64,000 nt of DNA from Tribonema minus (Eukaryota > Sar > Xanthophyceae > Tribonematales > Tribonemataceae): the NCBI GenBank assembly GCA_017506865.1, contig JAFCMP010000534.1, forward strand, positions 1 to 64,000. The letters are read 5' to 3'. Below, piece after piece: positions 1-64,000 of this stretch. A program made the translations under genes and the position numbers. Within the stretch, counting starts at the first letter, position 1, and the number at the start of each line of letters is the position of its first letter. The notes beneath the pieces are model-generated. The model ran no database searches, was not told the DNA's origin, and saw nothing but the letters and a program-made list of their open reading frames with translations.

Positions 1-363
1 TGATACGAGTGCCTGCTCTCACACTATGTAACGCATTATGATAGCACTTCCAAAAAATGCAAAAACTTCCCACGGCGCGCTGTCTGGGCTCGCACGGCGC
101 TGCTTGCATAGTGCCAGCCCCCCCCCCCCCCCCTCTCCTCACATGCCCATGCCCCAGCACCCCCCCCCCCCCCCCCCCCCCCCGCCGAAGCTGGCGCATG
201 CGCATGGGGGGGGGGGGAGGGGGGGGGGGCGTTCCCACCTCCACCTGCTGTTCAGCGCCACGCTGCGCCACCGCACGAGTGTCACCTTTCTGCCCCCCCC
301 CTTTTCCCCTCTTCCTCATGTCGCTCCAAGCCCCCCCGCCCCCCCCTTCCCTCCCCTACCATG

Positions 364-3300
364 TCAACCGCAGGGGGATTGGGGGGATGTGGCCGAGCAA
401 CAAGAGCGCACATCAGTGCCCGCCGCAGCACCATTCGTCGCGTGGCCGTTCTCAACGGCAGCGGCGCTGGCGTTGGCGAGCGTGCTGGCGGCGTTGGGCG
501 CCGCGGGCAGGTCCCACGCCGGGGTTGCCGGCAAAGAAGCAGAAGGGCTTGAGCTGGAAGGAGACGACCTCGCAGGGCATCACGGGGAAGTCCTCAACGC
601 GCGGCGCGTGCGTCGCGCCGAGCGTGAGCCAGATCACGGGGTCAGCGCTTTGCAGTACATGACAGCGTTATTGCCGTCAGTGGACGTGTAGAAGTATTAA
701 AATTTAATAGGTATATCGTGCGCTCACAGGGAAGTCCTCGACGCGCGGCGCGTGCGTGCGCCGAGCGTCTGCCAGATCACGCGGTCCACACCCATCGCAG
801 CACATATGACATGGATGACCGTTGATTCCGTCAGAAGGCGTGTGGACGTGTATTGATTTGACAATGTTGCGTGCGCTCTCATGGCCCATAGGGTAGTTGT
901 CGACGCGCAGTGCCAGCGACGCGCCAAGCGTCAGCCAGACCACGGGGTCCGCGCCTGTCGCAGCAGTAACAGCGTTAGCCCCTGCAATCAGCGCAGTCGA
1001 TCGAGTGTCGGCGAATGTGTGTGTGCATTACGGGCGCATGGTGCGTGCGGCACGCCACGCATCAGACAGATCCCCAGGTGTATATTTATGAAATTGCTCT
1101 TCTTGTCCTGGCCACCGTTCGCCTGTCCCTTGTGGCCCCAAGTTACCTCAGTACTCATCGGCCCACCCGCACAAGCTCCACAGCGCCGACACCCGACAAC
1201 CTGGCATAGTACCTCCACTCTGACCTGCCAGCACCGCAGTCCTGGTCGGCTCTGACATGACGCTATGCCTCGAGAACCATCCGCCGTGCCGCACTCGCGC
1301 CCCTCTTCAGCGCAAAAATACTTCAAGTGTGACTTCAAGCGTGACGCACCTGCGCCGCAGTCGCGGTCGGCGGCGGTCCACTGGGCAGGCCCTCGCCGCC
1401 CTGCGCCTGTATCGTGTAGTCGCCCGCGGGCCAGCGCTCAGCGTCGGAGTGGGGCGTCACCCACACGTGCTTCGTCGCGAACGCCGCCTTGGTGGCGAGC
1501 GCGGACCTGCGGCGGCGGGCGGTTACGCAGCGGCAGGTACGCATTTATCAAGACAGCGTTGCATCAAAGCGCTCCGCTGCGCACTAGCAGCGAGTGTCAG
1601 CGCGAGCTTTGTCGCCATCGCCACATGGGTGGCGAGCGCGGACCTGCCGCGGCGGTTACGCGGAGGTTACGCAGTGGCAGTTACGCAGCGAAACAGCGTT
1701 GGTCAGAGTGCTGGTCGAGCGGGCGCTGTAGCAGCGAGTGTCAGCGCATGCTTCATCGCCACCGCCACCTTGGTAGCGAGCGCAGACCTGCAGCGGCGGT
1801 TATATGGTGGTTACGCAGTGGTGCTCAGCATGCGTTGTCTACCTGCGGCACAGGGGCAGCGGTTATGAGCAGGTGGCCTGTGTCACGGTGGCGCGAGTGT
1901 GCGTAGTTCTAGGCACTGCATGTTCCACCGGGAGCTTCTGGCCTCATGCGGATGGTGAAGGCGCAACTGCGGCATCTGTACTCTTGTCTGCCAAATCGCG
2001 CATGTGCTGGGACAGACATGCAGGTCATCTGCCCACCTGCGCATGCATACATGAGTCCAGCTTGCGTGTCGTTGGGCGGAGTGATGTTCTTCCACGGATG
2101 TATTCACGCTTCTGCAAGTCAACGCCGATTGCCAATTTGACACCCAGAAATTAGATGTGGACTCCAGATGATGTGCACACTCAAAAAAAGTGTTCAGTTC
2201 ATGCTGGACTGATTTGTCATGCATATTTCACATATGAGAAGGTATCTTCTGCAAACCAGGAAAAAAAAACTACAGTCATGTCCTGCAGATACATATATAT
2301 ACTCGAAGTATATACCTTGGGCCTGCGAGCAGCAGCTGGCACGGCGGCACCATGAGCTTCCACGCGATGGCTTTTCCATTGAAGTCAGGCGAATGAATGG
2401 ATGCTGCAAGAGCCAGCATTTGAGGATGTGATTCTGGTTGATTGTTGCTCCTACGTCATCAGATGCTTGCAGTACTTGAGTTCATTCCAGCAGTGACTGC
2501 CAACTTGACACCCAGATATCGGCCGTGGACTCCAGATCATGTACACGCAAGAAATTACCTCTTGTTGGACTTGCTTCGTACAGAGCACATAGAAGAAGAT
2601 TCTCTCACAAGCAGATCAAAAGGAGCCTTAGTCGTGTTGTTTCTGCAGACATACCTCGGGCCTGCGAGCAGCAGCTGGCACGGCGGCACCATGAGCTTCC
2701 ACGCCACCGGTTTCCCCGTCACGGGATGCAGCGACGCGGGGTTGGAGACCTTGAAGTAGCGCCCCTTGAGAGGGTCCAGCAGGGACTGCGCCTGCTTCTC
2801 CGTTACCAGGGGGGTTTCGCGCGTCACAAAGGCGTTGCTTGCGGGGTTGTCTTCACTCTCGGGCAGCGCCTCAATGTCCACCTGCGAGACAAATGAGCGC
2901 AGCTCTGTTATTGTCGATTTGTACGTGTTTATTGATAAATGATACTTCTCAAAGTGGTTCGTTCATGGTTTGAATACATCACGTAGTGAGGTGACAAAGG
3001 ACCGCAGCATTTTAGTGACTAGCATGTACTGCATGATAGACCCTCCGTGTCAAGTAGTGGTGCAGTTGGCGACCAGGGGGGTTTTGCGTGTCACCAAGGC
3101 GTTGCTGGCGGGGTTGTCTTCGCTCTCGGGCAGCGCCTCAATGTCCTCCTGGGAGACAAATGAGCGCAGCTCCGCGGTTACTTTATTGTTAGGCATCAGA
3201 GTGGTGCTTCTCGGTGACCAGGAGGATTTTGCACGTCAAAAATGCGTTGCTGGCGGGGTTGTCTTCGCTCTCGGGCAGCGCCTCAATGTCCACCTGGCAG

Positions 3301-6300
3301 ACAAACAGTTGCAGCTCTGTGATCAGCTTAAAACCGAACTGATAATACTTTTCGAAGGGGTTTGGTCATGGTTTTGGCAAATGGCGTAGTGATGCAGCGC
3401 GCTGACCATAGGGGTCTCGCGTGTGACGAAGGCATTGCTGGCACGGTTGCCGTGACTCTGGGGGCACCAAATGCGATGTCCGCCTGCGTTGAGACACGCC
3501 AAGTTCACTGTGTCCACTCACACATGATGTAGTGGCAGTATCTTGAATTGCGTGGCTCCCCTGGCACCTGCACGTCTGCTGGTGCTGCATGAAGTACAAT
3601 TCACAGAGAATCTTTGTGTGCAGGAGCAAAGTGCCTGGTTGCGTCCCTGAGCGCTGAGCACCATGTATATGACAAAAATATATACATTCAAGAACTTCAA
3701 CTACCTGGTTCCTATCCATGTGACATGCACATCAGAAATCCTTGCTGTGCATGCAAGTGAAAAAAGAGCAGAGAGGCCGTGACTAGCAGCGTGGGGTTAG
3801 GGTTAGCGTTTTGCTTACGGTTAGGTTAGGGTGAGATGATGTCCACGTAAACCTTGCCTGTGACACAACAAATAATGCAGTGCTGGTGGGGTTGTCACAA
3901 GCAATGAACGCCATTAACATGTGAACATAGCTTGTCTTCAATCAAATTTCAAATTTGAGACAAAAGAGCAGTGAGCAGCAAAATAATGGAGGGGCTGCGT
4001 CTAGCAGCAAGCGTAATTAATTAATGCGTCCGTGTGAAACTTGCCTGTGACACCACCAGGCCCTTGCCGCCGTCGGGATCGTCCACGGCAAAGTCCAGGC
4101 GCACGGAGAACAGGTGCTGGTGGTACTGAGCATTGACACCGTGCGCAACCTGCAGCAGCGAGCAAATGCGTGCCAACAGCCGGCAAGTTGCTGAATTGGT
4201 TACAACGCTGAGTATGCTGCTGTAGCTTCCGGCATTATGAGAGCAGGTGCCCGTGGTACTGAGCGTTGACACCGTGCGTAACCTGCAGCAGCGAGCAGTG
4301 CGGACACAAGAGGGCTGATATGAGCTCATATTGGTAAATTACAGTACGCTTTGCTTCATGTGCCCTGTTCAAAAAAAAAATTATGGGAGTGAGAGGAGAA
4401 ATCCAGCGTGCAGCTATGGTAGAGATGGCGTCAGGTTCAGGTGGCACTGGGCATTGACACCGTGGCGCAATCTGTACCAGCAAGCAAGCGCGTCAAGTAC
4501 ACAAAAGCACAAGTACAAATTGTAAAAACTACTTTCTAGTAGGCCTCCACGAGATGCGGATAGGTATGTAGCTGTAGCATGTAGCACCATGGCGTAGCAG
4601 AGATCATGAAAAGAATATCATGGCGGCGGCGGGAGGCCCGTATTGCCAACTCTGAATCAGCGCAGAAATGCAAGGAACCCGATCTAGCGTGCGCACAAGC
4701 GCAGGATATTAGCACCAGTGCTGCAGATGGCAATGGCGCTTGTCAACAGGACGATGGCACGAGTGGCAGCAGCAGAGCAACTGGAGACGGACGCGCAGCG
4801 CACAAACGCAAGAGGGTACAGAATGACGGTTGGTCAATTTCCGATCAAACAGGCGAAGGGGAGCACACGGGCGGGCAAAGTGCAGTCAAGCGCTCTAGAA
4901 CAGGTCATAACAGTCTGGAACAGCAACGTCTGATGCTAGACGACGAAGCTGGAGGTGGAGGCAGTGCGGACCCGGAGTACAAGTGCAACTTATGCGACCT
5001 CGTGGTGAAGAAGGGCATGTCGCTGCTCTCGTTACAGCAGAGGTTAAACGCCCACATCGCGGCGAAGCACCAGCGCAAACACCACAGTGGGACAGCAACA
5101 ACGTTCCTGGAGCGCTCCGACCTCAGCACGTCGCACTTGCAAACCATCTACACCGAGTGTGCCTTGTGCAAAAACCTGTTTCATGCCAACAAGACATTCA
5201 GAGTGGACAGCAGCGATGCCAGCGCGGGCAAGCACTGCCGCAAATGCAGGCCTATCACTTCACCCGCTGCAGTGGCGGCAACATTGTCAACAACAGCATC
5301 AGCAGCACCGCTAGCACCTGATGCATCGACGGCAACAGCTACCACGTCGCTGCCACAGCAGCAACCGGCGTGCACACCCATCGGCAACCCCTACGCAAAG
5401 GGACCAGCGCACGCGCAGCAGGCACCTGCTGCTCAGGCTGGTGGCAGCAGCTCCTCCGGCAGCTCAAAGAGGCCGGAACGCGGGGGCAGCAGTGCTACAC
5501 GAGGGGGTCGGGGTCGCAGTGGAGGGCGCGGACGTGGCAATGGAGGACGCGTTCGCAGCGGCAGCAATGATGCAGACATCAGCAGTAGCAGAGCGACTAG
5601 CGGCAGCAGAACCGGAGGCGGCAGCAGCAGCGGTGCCGGCGGCGGCAGTGCAGCCGGTACTAAGGACAGCGGCGCTGGCAACGGCCGCAGCAGTGATGCC
5701 AGCAGCCGCAGCGGCGGTGCTAGCAACAGCGGCAGTGGCGCGCGAACTCAAAACGGCCGCGGTGGCCGTGGCAGCGGTCGCAGCAGCGACAGCGGCGGAC
5801 GAGGCTGTGGTCGTGGCGGCCGCGGCGGCGGCGGAGGGGGTCCCAGAGCGGCAGGTGCGGCGACAGCAGCGGCAGCGCCAGGCCCTGCAGGCGCAGCAGG
5901 TGGGGCAGGTGGGCTTTTCACGTGGACCATCTCAACCCCCGCAGTCGCAGCAGTGCTTGACAGCATCAGCCTCGATGAGCTGTGCAAGCTGCAGTTCGCG
6001 ACAACTAGAAGCCTTGCTAGACCACGCAATCGTCGCTATGTGGGAGCTGCACTGGAGAACGCAGCAACACATCTGTTGGCACACACAATGACGATGTTCG
6101 TCAATGCGGCGCGGGAGCCAGATTCTGCAGGGCGGGTGCAGCGACTGCAAAGATCCACGATTCTACACCACCTCATGCCATCACTCATCACCTCCACCGA
6201 TGGCGCACCTGGCATCACTCGCTCCGACAGAATCAGAATGTTGGCACGCGGTGAGCTTGACCGGTTGGTGCCAGCGCTCCTCGCACACGCGCGTGCGCAC

Positions 6301-9300
6301 CGGCGCTGGCGCGCGCGCCAGCAAACGGAGGCAGCGATCAACGCCTACGTCCTACAGTGCATGGGCACACGGGGGGGGCTACAGCAGGCAGCGCGTTTCC
6401 TTCAGCCCAAAACGGTGGCGATACCTGATGATGACTGCTTTGCCGCCATGCAGTCCAAACACCCCCCCGCTGCGCCAGGGGAACAACTCCATGAGCTATC
6501 CGGCATGGTTGATCAGCTTGTGGCGAAAGCAGCCGACATGCCAGCAGAACTCAGCCTGTTACAGGGGGAGGGAATTGAGCCAGAGACGGTTGCCAAGCTC
6601 ATCCAGCGAGCAAGCCCTTACAGTGGAGCAGGCCCATCGGGGCTGCGCTACAGCCACCTGCAGGATGCGCTACGCACAAGCTGGGGACGGCATGAGTTTG
6701 CTGCTGTCCTCACACGGTGGCTTCAGACCGTTATGCGGGAGGCTGCGCGGCTGCCGGATGCCTTCTGGCAGTTGCATGGCGCGGGGCGCCTGACGCCACT
6801 TGCAGAACAACAGGAAGATGGTACAGCTAAGCAGCGGCCCATCGTTTGCGGCGAGGTGCTGCAGCGACTATGCACTTCGGTGTACGTGGCAGACCGCAAA
6901 GACTTCCTGGCGGAGCTCCTTGAGCCAGACGGGCAGTATGGGGTAGCCGTCTCAGCAGGAGCGGAGAAAGCGGCCATGGCCGGCAAACTCGCGTATGAGC
7001 TCGGTCACTGGCAGTTCATGCTGGACCTCAAGAATGCCTTCAACATGGTGTTCGTCCTGGCGGCAGCGGAATGGGTAGCAGCACAGCTGCCGGACTTCCT
7101 CGACTACTTCATCGGCACATACGTTCGCACTCGGCCACGCCTGCTGTTCCAGCACGTTGACGGCTCCACGCGCATCATCATGTCTCAGCGCGGGTTTAAG
7201 CAGGGGGACCCCGCGGCACCGATGCTCTTCTGCGGCGCCATTGCTCAGTGCTTGAAACGGTTCAATGAGGCGGCGGCTGCGCAGCGCGCGCGGAGGCGGA
7301 TGGGCGCCTACATGGACGATGCCAACGTCCGAACAGGCGCTTGCACGCTGACTCAGGATGACATACAGGCGGTGGCGCAGCTCAAACAACACTTTGCGGA
7401 GGTGGGGCTGGAGCTAAACCTCACCAAGTCACGCGCGCTGCCTGGCAGGGGGCATGTGGTGACAGACCACGAGCGGCAACTGCTGCAGCAGCTGGGCGTT
7501 CAGCTAGTGGGGGATACGGATGAAAATCAGAACCGTGGAGCTGTGTTGCTGGGGGTGCCGGTGGGCCACAGCAGCTTTGTGGACGCATGGCTGCGCAGGG
7601 AAGCGGGTGCAGGCGGGGCAGGGGCTCGATTTGCAGAGCGATGCGCGCGCCTGACATCTCCGAGGGCTATGTTCAGGTTACTGCGCTACTGCGTGGTGCC
7701 TCGCATGACGTACTGCCTGCGCACCATTCCCACTACGCAGACAGCGCCAGCCGCCAAGGAGTGGGATCGGGTCACGCAGTGGGTGCTTGAGCACTCAATG
7801 GGCCTGCAGCCACCAGGCCAGACCTGGCGCCAGTTTGATCAAAGTGGGGCCCACTTCCATCTGGCAGCGCACGGCCCAGCCTTACAGCAAGCGCGACTCC
7901 CAACACGGCATGGCGGCCTTGGCATTACCAGCGCCTGCGACATCGCTGATGCTGCGTATGTGGCGGGCACGTTGCAAGCGCTGCAACCAGCACTCTCTGG
8001 ATGGGCGGGGGTGCTGCAGCAGGCGGCTCCTCAAGCGGCTGCAGACAACGCTGCTGAGGATGCGGCAACACAAGCGGCACCGGCAGCAGCGGCAGCAGCA
8101 CCAGCACCAGCAGCATCAGCAGCGGCAACTGTTACAGCGGCAGCGGCGGTTGCCAGTGGAGGCGCGACCGCTCCGGCAGCGGCAACTGCATCAGCGGCTG
8201 GCCGCGCTTATGGCGCAGCCATTCCGGCAACACACGACGCAGCTGCCGCTGGATCAGGGGCCGCGGCGGCAGCACAGGCGGCACCAGCGGCAGCAGCAGC
8301 AGCGGCGGCGCACGGCGCAACTACTCCGGCGGCAGCAGCAGCGGCGGCAGCAGCAGCTGCTCCAGCATCAGAGGCTGCTGCAGCAGCGGCAGCACATGTT
8401 GCACCTCAAGTGGCCTCGGCGGCATCACTAACTGCAGCATCAACAGCAGCGGCTGCGGGCATAGGCAATACAGCTGCTACAGGCCCTACTAGCCTAAGGG
8501 CTGCTGCAGCACCTGCAACAGGAGCAGCGTCGGCAGGCGGCGCCGCAACCGTGCCGGCTGCGACAGCGGCAATGGCGGTGGCAGCGGCCAATGCGGCAGG
8601 TGCTGCACCAACACCTGCGGCAGCAGCAACACCACTGGCAGCAGCAGCAACGGCAGGCGGCACAGCTGCAGCACCAGCGCACGCAGCAGCGGCAGCCGTC
8701 AATGCAGGCGCTGCGCGTTCCACACCAGCAATGCTACAAGGCGCAGCAGCGGCAGAGGTGGCGCGCCTGCCCCTCATGCGGACGATCGCCACAGCTGCCA
8801 CATCTCTACGTGCAGCAACAGGTGACAAGCTGGAACATATACTGCCACCAGCGCTAACGCCACTGCAGCAGCAACCACCTACGCAGCAGCCGCCGCTGCG
8901 GCCGACAGCAGGTGGTGGCACTGGTGCGGATGCTGCTTGCGTACTTGACGCCAGTGCTCTGCAGTTGCAGTGTAGCCTGAAGCGCCCCAATCAGAGTGCG
9001 CTTGCAGATGCCGTCGCTACCGAGCTTGCAGATAAGGTGGAGGCGGACCTGCAACAGCTGCCGCAGGGCACGCAACGCACGCAAGCACTTGCTCGATTCC
9101 GGTCGCAGCGCCACATGCACTCGATCGGCATGGCATTCCTCAACGAGCCCATGTACTCCACAACGGCTTCGTTCGATGGCCTATCCTGGCAGCTGGCCGT
9201 CAAACGCGCCATCGGAGTAGAGGAGCAGACGGCAGGCTGCAAGCTGTGCGGGAAGTCGCCGGGCGGCACCCTGCATGCACGGCTGTGTCAAGCGCCACGC

Positions 9301-12300
9301 GTCAAGGCGCACGACACCATTGTCCACAATAGCGTCAAGAGGGCCACGCAGCGCCTCCTGCGGCAATACCTCAAAACGGGACTGGTGGACGAGGACTACA
9401 CGCCGTTTCTGGGGTCCGCCGGGCCGCCGGGGAGTCGCAGGATGGACATCGTGCTGCCTGCCGACGCCTTCCCGGTGACCGGCTACGACGACCCGACACG
9501 CCACCTACCGCTCATGGTGGACGTTACCTGCTTCGAGGCACAGGTGGCGTCGCGGGCGGCGAAGACTGCAGCAGACCCCGAGCGATGCTGCCGCGACCAA
9601 GAGGCCGCCAAGACTACCCACTATTCTGGTCATTATGATCAGAATTGCTACAAACTTGCCACATTGGCAATAGGGTCATTTGGCAGCATCGGGGAGCAGG
9701 GGCGGAAGCTGCTGGAGGCTGTGGCGACGGAGTATGCCAGCAGGATGTCAGTGCCCGGAGGAGCGCGCCCTAAAGCTCTCAAGGGCATCGCCCTGGCGCG
9801 CTTACGCTCGGCACTGTCGGCAGCGCTCCACATGGCGTACTCTGGCCGTGTCATGACACACATGGCAGAATCCAGGGGGGGGGGGCACATGGAGGAGGAC
9901 GTAGGGGAGGACCCCGAGATGCCATTTGGCGGCGGCGGCGTTTGAGTGGTTGTCGTTGCGACACTTTCAGACTGTCATACGACATGTAGATTCCTTACAG
10001 CTAGATGCCAATCATCTGGGCTTTTTCGCGCCCTGAGCGAGAATTAATAAAAAGTACACAAAATCAAACTGGTGCACTCATTATTGGTTCAAGTACGTTG
10101 GAGAAAACCATGGCGTAACTGTGAATTGGACAACTTTGTGTACAGTGCATTACCATGGGCCTCTACAATGTATCTCACGCTGAAGAACAATGATGGGGCG
10201 CACACAATCAGAGGTGGTGCTGGCAGTGCTGAGTGCTGGCGCCATGCATCAGCTGCACACATGTTGTACCTGGCCGATAGCAAAATGCTTTCGCATATAA
10301 CATCTGTTGCTCTACGTTGAAGCGCTGAATCGCACAGCACCACAGGTTATGCAACTGATACCATATATACATACATATATGCTGTGTACTGACACTCACA
10401 ACAGCGCCCTGTAACCGCAGAACAAGCTTGTCATATGACACTGCAACAGCGCACTACAATCACGAAAAAGAGATAATGCCATGCATACCCACTGCTGCAC
10501 GATGCCCAGCAAGGGCGTGAATACGTAACAGGTGACTCTCCGCCGCTCACTGCCGTGCGTACCCACTTCCTGGTTAGGGCTAGGGTTCGAGTTAGGCATG
10601 CATGCACGTTCGGCCGGCTGGCGCAACAAGCGGCAGTCTCTGCTCCTCACCATTGTGCCGAACGCAGATCCGCCGTTCTCCCCCGGCGACAGCGCATTAG
10701 TGGACAGCTCGCCGGTCAGCTTGATGTCGTAGCCAATAGTGCCTGCGGCGCACACACAATGGGCGCATGGGAAGTGACGGGTGCTCCTTCCAGGGAGAGC
10801 AGCGGGCAGCAGGTAGCAGTTGCATGACGCTGAGTTTGGAAACTCGCGCAATGCGTCACACCCGGCATGCCACTGTACAAGTAGATGTGCACTATTAATG
10901 TGCTGTACGTTAAAATGCCGTGATGCAGCCGATGGTGCCTGCGGCGCGCACAGGTAGGCCGCAACGGGCGTGAGCATTTGCGTAATATCAGCGCGGCACT
11001 TGTAATAATTGCATATCCCCTGCTGCATCTGTTTTGTAGACTTGCGCAGTGCGTAGTGGTCAAGAGTGCATTCTTGATGGGGCATGCTCTCATGTACATG
11101 CGTACATAACTCGCACTCTCGCAGTTCGCCACGGTGCGCATAAAGCTGAACGCCAGCTGCCATCACCCCTTAACTCCCATCAAGGACGCGCTTGAGCACA
11201 CCACTGCATGGCAAGACGTAGCCAATGGTGCCTGCGGCGCGCGCAGACAACGCACACGAGGTGTGACTGCTGTGCACTGACGCAGACAATTGTCTGGCGC
11301 TGGTATGTGCAGACCTGTGGTATCAGTAGCGCAGTGCGTCGAGGCTCTGGGACGCACTACGCAACAGTGCACCAACAGTTCATGTACACTATATACGCTT
11401 GTCGTCACCACCACCTTAAAATGCCTATCTACGGCGCGCTTGAGCACATCACTGCAAGCAAAAGAAGTGCCTCGCCGTCCTGGTGGAAGTAGTAGTACAT
11501 GGCGTACTCGTAGTTGACCACGCTGCACACAAAGCTGAGCACCAGGCAACATTGCACACCACGACGCACATGTGCAGAGCACTATAATTTCAGCAAGGCC
11601 TCGCCGTCCTAGTAGAAGCAGTAGTAACATGGCGTATTCATAGTTGACCATGCTGCACAAAGCCGACCCATATGCAAAACCGCAAATAGAAATTTTACAC
11701 CAGGACGACCTTGAGCACAGCACTGTAATTTCAGCAGAGCCTCACCGTCCTGGTAGAAATAGTACTTAGTACATGGCGTACTCATAGTTCATGACAGCGC
11801 ACGCAGTGCTTCGTGTGACGCAACATGGCGCACCACGACACACTTGAAGAGCAGGGCCTCACCGTCCTGGTAGAAGTAGTAGTACATGGCGTACTCGTAG
11901 TTGACCACGGTGCACACAAAGCTGAGCACGAGGCGCCGCGAGCGCCGCACCTCGCTGTGGCCGTTGCGGTACTCTACGTGCTTCCACAGCATGCCGTAGT
12001 CCTCCTCGTGCATGCACACTGCCTTGGGCACTGACACCGGTTCACCGCGGCTGCAGGGGAGGTGGCGCGGGGGGGGGGGGGGGGGGGGGGGGGGGATGTG
12101 GATTATCATTCATCTGCTGTTTTAGTTATGAGTTGGTGTTATGTACAGCATGCCGTAGTCCTCCTCGTGCATGCACACCGCCTTGGGCACGGGCACCGGT
12201 TCGCCGCGGCTGCAGGGGAGTTTGCGGGGGGCGTTGGTGACCAGTATTGAGAGCCACAAGGGGGGGGGGGGGGGGGGGGGGCATATCGTTACTCTGCAGA

Positions 12301-15300
12301 ATCAAAAGTTCCGTACTTTGAAGTATGTGTAATGGCACTGGCACCGGTTTGCCGCGGGGGGAGGCGTTGGCGGCCAACGTAAAGAGCCGGAAAGGGGTTT
12401 GAGGGGGGCGGGGCGTGTGGGAAAGCACTACTCCGCTGTATTGCAAGTTTGTGTGTTTTAACAAAAAGCCAAAGTCCTCCTCGCACATGCTCACCGCCTT
12501 GCGCACCGGCACCGGTACGCCGCGGCTGCATGTGGGGTCGCGGGGGCGGCGGCGGCAGCATTGAGAGGCGAGACGTGCCGCAGGGGGGCAGGGGGAGGGG
12601 GGGGGGGCAGCCTGCATGTGCTACACTGCAGTGACGCGGGGGGGGGGGGAGGGGGGGCACTGTGCGGTATGTAGGTACGACCATCAAGCACACATTCACA
12701 GTATGTACCTGACCCCATCAGGCACGGGTGTATGCTAGCTTACTCCACGCAGGACTGCTCGTGCCTGTCGACATGTGTTGATGCAGGAGACTCGCTTGCT
12801 GTTCAACATGGCATCCAAGTACTGCATGCTGCCGTAGAGAGTTCGGGTGCATATATGATACTTGAAGTATAACTTGACATTGAGCAAGAACGCTCAGTCG
12901 TATTATATGTATCGCATGTTGCTCGCCCATCTCGAGTTGAGCATCGCATCAAAGTAGTACCAGTTGCAGTGAAGATGTATTCTTTCCTCACTGGCGTTCG
13001 GCATCGCATTCTTGGCTCACTGGCGTTGGGCGTCGTATCGAAGTGGAGGATGTCGTCTTGTGCACGGTGGAGACCTCACGGGCATCGCGTCCAATTAGTG
13101 TATTTTACAAGCAACAATGCTCAACCGTATCAGATTCATCTCAAACTGGACGCTCGCCTGTTGTTGAGCATCGCATCGAAGTATGTTGCCAGAGAGGTTC
13201 CGGTGCATACATGATATAATTTGACCTTGAGCAAGGATACTCTATCATTTCAAAACTACCTTTCTTTTGTGGATTCACCTGTTGTAGAGCATGGCATCGA
13301 AGTTGTGTCAGTCATTTCAAAACTATCTTTCCGTTGTGGACTCACCTGTTGTTGAGCATCGCGTCAAAGTAGTGTATGTTGCCATGCTTTGGGCGTATGT
13401 CGCCAGAGAGGTTTTGATCATATATTATGCATTCTGACCTTAAGCAAAAATACTCAATTGTTTTATATTTATCTTGTTATCAAAGGCTCACCTGTTGTTG
13501 AGCATGGCGTCAAAGTAGTGTATGTTGCCGAGGCAGTCGCACCCCAGCGCCAGCGACGAGGTGCAGTTACCTAGACCGTAGTCGCCCACGTCAAACGCGC
13601 ACTTGCGCGTGAACGGCTCGTTGGGGTCCCTGTGAGCTCAACAGTAGGTATGGATACGCATCCGCATATAGTTCAGGCATGAGCATACAAGTATGATAAT
13701 AAATGTACGTTGACCCACGTCCAAGGCTCAATTTGGGTCCTGCGAATCATCAGCGGGTATTGGTATGCATCGGCATCGTACTGTAGGTATGAGGGGTGTA
13801 CAGCTCCTGCTCCATGTCAGTGCTAGACTTAATTCCTGACTTGCACTGCACCGCCACCTGCATGAGAATTGGTGCAGTGTTGATTGTGGCTTGCGATGCC
13901 AGTGCTCAACTTGAGTAAGCGCCCGTATTGCATATCATGTTAGTGCTTAATTTGCCTGTACGTATCAAAAAGTTCTCCATGTACCCATACGCGTTGGTGC
14001 GCAGTTTATCCGTACAGTAGCGCCATATCTACATGAGGGGGGAGCGGTGCAGAATGGCGTGTAGCCCTCAACTTGATTGGTTACCCTCCTAAATATATAT
14101 GGATGAGAGCTTGCTCGAAATTTTCGAGCTTCTTCGTAATCATTGTAGCAGATGCGCAACAAAATAATGGAGATGAAAATACTCGTTGCATTGCTCGCTC
14201 GCCCGTACGGCACCGCCATCTCGACAAGCGAGAAGCGGTGCAGGATGGGGCGCACGCGGCCGCCAATAGCTTTTCTGTCAGAAGTATTTCTATAGCAGAT
14301 GCTTGCAGCATGCACATACAGTTTGAAGTACACATACTTGATGGAGATGAAAATGCTTGCTGCGTCGCTCACCCGTACGGCACGGCCATCTCGACGAGCG
14401 AGAAGCGGTGCAGGATGGGGCGCACGCGGCCGCCGTCCTCATAGCCCACGGAGTGCAGCACGAGGCCCTCGCGGTAGTTGAAAGAGATGCGCACGCGCCA
14501 CCGCTGCCACTGGATCAGGTTGCCATCGACCTGCACGCGCGAGAACGCGCAAGGGGCAGCAGCGCTCAGTCTCAGGTACGTGAGTGCTCAGGGGGTCAGT
14601 CACATCCGCATCAGGCCATCAACGCAGAGCTGTCTTACGTGACGGGTCTTGCAGTCTCAAAGGCGACAGCAGTGCTTAACGTCAGCGCGCCTGTTGCAGC
14701 AGCGCTCGATCTCAAAGACTTCAGCGCTCCACGTCAGCTCACTGCTGACTTTGATGTCATGCCTCATCAACCAGGGTTGGCATATACAGCCTACGCCGTA
14801 TACATATATATATATATATAACCGTATATACTGTATGCGCGTACGTATGAGTCCCGCCGGGACGAATACACGGACGGTGTTTGCAGCACAGATGGTGGTA
14901 CCATGACAGCATCGAGCAATTATATACGACATGAAGTGCGCAGCTCGTGCTCGACAAACGACACCACGCTCGGCAATCGCAGCCCCGCCTCACACGCGAG
15001 CGCTAACAAAGAAGTTCAACATGAAGTTGAATGTGAAGTCAAAGTTGAAGTTAGCAGCGACCGTATATTGCGTACGTATTGGCTTCGTATATAACGAGCG
15101 TATGACATAGAACCGACTGTGTTTGTCAACCCTGTCGTCAACAAGCTTCTGTAGGCTACGCTTAAACACAGGCGGACCGATTGCTGCTTCTCGCCATGAG
15201 CATTTTGAGGCAGCGTGAAACAGACACAACAATCTTGAGCTTCGGCAACTTCAACATACTGTCCACACCGCTCCCTCGGGCTGCGCAATGTTCAGCGATT

Positions 15301-16591
15301 TGACCATCTTTGACATACAATCTTCAACATTAACTTTAGCTTCAACGCACCGTCCACGACGCTCCCTCGGGCTGCACGATGTTCAGCGGCTTCAGCCCCT
15401 CGCGCGGCGGCAGCTCGCACAGGTCCTTGTGGTAGTTGATGTTGATGGCGGGGATCTTGGGGGGCGTCGCGTCCTTGTGCGGCTTGTCGATGCGTACGAC
15501 CTGCGCAGCGCAGCGCCAGGTGTCAGCAGCACGCAGTCACGCACGAGTACTTCAAATTTGAAGTCAGCAATTTGAAGCATGGAGTTTGATGAAGGCGTGG
15601 CAAGTGCGCGTTGGACTGCGCACCCGTGCCCAGCAGATACAAGGAAGTACCACCGAGCTAAGCTGCAGCAGTTTTGTGCACCTATTTCTCGTTGAGCTTG
15701 CAGCGGGCGCAAGCCTCCGCCACACAGCATCGCGTCAGTACCAAAAAGGACACGCCAATGCAGAGGCCCTCTACCGGCGCTTTTGCTGACACCGCCGACG
15801 CACTGCGCGCGCACGTGCATGCGCTGGTGACGCACCTTCTTCAAGTTGAGGTCCACGATGGGCAAGAAGTCGATGGGGTGCGCGTAAGCGTTGTCGTCCT
15901 TGTGCCCGCCGCGCGCATACATGAACGTCTGAATCAGCCGCCCGGGCATTGGTGGCAGGTGGACGCTCCACGGGTCGCAGACCACGAGGTCCAGGTCGGT
16001 TACGCCGTAACTATCGCGCAGCAGCGCCTGGACCTGCGGTGTGTACGGCAACGCGGAGAGCACGCAGGCGTCAGCGCTTGCCGATGAGGGATGAGCGGAG
16101 TGCGGCAATTGAAGTTTATTGAGCGGTTCTTACGGGAGTGATGCTCAGCAGCAAAAAGCATATCCGCCTTGTACGCCGGGCAGAGGCTCCCGCACCAGAT
16201 AGATGCGCAATGCAGCCAGAGCGCACTCAACGATGCGCGAAGCACAAGCAGCCAGAAGACTTTGCCGTGGTGCGCAGCAACGGTCGCCAGTTGGCGATAG
16301 GGGTGCACGCGCGGCGCAGCAGGGGCGCGCTCGCGCAGTCCCCGAGCTCAAGTGACAGCCGCAAAATACGACTACAAATGGCGCGATACGCTGGTCGATC
16401 GGCCGCGATTGTGCTGTTGAGCAGTGCTGCGACACTCATCCATAAGAGGCGCCGGCAATTGGCGAAGTGCCGTCAATTACATCCGCTGGCGATTGGCGCA
16501 GCGCCGCATCTTCCCAGTCAACAACAATTATACTTCTATCTGATATGGTCATACTGCGGTGAAGTTGCTGAAGAGGGCACTACTACCCCCC

Positions 16592-16622
<31 letters not shown>

Positions 16623-18801
16623 GCACGCACCATCACTAGCATTGACCTGCAGCACAACCAGCACGGCAGTGCTCTGGGTTAGACCAGCTGAAGCGTCACC
16701 ACCGCACCAGTCACAGGAGCAGAAACGCAATTCTTCGCATCATAGCGTCTGCCCAGTGCCGCAAGGGGCTGCGCACGATACCCCAAGGCGCGCGCCTGCG
16801 CTGCGCTGTCAAAGCTCAGCCTACCCCCTCTGGTCACAACAGGGATGTTTGGTAACCTGCCTTCAGAGGAAGTACAGCCCATTCAGAGGCCCGTGCGCTC
16901 CAAGGGAATGTCTGGCAAGATTGCGCTCTGCGCATGCGGCATGTGATGACGATGGTCTCCCCAGTACTTCACTGAAACGCTGGGCGTTTTCGTGCTGCAA
17001 GCGAGGATCTTCCTTCATAAGCCAATTATTCCAAATATCTACTACAAATTCTGTGGACTCACGGTCAGCCTTGACAGTCCCCTCCACATCAGCACTCAGC
17101 GACACGTCCTCAACCCGAAAAAAGGTTCCCTCACAATGCACCTTTTCGAAGACATCTGAGACGGTCACAATTGGTCCACCGCAGCGCATGCATGCGGGCG
17201 GACCCCGGGCTCAGCGTTCCTTGATGGCATTGTAGACAAAAATTACGACAAAATATCGAATTATTATTTGTGTGACGCAGCGCATGCCTACATACCCACC
17301 TCGGGGTCAGCGCTCAGCGCCCCCCCCACACGAGAAATGGTCGGGGTCCTTCACTACGCGCTTTCCCGAAGGTGTTCTGTACCAAACTTACTACACGAAG
17401 TACTTGAGCGCAATGCAGTGCGAACGTGCATACCCACCTGCGGATCGGCCTTGACGATAGCCTCCGCGTCAAAGCAGTCATCCGGCGACGCCAGCGGCTG
17501 CACGCCCTCCCGCACCGCCCACGCCGCCACCGCGCCCGTTTTCAGCGCCACCACCGCCTCAATCGCGCCATTCAGCTCCGGGCTCTGGAGGATGCAGAAG
17601 GCCTCGCGCGGCGGGGCTGTTTCCGGCCCGGGGTTGGCGTCGTACGCTAGCAAGTCTTTCTTGGCTGGCTCCTGCGTAGAGGTGCAGAGAGACGGCGGTG
17701 CGCGAAGCAATGTAGTTGGTGTGCGTTCGTGGCTGTCTGATGGTGATTGGTTGCAGATAACAAAGGCTAGCTGGGAGCAGTCGCGGCAGCGCTCATCAGA
17801 GTCAGCGCGCGCGGCACGAAGGCCGGCGCAGGTGCGTGGCGTGATGGCAGCTCCGACTGGCATTGAGCTCTGGTAATGACGTGAGCGCACTGCCACTGCG
17901 GCGGGAGGTGATGAGTGACAGGCATGCATCAGCACAACATTTGGTTGAGCCAATGACGAAGCTGCGACAGATGAGGCGCTTGCCTTGCGCTGATACCACA
18001 CGTGCTTTGGAGCTTGAGATTACACGTTTTGCTGCCCGTGGCACCACCGACTGGGCACGTCAGCACTTCACACACGCGATAACCTGGCAGGGCAGGCAGG
18101 CACCTCGCCGTCTTGTGTCCAACAATCCAAGATATGTGAATGTGCACACATGCGCGAAATAGCGTTTGAAGCTTGGAGACGGTCACGATATGACTGTGTT
18201 CCAGCTCGCACCCTGCATCGTGTGATACTTCAATTGCAATATTTTCACACATGTGATTTCACTGATTGCGCCCGCGACCATGTGTGCTTAACGCTGAGCA
18301 GGCGGAATCTCATATGAGAATCAAGAGTGTGATTATCAGTGCCATGAAACATGCTCGTAAAGGGTATTCAGGTTTCATCATCAGGAACCAAGCATGTCTG
18401 AGTCCAGTGCCACTATCGCGCTCATATCACTTCCCAGAGCTGAATTGAAATTGGCCTTTCATGAGAGGATCAAAATTTCGGTACTGCAGGAAATGACACC
18501 AATATACGAACGCAACTGACGGCTTTCATATATGCAGAGCTGCACAGCATGTGATTTTAGGGTGCAGACCCGGTGAGCACCTTGAGGGTGATGGTGTTGA
18601 AGCGCAGCGATGACACGCCCTGCTCTGCAGCGTGGGCCTTGCAGGCAGCTGCGGCCGAGCTGATCTCCTCAGCTGTGAGAGGGTCCAGGATATGGAAGCC
18701 TGCGGCATGCACGATGAGCATTGACAGTCAGAGGTAAACAACACCCGCAATCAGCGATGTTGTTCATGTTGGATTTCCTGCTAGCCTTGCTCACCTGCCA
18801 T
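364..18801 (-). CDS. Primary (copper/TPQ) amine oxidase, 13 recognised exons
   Basis: Oxidises primary amines to aldehydes with H2O2 and NH3, using copper and a topaquinone made from its own tyrosine. Exons (high to low): 18795-18801, 18581-18699, 17438-17671, 15836-16033, 15351-15500, 14373-14530, 13492-13629, 11863-12050, 10651-10742, 4045-4149, 2655-2881, 1350-1506 and about 364-650. Phases agree through the first twelve. The first exon codes only ATGGCAG. Visible motifs are the catalytic-base region [12 protein letters not shown], the TPQ site [12 protein letters not shown], the copper HQH in [13 protein letters not shown], and the third copper His in [14 protein letters not shown]. Length is about 680 aa, normal for the family. 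Exon 10 ends in a GC donor (CAG|GCAAGT). The exon 12/13 junction is not resolved, and the last exon seems to need a 1-nt shift near 515. The intron 4150-10650 holds a retrotransposon. Family assignment is certain; exact ends less so. Confidence 0.9.
580..970 (-). repeat. Tandem copies of the last amine oxidase exon (5' part)
   Basis: The segment coding [21 protein letters not shown] at about 580-655 recurs at about 728-795 and 887-970. The third copy reads [20 protein letters not shown] and has a better acceptor (GCGACAG) than the copy joined to the C-terminus. Which copy is spliced in cannot be decided from sequence alone. Confidence 0.7.
2320..3500 (-). repeat. Copies of both edges of amine oxidase exon 11
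   Basis: Exon 11 is 2655-2881. Its acceptor end (NAFVTRETP and [17 protein letters not shown] region) recurs at 3078-3152 and 3227-3302 and, more degraded, at about 3410-3495. Its donor end (CQLLLAGPR) recurs downstream at about 2320-2375. The copies keep the splice-site context but differ by many substitutions. Confidence 0.75.
4230..4480 (-). repeat. Copies of the amine oxidase exon 10 acceptor edge
   Basis: The start of exon 10 (coding [10 protein letters not shown], at about 4125-4149) recurs at about 4250-4295 and 4438-4480. The second copy ends just before the retrotransposon insertion point, so the element landed in an intron already expanded this way. Confidence 0.7.
4495..4506. repeat. 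Left target-site duplication of the retrotransposon
   Basis: AAGTACACAAAA, identical to 10052-10063. The two copies flank the reverse transcriptase ORF by 99 bp on the left and 106 bp on the right, as expected for target-primed insertion. Confidence 0.75.
4507..10051 (+). mobile_element. Intact non-LTR retrotransposon with restriction-like endonuclease, nested in an amine oxidase intron
   Basis: The element is bounded by a perfect 12-bp direct repeat, AAGTACACAAAA, at 4495-4506 and 10052-10063, read here as the target-site duplication. Between them lie about 100 bp of 5' leader, one long ORF (4606-9945) and about 100 bp of 3' UTR ending in an A-rich GAATTAATAAA. There are no LTRs. It lies in the opposite orientation to the host gene, in the intron between exons at 10651-10742 and 4045-4149. 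The perfect repeat and open ORF suggest recent insertion. The endonuclease type places it with R2/NeSL/CRE-like elements rather than APE-type LINEs; the clade is not decided. Confidence 0.85.
4606..9945 (+). CDS. Reverse transcriptase / endonuclease polyprotein (1779 aa)
   Basis: Single uninterrupted ORF beginning at the first ATG after the 5' repeat. Domains in order: a C2H2-like finger (CNLCDLV..., about 127-153, with His in NAHIAAKH); a second Cys cluster (ECALCKNLF...KHCRKC, about 185-215); a Gly/Ser/Arg region with RGG repeats (about 285-440); and a reverse transcriptase with [13 protein letters not shown] (about 743), [10 protein letters not shown] (about 804), [11 protein letters not shown] (about 862) and the catalytic AYMDDANV (about 902). 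An alanine-rich insert of GCA/GCG triplets covers about 1139-1388. The C-terminus has a CCHC knuckle ([17 protein letters not shown], about 1545) followed by [10 protein letters not shown] and [10 protein letters not shown], then [12 protein letters not shown]. That order matches the restriction-like endonuclease of R2-type elements, but the usual PD is MD here. It should nick target DNA and prime reverse transcription there. Confidence 0.9.
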   Translation: MKRISWRRREARIANSESAQKCKEPDLACAQAQDISTSAADGNGACQQDDGTSGSSRATGDGRAAHKRKRVQNDGWSISDQTGEGEHTGGQSAVKRSRTGHNSLEQQRLMLDDEAGGGGSADPEYKCNLCDLVVKKGMSLLSLQQRLNAHIAAKHQRKHHSGTATTFLERSDLSTSHLQTIYTECALCKNLFHANKTFRVDSSDASAGKHCRKCRPITSPAAVAATLSTTASAAPLAPDASTATATTSLPQQQPACTPIGNPYAKGPAHAQQAPAAQAGGSSSSGSSKRPERGGSSATRGGRGRSGGRGRGNGGRVRSGSNDADISSSRATSGSRTGGGSSSGAGGGSAAGTKDSGAGNGRSSDASSRSGGASNSGSGARTQNGRGGRGSGRSSDSGGRGCGRGGRGGGGGGPRAAGAATAAAAPGPAGAAGGAGGLFTWTISTPAVAAVLDSISLDELCKLQFATTRSLARPRNRRYVGAALENAATHLLAHTMTMFVNAAREPDSAGRVQRLQRSTILHHLMPSLITSTDGAPGITRSDRIRMLARGELDRLVPALLAHARAHRRWRARQQTEAAINAYVLQCMGTRGGLQQAARFLQPKTVAIPDDDCFAAMQSKHPPAAPGEQLHELSGMVDQLVAKAADMPAELSLLQGEGIEPETVAKLIQRASPYSGAGPSGLRYSHLQDALRTSWGRHEFAAVLTRWLQTVMREAARLPDAFWQLHGAGRLTPLAEQQEDGTAKQRPIVCGEVLQRLCTSVYVADRKDFLAELLEPDGQYGVAVSAGAEKAAMAGKLAYELGHWQFMLDLKNAFNMVFVLAAAEWVAAQLPDFLDYFIGTYVRTRPRLLFQHVDGSTRIIMSQRGFKQGDPAAPMLFCGAIAQCLKRFNEAAAAQRARRRMGAYMDDANVRTGACTLTQDDIQAVAQLKQHFAEVGLELNLTKSRALPGRGHVVTDHERQLLQQLGVQLVGDTDENQNRGAVLLGVPVGHSSFVDAWLRREAGAGGAGARFAERCARLTSPRAMFRLLRYCVVPRMTYCLRTIPTTQTAPAAKEWDRVTQWVLEHSMGLQPPGQTWRQFDQSGAHFHLAAHGPALQQARLPTRHGGLGITSACDIADAAYVAGTLQALQPALSGWAGVLQQAAPQAAADNAAEDAATQAAPAAAAAAPAPAASAAATVTAAAAVASGGATAPAAATASAAGRAYGAAIPATHDAAAAGSGAAAAAQAAPAAAAAAAAHGATTPAAAAAAAAAAAPASEAAAAAAAHVAPQVASAASLTAASTAAAAGIGNTAATGPTSLRAAAAPATGAASAGGAATVPAATAAMAVAAANAAGAAPTPAAAATPLAAAATAGGTAAAPAHAAAAAVNAGAARSTPAMLQGAAAAEVARLPLMRTIATAATSLRAATGDKLEHILPPALTPLQQQPPTQQPPLRPTAGGGTGADAACVLDASALQLQCSLKRPNQSALADAVATELADKVEADLQQLPQGTQRTQALARFRSQRHMHSIGMAFLNEPMYSTTASFDGLSWQLAVKRAIGVEEQTAGCKLCGKSPGGTLHARLCQAPRVKAHDTIVHNSVKRATQRLLRQYLKTGLVDEDYTPFLGSAGPPGSRRMDIVLPADAFPVTGYDDPTRHLPLMVDVTCFEAQVASRAAKTAADPERCCRDQEAAKTTHYSGHYDQNCYKLATLAIGSFGSIGEQGRKLLEAVATEYASRMSVPGGARPKALKGIALARLRSALSAALHMAYSGRVMTHMAESRGGGHMEEDVGEDPEMPFGGGGV
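10052..10063. repeat. Right target-site duplication of the retrotransposon
   Basis: AAGTACACAAAA follows directly after the A-rich 3' end of the element and matches 4495-4506 exactly. Confidence 0.75.
10920..11250 (-). repeat. Copies of the amine oxidase exon 9 acceptor edge
   Basis: The real edge (GCCGCAG|GCACTATTGGCTAC) is at about 10725-10750. Similar segments are at about 10923-10950 and 11213-11245, each with the GCGCCGCAGGCAC-like acceptor context. Confidence 0.65.
11469..11800 (-). repeat. Copies of the amine oxidase exon 8 donor edge (topaquinone exon)
   Basis: The real donor end is about 11857-11930, coding [15 protein letters not shown]. Copies lie at 11469-11545 (long and nearly identical), about 11597-11665 and about 11740-11800. 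The TPQ motif coding sequence is recognisable in each. Confidence 0.8.
12064..12540 (-). repeat. Copies of the amine oxidase exon 8 acceptor edge plus long C runs
   Basis: The exon 8 start (coding [18 protein letters not shown], about 12000-12050) recurs at about 12147-12230, 12330-12370 and 12470-12540. Uninterrupted G runs on the plus strand, C runs in the transcript, lie at about 12069-12095 and 12260-12281, placing a poly-C tract directly upstream of the real acceptor. Confidence 0.75.
12930..13420 (-). repeat. Copies of the amine oxidase exon 7 donor edge
   Basis: The exon 7 end (coding [10 protein letters not shown] then GTGAGC, at about 13486-13530) recurs at about 13345-13410, 13275-13310, 13142-13200, 13000-13050 and, weakly, 12930-12965. 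The nearest copy is almost identical and includes the CTCACCTGTTGTTGAGCAT edge. Confidence 0.8.
13975..14260 (-). repeat. Copies of the amine oxidase exon 6 donor edge
   Basis: The exon 6 end (coding [17 protein letters not shown], about 14367-14430) recurs at about 14185-14260 with few changes and at about 13975-14065 with many. Each is followed in the transcript by a GT-type donor context. Confidence 0.75.
17050..17330 (-). repeat. Degraded copies of the amine oxidase exon 3 donor edge
   Basis: Exon 3 ends at 17438 ([11 protein letters not shown]). A degraded copy at about 17055-17100 still reads [11 protein letters not shown], and another piece lies at about 17280-17315. An open frame of 108 codons on the minus strand here (16863-17189) is explained by this copy and is not called as a gene. 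Confidence 0.55.
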
Positions 18802-19407
18802 GGTCCCGAGCCTCTGCAAAGATTGCTTGAGCAGTCAAAGATGCAATTGCGCTCAAAGCTCACAAGTTGATCACGGCGCAGGGCAGTGCGTCGGCCAAAC
18901 TAACGGCATTTCCGATTGCTGAAACCTGATTTCAAAAATGACGATGGTGACTCGCCAGTTGAAGTTATAGGCTTCCATCACACTTTTTTTCATGTACACC
19001 TATAGGAATTCCCCAAGACACAGATACACAACAGGGTGAAGGTCATGAGTGGACACAAAGTCTGTATGCGGTACAGCGAAGGGATGCCTGAGTACAACAC
19101 ACGTAGTGCAGGTCTGGCCAAGCATGCATGCATGCATGCAAGCAAGAGCAGCAGACAGAGTTTGCTCCAGAGACGCGAGCAGATGCAAGACAAAAAGACA
19201 TTTTTTACTGGCTAAACACCGGCAATCATCATCTGTGGGGGCAACGCGGAACATTTCAAAAAAAAAAAACACGCAAAATGAAAAATGGAAATACGCCTGT
19301 GCATATTGGTGTGATGCACATCGCGCACGCATGCGCAAGCTAACGGCGACGCTCTTCTGAGGCTCACCGCAAATGTCAATCGCCAACTGTTACCCAGAGC
19401 CGCAGGC
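18802..19407. other. Intergenic, nothing recognised
   Basis: Interval between the amine oxidase start and the ankyrin gene stop. It should hold the amine oxidase promoter (transcription leftwards) and the ankyrin 3' UTR. I see no further gene, RNA or repeat apart from short low-complexity runs such as CATGCATGCATGCATGCA near 19124. Confidence 0.5.
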
Positions 19408-20672
19408 CTAAGCAGCCTGTACCATGCGCTGCAACTGCGTGTATCGCGACCTACTCGCATCGCTGCACGGGCAGCCATTTGCCAGCGCCCACACTACCGT
19501 TGAAAATATCCTGTGGACGAGGGGAGTCACATCTGTGTACACGCTCCACTCTAAGAATTCAAGTGCTTCATTCCACGGGCAGCCGTGCGCCCGCAGACAT
19601 TGCAGTATGTCCAGGCGCCCCTGTTGGGCGACAAACGCGCACGCCGCGTGGGCAAAGGGACAGCCTATGTCGTGCAGCCACTGAAGAACATGCAGTTGGC
19701 CTGCGACCACGGCGGTCCAGTGTATGATGGGGTGCAAGGGGCAGCCGTTTGCGTGCGCCCACTGCAGAAGCTGGAGGTGGCCGATGCGGGCTGCTGAATA
19801 GGACGTCAAAGTGTCCCAAGGACAGCCGTGGCTCCGTGCGTACTGGAGAACGTCAAAGTGGCCGCCTGCTGCGGCGGCATTGCATGTCACCGCGTCCCAG
19901 TTGCATCCGGCGCCGTGCGCCCATCTCAGCACCTCCAGGTGCCCTCCGCGCGCTGCTGCCGCGCTTGTGGAATCGTCCCAAGCAAACCCCTGGGCGCGCG
20001 CCCACTGCAGCATCTCCAGGTGCCCGCGCTCAGCTGCAGCCCTGCACACTGACAAGTTTTGAGACGGATCGATGCCCCGCTGCACGCCATTCGCATGTAG
20101 ATACTGCACTACCTCTAGTGGACCGCACATGGCAGCGTGGTGCAGCAGCTTTAGATTTGCCTCACACCCGTTTGTAACCACCCTGGGAGAGGGGCAGGGA
20201 TGCAACCATGGCTATGGCAGAGGTCTCTTGCTGTGTGTGTTCCCGCCCCCTGCGCTGCATGGTACTGGCATACAGCGCGCGCCACCCTGTGCTCACAGAA
20301 GACAGCTGGAGATAGCGCCCATGTGGCAGAAACTCGAAAATTCTTGTCCACGTGTCTGAAAGCGCAAGGAAACGGAGGTAAAACTGGAAATGGCAACATG
20401 TTGAAGCACAAACAGTGCGCGCAGGCGTGTCCGAAATGAGTGGTGCCGTTTGATTCGTGAGGCGCACGAATAGTCACGAAAAGTGAGATACAATCGCTGC
20501 GGAGAGATGCGGGTGCTACTGGACACCGTGATGCCCATGCATTTCAATCATCGAGATGAGCTGTTTCAGACCGGAAAAAGTTCTTACCACGTTGGTGTTG
20601 ACTCGCTTCCGCTTTGGCGTCACAAGAGGATGTGAGAGCCAAGACACGGGCCTTGTTCCTGGTGGTCGCCAT
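19408..20672 (-). CDS. F-box-like / ankyrin-repeat protein, two exons, apparent frameshift
   Basis: Exon 1 is 20588-20672 (starts MATTRNKARVLAL, GTAAGA donor). Exon 2 begins at 20355 after TTTCAG and ends with a TAG at 19408. Joined in phase, exon 2 opens with DTWTRIFEFLPHGRYLQLSS, an F-box-like segment, followed by seven or eight degenerate ankyrin units of the type HLEMLQWARAQGFAWD, HLEVLRWAHGAGCNWD and HFDVLQYARSHGCPWD. The F-box frame stops at 20162, while the ankyrin frame is open from about 20205, so a 1-nt shift near 20165-20205 is needed to join them. This may be a true lesion, an assembly error, or an unrecognised small intron. Such proteins form large families in brown and yellow-green algae and usually act in protein-protein binding; the target is unknown. 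Confidence 0.75.
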
Positions 20673-20945
20673 CCTCTTGCAATCGATTAATCGCAATGCA
20701 ACACGCAGTGAACTGTTCGAAGATCGAAATCTTCACGTTTGAAGTTAGGGTACAAAAAAACGCAACAACTACCGACGCGACGGACGCTCGAGCGACAGGC
20801 GTACTGCAGCCGCGAGCGAGCTGAGTGTTAAAAGAAGCTTAAATTGGTTGCAGGAGTATATACTATCCACGTTGCCGTGGACGTGCAAACGCGTGCAATG
20901 CTGACAGGTTCAATTCCGACACAGAAGGTCGGTGTGAGCACGTAC

Positions 20946-21099
20946 CTTTTGTTTCAGTCCTCGGGTGAAGCTTGGTCTTCATCGGTGAGCCGAGATCGCC
21001 AAGTTTAGCGTACGTGGATATTATGTCCTGCTCCTGCATCAAGAACGCCTCCTCACCCTGGCCCATGATGCTTGCTGCGTACTGCTCCCACGCCTCCAC
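20946..21099 (-). CDS. Possible first exon of an unrecognised gene
   Basis: Open segment starting at an ATG at 21099 (MEAWEQYAASIMGQGEEAFL...) and ending at a good GTACGT donor after ETETK at 20946. It does not join in frame to the ankyrin exon 1 at 20672 (a stop follows). No partner exon was found and no family is recognised. Confidence 0.25.
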
Positions 21100-21563
21100 T
21101 TAGGTGTTGCTGACATCGCTTCTTTGTGCGCGATGCGCCAGCAGATGATAAGACCATCGGCCTGGCGCTGCGCATCTTCATAGCCATAGGTGGCGCACGC
21201 ACCGGCCACAGCCTGAGAAGACCGGTCGGTCAGCGCTTGGAGCCGCGAGTGCCAGCACTTGGAAATCTGCCTTGCCGGGCCCTGGCGGCGAGCACGTTAG
21301 CTTGGATTCTGGTCCATAGCGCGCCTCGCCTTCTCATATGCCGAAAGGCGGCGCTCGCGCATCTCCTGCGCTTCAGATGATCTACTACTAATCTTTGAAA
21401 GCACGTCCAGGGGTTTGCCTGCAACGCAGCCACGAAATTGCCGTGCAGCTGGCCGCAGCTGGCGGCCGCTGCGTGAGTGACGTGTATTACCGGCGCCTCA
21501 AGCAGGATTCAGCCAGCATGCACTACCACAAGCGCAGCTTGCATACGGGCCAGTTGCAGCCCG

Positions 21564-22443
21564 TCAAGGCCCGCCTTGAAGCTGCACGCACGTGCAACAG
21601 ACGACGACACAAGTGTGGCCGTGTGCACAACACGCACGTAGCATGACGCCTGAGCCACTTTGTGGCCGCAGAAGTGGCATGCTCTCTCGCATGGCCAGCA
21701 TATGAAAGCTCCAAAAAGCGAGGGGCGCCAGAGCATACGTCTGCGGAGCTGCGCGTCTGTCCCGTTTCCGCACACTGCTGAAGTACCTTCTTGAAAGGTT
21801 GTAGCACAAGCCATTCTTCACTAAATTACCTAGCATAAAATCAAGAGCATCGCCCGCCACCTCTGGCACCGGGCGAAGGCATTGAGAATGTCCCCTATAA
21901 AACGCATCATGATTGAGCAGCCAAAGGCGACGCTTAAGCAATTGCAGGCACAAGCCAGATGAGGCGGCAATGTCACTGACGGTGCATTCCCTCTGGCAGA
22001 TGGCAAAACAAGATTTCGTGACCAGCTGTCGCATTGAATTGATCGCTCGCAAACCTCAGTGTGATGTGACTTAAATCCGGATCAACCCAGCAATCCAATC
22101 TGAGCGATGGACAAAGGTCCCTTGTCACTTGGTTGGTGCCCGGGTGCATAAGCGTCGACACAGACTGGGACAGCATACGAGATATCACATGCTTGAAGCG
22201 TGGGTGCGCGTACGCGCGGACATTATACACACAACCTCGTTGACGCCACAGCAGAGGAGTCATGAATCGTGCGCACGCTGAAAGAGGCAGAGATACCATC
22301 CAGAAACAGACGTGCATTGTGGAATTCAGCAACACTGTGACAAAGCAGCTGCCGACATTTGTAATCTGCAGCCTGACCGCTGCTGACAAAAACGTGCCTG
22401 AACCCAAACAGTTATAAAGCTGTTTGCCCTGTTGCCAACTCAC
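21564..22443 (-). pseudogene. Two overlapping unrecognised ORFs, possibly a broken gene
   Basis: ORFs 21973-22443 (156 codons, ending ...GHEILFCHLPEGMHRQ) and 21564-22052 (starting effectively at FAICQRECTVSDIAASSG) overlap in different frames and read as if one protein had a frameshift near 22000. Composition is protein-like (SLRLDCWVDPDLSHITLRF; LLKRRLWLLNHDAFYRGH) but I recognise no family. It could be a degraded coding sequence or chance open frames. Confidence 0.25.
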
Positions 22444-22962
22444 TCACTGAACACGTGCCATTGTGCCCGACATTGCACAGGCATCATTGCCTTCGGCAAC
22501 CAAGGCTCATTGTACGGCCACTCTGATGATGCGAGCACGCATGAACCTTGAAGATGGAGCATCAGCTGCACGAAGGAGGGTATGCGTTCTCGGGCGGCAA
22601 CCAGCTGCCGCATCTACGCCGCTGTTGGCGCATTACTGCGTGCTGTGCGGTGTCTTGTGCTGAGCATTGCTGTTGCAATGCCACTGTGTACGTGGTGTTA
22701 GCTGCCCAGGTGCAACAGAGCAGCACGTGGATTCACAGCCCCACCAGCACCTTCCGGGCGCGCATCGCAAGTGGCGACCGCAGCCTGTACATACATACGT
22801 ACATGGTCCGAGCACTGGCGGCAGCGCCGCCTGCAGTGACACCATAGGCGACAAGCGCAACGCACTGCCAAAACGCCGCTGCCGCCGCCGCCGCTGCTGC
22901 GGCTGCTGCGCACGCAGTATCGCACTCTGCCACAGCCCTCAGCCGCTCGTCACTCGGAGTCG

Positions 22963-25900
22963 TCAGACATCAGCCGCCAGCGCCGCCACGATGCCAGACG
23001 GCGGCGTAGACTGCGGCGCCTGCTCCTCTGTTGTAGACACGCTGCCAAGCTCTGTCTGCTTGCTGATGCTGTCACTGGGGTCGTCGTCGGCGGCGACGGC
23101 AGCGGCTTTGGCGCTGCTGCTGCTGCTGCTGCTGCTGCGCCGCTCGGGCATGGCCCACAGCAGCAGCGGCACCGCCACGATGCCCGAGAGCAGGCCCAAC
23201 GCGATGATGGTGAAGAGCATGCGGAAAAAGGTCTGCGGGGTAAGAAGGGGCGAGGGAGGAGGGGGCAGGGTTGAGGAGAGCATGAGCTTCATGTCAGTTC
23301 TAGAACGAACGCGCTTGATATGCTGTGCATATGTTGCAAAGATGATCGGCCAGCAGCAGCAGGCTCAGTGGCTTGACAAACTTCAGCGGAGCAATGGTGA
23401 CATGTGCCATGCAAGCGCGCTTGAAAACCCGTGAGGCGCCACGGCACTGTTTGCATGTACCCGATGCGCGCCAGTACTGATGGTACTGCAATTTGACCAC
23501 CTGCACGCGCTCTGTCTGGCAATTGTGCATCCTCCAAAGGTACCCCATAATCATGTGGACTAGCCCCCCCGCTCATCTGAGTAATGCTGTTGAGTCAACA
23601 CGCAGCTGGGATATGCGTTTGCACATTCACTTTGAAGGAGTACATTGCTACCTTGCTGGTCTGCGCCCAGCAACGCACATGCTGCTGCCTTATTCAAAAT
23701 GCTTTCCACAAACGCTCATGGCGACTGCTCTTCATGCGGCGGGGCACTCACTCTGAAGATGGCATTTTGCGCAAAGGCCATAGTCAGGATGCCGACAAAG
23801 GTGGTGAGCCCCGCAAAGAGAACGCTGGGACCGATCTCCGCCGAGGCGTCTATGATGCGGTCCCTCTTGCTGATGGAGCGGTCCTGCATTTGAAGTAGTC
23901 GACATGACAGAAGACGTTGGCAAGAGGCTGTGGCTGCACTCTATACATGCCTGTGAATGCGTTGCATACCTGAACTTGCAAACGTGAAGGGTGCGCGGGC
24001 TCGTAAGCTGCAGCATGTGGTTAAAAGCGAGCAAGTATGTACTTCTGAAAGTAATATGCTTATTCTGATTCTATCCACATGTGTGCATGAGAGCGTCAGT
24101 CGCTGCGGCACACAGTTGGGCAGGAGAGTGTAGAGGGTGCAGTTGCACTGGCACCGTTGCTGGCATCACTCACCGTGCCGTGCGCGGTGAAGTAGTGTAT
24201 GATGTGAACAGTGAGATCCATCAGCACTAATGACTTACAAAGTCGAAGTAGAAGGTATGACAAGGTGCAATGCTAGCGGCTCAACCTTGCTGGCGCCACT
24301 CACCGTGCCGTGTGCAGGCATGCAGTGTATGGCGAAGACCGTGAAATGCGTACGCAGTTACAGTATACAAGCGTGAACTCACATGAGTTCAACATTGCAG
24401 ACACCACTCACCGTGCCGTGCGCGGTGAAGTAGTGTATGATGTGGACAGTGAGATCCGTCAGCAGCCCCGCGGCCATCACGAGCTGTATTGCGGTGACGG
24501 TGTTGATGGTCAGGCCCCAGAAGTAGAGGAACGCCACAATCTCCATGTCCAGTATGGCGATGACGGCAGTGAGCATGGCTGTGTACCGCAGGTGCCCCAC
24601 GAAGAACAGGCTGTGGCACAGAGGGGAAGGGGGGGGGGGGGGGGGGGGGGGGGGGGTACTCAATGTTAGAACTCTGTTGCAACTTCTTGGCACAAAATTT
24701 GCAGGGCATGTGAGCATGGCCATGTAGCGCAGGTGCCCCACGAAGAACAGGCTGCGGCACAGAGGGGGAAGGGGGGGGGGGGGGTGCACTCATCTCTTGA
24801 TTTTTGTTGCAACTGCTTGGCTGTTGTTTACAGCAGTACAGTATCTGAAGTTTGTGAGAGCATGGCCGCGTACCGCAGGTGCCCCACACGACCAGGCTGC
24901 AGCAGACATGGGGGGTATATGTATGCTGGCGGTTAATATGCTCATCAGCGCTCAACCTCGAGTGTAAGTGAGCACGGTCGTGTTCGTAGCTGCAAAAGAG
25001 AGAACAGGCTGCTGCCGCACAACGGGGGGGGGGGGGGGGGGTATAAGCAGCACAGGGCCTGCAGTGTGCTTCAACTGTTGAATCTTTGAGGGACACGCAT
25101 GGCAATCGTCCGCAGCAGCACATGAACTGCATTGCATGCATGTGAGCGCAGCATCATACTGCAGGGTGCCTCACGACGGTCATGATGCAGCTCACGGGGG
25201 GGGGGGGGGGTGTACATACCCATACATACTGATGCTGGGCTCTCCGTGGCAGTGCTAAACTGCAACTGTATGTGAGCATGGCCGTGTACTGCAGAAAACA
25301 ATTGAATGCGCCTGTGACACTTGGCTGATCTCAAGAACCCGTTCCATGTACATGGGTCACATTAGGAGACACGAGAGCCTGTAGTCTCCACATGCCATAA
25401 GGCCTGCTAGCAAGGGCGTACATACGTAAGGCTTGCTATCAAAGAGGTGCATGAACATTTGCACGCGGTCACGTCACCGACTCGTGCATTTGCTCGTGAA
25501 TTTGCCCACAGCCGAGAACCCGCGCAGCACACAGGTCGGCACAACACTCTGCAGACCATTGCTGAGCAACGTCATGAAATGTGCTGATCACATCATTCAA
25601 TGTGAGTTTGCATTCAACAAGAGGGCATTTGCATGTGATCAGAGCACATGCAGTTTCAGGTCACCAGATCTCGGCCATGAGCGCTTTTCCAGCGCTGAGC
25701 AATGTTATTTGAGAAACCCTAGGTAGGTGTGCACGTACCTCAGCACAAAGACCACCAGCAGGCCATACATGAAGTCCAGCAGCACCTGCTGCACCAGCAC
25801 CTGTAGCACAAGTGCAAAGGTTAGGGTTAGGGTTAGAGTTGCACAGCGTCAGCTTCAGGGCCGCAATGCTGCACCAACTTCAACTTCAAATCAGTAACGG

Positions 25901-28900
25901 CACAGTGTGTGCGGGAGCACTTGCGCAAGTACCTGCAGTACAAGCAAAACTTCACTGTTGAAGTACTGGAGCGAGGAGTCCCGTGTGGTCCTGTGTGCTG
26001 TCAATATGAAAGTACGCATCCACATGCGTTGCCCACATGGTTGCAGCAAATTGAATTCCGCAGCGCCGGTCTCAACAGGCCTGCAAGAGCATGCCGAGGC
26101 CGAGGCATACTGCGCCTGCGCTGACACCATCACCACTACCGCTGCGGCACCAACATTAATCGCTGGGCAGCAGCTTTTCAGTTGACGCTAGAGTGATGCT
26201 GACTGTTCCTTCAACAGGGACAAGCCCGGCCAACGTACCAGGTCTGTCTCGGTGTTGACGTAGAAGTCCGAGAAGGCAAACGCGTTGTCGGCGATGGGGC
26301 TGGCGTACACGATGTCGCGCACTTGCAGTAACGCCTCCTTTGAGTTCTGCACCAGCGCCAGCAGCAGACGAAGAAGTGGGTCATTGGAGGCATCAATTAA
26401 GGTGCCGCAGGCGTTGCTGCTGCGCGGCTTCGGCAGCACAGGACAATCACGCCACGCTTAACTTGTTGCAAACATTTGTTGTTTAATTGGACTAATGCTG
26501 GAAGGTTTGTTTCATTCTTTAAAATATCAGAACTTCTGATTACCTCAATTCTACCGGCCTGACAACACGGCTCCGAGTTGAGTTTGACACTGAACTTGAA
26601 GTTGCACTGCCCCCGCAGCACCTCGCCAATGCCACGTGCGCGCAACGCGCTATTGCGGCCTGTGACAACCACACAGACCCTGCGCTGATGGACTAGACGA
26701 CAACTGATGGTACGTGTTGGAGCAGGTGGCAGTTACATGCTCATTGCCGTTTGCACGCTTGACGGTTACGGCAGTTACACTTGCCGGTAGACAGACTATT
26801 TATAGTACATTCACTTCTAGCAGCACACGACTGGCGTCAGTCTTCTATTGCATTTGTCCCCTTGATGTCCAGCTCTGCGGGTGTGGTGCAAGAGGGTAGT
26901 GAGCAGCAGCTGTCTACGTTGCAACAGTACGCAACGCTCAGCAGCTGTGAGCGCTAACCCTAAACCTAACCCCAAACCTAAACTAACCCTAACATAACCC
27001 AGCCCCAAGTGCAGAGCGGCATGCTCGCAAATCGAGCAACGACTGATTTGAAGTTGCTGCTGCCAGTGTCACTAGTGGAGTGATAGCCGCTTGCACAGGT
27101 CATTAGCGTCTGTTGGGGCCAATACCACAAAAAAAAACATGTCAACGCCGTGGCAGCAGCAGCAGCGCTCAAGCAGACGCGCCCCACACACACAAGGTCC
27201 GCCCGAAAGCAGTAGTTTCCGCAGCTGCCCGGAGACCGGGCGCGTATGACCATCGCAGCAGCAGCGCTCATTGTTTGTGGTATCCGTGAAGTGCATGGAG
27301 ACTGTGTTGATGAACGCGCCACCCACACATGACTGCAACAGCAGTGCTCATACTTTTGGGGTCGAGTTACAGTCAAGACTAGGTTTGCCTCCACGACATG
27401 GGCGCCTGTGGAACTGTGTGGCGACCCTGCTGATGGAGGCGCCACTCACACATGAGTGTGTGCAGCAGCAGTACTCTAATCCCCATATCAACGTTTGCGT
27501 CAGGGCAAAGGCTACCAACCTCAGGACCGTTGCAGTTAGGGCTCAAACTCAGAAGGTTTAGGGTTAGCGCTAGAGTAAGGCTATGGTTAGGGTTTGGGGC
27601 TACCTCCACGTCACCGGTGTCCGCGGAGTACATGGTGACTCTGCTGATGGACACACCGCCAACGCAAGACTGTGCAGCGGCAGTGCTCATATCTTGCGCG
27701 TCAGCACAATTGTTGAAGAAAGGTTAGCGTCAGGGTCAAGACCATCAAACACAGTAGGGTTCCAGCTTCTTAGGGTTATGCGGGTGTATTACCTCCACGT
27801 CACCGGTGTCCGCGGAGTACATGGTGACCCTGCTGACGGACACCCCGCCCGCGCCACTATCGTCGATCACGACGTCCTTCGTGTAGCGCACGTACTGCGG
27901 CTGAGCAAGGAACTCTGCCAGTGCGGGCATGAATTCCGCCGCATTTGCAAAGCGGCCTTGCGCGTTGATCGCAGCGGCGTACTTGGGGGAGGCCTGGGGG
28001 GTGGTGCGAAGAAGCAGTTGAAGTACATTAGCTGCTTCAGCATAGTAGAGTGCATGAGATCGTAAGTCTATGGACGTCTTTACTTGCATATTTTTGTTTG
28101 CGTACTTTGGGGATGCCTGGGCGCAGCAAAGCGGCACTTGAAATTGACGTTGCTGGTCGGTGGCATCGTGTTTGTGGTGGAGTATGAACATGGTTCTTGT
28201 TGCGGCAAGGCGGGAGCTCGCTTGCTGCCGAAGGCAACAGCATCCAGCAGCAAGAACACCGCTGCATCGGTGCAGTGATTGTGTGCAGCATTGAAATATG
28301 AATTAAAGCAAGGGCGCAGCAGCGAGTGCAGATGAGTGCATGATACTACAATGTGTGACGCTCTCTCCATTGGTTCATTGCCTCAACGGGATTAAAGCAT
28401 AAGCAGCGCATTGACAAGAATACGGGCATTGCGCAATTAGCTGGTATACCTGCACTCTCAGCCCTAAACAAATACTGCCAACGCGCCAAAACAACGTCGG
28501 CGGACGCACGGTGCCTTGACGACATGAACCATGGTGATGGTCACAAAGTCAACACCTCCAAGCAGCAAATGCTTCCATGCCATTCAGAGTTGCTCGCGAG
28601 GTGATGAATAGCTGCGTCTGTATAAACCCTGATCAGTGTCTGTATGAACCCTAACCTGATCCCAATCGTAAGGTGAGCCCTAACCCTAATGCTACGGTTT
28701 ATGGTACAGCGCTGTGTCGGTGACGGGCGCTTACCGCGGCCCATGCGACGAAGTCCGAGATCCAGGTGCTGAGGGGGCCGGTCGCATGGGGGTTGGCCAG
28801 CACCTGAGAGGCAGCATGCGCGCGTAGCAAGATAAACTTCAAGAGTGATGCATGCATGGGCAACGATTTGGTGAGCCAGAACTCATAGATATAACTTGAT

Positions 28901-31900
28901 GTTGAAATTTGACCTGATGCGTGTGCATGCGGGTCGATCATGGCCTGCTGGGCGCCGACGTCCTGATGTTCATAAATCTGGTTTCTGAACGCACTCCGTA
29001 ACCAGCCTGACGCCGGCGTTTGGCAGCTACACACTAACACCGGCAATCTTTGTGCAGAAGCACACGCTTTCAAAAAGGACTTGTGGACAGGCTTCATACG
29101 TGCGCGCACCTCGGGTCTGCAGGTCCACCATGGCCTTATGGCTACATGCTCGCCTTGGCAGCTTCTTAACAGGTGCATACTCTAAATTGAAGCCATGAAG
29201 ACGGCTTCATGCGCACGTGCACCTCGGTCTGCAGGTCCATCATGGCCTGCTGGGCGCACTGTCGTCGGCTACTATCCAGCGCGTCAAAGACCAGCTGTTA
29301 GCCTAACTCTAACCTCACCCTTACCCCTAAACACAACTTGATGCGCGCGCACACCTCGCTCTGAAGGTCCATCATGGCCTGCTGGGCGCCGACGTTGGTT
29401 ACGTCCAGCGCGTCAAACACAACATCAGTCTGCACCCTGAACGCGCTCTGCGTATCGCTCAACGCCAACCGGCAGCGACCGCACACGTACCAGCGCCGCA
29501 GCCGTGCCCATCGCCACACACCTGGGCGTCTTACACCAACCCAACGCCGCAGCGCAACACGCACCTCGGCCTGGAGGTTAATCATGGCCTGCTGGCTATG
29601 TGAGCAATGAAGCTTGGATTCTCAACGCGCTCCGCAACCAGCTCAACGCCTAACATTGATAAACACACACCACATGCTCGCTTTGGCAGCCTTTCACAAA
29701 GTCCATACTTGCAAATGGGACTCATGAACATAACGCCATGCGCACGCACGCGCACCTCGGCCTGCAGGTCGATCATGGCTTGCTGAGCGCTGACGTCGGT
29801 TACATCCAGCGCGTCAAACACCAGCTGCAGCGGCTGCACGTTGTCGTAGGGGAACATGTAGAAGGCGCGCGCGACCGTCACGTACTCGCGCGCGTAGGAC
29901 GAGTCGGGCACCAGGTCCAGGATCTCGAGGCCCTGGCCAACCTGTAAAGGGAGGAACACCATGCAGAGGCACACGCAGCGTCGGTCGTGTCATTGTCCTT
30001 GGAATAGATCTGTTGCGCCTAGCCTGTGCAGTGGGGCCAGTTGATGGTTACACAGCTCAAGCGGAGTTGCGAGTGCGTCGAGGTCCAGGACTCGAGATCC
30101 TGGCCGACCTGTAGAAGGAGGGACACCATGCGGAGGCGTGCGCACACGCATGAGTCACGTAATCGTGCGGTGCTGGAATGTCAATTGATAAATATAGATG
30201 CCTTGTAGCAACGGTTGGGCGAAGAGTGGCGGCTGCCCATGGTCTAACCCTAACCCCAACCCTAGCCCTAGTTCAAAACCTAACCCTACGCCGTACACGT
30301 AACCCTACGGAATGCGCAACGGCTATTCGGAAGCATGGAGGCAAGTGTGTCTTCCAGGGCGCAGCCCGAAACATGCATGCGCGCCAGAGGGACGCGCGCA
30401 CGTTGATGGCGCCAGTGCTCAGCAGCAACGTGCCCTCGCTGAGTCGTGCTGACGCGCGTGACGCCGTAGACGCTGACTGCCATCGCTCGACAGCGCACAC
30501 AGGCGATGACAGATGACAGCATCGGAGCCCAGTATAACATCCACTCGTGGAAACAAATCAAAATAATGTAGAACTCTCATAGAGCGTAGAGCGTAGCGCT
30601 CTATGCGAGCTCTACGAAAATTTTGATTCGTTGCAAAATCGAGCTCTACGATATGTTGTAATTCTTTTCCATAATGGCTATACTGCAGGGCAATGAGGCA
30701 TGCTGAGCAGTGCTGATCGACCTGCATGACGCCCCCGATGCAGATGGCCATGCTGTCATCACCACTGAGCCAGAGCCGGAAATTTTGCAGTAGACATTGG
30801 CGTTGAAGTATGAATACTACTTTCATGGGGGGGCGGGGGGGGGGGGGGTGCTGAGCGCTGCTGACCGACCTGCGTGGCGCCCCAGATGCACACGGCCATG
30901 ATGCCCAGCAGCACCATCGAGAGCGAATGATGCAGGCAATGACAGCGGCGGCACCCAGTATGATGCTACTTTCATGTGAGTGTGTGTGTGGGGGGGGGGG
31001 CTGAGCGCTGCTGACCGACCTGCGTGACGCCCCAGATGCAGACGGCCATTATGCCCAGCAGCAGCGTGCCCGCGGCCAGCGCCCCCGGCACGGTGAGCAG
31101 GTTCGGTATGAAGTGGCGCTTGAGGACGCGACCCACTCTGCTGGTGCTGCCACTCTCCAGTTGGACAGGCGGTGGCGTGCCCTGCAACGACGGCGGCGGC
31201 AATTTGCGGAGGCACCCCGGAGCCGTGATGAAGTTATACTTACAGATGATCACACAGTTATATATCGGTGATTTGATGGTCAAAGATCGGTGATTGTATA
31301 GTCAAAGTGGAACCAAGCAGGCCGGCGACGGGGAGCGTTGATGTGTACGGCTTGACGCGTACGAGCACATGTTGAACTTGAAGTTCCTGGTACAGTGGAA
31401 AACATTACGTCTACCAGAATGCAGGGATGCAGAAGCGGGCGGCGCACGCACGACTTGCCAGATGGTTGCCAACAGTTAAGTGGATGGCAACGGAATGAAG
31501 CGGTAGGAGGGTGGCAGTATATGCAGGCGGTCGGTGTTGGCTGCATCCGCGGTGGACTTGCAGTGCAGGACATGCGAGAGGCAGATAATGCTGCAGCGAC
31601 ACGAGGGGAATGGGGGGAGGGGGGAGGGTGGAGGCAGATGATTGAGGCCTTGCTGCCATGCACGGGCCGCTGAGCCACCGCTCAAGCGTCAAATGCCAGC
31701 AGATCAAGCAGTTGCGGCCTGAATCGACGACCCGCTTGTACGGCGTGCAGCGTGCATGCGCACTGCAACAGACAGCACGCACAGTCTTCAAGGCCTGATG
31801 CTGCGGTGTGCGCTTCATCACAAGGCCGCCAAGTGCACTGCGAGCGCGTGATATCACAGCTTTCCTGGCGCAAGCACACGCGTAGCTGGTCCTGTTCTCA

Positions 31901-34900
31901 TTCACTTTCAAGTAGGATATGGCCTCCATCACTTTTAGGATGTGTGCAACTGCATTGATGACAATGTTCAGTCCGTACCTGCGCGACAGCGGATGCTGCA
32001 GCGGCGGCGGCGGCGGCATCTTCAGCGCTCGCCGCGGGTGGCTTGAGGCAGCACAGCAGGTCGTACTTGCGCGCCCTCTGCCGATCAGTGTCGTATGCCA
32101 AAAGCGCGATGAACGACGGCACCTGCGCGCGCAAAATAGGGAGGAAGGATAAGCAGGGGGTGGTGGTAATGGGGGGGGCTGCAGGCATCAAGATTACCCC
32201 ATCAAGAAAGACGGGGAGGCGGGGGGGGGCAAGGGCTATGGTACATGAAGGGGGAGCTTATACAAGTGGGGGAGGGGGGTGGGGGGTGGGGGGGCATATC
32301 CCATGATCCACTGTGGGCGTAGGCTACGTGTCACACTGTCAGGGCAATCTGGCTCTGTGCGTGCCAGCACTGCCACGTAGGGTCAGTGCAGTGCACTAGC
32401 AGGGCATGCTTGATCAGATCAATAGTGCATGGTAGCTCGTACGGCTACAGCGCGTCATGGGGCACATGCAATGGCCGTCCCCACTAGCCTTTGCTAGTGC
32501 TGATTGCTCGAGCGGCAGGTGAGACGGGTGAAAGCATGGATGACCGAGGCATGCAATGCTCAGCAGGCAGCAGCAACGAAAGCCCCCTTGTGCATTTCTC
32601 ACTGCCGATCACCGAAGCTGGGAACGCCTGGAAAAGCGGATTATAGCGCACCTGTAACAAGAAGTCGAAGAGCACTGCCACGCCGGCGTAGATGCAGAAG
32701 TACTCGATCGCCGGCAGCGTGGAGTTGGCGCCCAGCATAAAGACCATGAAGTTAATAATGCTGGTGTAGAAGACACTCAGGCCGCAGCGCCCCATGGCCT
32801 CCGCTATGCGCTCGGCAGTGGGGAGGTCCTGCAAACATGCAGACGGCGCAGAGACAGAGATGATGAAGGTAAGCATGCTAGCCACATCTTACTGCACGTA
32901 TACAGCCGTCAGGATGATAAAGGTAAGGTATGTTACCACCTACATCTTACGGGATGTGTACAGCCTTTAGGTGCGGGCTGCACTGCGCGCATGTGACTGT
33001 TGGCCAAACGCACCTCAGGTCTAGGACCCCCTATTGTTGTGAAGATAGCTCCTGCCACACATGTTCACAATAAAAGCGCTCTGCGTAAGGAAAGTCGCAT
33101 AAGCTCGAGCATGTGCAAACAGCACAAGGCAGGTATGGCTGCAGTCAAACATGCAGGTTTCACTAGGCTTTGTGTCATCTTTGTCGCCTCGTGTCATCTT
33201 TGTCGGTTTATTACAAGCCACACTAGTGAACTCACATTATCGTACATACTTCAACAGCACAACATCAGGACACTTGTTCTAACAGCAGTTCACAACTTCA
33301 ATGTGTGCTACTTCAAGGTGACTCACCGGGTTGACGAGGTCGAGGGCGCCGGCCATGATGAAGGCATCATCGAGGCCGATGCCAATGAGCAGAAAGGGCA
33401 GGACCTGCGCGCACGAGCGGCAGTTACGGCAGTTACACCATTAGCAACGGGAGCACAGGGGATACCACACCACACGTGTGGCAGACACCTCACTGCAGCA
33501 GGTGACCGGCTGCAGCGCGAGGCTTGCCTTCAACTTCAATTACATGTAATGCACCAGGTGAGTGGGTGAGTGGGTAGGGATACCTTATGTTTGCGCGTGA
33601 GCAGTGTCTTTAGGCTGCCCTTCATGCCAGCCCTGCAGGTGCCTTTGAGATCAGCTCCGTTACAGTCATGCGCATGCATGTTGACAGGGCGCATACTTCC
33701 ATCATCATGAACTTGCACAAAACTTCAAGAGGCGACGCTGCGCCTCAAGAGCCCATATACTAGCTGCAGCAACATGAAGGGCATGCATCTCCAAAATTGG
33801 AGCACTGGGCGCCAGGTGTGCGCAGCACAGGTACCAGTGCAGGTGCATGTTATAGAAATTTGCAATTTTGATTTAAAAAATTTGCGATCAGCCCTAGCAC
33901 CAGCCGCTGAACTTCAAAGTAACTTCAAGAGGTGACCATCCAGGTCGTCGCGACAGCGCACCTGCTGCAGCGACGTGAAGGGCACGCCGAAGGCGGCGCA
34001 CAGGCCGTACGCCCCCGCGCCGGATATGACGATGCAGGTGACACAGATGAGGCCGAGGCGTGCGCGGCCTTTTACGCGGTCCAGCTTGCCCAGCGTCAGC
34101 ATGGCGAAGACGGCCATGAGGACGTAGGTGATGGCAAACAGGTAAACCTCGCTGTGGGAGGAGAAAAAGGGGTGTGTGTGCGTGTTTGGGGAGGGTGTGT
34201 GGGTGTGTGTGTGGGGGGGGGGTAGAGCCAGCATTCAAAATAGATAGACCTCACTGGGGGCGTAAGGGTGGGGGGGGGGGCGTAAAGGGGGGTTGGGGGG
34301 GTAGAGTCAACATTGAGGTTTTCACGGCAAAGGAATGGGCGAGCACGGCAGCGGCAAGAACGGTGAGCCCACAGTCTGATGGTAGATGCCTCAAATTAGA
34401 GGAGCAGAAGCGGCGGGAGGGATGCCAGGTCTGGCGTGAGAGCTCATACATTACGTTATAAGACAATAAAAAGAAAAAAATGGCGTATTCTTATTTTTTC
34501 TGTAAAAAGAAAAAAAAGATTTAAGAGAAAGCACGTTTTAACTAATTACCAGACTAGATCTGTGTCTAAATTTCCAATCTACCGACGATATCGTTATCAA
34601 AAAGATTTAATCTTGCGTAAACATATGAGAATAGTGTGTGTACTTGTGAGGCATGAGTTACGCCTCTCAAGCCGACGCATTCAGATTGTGCGTGATGGTA
34701 AGCGGGTGCAGAATGTGTCTGTGGGGGGTCACAGCACACAGTGCTTTGACCATGTAGGCAATTCTCATGAGCTAGAGATAAGAAGTAAGGCCTCGGTGAG
34801 AGTGCAGGTTACAGTGCGATGACGACGAGGAGAAGCTTGCATGTAATTCCTCAAGTCCTGAAGTACCAGTTCACCTACTTGGAAGGGAACTCCCATCATA

Positions 34901-37900
34901 TGGGCGAGCAGGGGCGCAAGGCAAGGGCGTGGTCAGCCTGGCAGCGACTCGTGTTGATGTTGCGAGGCACTTCCGGACAACGCCGTCAACCTCTGCCGTG
35001 ACAGTGAACCAATTCATTGAAATGTTATTGAAGTTATAAACATTGGGTTGGCTCACCCTGACTTATCTAATATCCTGACTTTGTACTCACCGCTAGATAG
35101 GAGTAGAATTGACCTAACCCAAACTCTAACCCTAACCCTAACCCTAATCCTAACCCTAACCCTATATCAAAATGCTGCAGACGACTATGCACGTAAACTT
35201 TGAGTTGGCTCAGCCAGCTCGTCAACGGAATGAATTCCGGCAATGTTTGTGAACCAATTCGTTGAAATGTCCATGATATCAAATATCGGGTTTGCTCACC
35301 CGCTGATGGAGCGTGCCAGCTCGTCAACAGAAGAAAATTGCGAATAATTTTGAAATCCTGCACCGATGGTGAACCAGCTCATTGAAATTTAAACAACGTT
35401 TACAAAGTTTGGGTTTGCTCACCCGCTGATAGAGCGAGCCAGCTCGTCGTCGATGCTGCGCTCTGCAAACCAGTACCCCTCCATGCCCTGCAGGCTGGAC
35501 ATGAGGGGCCCAACGGTGTTGATGAACTGCAGCGCAGGACAGGGCCAAGTGCAACGCAGCAGCGATCAGCAAAGGTCGGGCCATCCAACATGAGCCACTG
35601 GCGGAGGCGTTGAAGTGCCGCACAGGATGGGCCACGTGCAGTGCGGCAGTATTCAGCAAGAAGATGCTTTTCTTGTAGAGAGCGAAGCTGTGTAGTTGGA
35701 GAGAGAGCGAAGCTTTGTAGCGGCCAAGTACATGCAGCGTTTATGGACTTGTACAACGCCAGCTGCGTATCTTCACAGCGCAGCGATGGAGGCAATGGCA
35801 TTCTGCGATGCGGCAAAGGGTCTGGTAGGAACGCTCTTCTCGCGCATTCTACGCGCACGTGGAGCACTGCAGACAGGCGTGCAGGACCCCCCAGCTGCCT
35901 CAACGCTCAGCGCTCAGCGTGGTGAGCATGTCACCAGTTGAAGCAGCATCGAGCACTCTGTGAGGTGGACCAGTCGTGCGGACGGACAGTCGCACCTCGG
36001 GCATTCAACTCGGCCTTTCCATTTCAATCGCCTATGCAATTTCAGCAGCGTTTGTCTCCGCGCTTTCAATTGAATGGTACACGGAATTTCAGCAGCGTTC
36101 AACTTCGCGCTTCAATTTGAATCGTACACGGGATTACAGCAGCCTCCTCCCGGTGAAGTAGCATGAGCATAGTGGCAGGCAGGCAGTTGTGCGGACAGTC
36201 ACACCTCGGATGGTCAATTCGGCCCGTCAATCTCTGAGTCGCGCACAGATTTTCAGCAGCCTCCTCACCTGCGTCTCCCACCCCCGCGACACGTTGTCGC
36301 TCTCAAAGTGAGGACGAAACGTTTGGGCGATGCAATTGGGCAAGGACCTTTTGAGACGAACAGGCGCACAACTGTTGACGCTCGAATGGCGCGGGCTCAA
36401 TATGGCGACGCCCGATCCGTGTTGAATAGGACTTTTTGTTCCCCATGAAAGAGTGCCTCACCTGCGTCTCCCACCCCCTCGACACGTTGTCGCTGTTGCC
36501 GTCGCCGCCGCGCATGGAGAAGACCAGGCGCACCGCCTGCGCGGACGCGACGGTGCTGCCGTCGGGGGGCGTCACTTCAAGTGCGCCAAATTCAACTGCG
36601 CGCGAGACGGGCGACCCGTCGGGGAAGGCGGTTACGCTAACTGCCGCCAGCAGGTCGGACTCGGTGGCGACTTCGGCGTCGTACGTCGCGCGGTCGCTCG
36701 ACCAGAACTCGAGGATGCCGTGCACCTGAAAGTGGTGGGGTGGGTGAAAGGGCAGCGGAGCGTCAGCTGGCTGTAGCAGGGGGGCACCCCCGCGCGCGTG
36801 CACCTGCTGCTCGCGGCCGCGCCGGCGGAGTGCTGCGCATCGCAAGACATGGCATGCCAGCCGTGATGACGAAGTAGAACACACATCTGTCACCTGTGCG
36901 AGGCGCTTGCACTGTGGAGAGCGGGGCAGTGGGCACAACGCGGTTCACTAGCATAGCGCAGGCCTCGTCCTCGCTCAACCCCCTCCCCCCCCCCAACACA
37001 CACACACACACGCGCGCGCGCACACGCAGTGCGCTATGAACCCGCTACATCGCATGCGATGCTCGCCCTCAAGGCAGGTCGTCGCAGCACACACACGAGC
37101 TGCACATTATGTATTGCGTATTCACATATACTTCGAGTGAAGTACACACATACCTCGCACGCGCCGCTCGCGTCGCGCGCGCACAGGTCCTCGTACGACT
37201 CCCCCTCGCCCGCGGTGACGGCGACGACAGCGTCGTACGCGCTCCAGATCTGCGCCACGTTGGCGAGCGTGAGCACGTTCGCACCCTTGGGCGCCACAAA
37301 CAGGAGCTGCGCGTCTGCGTCCGCCTTGCCGAAGGCCTGCGCGGAAGGGGGGAGAAGGGGGGGGGGGGGGGGGGGTGATTGTGGGCCTGCGGCGGTGTTG
37401 GCGCCTCGCAAGCAAAAGCGCCAGGGGGGGGGGGGGGGGGGAAGGGTCTATGGAAGGGGGGGGAGGGGGGGTCCATGGCACGTGCGCGTGTACTAGAGTG
37501 CTACCGTGAAGGCAGCAATGCTCAGGCAGCAGCGCTCAACTCTCACATCTCTCATCCTGCTTGCTCTTGTTGTTCAACAGTGCCTTCAGCTTCGTGCCTC
37601 TAAGCAAAAGTCTGATGCAAGCAGCAGGTACAGCAAAAGAGTGACCAGGCAGCAATGCTCAGGCAGCAGTGCTCAACGCTCACATCTTCCATCGCATCCA
37701 GGTCCTGCTTGCTCTTGCTGTTCTGCGGCACCCCTGGGATTCATGCCCCTAAGTAAAAAAATAGCAAAGCTTGATAGTAGCGGAAGGTAAGGAACCAGCA
37801 AATTGAGAGACCAGGAAGCAACACTGAGGCAGCAGCGCTCAACGCTCACATCTTCCATCGTGTCGAGGTCCTGCTTGCTCTTGCTGCTCTGCGGCACCCA

Positions 37901-39556
37901 CAGCTTGATGCCAGCCGTCTCGCTCTGGATGTTGAGAAAGCCAATGCAGCACGCCAGCGCGATGAGCAGCGTGACGGCCAGTGTGACCACCCTGTGCGTC
38001 GCTATCCAGTACCCTGCGCAGCAGCGGCAAGTTCAAGCTGATGTTGATGTGAGCGGCGAATTGAAGTTGATGTTGAGGTGAGCCGCAGATTGAAGCTTGA
38101 TGTTGAGGAAGCCGGTGCAGCACGCCAGCGCGATGAGCAGCGTGCCGGCCAGTGTGACGATCCTGTGTGTCGCTATCCAGTACCTTGCGTGCAGCAGCGG
38201 CAAATGCAAGCTGATGCTGAGCGGTAGATTCAAGTTGACTGAGCAGAAAAGGAACGCCGGCGCAATGGGCAGCGTGGCCGCAAGGGTGACACCCGATGCG
38301 TTGCTGTCAGGTGCCCCTGCGCATGCTGCGGCGGCAAGTTCAAGTTGAATTTGAGCAAAAAGGCACGCGCCAAGCCCAATGGGCAGCGTGACCGCGAGGA
38401 TGATTGGCTTGTGCATCGCTGTTCAGTACCCTGTGCGCAACGGCAAATTCAAGCTGAAGTTGAGCAGGATCAGACACAGTGTGAATACTCGACGATTCGC
38501 AGGCTCTCAAGAGCACTACGCAGGCATGCATGACGGATGGTGCGCGAGCGCACGATCTGAAGCGGTGCGTAGCAGAAGTCTACTATGTCACAATTAACTT
38601 TGTAGACCGCAAACTTGACGACCGCTGACGAGGTTTGCCTACTTGATGTCGGCAACATAGACCGCTGAGCAATGCTGCGGATAACAAATAGATGACGCCG
38701 CACACGCTGAGACAACTCTGGTGAGGCAGCGTCACTGCGTATCGAATGCACGCGGGTGACATGCTGTAGTTCTTGCAAAGGGCTACAAGCATGGTCTAAA
38801 TGTGAAGATGGCCGCTACAAAAGGACGAGCCTCCATGGCTCGATGCGCCAATTCGTGCCAAGCTCAACTACTTTCGCACCAAGTGGCGGATAGCTGGTCT
38901 GCATGTTCTTGGAAAATAGACGACACGTGTAGTATCCATCATTTTGTGACAGCAAACGCGGGCCGCCAGTCAGCCAGTTAACTGTTAATACATGTTGCAG
39001 GCGAGCAATTGCTAAAACAGAGCCAAAATGTATGCTTCGTTGGTGTTGGGCCTGGGGCCGCCGTGTGTGATCTGTTGCAAGTGAAGCCGCCATGTGTGAG
39101 TCTGCCGCATTTCAAGAGAACTGTGTGCACAAACGACAAAGCCCGAGAAGGTAAGTGGTACGTGTGCACGCACATGTATGCACATGGGCTTATGCGCAAG
39201 CAACGTGGCGCCGTTACTTGTGGCTCAATGTCGCGCTGGAAGTTCTATGCTGCAGCTGATGCGAACTGGCGCGATCTACAGCAACAAACCCAGCGCGTGA
39301 TTGCTGATGAATACTGGGTGTTGCCAACGTTCATACCAGTTTGCATACGGTATCTGAGAACATTACACCAGTGTAGGTCAAAGTGGATCGTTTCGGGTTG
39401 ACGTTGAAGCTCACCGGCCCTGTAGAACGCGCGTTGGCTAACGCGCTCCAGCTCGTGATGCAGACGGTCATAGAACTTGAGCTTGTGGCGTTTGCTGCCG
39501 AACCCTGAAGACGCAGCAGCCGGACCATCGACGTGCTTTGCTGGCGCAGTCGACAT
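22963..39556 (-). CDS. Patched / NPC1-like sterol-sensing membrane protein, 18 exons, 944 aa
   Basis: Exons: 39415-39556, 37850-38013, 37154-37336, 36462-36725, 35423-35526, 33962-34151, 33327-33404, 32652-32828, 31979-32122, 31020-31181, 29756-29941, 28735-28803, 27793-27993, 26239-26346, 25739-25800, 24412-24610, 23752-23883 and 22963-23232. All junctions are GT-AG, phases agree at each one, and the total is 2,835 nt. The start is MSTAPAKHVDGP. Exon 2 holds the first membrane helix and exons 3-5 the first outer loop. Exons 6-8 hold the sterol-sensing-type bundle with PFLLIGIGLDDAFIM, and exon 10 another helix. Exons 11-14 form the second loop (LVPDSSYAREY; FYVNTETDLV). Exons 15-18 form the second helix bundle (EIGPSVLFAGLTTFVGILTM). 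A Ser-rich tail follows. At 944 aa it lacks the NPC1 Cys-rich N-terminal domain, so it is nearer PTCHD/Patched proteins. The likely role is RND-type lipid or sterol transport; the substrate is unknown. Confidence 0.9.
24163..24340 (-). repeat. Copies of Patched-like exon 16 donor edge
   Basis: The real end of exon 16 (coding HIIHYFTAHGT, then GTGAGT) is at about 24406-24460. Copies lie at about 24163-24230 (nearly identical, including ACCGTGCCGTGCGCGGTGAA) and about 24287-24340. Confidence 0.75.
24615..25300 (-). repeat. Copies of Patched-like exon 16 acceptor edge, each with a long C run
   Basis: The real start (coding LFFVGHLRYTAML) is at about 24573-24610. Copies lie at about 24712-24765 and 24860-24900, with weaker ones near 25000 and 25262. 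Plus-strand G runs at about 24630-24656, 24771-24784, 25024-25041 and 25196-25210 accompany them, so exon edge and C run were duplicated together. Confidence 0.8.
27275..27670 (-). repeat. Copies of Patched-like exon 13 donor edge
   Basis: The real end (coding VSVSRVTMYSADTGDVE) is at about 27787-27850. Copies lie at about 27598-27665 (almost identical), 27405-27450 and 27275-27320, with increasing divergence with distance. Confidence 0.8.
28920..29610 (-). repeat. Copies of Patched-like exon 11 donor edge
   Basis: The real end of exon 11 (coding DALDVTDVSAQQAMIDLQAE) is at about 29756-29820. Similar segments lie at about 29569-29600, 29350-29425, 29218-29290, 29105-29140 and 28925-28960. 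They share AGGTCCATCATGGCCTGCTG (plus strand) and a following donor. A copy of the acceptor edge lies on the other side at about 30085-30130. Confidence 0.8.
30700..30990 (-). repeat. Copies of Patched-like exon 10 donor edge
   Basis: The real donor region (GVTQ|GTCGGTCAG) is at 31001-31060. Copies lie at about 30851-30925 and 30705-30760, keeping CTGCTGACCGACCTGCGTG. C runs on the transcribed strand sit beside each unit. Confidence 0.75.
34440..34640. other. AT-rich island in a GC-rich intron
   Basis: About 200 bp with A-rich runs such as AAAAAGAAAAAAAT and TAAAAAGAAAAAAAAGAT, unlike flanking sequence. One frame gives a Lys/Arg-rich peptide (KRKKRFKRKHVLTNYQTR). It could be an organelle DNA insertion or a small retroinsert; I cannot name the source. 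Confidence 0.4.
35111..35163. repeat. Interstitial telomere-like array
   Basis: Seven or eight near-perfect CCCTAA units with single-base variants, the best of a set. Shorter degenerate arrays lie at about 3793-3835, 10574-10592, 25818-25840, 26955-26998, 27556-27598, 28640-28690, 29297-29335 and 30243-30297. Most of these sit in introns of the Patched-like gene; 3793-3835 and 10574-10592 sit in amine oxidase introns. Confidence 0.8.
35205..35340 (-). repeat. Copies of Patched-like exon 5 donor edge
   Basis: The real end (coding DDELARSIS) is at about 35413-35455. Copies at about 35293-35335 and 35205-35235 keep GCTCACCCGCTGAT and CAGCTCGTC (plus strand). Confidence 0.65.
36140..36310 (-). 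repeat. Copies of Patched-like exon 4 donor edge
   Basis: The real end (coding GGDGNSDNVSRGWETQ) is at 36462-36510. A copy at about 36262-36305 keeps CCTCACCTGCGTCTCCCAC (plus strand). A weaker piece lies at about 36140-36160. Confidence 0.7.
37352..37440 (-). repeat. Paired poly-C tracts near the exon 3 acceptor
   Basis: Plus-strand G runs at about 37359-37375 and 37422-37441 are C runs in the transcript. The first is directly upstream of the exon 3 acceptor at 37336 and would serve as its polypyrimidine tract. Confidence 0.7.
37500..37750 (-). repeat. Downstream copies of the donor half of Patched-like exon 2
   Basis: Segments at about 37655-37750 and 37500-37600 repeat the exon 2 donor end at 37844-37910 (coding WVPQSSKSKQDLDTMED). 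The 37655-37750 copy still reads NPRGAAEQQEQAGPGCDG in another frame, so coding is lost while DNA identity remains. Confidence 0.75.
38095..38450 (-). repeat. Upstream copies of the first membrane-helix exon of the Patched-like gene
   Basis: The real exon (37850-38013) encodes GYWIATHRVVTLAVTLLIAL. Copies of its acceptor and helix part lie at about 38095-38200 (GYWIATHRIVTLAGTLLIAL, still open), 38225-38320 (DSNASGVTLAATLPIAPAF) and 38345-38440 (LHKPIILAVTLPIGLGA). The nearest copy keeps an AG acceptor, so alternative inclusion is conceivable. Confidence 0.8.
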
Positions 39557-40810
39557 CGCTCAGGATCTCGAGGCCCTGGCACATGGCAAAGGCATGCACG
39601 CAACACACACGTCCGCTTGAGGCAAGATGCAAAATAGTGCGTGGAGAAGCAGCGCGCGGCCGTTGCCATCGTTCTCGCCAGCACTCTGCGCTGCTCTGCG
39701 TAAGAGCAGGCGATTGGAACTCACTCACGTTTTGCTCTGGCTTGCTGCTGTGCTATGCTGCTCGAGCACCCACGCTGATGCGAAGGCACCGCTGCTTGCA
39801 GAATGAAGCAGAGTCTATGCTGCTGGCAGCGATGCAACGTCGTGCTTTGCAACATGCCTCCGCCGCTGCCCTGAAAGGGTGTGAACGGCGGCGGCGGCTT
39901 GTGTTGTTCGGCAGTGTGATTGGGTGGCGGAGCGGAGGAAGCGAGAAATCATGTGAATTCACGAGGCTTTTTGGCCGAGTGCCCCCACCGTCAGACCATG
40001 CGATATTTTCCAGGTGGAAAGAGACTGACTTTGGGTTTTGGCAGACTTTCGTGTTGGCAGCTGCAATACATGCGTGATAAGGATGAAGTCTGCCTGGCAA
40101 TCGGATAGAGAAAGATGCCATTGTTCTTGTATGCCTGAAGGCCTTGAGGAATTCGCTCTGTGTGCAGGTTCCTTTGAGCTGGCTGAGACATGTTGTCTTG
40201 AACTTGTCAATAATGATGGATCAGTGAGGCCAGCAACTCAATTACGTTGAACCCATGCAGCTCTAGGCCTATAGGGTTTACATCCTACATACATGAAGTA
40301 CGCAGCAGTGTCTCTGCGGCTCAAGGCCCTAGGGTCTTGAACACCAGTGCTGAAACAGAGCTCAGCGTCCGCACTCCCCACGCGTGCACTCTGTCGCGCT
40401 CCACCAGCTGCTGTTCCACACTGAGCCCACATGTTGTCGATACATCTCATTTTGACGGCTGGACGGTACGACAGCACCTGAGCAAATACCAGCGACGTCA
40501 TCAGATCACCTACGACCTCAAGCACGGTGACGAGCGTGTGCAGAGCTGCCCCAACGGTCGCGGTCGCTCCTACACTGGCAGCTTCAACTGCAGAGAACGC
40601 TTGCACGGCGGCGGGGAGCGTTGACGTCGCAGCCATCATATCTGCCACCCAGGTCAAAATTAACAAGCAAACCATGTTGAGAGCAATTCATGAGCAATTC
40701 GCGTGTGTGTCTTTTTTTTCCACGAGTTGATGTTGAGGTCGTGCCAATCTTCAAGAAAAAATCAAAGAACACACACTGGCTCTAGAGATCTGCTGCTCAT
40801 TCAAGCCAAC
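39557..40810. promoter_or_regulatory. Head-to-head intergenic region between the Patched-like and DUF1295 genes
   Basis: The two starts (39556 minus, 40811 plus) diverge across 1.25 kb, so both promoters should lie here. I see no TATA box or other clear element. A lone half of the TGTGCGCCCAGG-type element (with ATGTTGTCGATACATCTCAT) sits at about 40430-40450. Confidence 0.4.
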
Positions 40811-43800
40811 ATGATGGACCTGGTAAACGCGGAGCCATTGCAACGTTCTCTTGTCCTCTCTCTCATTGCCAGTGCTGGAGGCTATGGCTCCTTCGTCTGG
40901 TTCGTCAGCTACGGTGAGTGTCAGTTGATCTTCCGTGCTTATGCTTGGGAAGTGTGCAAGAATTTAGAGAAGGGTAGATGCCATATGGTGCGGGGCTCCT
41001 TTCTAGTGGGTTGCTGATGAAATCTGTTACTTGGATCTGTCCTCTTGCTGCCAGCAGCCAGTCATTTGGTGTCAGTCCACGTGTCATCTCTTTTGCGTGC
41101 TGCACTGGCGCTGCTGTGTAGGTTCTGGACGGTATTTACTGTCCCTGCACGCGTCCTTGAACAAGTTGCAGTAGCGCTGCAGTAGCGCTGCCTGCCGTGC
41201 AGCTCGTACTTCAGCATCCACACCACATTCCTGCTCACCGAGTCGAGCCACGTGTCCTTCGCCGCTGCGCAGGCTACGGGCTGTCCATGGCGCTGCAGGC
41301 CGGCTTCGACCTCGCGAAGCTCGGCCTCCCCGCCCGCAGGCCCAGCTTCGCGCAGCTGCACGTGCTCTGCGTCTTCCTCTATGGCCTGCGCCTGACGGCC
41401 TTCATCGCCTGGCGCGACACCCTCGCCTCCTACAAGCAGCGCTCCGGCAAGCCCGCGATGCGCAAGCTGCCGTTTCTGAAGAAGCTGGGCATGTCGGTGC
41501 CGACGCACGTGCTGTGCGCGGCGCTGTACGTCCTGCTGTACGTGCCGTCGATAAAGCTGCTGGAGGTGGGGGCGAAGGCAGGGGTGGGGGCGGCGGCGAA
41601 GGCGAGCCTGGGGCTGGCGTACGCCGCGCTGTTCCTGGAGGTGAGCGCTGCTGCGCCTTATTAAACCTGTTTTTGAACACACCATCTTCATACATACCGT
41701 TCACTCAACCTCACTGTACTCTAGCGGTCATATGCGTGTGTAACGGGGCTTGTTGCCTGCGGGTGAGAACCGCTGCGTCTGGTGACAACCTAGCTGATCA
41801 ACCAACATGTTGCCGTCTTAGAAGCATGCTCACACCTAGTTGTATTGTCACAGCTAATAATCTAATGGCCTGCCATGCACCACATTCTGCGGACCTTTGT
41901 TTCAACTTCATTGGATTCTGCGGTCGGTGCATGACTACTGGTCGTGCTACATTAGCGGCCTGCTGTTGCAAAGTTGGCCTACACGTCATGATTCATCTGT
42001 GCAAGCACGTTCGTATGCAGCTGCGCTCGTCGTGTCAATCACTGCGAATGGCGGTTACAATGGGAGTGGCGTATCTGAACGACAGCAAAACAAGCATGCA
42101 GCATACTCGGGTAGCTAATGAAAGCTGGTGGCCACAACATAGTATTCAAGCCGCGTCGGCCGCACTAGCAGCAGCTTGCACTTATCATCACTTCTCTCTG
42201 AGGGCACAAAGATTGCCCAGATGGTTCAAAAACACTCAGTTGTCAAGCTCGCTACCTGGATCTACTTTGAGAACTTGTAACCATGTCTGTCAGTGCGCAT
42301 TCACAACACTTACCAAAAAGTGTACCCCCTCCTGCTCGTGCTTACAACTCCTACATCGTGCCCGCACTATACATGCACATCGCCAATACAATGCCTATCT
42401 GCGCTGCGCGTGGTGTCTGCAGCTCATGTTGCCCTGTTCATATTGAAGTTTCCATGGCCATGATCGCGATTGTGGCGTGACGCAGTCAGCTGTGATAGCC
42501 ACAGTATCATGATTGTCATTAATTTAATCATACCCACAATACCATGATTGTCATTTTCTACACTATCCATGATTAAATTTACTTCAAGTATCATCATTGG
42601 CGATTGGTGTCGAGCGTCTGGCGCAAACAAGTGCTTGGCTGATGGTGATGATCAGCGGTCCATGGCACTACAACAGGCACACCAGAGCAGCCCCCAACAG
42701 CAATGTGCGCGACGTCCGGTGCAGCATGCAGCAGCTGGCAGTGCGCACGAGACGACCGAAGCATGCGCGCCAAAGCATACAAGTACTGTAGGGCGTGCAA
42801 GGACGCTGACACACCCTGCAGCATGCTCAGAAAGCGCTGCGCTGGGGACCCTTGGTTACGCATGGATGCATAATCCGTCGCTCCAGACGGGGCGCGCATC
42901 ACGCTGCGCCCTCGCCGCAATGGAGCCGCCGCACAGCAATCGTCTTACTTCGAATTAAGCTCGAAGTATCAGTTTTGGTGCTGCCTAAACTGAGCACAAT
43001 GGTGTGTAGATGAACGCACACGAATGACGCTCACCGAAGCTTTCGTTGTCAAGCCGCGCACCTGACGTGTGTGGGCTAAGGCGTGCGCGGCAGCGCTGAG
43101 ACAAGCCTGTGCATGTGTGCGTGCCCTCATATGTTGCCACGTGGCTCGCTGCTGCGCGTCCGCAGGCGCTCAGCGACCAGCAGAAGAGCAGCTTCAAGAA
43201 GAAGCACCCGGATCAGCTGGTCACCACGGGCCTGTTCCGCGTGTGCCGGCACCCGAACTATCTTTTTGAGGTGCGTCGCCCGCTTCACCACACGGGTGTG
43301 GTGTTCAACTGTGACTTGCCAATTTGTTTCGGGTGTGCTGGGCGATGACTGTCGCAAACTTCAACAGCAATTTCGCACTTGTTTAGTCCGTAGTGTTAAT
43401 TTGTAGCCTTGCAGTATTAGGAGCGCTTTGCAGACGAGTGTGCGCTGTGGGCAGGCGCATTGCTGCGCGTTGTAAAACTGTTCTGGGATGGTGTTTTGCT
43501 GAAGGTGTCATCAATGATACTGCTCACGGCTGCCCACACGCATCGCTTGCGGCATGGAGATGTGCTGTAGGGTCACCGCGTATTTCAAACAGGAATTTGA
43601 TGTCTACCGTGTGCCCTGTCGGACTTCACCCGTGCAGACACTTTTCTGGCTGGGCACCTGGGGCGCTGCTGCGACGGCTGGGGCTTTCAGCACTTGGTGA
43701 GGATGCCAAAACCTGTTTTTCACTGACTTCCAACCCCTGGCTGTGCGTGCAAGCTTCTATTTAGATAATCAGCCACTGCTGCACAGCTGATCTTTGCTGA

Positions 43801-44749
43801 GCGTGGTTGCTGGGTCTGGTGCTGCTGTACAGCTGGCTTGTGGGTGGCATGACCGCTGCATATGATGCCAAAACGCCATGGTGTAACATGCGGAGAGCAT
43901 CTGGAGCCGGCGGCACTGTAGATTGGGTTGCGTGTAGTGGGCCACTGCTGCTGCTGTGATCAGCAATGCACTGAAACACCCGCATCGACTCACACTAGTT
44001 TGCGCTTTGCCGGCACGAGTTTGCAATCACTGTGACAATGTACCAACGGCCTGGCATGTCGGCAGAGCCATGATCGCAGCTTGGGTCCTTTTGCGCGATC
44101 TGGACCAGGAGCAGTTGTCTTTTGTTCGTCATTGCTGACACTGGGCTCAGTGCAGGCTCGCCGTGCTCTCATTTGACTGACACGGCTGCAGCAGCGCTCA
44201 GCCTGCGTTGCACAGCATATCACTCCCACGCAGAACGCTGGAAACGTTCATGTTGCGTTTTAAGTTGCCAGCTACTTTGGCCAGCACTATGCTCATCGGG
44301 GTCACCCTGCATTTCCAGGGCGCTCCGACATAGCATTTTGTCGCTCCTTTTTTTTCATTGACATTGCAGGCAAGACTGGACATTTGTCAGCAATGTCATC
44401 GCCACACGTAATGTTGTTTTCAACTCAATGCTCAGTGTTTCTTTGTACCACTTACTTCCAGGTACTTCAGCAACTGGCCCTATGTCTTGTCATCCACGAT
44501 TGTTCACTCTTCAGTACCACTCGATCACCGCGTGATTGTAACGCGCTCTCTCTTGCTAATGTTGCTTGCAGGCAAGACTGGACCATGTCCAGCGTCGGCC
44601 TTGCCCTCATCTGGGCCATCATGGCCGAAGCCGTAACAGGCCTCGAGCGCAAGCAGGAGCAGAAGTACGCCGGCCCCGGCTACAGCGACTACCGCGCAAG
44701 GGTGCCCTGCTTCGTGCCCTTCACCAAGCTCGGCCACAAGACTGCTTAG
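40811..44749 (+). CDS. DUF1295 / steroid 5-alpha-reductase-like membrane protein, 5 exons, 270 aa
   Basis: Exons 40811-40913, 41273-41640, 43166-43270, 43638-43696 and 44572-44749; all are GT-AG and in phase (813 nt with stop). The start is MMDLVNAEPLQRSL. Exon 2 carries several membrane helices (LHVLCVFLYGLRLTAFIAWR; VLCAALYVLLYVPSIKLLEV). Exon 3 holds the family signature TTGLFRVCRHPNYLFE, exon 4 continues as TLFWLGTWGAAATAG, and exon 5 ends with ERKQEQKY...YSDYRARVPCFVPF. This matches DUF1295 proteins, relatives of NADPH-dependent steroid and enoyl reductases in the ER membrane; the substrate is not predictable. A short duplicate of the exon 5 acceptor (GCAGGCAAGACTGGAC) lies at about 44368-44384. 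Confidence 0.9.
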
Positions 44750-46370
44750 GCGGTGCGCTGAGGCGTTGTGTGCCTTGCACGCAATGTTGAAAGATGTTGA
44801 AGATTGCGGAGGCAGTCAGAAACTCTAACTCATCGACGGGCCAATGATGCCTCGCTACAGGCGGCCGGCGCTGTCGCGGAGTGTCAATTTTCATCACAAT
44901 CATGGAGCAGTAATCGTCCGTGCTAGCAGCGCAGCGCACTGCTGTCATGTGCAGCAGCATCAGGCGGTGGTGTCATTGGTATGTATAACTTGCATTCATG
45001 AGTAGTATCATATACTCAAGTAGTGGAGCAGCCGGTCGGGCGGATCAAGCGGGAGCACAGGCTGTGCAGGGTTGGGGTTGGGGGGGGGGGGTTGTAGATA
45101 CAGCAGGCGCTATCCCCCCACTGCCCAGACCCTCACAGTCACTGTGTTTGATAAACGAGCACATCTTGAGATAGATGGCAGCAGACGCGCAGCTACACCC
45201 ACTGCCGGCACACTGTGTGTGCTGACTGTGCATACATGCATTTCACTTCATGGTCATACACAATGTTCGCTGACACCAGCTCAACAGCAGCAGAGCTGCT
45301 GCCCCAAGCGAGCTGCATCTGTAATAATACTCAGCTGCACATTTCAGTCAACTGTTTTTGCAGTCTGGTGTTGCAACAAGGGGTACTGCGAGTTATCAGG
45401 CACCGGCATCACTGTTGGTCGATGTGTGTGGATGCTGTTTCAACACTGCGATGCACACTGACACGGTGTGCACCATCTTGCATGGAGGCTTTGGTGCCGC
45501 ACCTCAACACCATGCATGGCACGTGCTGCTTAGACATGAGTGCAGCAGAATGAATTTTTTTGTTGCTGGCGACCACTGGTCACTTGTCTTTGGCGGCGGC
45601 TGTTCATGCATGTGGATTGACGTGAACAACAGTGCAAGCGAGCAAGCCTGCAGCGCAGTGAAGATACGTTCTGGGCCGCCGCTCCAACCTGCCTTATGGT
45701 TGGCTTTTGTCCTGAGCAAGCGAGAGTTGCTCAGATTGCCGTGTTGAGATGCCGTCAACATGTATGTATCAGTTGCAATCAAAGGCGCAGAAACCCCAGA
45801 TATTCCATCAATCGATAATTATCGTGTTTGTTTTGATTTCAAATCAGGGAGATGGGTAAAAGAGTTATAAAAAGAGGCGGCCTTGCTGTAAGGTGTGGTT
45901 GAAGTGGTATGATCATCATCACACATTTGGCCTTAAACTGACACATAAATTGTGTGCATCTAAATGGGTGATTTTGTTGCGTTTAACCCGTGATGATGAG
46001 CATATAGCTTGAACCTGTGATCACAAAAATATAAGCCTACATGTACTCATGAGACCACGTGCATGCCGCAGGCATGACATCACTATTGCCGTCAGACGCA
46101 TTCCCACCATGTCAAGGCACAACCAACAGCACTACACTCTGGCGCCGCAAGCGCCACAGAAACCAGCAGCACAACAGCGCGCTACAAAGCAGTTACGCAC
46201 AACAAATATGCGACACGCAATCGAGATGGTGGGACATGGTTCACAGGGCTCTTAAATATCTTGCGGCGAATGCGACACAGTGCAGTACTTGGCTGCAAAT
46301 CTCATATTCGTGTAACAGCATTCATTTTGCAGAAGAGTATACTGCGCACACAAGCCTCTGCCATGCGTCA
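44750..46370. other. Intergenic region, nothing recognised
   Basis: Space between the convergent DUF1295 and COX15 genes. Open frames here are short with no recognisable domains. A G run lies near 45080-45089 and the interval 45780-46020 is AT-richer. I find no RNA gene. Confidence 0.45.
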
Positions 46371-47110
46371 TGAACAAGCAGCGCAAGCGAGCAAGCAAAG
46401 ATGACATCATGTGCCACACGAACCTCTGAGAGGCAACACCACCCCTAGTACATGGCAACGGGCAGTGAACACTGTAAGATAATCACATGCATGGCGATGT
46501 ATCAAAACATCGTAGAGCTTCAGGCGACAAGGCGTGGTCGGCCGCAAGTGCTTTCTACCCATAACCATGATGCTTATGTCATCGCATCGCGCCTTGGCGA
46601 CGCGCGTCAACGCGCAGCGCAGCGCGTGCGCCGACCACACGCCGCCGTCAGCAGCGCGAGCGCGCCCGCCTGGTGCTCCACATGATGGCGCCCTCTCTGT
46701 GCGTGATGACACACACATTATGTCGCAGTACGGGGGGGGGGGGGGGAGGGCCAGACTCTGGACGGACGAGGACGTGATGGGGAGGGAGTTGCTATAGTCT
46801 ATGGCAATGTGTTTGTCATCAGAGCGCGCCCTTGGCGATGAGCGCCGCCGCGAAGCGCAGCGCGTGCAGCACACAATAAGACGCGATCTGCCGCACCATC
46901 CTCTGAGCAGCAACACCACCCCTGGTACATTGCCACCAGCAGGTGACCGCAGTAACATAATCCCATGCACACGCGTCATCGAACAGCGCCCTTGGCGACG
47001 CGCGCCGCCGCGAAGCGCAGCGCGTGCAGAATACAAGCGGGCAAACAAACAGACGTGATCTGCTACACCATCCTCTGAGAGGCAAAAACCGCCCCTAGTA
47101 CATTGGAACG
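46370..47110 (-). repeat. Copies of the COX15 terminal coding region beyond its stop codon
   Basis: The end of COX15 (coding [14 protein letters not shown], about 47325-47400) recurs at about 46978-47031, 46818-46870 and 46578-46680. The last copy also includes the preceding GALALLGG part. Copies alternate with segments reading CACCATCCTCTGAGAGGCAA. Because they lie past the stop codon, the duplication process is not limited to introns. Confidence 0.8.
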
Positions 47111-47315
47111 CACAGTGACCACATTTGTGTGTGTGCAGCGCGCTGCGCAGCCACGCGAAGCGCGCGAATGCGCTCTACTCACTGGAGGCGGGCTCCTTGC
47201 AGTCCAATCACTGTGTTGTTAGTGGGGCCTGCTGGGCAGACGCCCGAGGCGGAAATCATGGACCCTTTGGTGCAGGGCGACGCCACCATACGCGTAACCG
47301 AACACAACACACATG

Positions 47316-50300
47316 TCATCGAATCGCGCCCCTGGCGACGCGCGCCGCCGCGAAGCGCAGCGCGTGCGCCGACCACACGCCGCCGCCCAGCAGCGCGAGC
47401 GCGCCCGCCTGGTGCGCCGCCGCCAGCGGCAGCGGCACGCACAGCAGCAGCGTCGAGACGCCCAGCGTCACCTGGCCGAGCGCGACGGCGGTTACAAATG
47501 ACTGAGCGCTGCGCGCGCCGGCGGGCAGCGCGACCCACAGCGCGCCCATCTGGCCGCGCCGCGCGATGACGAAGGTGCCGACAGCGGCGCCGAGCGCTGT
47601 CATGGCAAGCGCGCGGTGCACTGCCTGGACCGTCGCAGTGTTCTCGAAGAAGTTGCGCCAGAGAGGCTGACGCGGCGCGCACGCGCGCGGGGGGGGGGGG
47701 GGGGGGGGGGGGCGGGGGCGGCGAGGGAGTGGGCAGAAAAAATCAGCATGTATGCTGACGCAGCGACTGAGTGTTGCAGGTGTGTTGAAAGCTGCGCTGA
47801 GCGCTGAGGAGAGATTCAGCAAGCATGGCGACCGAGCGGTGGACCGCCTGCACGGTCGCCGGCCGTGTTCTCGAAGAAGTTGTGCTAGAGGGGCTGACGC
47901 AGGGCAAAGGGGGGAGCCGGGGGGCGAGGTCGGCATCTGCAGATGGAAATGGCATTAGGTAATGTCAGCAAGTCATTTGTCTAGTCTTCTATGCTGTGTG
48001 AACCGATGCAACATGCAGCGCTTCACAGTCCATTGTCACCGCTGCGCAAACCCTAGCGCGCTGAGCACACGCCGCACCAACACTGCAGAGCTGCTTGATA
48101 AGGCAGAACTTCACGTCTGTACCTCCATCTCCAGGATCTCAACCGGCAGCCATCTGTCGGGCAGCATGCGTGGAAATGTGTTGTAAGCGCGCCCCGCGTC
48201 GTTGCCCGCAACGAAGGCGCCGCTCAGGGCGGTCACAAAGGACAGGGCTGCAGTCGTGAGCGCCGCGCCGCGCAGCACGCGCGCCAGCGGCAGCGACTGC
48301 GGCGCGAAGGAGGCCAGCGCCTGAGGGGAGCGCGCGGGTGCAGAGGGGGGATGGGGGAAGAAGAAGAGGGGGTTTGGAGCGTCACTTGTCTGCACCAGTA
48401 TGAGCGCAGAGTGATTGCTTCGGAAGCATCACTCGTCAACCTTGGAGGCATAAACAAGTACTTCGTAGTAGGAGTGTACGTCAGCGCCAGTACAGGTGCG
48501 GTGTCAGCAGCTTTGGGATACTTGCTTCGGAAGCGCGTCTTCGTGCGTTAGTGCATCCCAGAAACCTGTGTAAGCGCGCCACAGCCGCTGCGCTGCATCG
48601 GCCAAAATGCGGTGCGCCGCAAGTGCTGTGGCCAACTGTCGCGAAGCCCCGTGCTTGGATGCGCTGCAACCTCACCTTGGTCACACTTCTTTGAAGTACA
48701 TTCTGGCACCTGCACTCTGCCTGACGTCTACGCTCTGATGTGCGCACCAGTCTCAAGGGGAGCACTCGCCGCACAGGCACAGCACAGACAAAGTACAGCT
48801 ACAGTACAGAAACAGTACAAGTACATCAACACACGTGCGCACCTGCCGCGCGGCGCCGGGACCGTGCAGCGCGTCCAGCCCCGTGTGAACCAGCAGCGCG
48901 AACGTCGTGAACGCCATGCCCAGGTGCGCAGCGAGACGGTACGGGCTCACGCGGATCTGCACGCGCTCCCCCCCCTCCCCCTCCCCCCCCCCCGCCCCCC
49001 GCAGCCGCGCCAGCGTACCCTCGTGCAGGCCGCTCTTGACCATCCACCAGCCAACGAGGCCCTGCGCGGCGCCGAGCGCGAGCAGCGCGGCGGCGCGGCC
49101 GCGGATGTGGCGCGGCAGCGCTCCACGCGCGGCGAAGTAGAGCAGCGGCGCGCCGTAGACGACGCCAAGCGCGCGCCCGAGCATGCGGTGGCCGTACTCC
49201 CACCTGCGGGGGGAAATTGTGTGTGTGTGTGTGTGTGGGGGGGGGGGGGGCAGTGCGTGCGACCGCGATGGCGGGTGAGATGCGATAGCAGCAGCATTCG
49301 GCGCTTGGCAGGAGGAGAGGCAAGGGGCTGTGAGAAGAGGTGAGGGGGGCAGGCTGAGCACATGGCAGGGCATCTTAGCCCTGCAGGTGCACATTTGTGG
49401 CGTGAAGCGGGGAGCAAGCAATTTGGCCCAGATGGCAGGTGTGATGTGGTAGCGTTGCGTGTACGGCACAGCCGAAGCAAGGGGCTTCATGCTTGGGGCT
49501 TCACGCTTGGGGCCCCAGATGTGCAGAACCAGTGTGCATGAGCTGCAGCCGCCAGAACTCGCATCACAAGAACACACCAACAGGCACCTCCTATGCGGTT
49601 GGCAAATGTGTGTGCCACCCTTCACTGATGACAGACGTCTCGCACACGTGAGGCAGAGCAGCGCCGCGCCGTGGCAGAGAGCGCGTGCATGCGGTGATAC
49701 CGGTGCCTGTGATGGCCAATGCTCACCAGAAGATGTACTTGAAATCATCGAGGGTCATTCCCTGGTGCTGGCGTTGCTGATACTCCGGGAACTGCTTGTA
49801 GCGAGCAAACTCCGCCTCCCATTCTGCCTCATTGAGAGGTGGCAGCGAGCCCTGCATAGTCAGCGCAAGCGGCCACTTCAGCAGTGAGGCTGGTGGTGCT
49901 TTGGAGGCGGGGATTAATGGCTGTTGCGTGAGCTGCGATGGCGTGCATGTACGCGCAGGTGCTGTCGACACAACGCATGACATACTTCCATGTTGTATCG
50001 ACAGCATCTGGGCGCACATGCACATGAGCATGCCTTGGTGTACGGGGGAGAGTGCGCGTCTGTTGGAGAGAGGGAACGGGTGTGCATCAGTGCGCTGCGT
50101 GTCAGCGAAATGCCAATGGACTGCGCGGTTGGTAGTAATGTATGCGCAGAATCTAGCATTTTGCAGCAATCCGTGTTCTGGACTCCGCATCCACTCTAGG
50201 AGATGAACAAAACATAAGCAGGATTGCCTGCGATCCTTGATCGCACAAAGCTGCTGTTGTGACGCAGGTTGCCGTTTAGCATTTTCTGCACCACTCACTG

Positions 50301-50876
50301 CCATGTACCTGATCAAATGCAAGCTCAAACGCATCGCACAGACAGCACTCAAAACACTATCAAAATACATTGGAGCCTTGCAGCAAAGCTGCGGCTGATC
50401 TTTGTAGGATGGCTGCATCGTGGACGCCTCGGAACGCGCGTGATCAGCAGAGGATCAGCAGTCGATGTGTAATATGCCTCCGCAGGGTTTGACACACATC
50501 CCATCCATCATAAACAATAACATCGCTGCCAGGGTATTGTACAAACCTGTAGTTTCCAGTCTGTCATGGACAGCCCTGACCTCGTGAGCCTTGTGACCCC
50601 TCCGACAGTGACCATGCAGGCTACAGCGCCCGCCGTGCCGAACAGCCACAGTGCGACAGCCCTGTTGCCTCCATTGTTGCTGCATAACTCAGGAGCTGTC
50701 GCGGCACCCTTGAGAGCAGCACCTCCTTTTGGCTTCGCGGAGTTGGCCGTGGACGCTACAGATCTTGTAGATCTTGCAGTAAGTCGGCGTCCATTGACAT
50801 AATGGCTGCAACAACAACGACGACCTGCAAATGTGGGCGGCGTGCGAGCCGCCAGGCACCTGAATGATTGCAGCAT
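47316..50876 (-). CDS. COX15: Heme A synthase (COX15/CtaA family), 5 exons, 454 aa
   Basis: Mitochondrial inner-membrane enzyme that oxidises heme O to heme A for cytochrome c oxidase. Exons 50547-50876, 49727-49851, 48843-49203, 48123-48320 and 47316-47666; all are GT-AG and in phase. The N-terminus ([20 protein letters not shown]) is Arg/Ser-rich with few acids, fitting a mitochondrial presequence. Family motifs are [52 protein letters not shown] and [10 protein letters not shown] in the first half, and [34 protein letters not shown] and [12 protein letters not shown] in the second. The four expected heme-binding histidines (GHRM, AHLG, VHRA, AHQA) are present. It ends in a TGA. Exon 3 has an acidic Gly-rich insert ([11 protein letters not shown]) encoded by a C/T-rich tract. 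Confidence 0.95.
47670..47900 (-). repeat. Copy of the COX15 exon 5 acceptor edge beside a long C run
   Basis: The exon 5 start (coding [18 protein letters not shown], about 47610-47666) recurs at about 47825-47900. A plus-strand G run of about 22 at 47691-47712 lies just upstream (in transcript sense) of the real acceptor. Confidence 0.75.
49948..50018. mobile_element. Short TIR element (TGTGCGCCCAGG family), copy 1
   Basis: About 71 bp with ends TGTACGCGCAGGTGCTGTCGA and an inverted partner ending CTGGGCGCACA. It is flanked by TGCA on both sides. It lies in COX15 intron 1. Confidence 0.65.
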
Positions 50877-51044
50877 TGTGCTGCAAACACTCTGTGTTCA
50901 CAGGAAACTTCAAGTTGAAGTTAGTTGAATAGTTGAAGTTCGGTTCGGCTTTTTTTTTCGTGCCAGATTTCACGCCACACTGTGAAACACACCAAGCTTT
51001 GCGTCTCGACAGCAAGGCCTGGCGCCGTGAAGGCTAGACATTCA
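50877..51044. promoter_or_regulatory. Short divergent promoter region between COX15 and the SGNH gene
   Basis: The two coding starts are only 168 bp apart, head to head. The interval contains a 17-bp palindrome, AACTTCAAGTTGAAGTT, at 50906-50922, followed by two more GTTGAA/TTGAAGTT words to 50940 and then a T run (50950-50958). A shared bidirectional promoter is likely; the palindrome is a candidate binding site. Confidence 0.5.
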
Positions 51045-54000
51045 ATGTTTCAGCTCCTACCGAAAGCTGCTCTGCTCCTGCTGCTGTTGCTGGTATGGCT
51101 GCCCTCAAGTTGCTCAGACCCAGCAGTTCTCAAGGCGGCGGGGCAAACAGAGCGAGAGGTGAGGTTTGGTTTGGATTATGCTCACTTTTCAGATGTGGTG
51201 CAGTCTGCAAGGGAGGAAGCCTTGTGTGAACGACTGACTTGATTAAGTTCGACTTGTCAATCAACTGATTTTTTAGAAGCGTCTGAACCCGCCCGAGGCC
51301 GTTTGTAATGAATGATATAGGTATTGAAGTAGCCTTGAGTTTTTCTCAATCCTGGTGTAGATAACAATTGCACTGCTTCAGCCAGCGCAAGCACTTAGTC
51401 TAGTCTTTTTTTTTTTTCAAACTGACATTTAGAAAAATATATAGTTTAAAAAAAGTAACAAAGAATTTTTTTTCTTCTTGCAAACAATTAATGATTTGAA
51501 AAGTAGGTATAGCAACCTGAAAATTCAATCAGTGTCAACAAAATCAACAAGTTGCAACCGTAACTCAGTGACAGTCACACTGACATGTATGCTTTCAAGT
51601 TGACGTACAGCCGTACACACCGGCCTTTCAATAGTGCATCACTCAGTCTAATATCATGATGCCCGTATGATACATGAAAACGAAGTTCAGAATCAAAAAA
51701 TGATCGATGATGGGCTCTAGGTGACAAGGTGTGGTTCGCCGTCAAATTGAATGCCTTCCACCACTAGTAGCTACCTGTGGTCGCCGCTGCTGCGGCAATT
51801 GGCCACGAGTCAAACAGTGCCACCATATCCACAGTTACTGTCACACGGGGCAGATTGAGTAATATTTTTTCAACTTCTCAGAACTTGTATATACTGGCAG
51901 GCTGCGGGCAGGAAACGTAGATGACGGCGTAGTGCTAATATCATAATGCAGGCTGTCAGTGAACTTGCAGATGCCACAGTGTGGGTAACATAACTTTAAA
52001 ACACTCAGTCTAATTGAATGCTCACCATGCAATTGGCATGGCTAGTAAAGGCTTAGCCTTGAACCTGAAGTTTGATATTGGCCAGTTCACCAAGTTGAAA
52101 TTGAAAAAAACAGGTAAACATTAAGTTAGTACTTCAAGTTAGCACCTGAAGTACAGCAGATACAAAGTGTCAGAATGGCAATGCCGGCCTGTCAGGTGGA
52201 CCATGGCAGGTTCAACAAGAACTCTGAACTGTGACACTCGCCGACAGTCTCAGGCTGCTGGAGCAATGACTATGACATTATGACACGCAATTGTCATGCA
52301 TCATGATAGGCTGTTGCTGCGCGCTTAGTAGGTGTAACAGTTGTCAATGCAAGGCATCTATAATACTGTTTTACCCAGTTACAGTCACTGTATTACAATT
52401 ATGATGACCAACAATTTGAAATGAATGTGCGCCCAGGTGTTGTCGATACAACGCATCCCCGAGCCGGTACTACTGTATGTATGTTGTGTTGTCGATACAA
52501 CGCATCTCGTTTCAAAAAACATTACTGCCGTACAGGTACCGAGATGTGTTGCAACACTGTCGTACAGGTACCGAGATATGTTGTTTCGACAACAGCTGGG
52601 GCGCACACCAGTAACAACCTGACCGAAACCAACCTTACTAGTAGGCTATTGGCAATCTGATTAACTGCATGGGCAACCAGCTTGTACTCCGAGAAGTATT
52701 ACTCTGGCAATTGCTGAAGTTGAAGCACTGCAGGCAGCGGCCCGGCAAATCATAGAAAAATGTAAAGCTCTTCAGCACAGTCACTGTGACTGAGTGCTGG
52801 GGACGCTCAGCTGTTACAGTATATTATCGTTGCTCTAGCATACTCCTGGACCAACCGAAATTCATAATATTTACTGCACTATAGTGTTAGCAAGTCTTGA
52901 AAAGTTGAAGTGACACCCACCAAGTGAAGTTCTGAGACTCTCTGGCTTGCAGTCCCAAGGTTTAACTCTGATCTCAGACTGCTGACTCAGAGTCAGTGTT
53001 TCAAGGGTCAGCATACACTGGCCCAGAGCTTGACAATTCAACTTGAACTTCGATCGAATTTCGAGTTGGTTACTTCTATTTAATACTCAATGACCTGCAG
53101 TCTGACTGAGTCAAATATCAACAGCTGATTGCCAATGGAAGGAAAAGTCGGCGCCGCTGAATCATTGTGTTGCCGCAGCTGCATGTCACCGGCTGTAGCT
53201 CTCTTTTGTGGACAACCTAGATGCTCCGTAGAGGCTGGCTGTCGCGCACGCTCATTCTGTATGGCATCCCAACTCCAGTGTGTCAGCATCGTCTTTCACC
53301 CACTCTGAAGTAAGCTGAGTATTTCATGGCCACATGGAGACATCAACGTTAAACTTTAACTTAGCTGTCTAAGAACTAAAAAAAAACAGTAGTATAGCAC
53401 CGCGCATCTGAGTGGGCCCTGTGCATGCAAGCATTGCAATGCATGACTATGTACCCTTGATTTCAGGCATATTATTACTAGTAGCTCAAATGAATCAGGG
53501 TACAGTCAACAACATATGATACTTCAACAGTAGCAACTGACTTGAAGTTCAGAAAAATGCAGTTTAGAACTGCACTGAAGATATTTTGATGCCGCATAGC
53601 ATGCATGATCCATTTGTAGCTCAGCTAGTCGAGCGGCACTAGATTTGATTTAGCGACCTGAAGCTGTGCAAACGGCGTCTGTTCTGACTTTCAGTCTGCA
53701 GTGCTGTGGTCAAATAACGTCTCACCACTGATCATCAATTACCTGCGCTGATTGCAGGAACATCAAAGTGCGGCACTGCTACAACCCGGCATAGACCCCA
53801 TCGCAGCAAAGGCAGCAAGAGCTTATGCCACACAGCTGAAGAAGAGCATACGGGGCCAGTGGGCAGCTGACTTGCTGCTGGCAACAACCCTGAAAACTCG
53901 TGGCAAATTGACAGTTGCACGGCTCAAGGAGATGTTTCGCAAATGCGTTACCCCAGACTCCACTATTAGTGTGGGCATTCTCGGCGGCAGCATATCCGTC

Positions 54001-57000
54001 GAAGCTACTGGCACGTATCCAAGCAGGTGCGGCTTGTCACAGTAGCCTCTGAGAAGTATGCAACCAAAACAGCTGTTGCTAATAGTCTGTGTTGTCTGGG
54101 TCACCCACTGGCAGGGTTGCTGGAATATCCTCCCCGCCTGCCAGTAGTTGGTTTGTGCTACTTGGACGTGGAGCTGGACGTTGCTGCTGTAGCTGTAGTA
54201 CATAAATTTAACTTAGGTCTGTCATGCAGGCGGTGTTTCATCAAAGAAAAGGCTGGCGCAACAAACTTGAGAGCCTGGCCTGTGCTTGATCGCCAGTGCT
54301 GTTGACTAGCCATTTTTGTGGCTTCATCAAATCAACGGACTCGCGTCGGACAGGCTGGCTATAGTGGCAATCCACATCTAACTGCAAACATCTTCGGAAG
54401 TGCAAACATTGCGCATATATCAAGCAGTACAGTCCGTTTTGATCATTATGCAGCACCAAAAATGACTAATCAATGCCGGCGTACGAAGTATGTGTTAACT
54501 CAGCAATCATTCAGTGCACTCACCAACACATGTCACTTAAAGACGTCGCATGCATGCTCTCACCAAACCGTTGCAACATGTAAAAGTTCAGCATCGGGAG
54601 TTCATTGCAGCCTGAGGCTTCTGCCATGTATGCTCAAGCACACACCAGCTGCTCATTTTATTTTCAATGTGCCATTTTCATTATCATCAGCGCATGATGT
54701 TCAGCGAGCACTGAGTTGGCTTATGCGACACAGTCTGCGGGACCTACATTGATGAGTTACTGGAGATGGCCAAGCTTAATGTGCCTAATTTAGAGGCTCG
54801 TCAACAAGATGGAAATTACGCGCGCACGCTGGCACAGCACATTGTATCAGTCATTGACTGCGCGGCACAGAGGCAAATAGAGGCAGCTATAGGTGGCACA
54901 CACTCTTCGTGCCGAAACAAAAACTAACTCGTTGAGCAGAACGTTCGACGAAGAAGTGATTCAATCTGTCCACTGTCACAGTGACAGCAAACCTGTGCAT
55001 GCCAGCTCACTTACAGGTTTTGTTGAGTCACCTCAAGCAAAAATCTAAAGCTGATCTCAACCAGCTCTCAGCCAAAGCTGCACTTCAACTGCAATGTCAA
55101 CGGCCAACCTCAAATGCGCTTTGACATGCAACAATCAGGGTGTGCAACACTCATCGCAGAGCAGTGCCCAATGCTCACAGTTATAACAAGTCAATGTGCG
55201 CCCAGGTGTTGCCCACAACGCATCTCGGTACCTGTACAACAGTGCTGTACAGGTACCGAGATGCGTTGTCGTACAGGTACGGAGATGCGCTCTATTGTAC
55301 AGGTACCGAAATGCGCTGTATCGACAACAGTGTGTACAGGTACCGAGATGCGTTGTATCAACAACACCTGGGCGCACATCAAGAGCACATCATCTGCTTT
55401 CAATCAATTAGCAAGCCTGTTGGACTGTACTTTGCTGCCAGGCTTGAAAATACTCTGTTTCCCAATCGTTAATGCCATGACTGGGGTTGAGAGCATGCCA
55501 TGTATTATGATGCTGGCACATGACATTGTCATATACTTGAGGAGCAACTTGCTGGTGATTCTGACCAGTTCTTCATATTGCTTGCCTAAGCTGGATGTGC
55601 TTCCTATTGTAGCACTTGACAAGCATCATGGTCGGCCCACACATGCTGTTGCCAAGTGGTTGCATGCGGTACTGAGGCCTACTGTCAGCACTTTGCACTG
55701 GACATGATGAAATCCTCCAACTTGTCACCCTTGAACTTGAAGGGCATGCCTGCTGGCTGAAGCTGTTCCAGCATGTGTGAGTTTAATAAGTACAATTCAA
55801 AAGTGCAACTAATTATTAAATTGTCCTTACCTCTTTACAGAGGTTCTATAAGGGGGCATATTGGTACCACCAGCATGCCTGCACCACAACAATTGTGAAA
55901 AATGCAGGCATACCAGCAACTGCTATAGCGAATTTGATTAAACAGGTCCAGGTTTGCAATGTCAGCTCTTTGACACGTTGGATCTGCCGCCCTGTTTTGC
56001 GACACTTTTGCGTCTTTATCGATCTGCATTGGATGCACCAGGCGTCAAGGATGATCACACCTGAATTCGGTAGACAATGCACACAACTTTGAAATTGGTA
56101 ACACTGGCTTCTTCAAGATATATCGCTGTTGGCCATGTCCTAGGAGCTGATTAGCTGGTGCGCTGACTTGACTGTTTGCTGTTGTATGCTCCAGGCTGCA
56201 GCAATCGATCAAGAAATTGTGCCCGGCTTCTCTTGTCGAGGTCTTGTTCTATAATGGTTCAAGGAGGTGGACAGGGTCGCTCACTTTAGGAGCCTGCGCA
56301 TACTCAGCCTTGGGCTTGAACTCTGCTGGACCTGATGCCGCCCTTGATCTATTCATCAGCGAGTTTACGCTGAATGACGGCATGAGGTATGGTTTATAGA
56401 ACTGAGTTGAACACCGTGAGGACTGCATGTGTTGCAAACTACTAGTAGGTATGCTCTCTGCAGGCATGCGTTGCACTTAGGGTTGCCAAAACCGTACCTT
56501 TTTTACAAATATACTCCGTAAATCGTACCGTAATTTGACCGTAAACTCCTGCCTGTTGAGGTTTTGGAGAACTTCGATACCATTTCTGCGTCTGGCACAG
56601 TAAGCCCGAAGATAAACCTCAGGGCACCCGAAGCTGTGGTCAAGATCAGCATGGTTTACGCTACAAACACCGTTGACCGTATTTTTTCAATAATACCGTT
56701 TTGGCAACCCTAGTTGCACTTTGTCACTTCAGATGGCAGCTGCATTGAAGGTGTTGCCCCTGTCCGATTCGAACCTTGTATGTCCGATGTGCACCGCGCC
56801 TCCACACAGTCATGCCGCAATGGCGGGAGGCAAGGCCCTTTCGTGGCCAACCGTTATGACACCTTCGTGTAGTGTAGCAGCGCCCCCTTTTTTTGGCGTC
56901 ATGGAATGAGCAGGTCAGACACTCTTCTGGCTCCTCTTCCAAGGCAAGATGAAGCGTCCAACAAGCTGCATGGTGTGCAGGTCATTGATCTACTGCTGCT

Positions 57001-60000
57001 GCTGCAGCTGCTGTTGCTGCAGCTGCTGCTGGGACATAATGAGTCCGCTCAACAGGGCAGTTGCAGCCAGTTGATCATCCGCACCTTGTGAACCTTGAGC
57101 GCAGTTGCAGACAATGATTTGACAATGTCACTGAGTGTGATCGCCAATGGGCATAGATACACTTTGTTACAATACTTCCGAAGTATATAATGATATTTGT
57201 AGACTTTTGTAGTAAGCGTGACACCACCTGAGCTTCTTCACACCTTGTGCGAGCACGGTTACAAAGTACCGACAACACCTCGCCTTCTAGTGGTTGTATT
57301 GTTTTAAAAAGCGACATGTTCCGTGTGAACTGCCCCATGTCTTGTAAGCAGTCTGCTTGAGCATCTGGCACAATGACATCTCATCGCCACTGACACCTGT
57401 TTGCCTGGTTTGATGTTCAGTAGATCGCTCATTGAGACATAATATGCTTCTGGGAGCGCGTTTGGAACTATGGTGTTGTCTTCTTTTGAATACCTAGGGA
57501 TATTTTGACATATTCATTGCTCTATGTCAAACTGCAACTCTCATTCTTTCTCTTTTGATACCTTGGGGTATTTTGATGTTCATTGCCATATGTCAAACTG
57601 CAAATCTCATGCAGCCCTCTGCCCATGCTGTATACTGCACAGGTACAAATCAATGGATAACACCACCAGCTCGCTGCCGTACGAGCTCATGCTGCGGACA
57701 GTGCTCACATCATTCGGCACTGCGCCGCCAGCGATGATCTCTCTTCACTACTGGGGCCCTTTCTTCACTCACAAGACCATACAACCCGACGTCGTGGAGA
57801 TGTCAAAGAAGTATGGCCTCACCGCCTTGTCGATGCGCGATGCCGTGTGGCCCTACGTGAAGCAGAAGCGTGCGCCGTTTCAGACTGTCAAGGACGTTAC
57901 TGCGGACATGAACCACCCGACGCTGCTGGCGCACGAGCTCACGGCTGACAACCTTGAGGTGATGTCATTTGCCAGTGCCTAATCTGGTGCTGTGCAGGCA
58001 CGCTGTCAGCGAGCTCATTATTTTTCAAGCTTATTTTCTGAGTTTTGTGTCAGGTCGGGCCAGAGGTGCGCATGGGTATCTTTGCATTGCTGAGCCTCAT
58101 GTGTCCAAAATTGCAACATTTCCCATTTCATCAGGGCGTTGGCTGGAGTTTATGATGGGACATGACTAGCCAGCAAACTATACTTTTCTGGCAATGCAGG
58201 CCGATTCAATCCGTGAAGCTTTCAGCTTGCTGCAGGATCCACAGTCTATGCATCAAAGCTGGCAGTATCCTCAGTTTCTGCATCAAAGCTGGCAGTTTAA
58301 AGCACACCACACATGCTCATGATTTGCACTTGCCGACTGTTCCCTTAACCAGTATGGACATGTACAACATGCACTACAGTTGCTGAACCTTGGCTTTTTA
58401 GGGCAAACCTTTAAGTTTGTAGAAAAAAATCAAGAAAGGGTAATTTATGTAATTTGCAAAACCTTTATTTTAGATGAAGCTATTTGAATGTTGACGTATG
58501 CTGCTACCCTCACAAAAATCCTACAACAGGAATTAGAAAAGAATGCGTCAAAGCACCCAACACAAAAGCATGTGTCAAATCACCAAGAAGAACAGCGTTC
58601 TTCCCTTTAAGGTTCTGACAATCAATGGAGCGTGAAAAGAGCCTAAGGCTTGCCAGGATTTGACATGACATGAATTTTCTTGAAGCCACTCTGTTGGATT
58701 TGCAATAGGCCAAAAAAAATGGAATGCTTTTTTTTTTAAATCACATCTCTGACAGCCCAGGCACACAGTCTGTACCCACCACAGCCATCGCTTCGACGTG
58801 TGGTGCAATCTCTCCAATGCAACCTGGTGGCATGGTCGCAGGTTCAGACTTCTGTGCAAATTTAACATACTGCATGGACCAGATTTATGAATTGTCCAAA
58901 ACAATGTTGGGCGTCGAGCCTGAAAATTCTTAACTTACAGTTCCAGGCAGACCACACGCTGGCTGATCAAAACACAACCTTGCGTTATTTTTGTTAGTGT
59001 GCCACTCCGAAGCAAACCACCATGATGACAACCCACTTCTCACTAGGTACTAATAACAAGGCCAGTGATGAATGAAGGTGGCGATGTCGTTACAAAAGTC
59101 AGAAGCGTAGTTGTGCTTTGAGATAGCTGCAGTGACTCTATGCCTGATGGTCATCATGCGATATCACTCTTAAGCAATCCACTTACTGTTGATGCCAGTG
59201 TGTGAGTCCTGCTTCGGTCCGTTTCGCAATATGTAGGGCCTCTTGTGGACTTGTTTACACTGAGCAGTGCACTGCTATATCTAAGCATCGAGAGTTTCTA
59301 CATGCTCAAGACATTGTGAAGACACAGTGGCTGCCTCATTGTATTGGGCGTGCTGCACTTCAAACTGTCATTCTACTATCTTCTGTGTTACAATAAATAT
59401 CTGACATGATCATGGCGCCTTAATGTCATCTAGCCATTGCTCCATCTTGTCATCTAGACATTGCTCCATCTGTTGCCGCACAGCTTTATATCGCCCAGCA
59501 GTTCTTGGCCTGGGTTGATGGCGCTATTGATGGGACTACCACCAATCCCAAACCTGTGCCGAAAACACTGCCGAAACCGATGCACGACGAGCTCAAGAAA
59601 TACAAGCTGGAGAAATCTCCACTACAGTGTGCCATCGTACCAGCGAACGACCTGCCCAACACTGGTCGGCTCCCTGACATATTTGACGCGGTAGATGTGA
59701 GCACTGTGGAGGAGGGGTTTGCGTGCGTGACATTCATGAGCGCCAGCGCCAGTGCCAAGATGAAGATCAACACCCAACAAGGACGCCTGCTGATAAGGTA
59801 CCCTCTCAAGTCAACCAATGGACAAACTTTATTGTCAGGTCTAACAGGGGCGCCCACAGCAACGAAGAAGACACATGACCTGCAACGCCATGTGCTTGAG
59901 CTAATGGTCGATGATAGGAGGTACTGAAGTGCTGCGTTGGTTGAGAACTAGAGTAGGCGCATGGGAAATACAGCCATGCATACAATATACTGTATACATT

Positions 60001-62520
60001 TGATCATGTCAAGCAGTTCTAAGTATGCATGCACACCGTGCCCATGAGGCAAACTCAAAGTCAGTGCATGCACCAGGAGCTAAAGTGCAGTTGCTGTGCT
60101 CATTTTTAGAGATTGTGGCAGGAGACGACCAGTCTGAGAGCACAACCATGCCTACAACATAGCCCATTGCCTATCAGAAAACCTGGGATAAGTTCATGCG
60201 TAAGTTGCCACGATTATTGACGTTGTGGCTGGCTAGTGTGTCAGGCAGCTGCTGCCATATCAGCGCTGGCTCCAGGTAGGTATCTTGATGCTTGCTGCTT
60301 AAGGAATGCAAGCTCTGAAGTGTGGTAGCATTGAACAATTCATTATAGTGCTTCCACCCTTGATCAATATCATGCTGGTGCGCAGCAATTGAAGCCACTC
60401 TTGCTCAATCATTGTGGTCGCGACCGGTCGATTCTGACACACATGACTTGAGGCATGATGAATCTGTAGGCAAGAGCCACTGTGGCCATATGCCTCGAAG
60501 AAAGCCACTTTCCACCACTGCAGCTGAGCTGCCCGTGATCATGAGCATGGCATCAAAATGGACTGCGCTTGACAGAATGCTTTCTTCAATATGTATGTGT
60601 ACGGTCAGGCTGCGAGCATCACCGGTACTACCTTTGGAGGGTGTATGGCGGCATGCTTCACGTGGTCGGATTGCGGACACATCCATATCATGTGTTGGTG
60701 CTCTGCCTGCTCTCCGCCATGGCAGCAACTGCAACTTCAATGAAGCATTCTTCAACAAGGGAGAGAAGTCGGCAGCGTTTAGAGTGCACCTCTTGGAGGA
60801 TGGTGGCGGACGCAAACACCTCAAGCTGAGACAAATCCTGGACAATGTTGCAGAAATGTACGAGGTGACGCCACCACTGGCATCTGGCAAGCACACCATC
60901 GAGGTGAGCAGCTTACAGCTGGGGTCACTGCAAAGCATAATGAACCACCTGTTCTTGCCTGCTTTATCCAAAAACACATGACACTGTATGGCATTGTGAT
61001 GGCTGGCGCTGCCTCGGCCCCTTATTCATGTGCTAGACCAAGTGATGGTGCGGCAAGATATGTGTCACAGCCAATGTGCAGATGGAACCCGCCACCGTAC
61101 CAGGACCACCATGGTGCATGTATGCAGGTTGTGAGGTGCTTCCTCTTGTAACGCCATTGCTAAAGCTCTATGTACTTTCACAAAAAGGCCAAGGTAAAGC
61201 AGAATTGCAGCTATATGCGGATCAGCTCCTGCTTTGCAGGCTAGCATGTTCAGCGAGAAGACTGTCATGGTTGAGATCAGTACGCATGTGGGCAGAAGTG
61301 ATGTGCACACATTGGTGGGCTCACTGAGCATGGCAATCACTTGTTACACGTCATGTGGTGCGCACCATCATATGTAGGCAGCTCGAAGCACTATAAACAG
61401 TAGACAAATTAGGAGAGGACAAGTTGAAGCACCATGAAACAGTGGACAAATTTGGAGAGGACAAGTTAAACAACTATGTGCTACAAACTACATCTTTGAC
61501 ACAGCACATGTGCACACGAGTCGCATATTTAGCTTTTGTAGAGGGTTCACGCCCCTCAAAGGAAAGTCATCAAGTAAATACAGAAATAAGTTTCAAGTTT
61601 TTCCATGACAGATGTGCATCGACTGGCGGCCATGCTGCTGCTGCATGCCTTTTTGCATACCCTCTTCTCCTCAGCTACAAATGTCAGGCTGAATCTGCAC
61701 TGGCAGTGTAATTACTTTGGTGCCGGTGATGTCAAAACTCAGTCTTTGCCTTGAGGTATACCGCGCCTGATTTCCCCCTGTTGTTCACCCTGCTTTCTGA
61801 AATTGCTTTTTCAATCCACTGGCATGCCAGATAACCAAGAACCCCACCTGTGACGGGCCTGCCTGCAGAGGCTTCCTCGCTGTTGTAACCTTCTAGCAAG
61901 CGGCACACAGGTATGTGAAACGTGACACACCCTTTGAATACAAATGTGAGTCCATCATGGGCCTGATGTTACAAACCAACACATTCTAAAGTTTCAAGGA
62001 GCTGATGCCACGGTCCACTTTGGCTCAGATGATGAGCTGCTTGTTGTAGCATGTTGCTCATTGCAAAGCCTGTCAGTGTGCTGAAAAATGAGGATACAAT
62101 AGTTTTCAACAATTTCCGAATGATGGTCATGACCAGGCAAAGGCTGACGGCAACGAGGAAGGCGGCTCAAGTCCAGGCGCTGACTTTATCTTGCGACATC
62201 AAAGCGGATGCAGGCCAGCAGCAGCGTGGTAAGAAAGTGCTGAGCCCCCCCTCCCTCGCCACTTTTTGGCCTTGGCGCGAACGGTGGCACTCTCGGGACA
62301 CATGTCCTGCGTTTCTGCTGCTCCTCAGGGTTGTTGCTATCAATGGCAGCAATGACACCAATGGCGTACGGGGAAAGAACCAGGCCAAGATGGTGGTCGA
62401 CGCACTGAACACGATGGCAGATGCTCAACCAGTGCACATCATCTCCAAAGCCCGCGATACAACTCATAGCCTGAGCCCGGTGGTTACAAAAAGTTCAAAG
62501 TCAGCCCATTCAATTCCGAG
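51045..62520 (+). CDS. Secreted SGNH-hydrolase-like protein, multi-exon, 3' part incomplete
   Basis: Supported exons: 51045-51158 (signal peptide MFQLLPKAALLLLLLLVWLP), 53758-54026, 56195-56386, 57643-57958, 59484-59797 and 60726-60903. The first four join in phase, as do the last two. The esterase blocks appear in order: ILGGSIS (nucleophile Ser, block I) in exon 2, DLFISEFTLND (block III Asn) in exon 3 and ADMNHPTLLAHEL (block V Asp-x-x-His) in exon 4. The later exons encode a C-terminal region (LAWVDGAIDGTT...; RVHLLEDGGGRKHL...KHTIE). A final segment starting at about 62330 (VVAINGSNDTNGVRGKNQ) probably ends it. Exons between 57958 and 59484 (candidates from 58201 and 58755) and between 60903 and 62330 are unresolved. 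It is likely a carbohydrate or lipid esterase in the secretory path; the substrate is unknown. Confidence 0.75.
52426..52607. mobile_element. Short TIR element (TGTGCGCCCAGG family), copy 2
   Basis: Ends TGTGCGCCCAGGTGTTGTCG and (inverted) CTGGGGCGCACA. The inside has CGATACAACGCATC and two GTACAGGTACCGAGAT units. It lies in SGNH intron 1; no clear target duplication. Confidence 0.75.
55195..55378. mobile_element. Short TIR element (TGTGCGCCCAGG family), copy 3
   Basis: 184 bp with ends TGTGCGCCCAGGTGTTG and CAACACCTGGGCGCACA, perfectly inverted. The inside has four GTACAGGTACCGAGATGCG-like units. It is flanked by TCAA on both sides, a likely 4-bp target duplication. It lies in SGNH intron 2. 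Confidence 0.85.
56478..56712. mobile_element. hAT-like non-autonomous element
   Basis: 235 bp with terminal inverted repeats TAGGGTTGCCAAAACCGTA and TACCGTTTTGGCAACCCTA (one or two differences), flanked by a perfect 8-bp duplication GTTGCACT at 56470-56477 and 56713-56720. Subterminal CCGTA/CGTAA words recur. TIR start and duplication length match hAT elements; there is no coding capacity. It lies in the SGNH intron after the exon ending at 56386. Confidence 0.85.
57490..57610 (+). repeat. Tandem duplication in the SGNH intron before the block V exon
   Basis: A unit of about 60 bp, ATACCTAGGGATATTTTGA...TATGTCAAACTGCAA, appears twice (about 57491-57540 and 57559-57607) just ahead of the exon at 57643. 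Confidence 0.6.
61385..61470 (+). repeat. Short tandem duplication
   Basis: A unit of about 40 bp, GAAGCACTATAAACAGTAGACAAATTAGGAGAGGACAAGTT, is present twice (about 61384-61424 and 61425-61467) with about six differences. Confidence 0.65.
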
Positions 62521-62990
62521 ATACTACTCATGGCCTGAGACTGATTTGTGCAAAAAGTTCAAAGCCAAGTACCTCCCGGATTTACAACAACAACAACAAC
62601 AAAAAAAAGACCCAGTTGATGAGGTCAAATTGTCACTGGCAGATGAAGTGGATGAGAATACCAGGAGTATTCCGAAGAAACGATTGTGCAAGGATTACTC
62701 TGGAAGAGTGTATGTTGCGGCATTAATTGATTCAAGGCGTGTGTATTGATGCTGCAAGTCGCCACCGTGCGATTGCGGAATTGAATGGGCTGACTTTGAA
62801 CTTTTTGCAACAATCGGGCTCAGGCCATGAGTAGTATCGCGGCTCTAGAGATGATGTGCACTGGCTGGGCGTCTGCCATCGTGTGCAGTGCGTCGACCAC
62901 CATCTTGGCCTGGCTCTTTCCCCGTACGCCATCGGTGTCATTGCTGCCAACGATTGCAACAACCCTGAGGAGCAGCAGAAAAATTAAATT
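62320..62990. repeat. Inverted duplication of a coding-like segment
   Basis: Left arm about 62320-62512 and right arm about 62770-62985 are inverted copies of about 190 bp, separated by about 260 bp. Left reads VVAINGSNDTNGVRGKNQAK on plus; right reads VVAIVGSNDTDGVRGKSQAK on minus. Both keep a CTCCTCAG acceptor-like start. The segment resembles the C-terminal strand of the SGNH protein. Confidence 0.85.
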
Positions 62991-63155
62991 TTAATGCAGA
63001 AAACAACAGATCCATTTGTTAGGTCAGCTGTGAGATGCGATTCAACAACTGCAAAGTACAAGTCTAAGCCTTGGATGCACTTAGGCAGTTGTAGATATTG
63101 GTGACAGATCTCACAGATTGACGAGAGCGCGATGCCGCTTCTTTTTTTTACAGTG

Positions 63156-63225
63156 TGTGCGCCCAGGCGTATCAAAGCCTGTAGACACGTGCATGGCACA
63201 TGTGTCGACAACGCCTGGACGCACA
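63156..63225. mobile_element. Short TIR element (TGTGCGCCCAGG family), copy 4
   Basis: About 70 bp with ends TGTGCGCCCAGGCGT and ACGCCTGGACGCACA and a GTCGACA core. It lies downstream of the SGNH gene. Confidence 0.7.
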
Positions 63226-63522
63226 AGTTGTGGCTGCTTTTCGGACACAACATGCGTCAGAATTTCAAGCCAGGCAGCATCATGGGGCTCTTCTGCAAAA
63301 TTGTGTCATCAATTAATGGTACAGTAGCCACACAACAAATGCCTGGACAATCGGACTTTAAAACCCCCAGTCCAGCTCTCATCAAATTTGAGCTGTAATA
63401 GTGAAAAAGAGCATCGGCATGGCCACCGTCCCATGCCGTCCAAGTTGGGGTGCCAAACATCAACAGCAAGACAAGGGTCCAGACCAAGTAATGTATTTTA
63501 CTAACATGAAGTTTTCCGTCCG

Positions 63523-63936
63523 TCAGACCTTGTGTAAATGACCTGCACGTTCCCCTGTGCGGTCTTGTACCTTGGGAGAGTCACCAAGCACGTTAACTTC
63601 AACTTGGGGGGCAGAAATTCTAAAGCGGTGTGTGCGACACATTACAGTGCATTCGCTCGTGCCCATTGTGACACTGAGCCGCAGAATGAGATGAAGCTGT
63701 AGACCCAAATTGCCAAGGAAGCACTCCCCAACAGGCTTGCTGCATTTGAAGTACCCACTGCGCCTAACTAGTCGCTGTGCTCCACAAACATTGTTCCCTT
63801 CAAAGTTTGACTGTACAAAAATTGCCAGCTTGAATTGGATGTGTCTTTGTAAAGTGGGGCATTGTAGAGACAAGTAGTCGCCAATGCCCCATGCTTCGTA
63901 CCGTACTGCAACTGCTGGCACAAACGTCAACTGCAA
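63523..63936 (-). CDS. Unrecognised ORF, 137 codons
   Basis: Open frame starting MQLTFVPAVAVRYEAWGIGD on minus. It contains YFKCSKPVGECFLGNLGLQL and ends ...GERAGHLHKV. I recognise no family and find no splice partner; it may be a chance frame or part of a gene running off the window. Confidence 0.25.
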   Translation of the reverse strand: MQLTFVPAVAVRYEAWGIGDYLSLQCPTLQRHIQFKLAIFVQSNFEGNNVCGAQRLVRRSGYFKCSKPVGECFLGNLGLQLHLILRLSVTMGTSECTVMCRTHRFRISAPQVEVNVLGDSPKVQDRTGERAGHLHKV

Positions 63937-64000
63937 GTACCGTACCTACGAGCTGAGAGCGACACTGCAGCAATAGCCTACGTTTACAGCCTCACTTGCT

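Follow-up and report, generated by a model that had tools for sequence, protein, structure and literature searches.

Why do introns of three minus-strand genes of Tribonema minus carry, beside their exons, additional copies of those exons' edges together with the splice sites? The question was raised by the window (the whole stretch of DNA analysed, 64,000 nucleotides of contig JAFCMP010000534.1), in which the genes were mapped as follows.

518–17671, minus strand: copper amine oxidase gene, 11 exons mapped by tblastn with the Micractinium homolog P0001 and splice signals placed by eye
Its exons 1–6 (low–high): 17438–17671 (placed from the open frame), 15836–16033, 15351–15500, 14373–14530, 13492–13629, 11863–12050
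Its exons 7–11 (low–high): 10651–10742, 4045–4149, 2655–2881, 1350–1506, 518–655 (acceptor position uncertain)
22966–38013, minus strand: sterol-sensing-domain (Patched/NPC1-like) transporter gene, about 17 exons by tblastn with P0121, two of them (25.7–26.4 kb) merely guessed
37850–38013, minus strand: first exon of the transporter gene, from splice signals and frame
47317–50615, minus strand: COX15-like gene, 5 exons, based on the Tribonema minus protein P0122

The transporter query P0121 matched both NPC1 and Patched structures; a search of the window against Rfam gave no match. The window was aligned to itself on both strands and again in direct orientation; the latter search gave a best E of about 1e-44. 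The plus-strand gene region at 40.5–45.6 kb contained no self-repeat at E 1e-3. Placed against the exon maps, the aligned segments resolved into the following copies of exon edges in the copper amine oxidase gene.

724–977, minus strand: acceptor-edge copies of exon 518–655
1603–1821, minus strand: acceptor-edge copies of exon 1350–1506
2312–2365, minus strand: donor-edge copy of exon 2655–2881, 98% identical over 54 nt, 50 nt of it exon
3054–3463, minus strand: acceptor-edge copies of exon 2655–2881
4239–4493, minus strand: acceptor-edge copies of exon 4045–4149
11217–11240, minus strand: weak acceptor-edge copy of exon 10651–10742, with 15 nt of exon
11439–11805, minus strand: donor-edge copies of exon 11863–12050
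12145–12609, minus strand: acceptor-edge copies of exon 11863–12050
12791–13383, minus strand: donor-edge copies of exon 13492–13629
14167–14264, minus strand: donor-edge copy of exon 14373–14530
15249–15297, minus strand: donor-edge copy of exon 15351–15500

The transporter and COX15 genes yielded these.

24157–24357, minus strand: donor-edge copies of exon 24412–24610
24705–24913, minus strand: acceptor-edge copies of exon 24412–24610
27279–27691, minus strand: donor-edge copies of exon 27793–27993
28925–29595, minus strand: donor-edge copies of exon 29756–29941
30081–30137, minus strand: acceptor-edge copy of exon 29756–29941
30701–30913, minus strand: donor-edge copies of the exon ending at 31020
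35004–35325, minus strand: donor-edge copies of exon 35423–35526
36263–36301, minus strand: donor-edge copy of exon 36462–36725
37510–37733, minus strand: donor-edge copies of exon 37850–38013
38096–38466, minus strand: acceptor-edge copies of exon 37850–38013
47824–47900, minus strand: acceptor-edge copy of COX15 exon 47317–47666
46576–47027, minus strand: three copies of the COX15 stop-codon edge, which is not a splice edge, downstream of the gene (two of the three aligned)

The original prediction had placed such copies at no fewer than eleven exons in three minus-strand genes, and this holds: we counted copies at 22 splice edges, of which 11 belong to the amine oxidase gene (the acceptor at 10742 being weak), 10 to the transporter gene (two further edges had copies at a looser cut and were excluded) and 1 to COX15. 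Its individual examples were borne out by self-alignment combined with protein-guided exon mapping, as acceptor copies at 3078–3302, 24712–24900 and 38095–38440 for the exons starting at 2881, 24610 and 38013, and as donor copies at 13142–13410, 27275–27665 and 28925–29600 for the exons ending at 13492, 27793 and 29756. Splice edges are not the only ones copied, as the copied stop-codon edge of COX15 demonstrates. Introner-like mobile introns would put one sequence into many unrelated introns; a single stretch of the window, 24600–25000, searched against the genome with common words skipped, matched only at its own place.

We examined repeat families in 91 introns, drawn from the window genes, kinesins, myosins and a COX15 paralog. 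Fifty families included an exon edge and 14 were confined to the intron. For the 58 introns of the main set, searched in direct orientation, 38 of 48 families touched an exon edge, compared to 10.6 expected from geometry, and about one third of exon edges (38/116) were copied, often several times each. This set includes the 32 of 50 kinesin introns that passed a splice filter, and omits three transporter introns with uncertain exons. A set of 13 myosin introns (14 of 26 passed the filter, after which one wrongly oriented intron, L064, was dropped; one exon-to-exon family, L060, was left out) had 7 of 8 families at an exon edge, and 20 additional introns, including minus-strand introns that passed the filter once correctly oriented, had 5 of 8. 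The pattern is thus real and genome-wide in Tribonema minus. Duplication of exon interiors or mid-intron sequence as often as of edges, which would have spoken against it, was absent: none of the 64 families was exon-interior, and the mid-intron share was 14/64. Intron gain from duplicated exon-interior sequence was rejected on the same count.

The copies are in direct orientation, adjoin their source edge and contain its splice site. They lie 91–835 nt from the edge and carry 9–111 nt of exon; the nearest copy has a median spacing of 145 nt, and 38 of 44 edge families fall within 90–200 nt. Similarity stops where the copied exon part ends on its inner side, which marks this point as the breakpoint of the duplication. 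The copied exon parts are 72–100% identical to the exon and the copies differ among themselves. While their repetitive structure, and nothing further, would suit an assembly artefact, mutual differences at many sites, the range of identity to the exon, the occurrence of copies in many genes on many contigs and the arrays common to two paralogs make such an artefact hardly credible.

The copies drift. Among 57 pairs of copies, taken from 21 families and covering 2,250 sites, 430 changes were private to one copy, compared to 58 sites at which two copies agreed against the exon; pairs that belong to one family are not independent of each other. The distance ratio of 0.78 (0.67–0.87) indicates that the real edge has stayed near the ancestral state, with copies changing approximately 3.7 times faster per lineage. 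These data bear on whether the copies are functional, for example as alternative or regulatory splice sites under selection. In favor of a function, GT or GC is still found at the start of 44 of 47 donor copies (33 GT, 11 GC) and AG at the end of 32 of 38 acceptor copies. Against it, the copies change faster than the real edge, and on this ground we rejected them as exon parts under functional constraint. In addition, the number of gap columns in the exon part is not divisible by three for 18 of 85 copies, the distances between copies do not preserve the reading frame (31, 32 and 22 of 85 by phase), and only half of single-codon changes were synonymous (156/307). We therefore regard functional copies as very unlikely.

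The intron flank was duplicated along with the exon edge. Flank similarity is weak but real: at offsets 7–15 it was 57–79% in eight groups, compared to 48–52% for random pieces, and was individually significant in 40–89% of copies, depending on the group. The prediction that copies keep the splice-site context best is upheld only in a loose sense, in that exon part and splice signal are retained and the intron flank much less so. Most copies fit neutral decay. Among older copies, exon part and flank were compatible with equal age in 64 of 69, the flank being too diverged for the age of the copy (p<0.05) in the other 5; among the youngest, most similar copies, the flank was too diverged in 11 of 16. 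Some copies are 94–100% identical in the exon part beside barely recognizable intron flanks. Another explanation that we tried, conversion in patches that end at random within the exon part, was rejected, since no older similarity extended beyond the patch.

Two edges shared by myosin paralogs allowed gene conversion to be assessed, on the basis that a copy older than the paralog split should have lineage-specific changes in common with its own source. At the first edge, the intron sequence that separates exon from copy can be aligned across the paralogs with a score of 105.6 (the best of 200 shuffles was −0.8), which makes the copy older than the split. Within 82 nt, the two copies differ from their respective exons at 3 and 4 sites, and the two exons differ from each other at 8. 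Three sites group copy with own exon and none group exon with exon or copy with copy, although the three lie within 9 nt and may reflect a single event, and, against conversion, private changes are more numerous in the exons (3 and 2) than in the copies (0 and 2). At the second edge, affinity to the own exon was mostly absent: three of the five sites at which the exons differ are private to a single exon, with none of its four copies sharing the change; at the remaining two, one of the four copies agrees with its exon each time and another agrees once. At one of the two edges, then, the exon part of the copy tracks the exon it belongs to, the pattern seen in gene conversion.

Could edges simply be where old duplications remain visible? 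Under neutral survivorship alone, tandem duplication is uniform and edges are special only because the constrained exon serves as a yardstick, without conversion. We simulated detection for donor edges, with assumed unit sizes and indel rates, and obtained an advantage of only approximately 1.3-fold if ages are even, 2–4-fold at 0.2 changes/site/lineage and 5–22-fold at 0.25. The 2–22-fold visibility at 0.2–0.25, the drift of copies relative to their far steadier exons, and the second myosin edge all fit. Against it stand the overly diverged flanks of the youngest copies, the own-exon affinity in one myosin paralog pair, and a reservoir of mid-intron repeats that looks too small. In a sensitive scan, 8.0% of 263 pure mid-intron windows were repeated, with a control rate of 1%; by power simulation this corresponds to a true rate of ∼13% at 0.15 changes/site and 26–32% at 0.2. 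Young whole-unit tandem duplications were few in the 192 kb scanned (loci judged overlapping were omitted, and one array was counted twice because L027 and L051 overlap). We consider survivorship by itself improbable.

The edge excess had p=0.0003 if edges are taken to be five times easier to detect and p=0.03 if eight times, and by our arithmetic a few-fold excess is left once detection is allowed for. Visibility alone, the simulations suggest, falls short of the whole excess, leaving room for a junction-linked duplication bias. One form of this would be mutation linked to splice junctions or transcription (for example breaks or template switching close to exon-intron borders, or refreshment from RNA or cDNA) that makes or renews edge copies. 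The excess over geometry favors it, as does the likeness of the closest copies mainly over exon part and splice signal. In contrast, the majority of copies are consistent with simple decay of a unit containing intron flank as well, mid-intron repeats exist, and the COX15 stop-codon edge was copied with identity that breaks off a few nucleotides after the stop codon, whereas the mRNA would extend further. This last observation argues against a purely splicing-linked mechanism, and we consider mutation of this kind rather unlikely. The strictly splice-junction-tied mechanism in the original prediction is weakened by the COX15 copies and the mid-intron repeats, although the few-fold excess still stands in its favor. 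A bolder conjecture, to which we give limited credence, is that exon edges in this alga are duplication hot spots from which junction DNA is time and again copied out into the adjoining intron, with ongoing exchange between exon and relic, such that introns grow mainly from their borders.

The reading we lean towards, by a modest degree, is that old tandem duplications, local in scale, left the copies behind as relics. Duplications inside exons would be removed by selection, whereas one straddling an exon edge would leave a working edge on the exon body and be tolerated, which would place acceptor copies upstream and donor copies downstream. Because purifying selection would hold the real edge constant, relic copies would stay recognizable longer; mid-intron repeats, in which both copies drift, would fade sooner. 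Occasionally the exon part of a copy may be rewritten by, or exchange with, the real exon, through gene conversion or template switching, which would explain why some copies stay 94–100% identical beside decayed flanks; we see such exchange at one locus and infer it elsewhere. The selective alternative put forward originally, that only edge duplications survive, was close to this, and needs in addition visibility and, at least once, exon-to-copy conversion.

Relics of this kind would give introns a way to gain length at their borders and to retain a spare copy of the exon edge that can be dated. Intron growth, the choice between near-identical splice sites, and exchange between coding and non-coding DNA become testable in one small genome, and, if relic copies can rewrite exons, they would be an unusual source of mutation.

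In tandem repeats, gene conversion and concerted evolution lead copies of an array to share lineage-specific changes. One Tribonema locus resembles this in its shared lineage-specific changes; it differs in that homogenization affects the exon part but spares the flank, and in that the partners are a coding exon and a relic that appears to be non-coding. Among the matches listed for intronic copies of exon edges in open papers, none described the pattern, which is not proof of absence. In potato RdRp, one tandem genomic duplication across an exon-intron boundary made a new intron (PMC4974935); there, as in Tribonema, the duplication crosses the boundary and the exon-edge part lands in an intron. 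Unlike this single case, the Tribonema copies recur at about a third of edges, often in several copies, and decay inside introns bounded by existing splice sites. Intron gain by tandem duplication of exon segments likewise combines local tandem duplication with intronization of exonic sequence. However, that model duplicates exon-interior sequence and places a new intron between the copies, while no Tribonema family is interior and each copy brings along an existing splice site. Tandem alternative splice sites (PMC8055015, PMC2279118) also present more than one splice-site copy near an exon edge; they are reported to be closely spaced and to serve alternative splicing. The Tribonema copies sit 91–835 nt from the edge and bring 9–111 nt of exon with them.

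Exons were mapped with homologous proteins and splice signals, and each gene was then aligned to itself. The three genes concerned are:

window, minus strand: copper amine oxidase gene, from homologous-protein matches
window, minus strand: sterol-sensing-domain transporter gene of the Patched/NPC1 kind, with P0121 as a relative
47-50.6 kb, minus strand: COX15 gene, matching P0122, 'COX15-like protein [Tribonema minus]'

P0121 shares 25% identity with the transporter over 63% of the query and matches NPC1 and Patched structures. Among the matches listed, P0122 is 100% identical to the first COX15 exon and 99% to the third; a COX15 paralog, P0123, was placed on contig C79 (1,396,252 bases).

Self-alignment revealed 22 splice edges with adjoining copies, bearing out the original prediction that these genes carry extra exon-edge copies, decayed intronic repeats of a neighbouring exon's edge with its splice site. 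The predicted placement, acceptor copies upstream and donor copies downstream, held in the exon maps as well. Many copies are recognisable in protein, where a homolog matches the exon and then its first or last ~12-30 residues again a few hundred bases off. Families 37510-37899 and 37925-38466, at first seemingly unattached, belong to exon 37850-38013, and the COX15 stop-codon edge is copied three times, past the gene's end. Self-repeats were sought in the plus-strand gene region at 40.5-45.6 kb, and none were found.

Other features of the window were recorded. Within an amine oxidase intron, on the opposite strand, lies an extended open frame that encodes a reverse transcriptase domain (PF00078; 4585-9945, plus strand), and transporter introns contain short telomere-like CCCTAA-type arrays (26954-26993, 35113-35164). 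Plus-strand runs of 27-30 G (12069-12095, 24629-24656, 47689-47718), on the coding strand almost entirely C, directly precede acceptors, as polypyrimidine tracts. The sole self-repeat found at 17.9-22.8 kb lies within an ankyrin-repeat open frame (PF13637; 19411-20211, minus strand). Repeats in both orientations, with ~3 kb between copies, occupy 52424-55381, outside every mapped gene, and an inverted repeat (62312-62981; 207 nt, 92%) lies in a lower-G+C part of the window.

The genome spans 158 Mb in 554 contigs; the window occupies bases 1-64,000 of a contig having 676,396 bases. Intron edges were taken from successive Pfam matches together with splice signals or, for the window, from its exon maps. 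The main set of 58 introns, 52.7 kb in total, joined 32 kinesin introns from around the genome with 26 of the window's own, and self-repeats were accepted at E 1e-4 or better. Of the 48 families it yielded, a donor edge is part of 20 and an acceptor edge of 18; 10 include neither, and none of the 48 was confined to an exon interior. The 38 edge families compare with 10.6 expected if duplications fall evenly and take at most 100 nt of exon. With edge detection assumed five times easier the excess persists (p = 0.0003); at eight times it is marginal (p = 0.03). Edges held seven of eight families in a myosin set (13 introns; a family joining two exons and the intron of myosin locus L064 left out) and five of eight, against 2.8 expected, in a further 20 introns. 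The four COX15-paralog introns examined for self-repeats gave no families. The original prediction, that edges are duplicated more often than exon interiors or mid-intron sequence, stood in the pooled sets: across 91 introns, 50 families lie at edges, 14 are intron-only and none is exon-interior.

The anatomy of the copies was taken from 85 exon-copy pairs at a looser cut (E 1e-3), two half-introns included. The copied exon part spans 9-111 nt at 72-100% identity to the exon, and the distance between copy and real edge is 91-835 nt (median for the nearest copy 145 nt, 44 edge families). No similarity was detected past the point at which the copied part stops inside the exon (47-49% identity versus 49-50% for random pieces), so this point is the duplication breakpoint; on the intron side, flank similarity is weak but real, mostly over 50 nt or less. 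Splice dinucleotides are mostly retained, with 33 GT and 11 GC among 47 donor copies and AG in 32 of 38 acceptor copies. The GC starts, from window genes and kinesin loci, outnumber other altered dinucleotides (GG 2, AT 1). A GC donor is apparently used by amine oxidase exon 4045-4149 (minus strand; CACAG/GCAAGT).

To assess drift, pairs of copies were compared with the exon they derive from; 57 such pairs, drawn from 21 families, gave 2,250 sites. Changes private to one copy numbered 430, and both copies agreed against the exon at 58 sites; therefore, the per-lineage rate of change in copies is ~3.7 times that in the exon, which would be expected of non-coding relics of constrained sequence. 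A distance ratio of 0.78 (bootstrap 0.67-0.87) agrees with this, on a scale where 0.5 denotes equal rates and 1.0 means that the exon is frozen. When neutral decay was simulated for exon part and flank jointly, flanks were too diverged (p<0.05) in only 5 of the 69 copies whose exon divergence is 6% or more and in 11 of the 16 most similar copies. The copy at 2312-2365 is an example: 54 nt match at 98% identity, and beyond them it is barely recognisable. The exon parts of those most similar copies are kept or renewed by something.

Contig C79 carries two myosin paralogs in opposite orientation ~75 kb apart (~611-616 kb, minus strand; 689-695 kb, plus strand), whose common introns are useful for dating copies. 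Myosin loci L072 and L070, the latter reverse-complemented, have a common intron with a donor-edge copy. Because the stretch of intron from exon to copy can be aligned between the paralogs right up to the bases that precede the copy (score 105.6 versus -0.8 for the best of 200 shuffles), the copy predates their split. Across the 82-nt exon part, the copies differ from their respective exons at 3 and 4 positions, the exons from each other at 8 and the copies at 5. Each copy is united with its own exon by three sites, and no site unites exon with exon or copy with copy; the remaining seven changes are private (exons 3 and 2, copies 0 and 2). Such own-exon affinity is the signature of gene conversion or template switching that took place once the paralogs had split, whichever way the sequence moved. 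One event would suffice, since the three sites fall within 9 nt; the flank was not homogenised. These paralogs have another edge with copies (L065, L064), four in each gene, some with related flanks. The exons differ there at five sites. Three of these differences are private to one exon and missing from all four of its copies; at the two remaining sites, one copy agrees with that exon at both and a second at one. Exchange between exon and copy thus happens, though not everywhere.

Three filters would suffice in principle for the edge pattern. Exon-interior duplications would be lost by selection. Duplications crossing an edge would leave a working edge attached to the exon body, which alone would be enough to put acceptor copies upstream and donor copies downstream. 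Finally, a copy measured against a constrained exon would visibly outlast a pair of intron copies that both drift, and conversion would raise visibility at edges further. Donor edges were simulated at two indel rates and the ratios obtained by arithmetic: even ages gave a visibility gain of ~1.3-fold, and divergences of 0.2 and 0.25 changes per site and lineage gave gains of 2-4-fold and 5-22-fold, respectively. The intron-only population is old, as best identities in the main set are 72-81% in nine of ten families and 89% in one; young whole-unit duplications are few within the 192 kb scanned.

A sensitive window scan found excess self-similarity in 8.0% of 263 mid-intron windows far from edge copies versus 1% of controls, a figure biased downward by windows drawn largely from repeat-poor introns. 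In a power simulation that counts both copies, it corresponds to ~13% of such windows if 0.15 changes per site are assumed and to 26-32% if 0.2 are; among real edges, a less sensitive BLAST cut detected copies at 38 of 116, or 33%. By this arithmetic a few-fold excess at edges is left over that visibility cannot entirely account for. We consider a genuine bias of duplication towards exon edges possible, if rather unlikely.

Among matches listed in the open-access literature, we found no genome described with decayed intronic copies at a large share of its exon edges, and no description of conversion between exon and edge copy. Two papers provide the precedents: tandem duplication across an exon-intron boundary as single cases, in the potato RdRp gene (PMC4974935), and the standard model of intron gain out of duplicated exon segments (PMC2891723).
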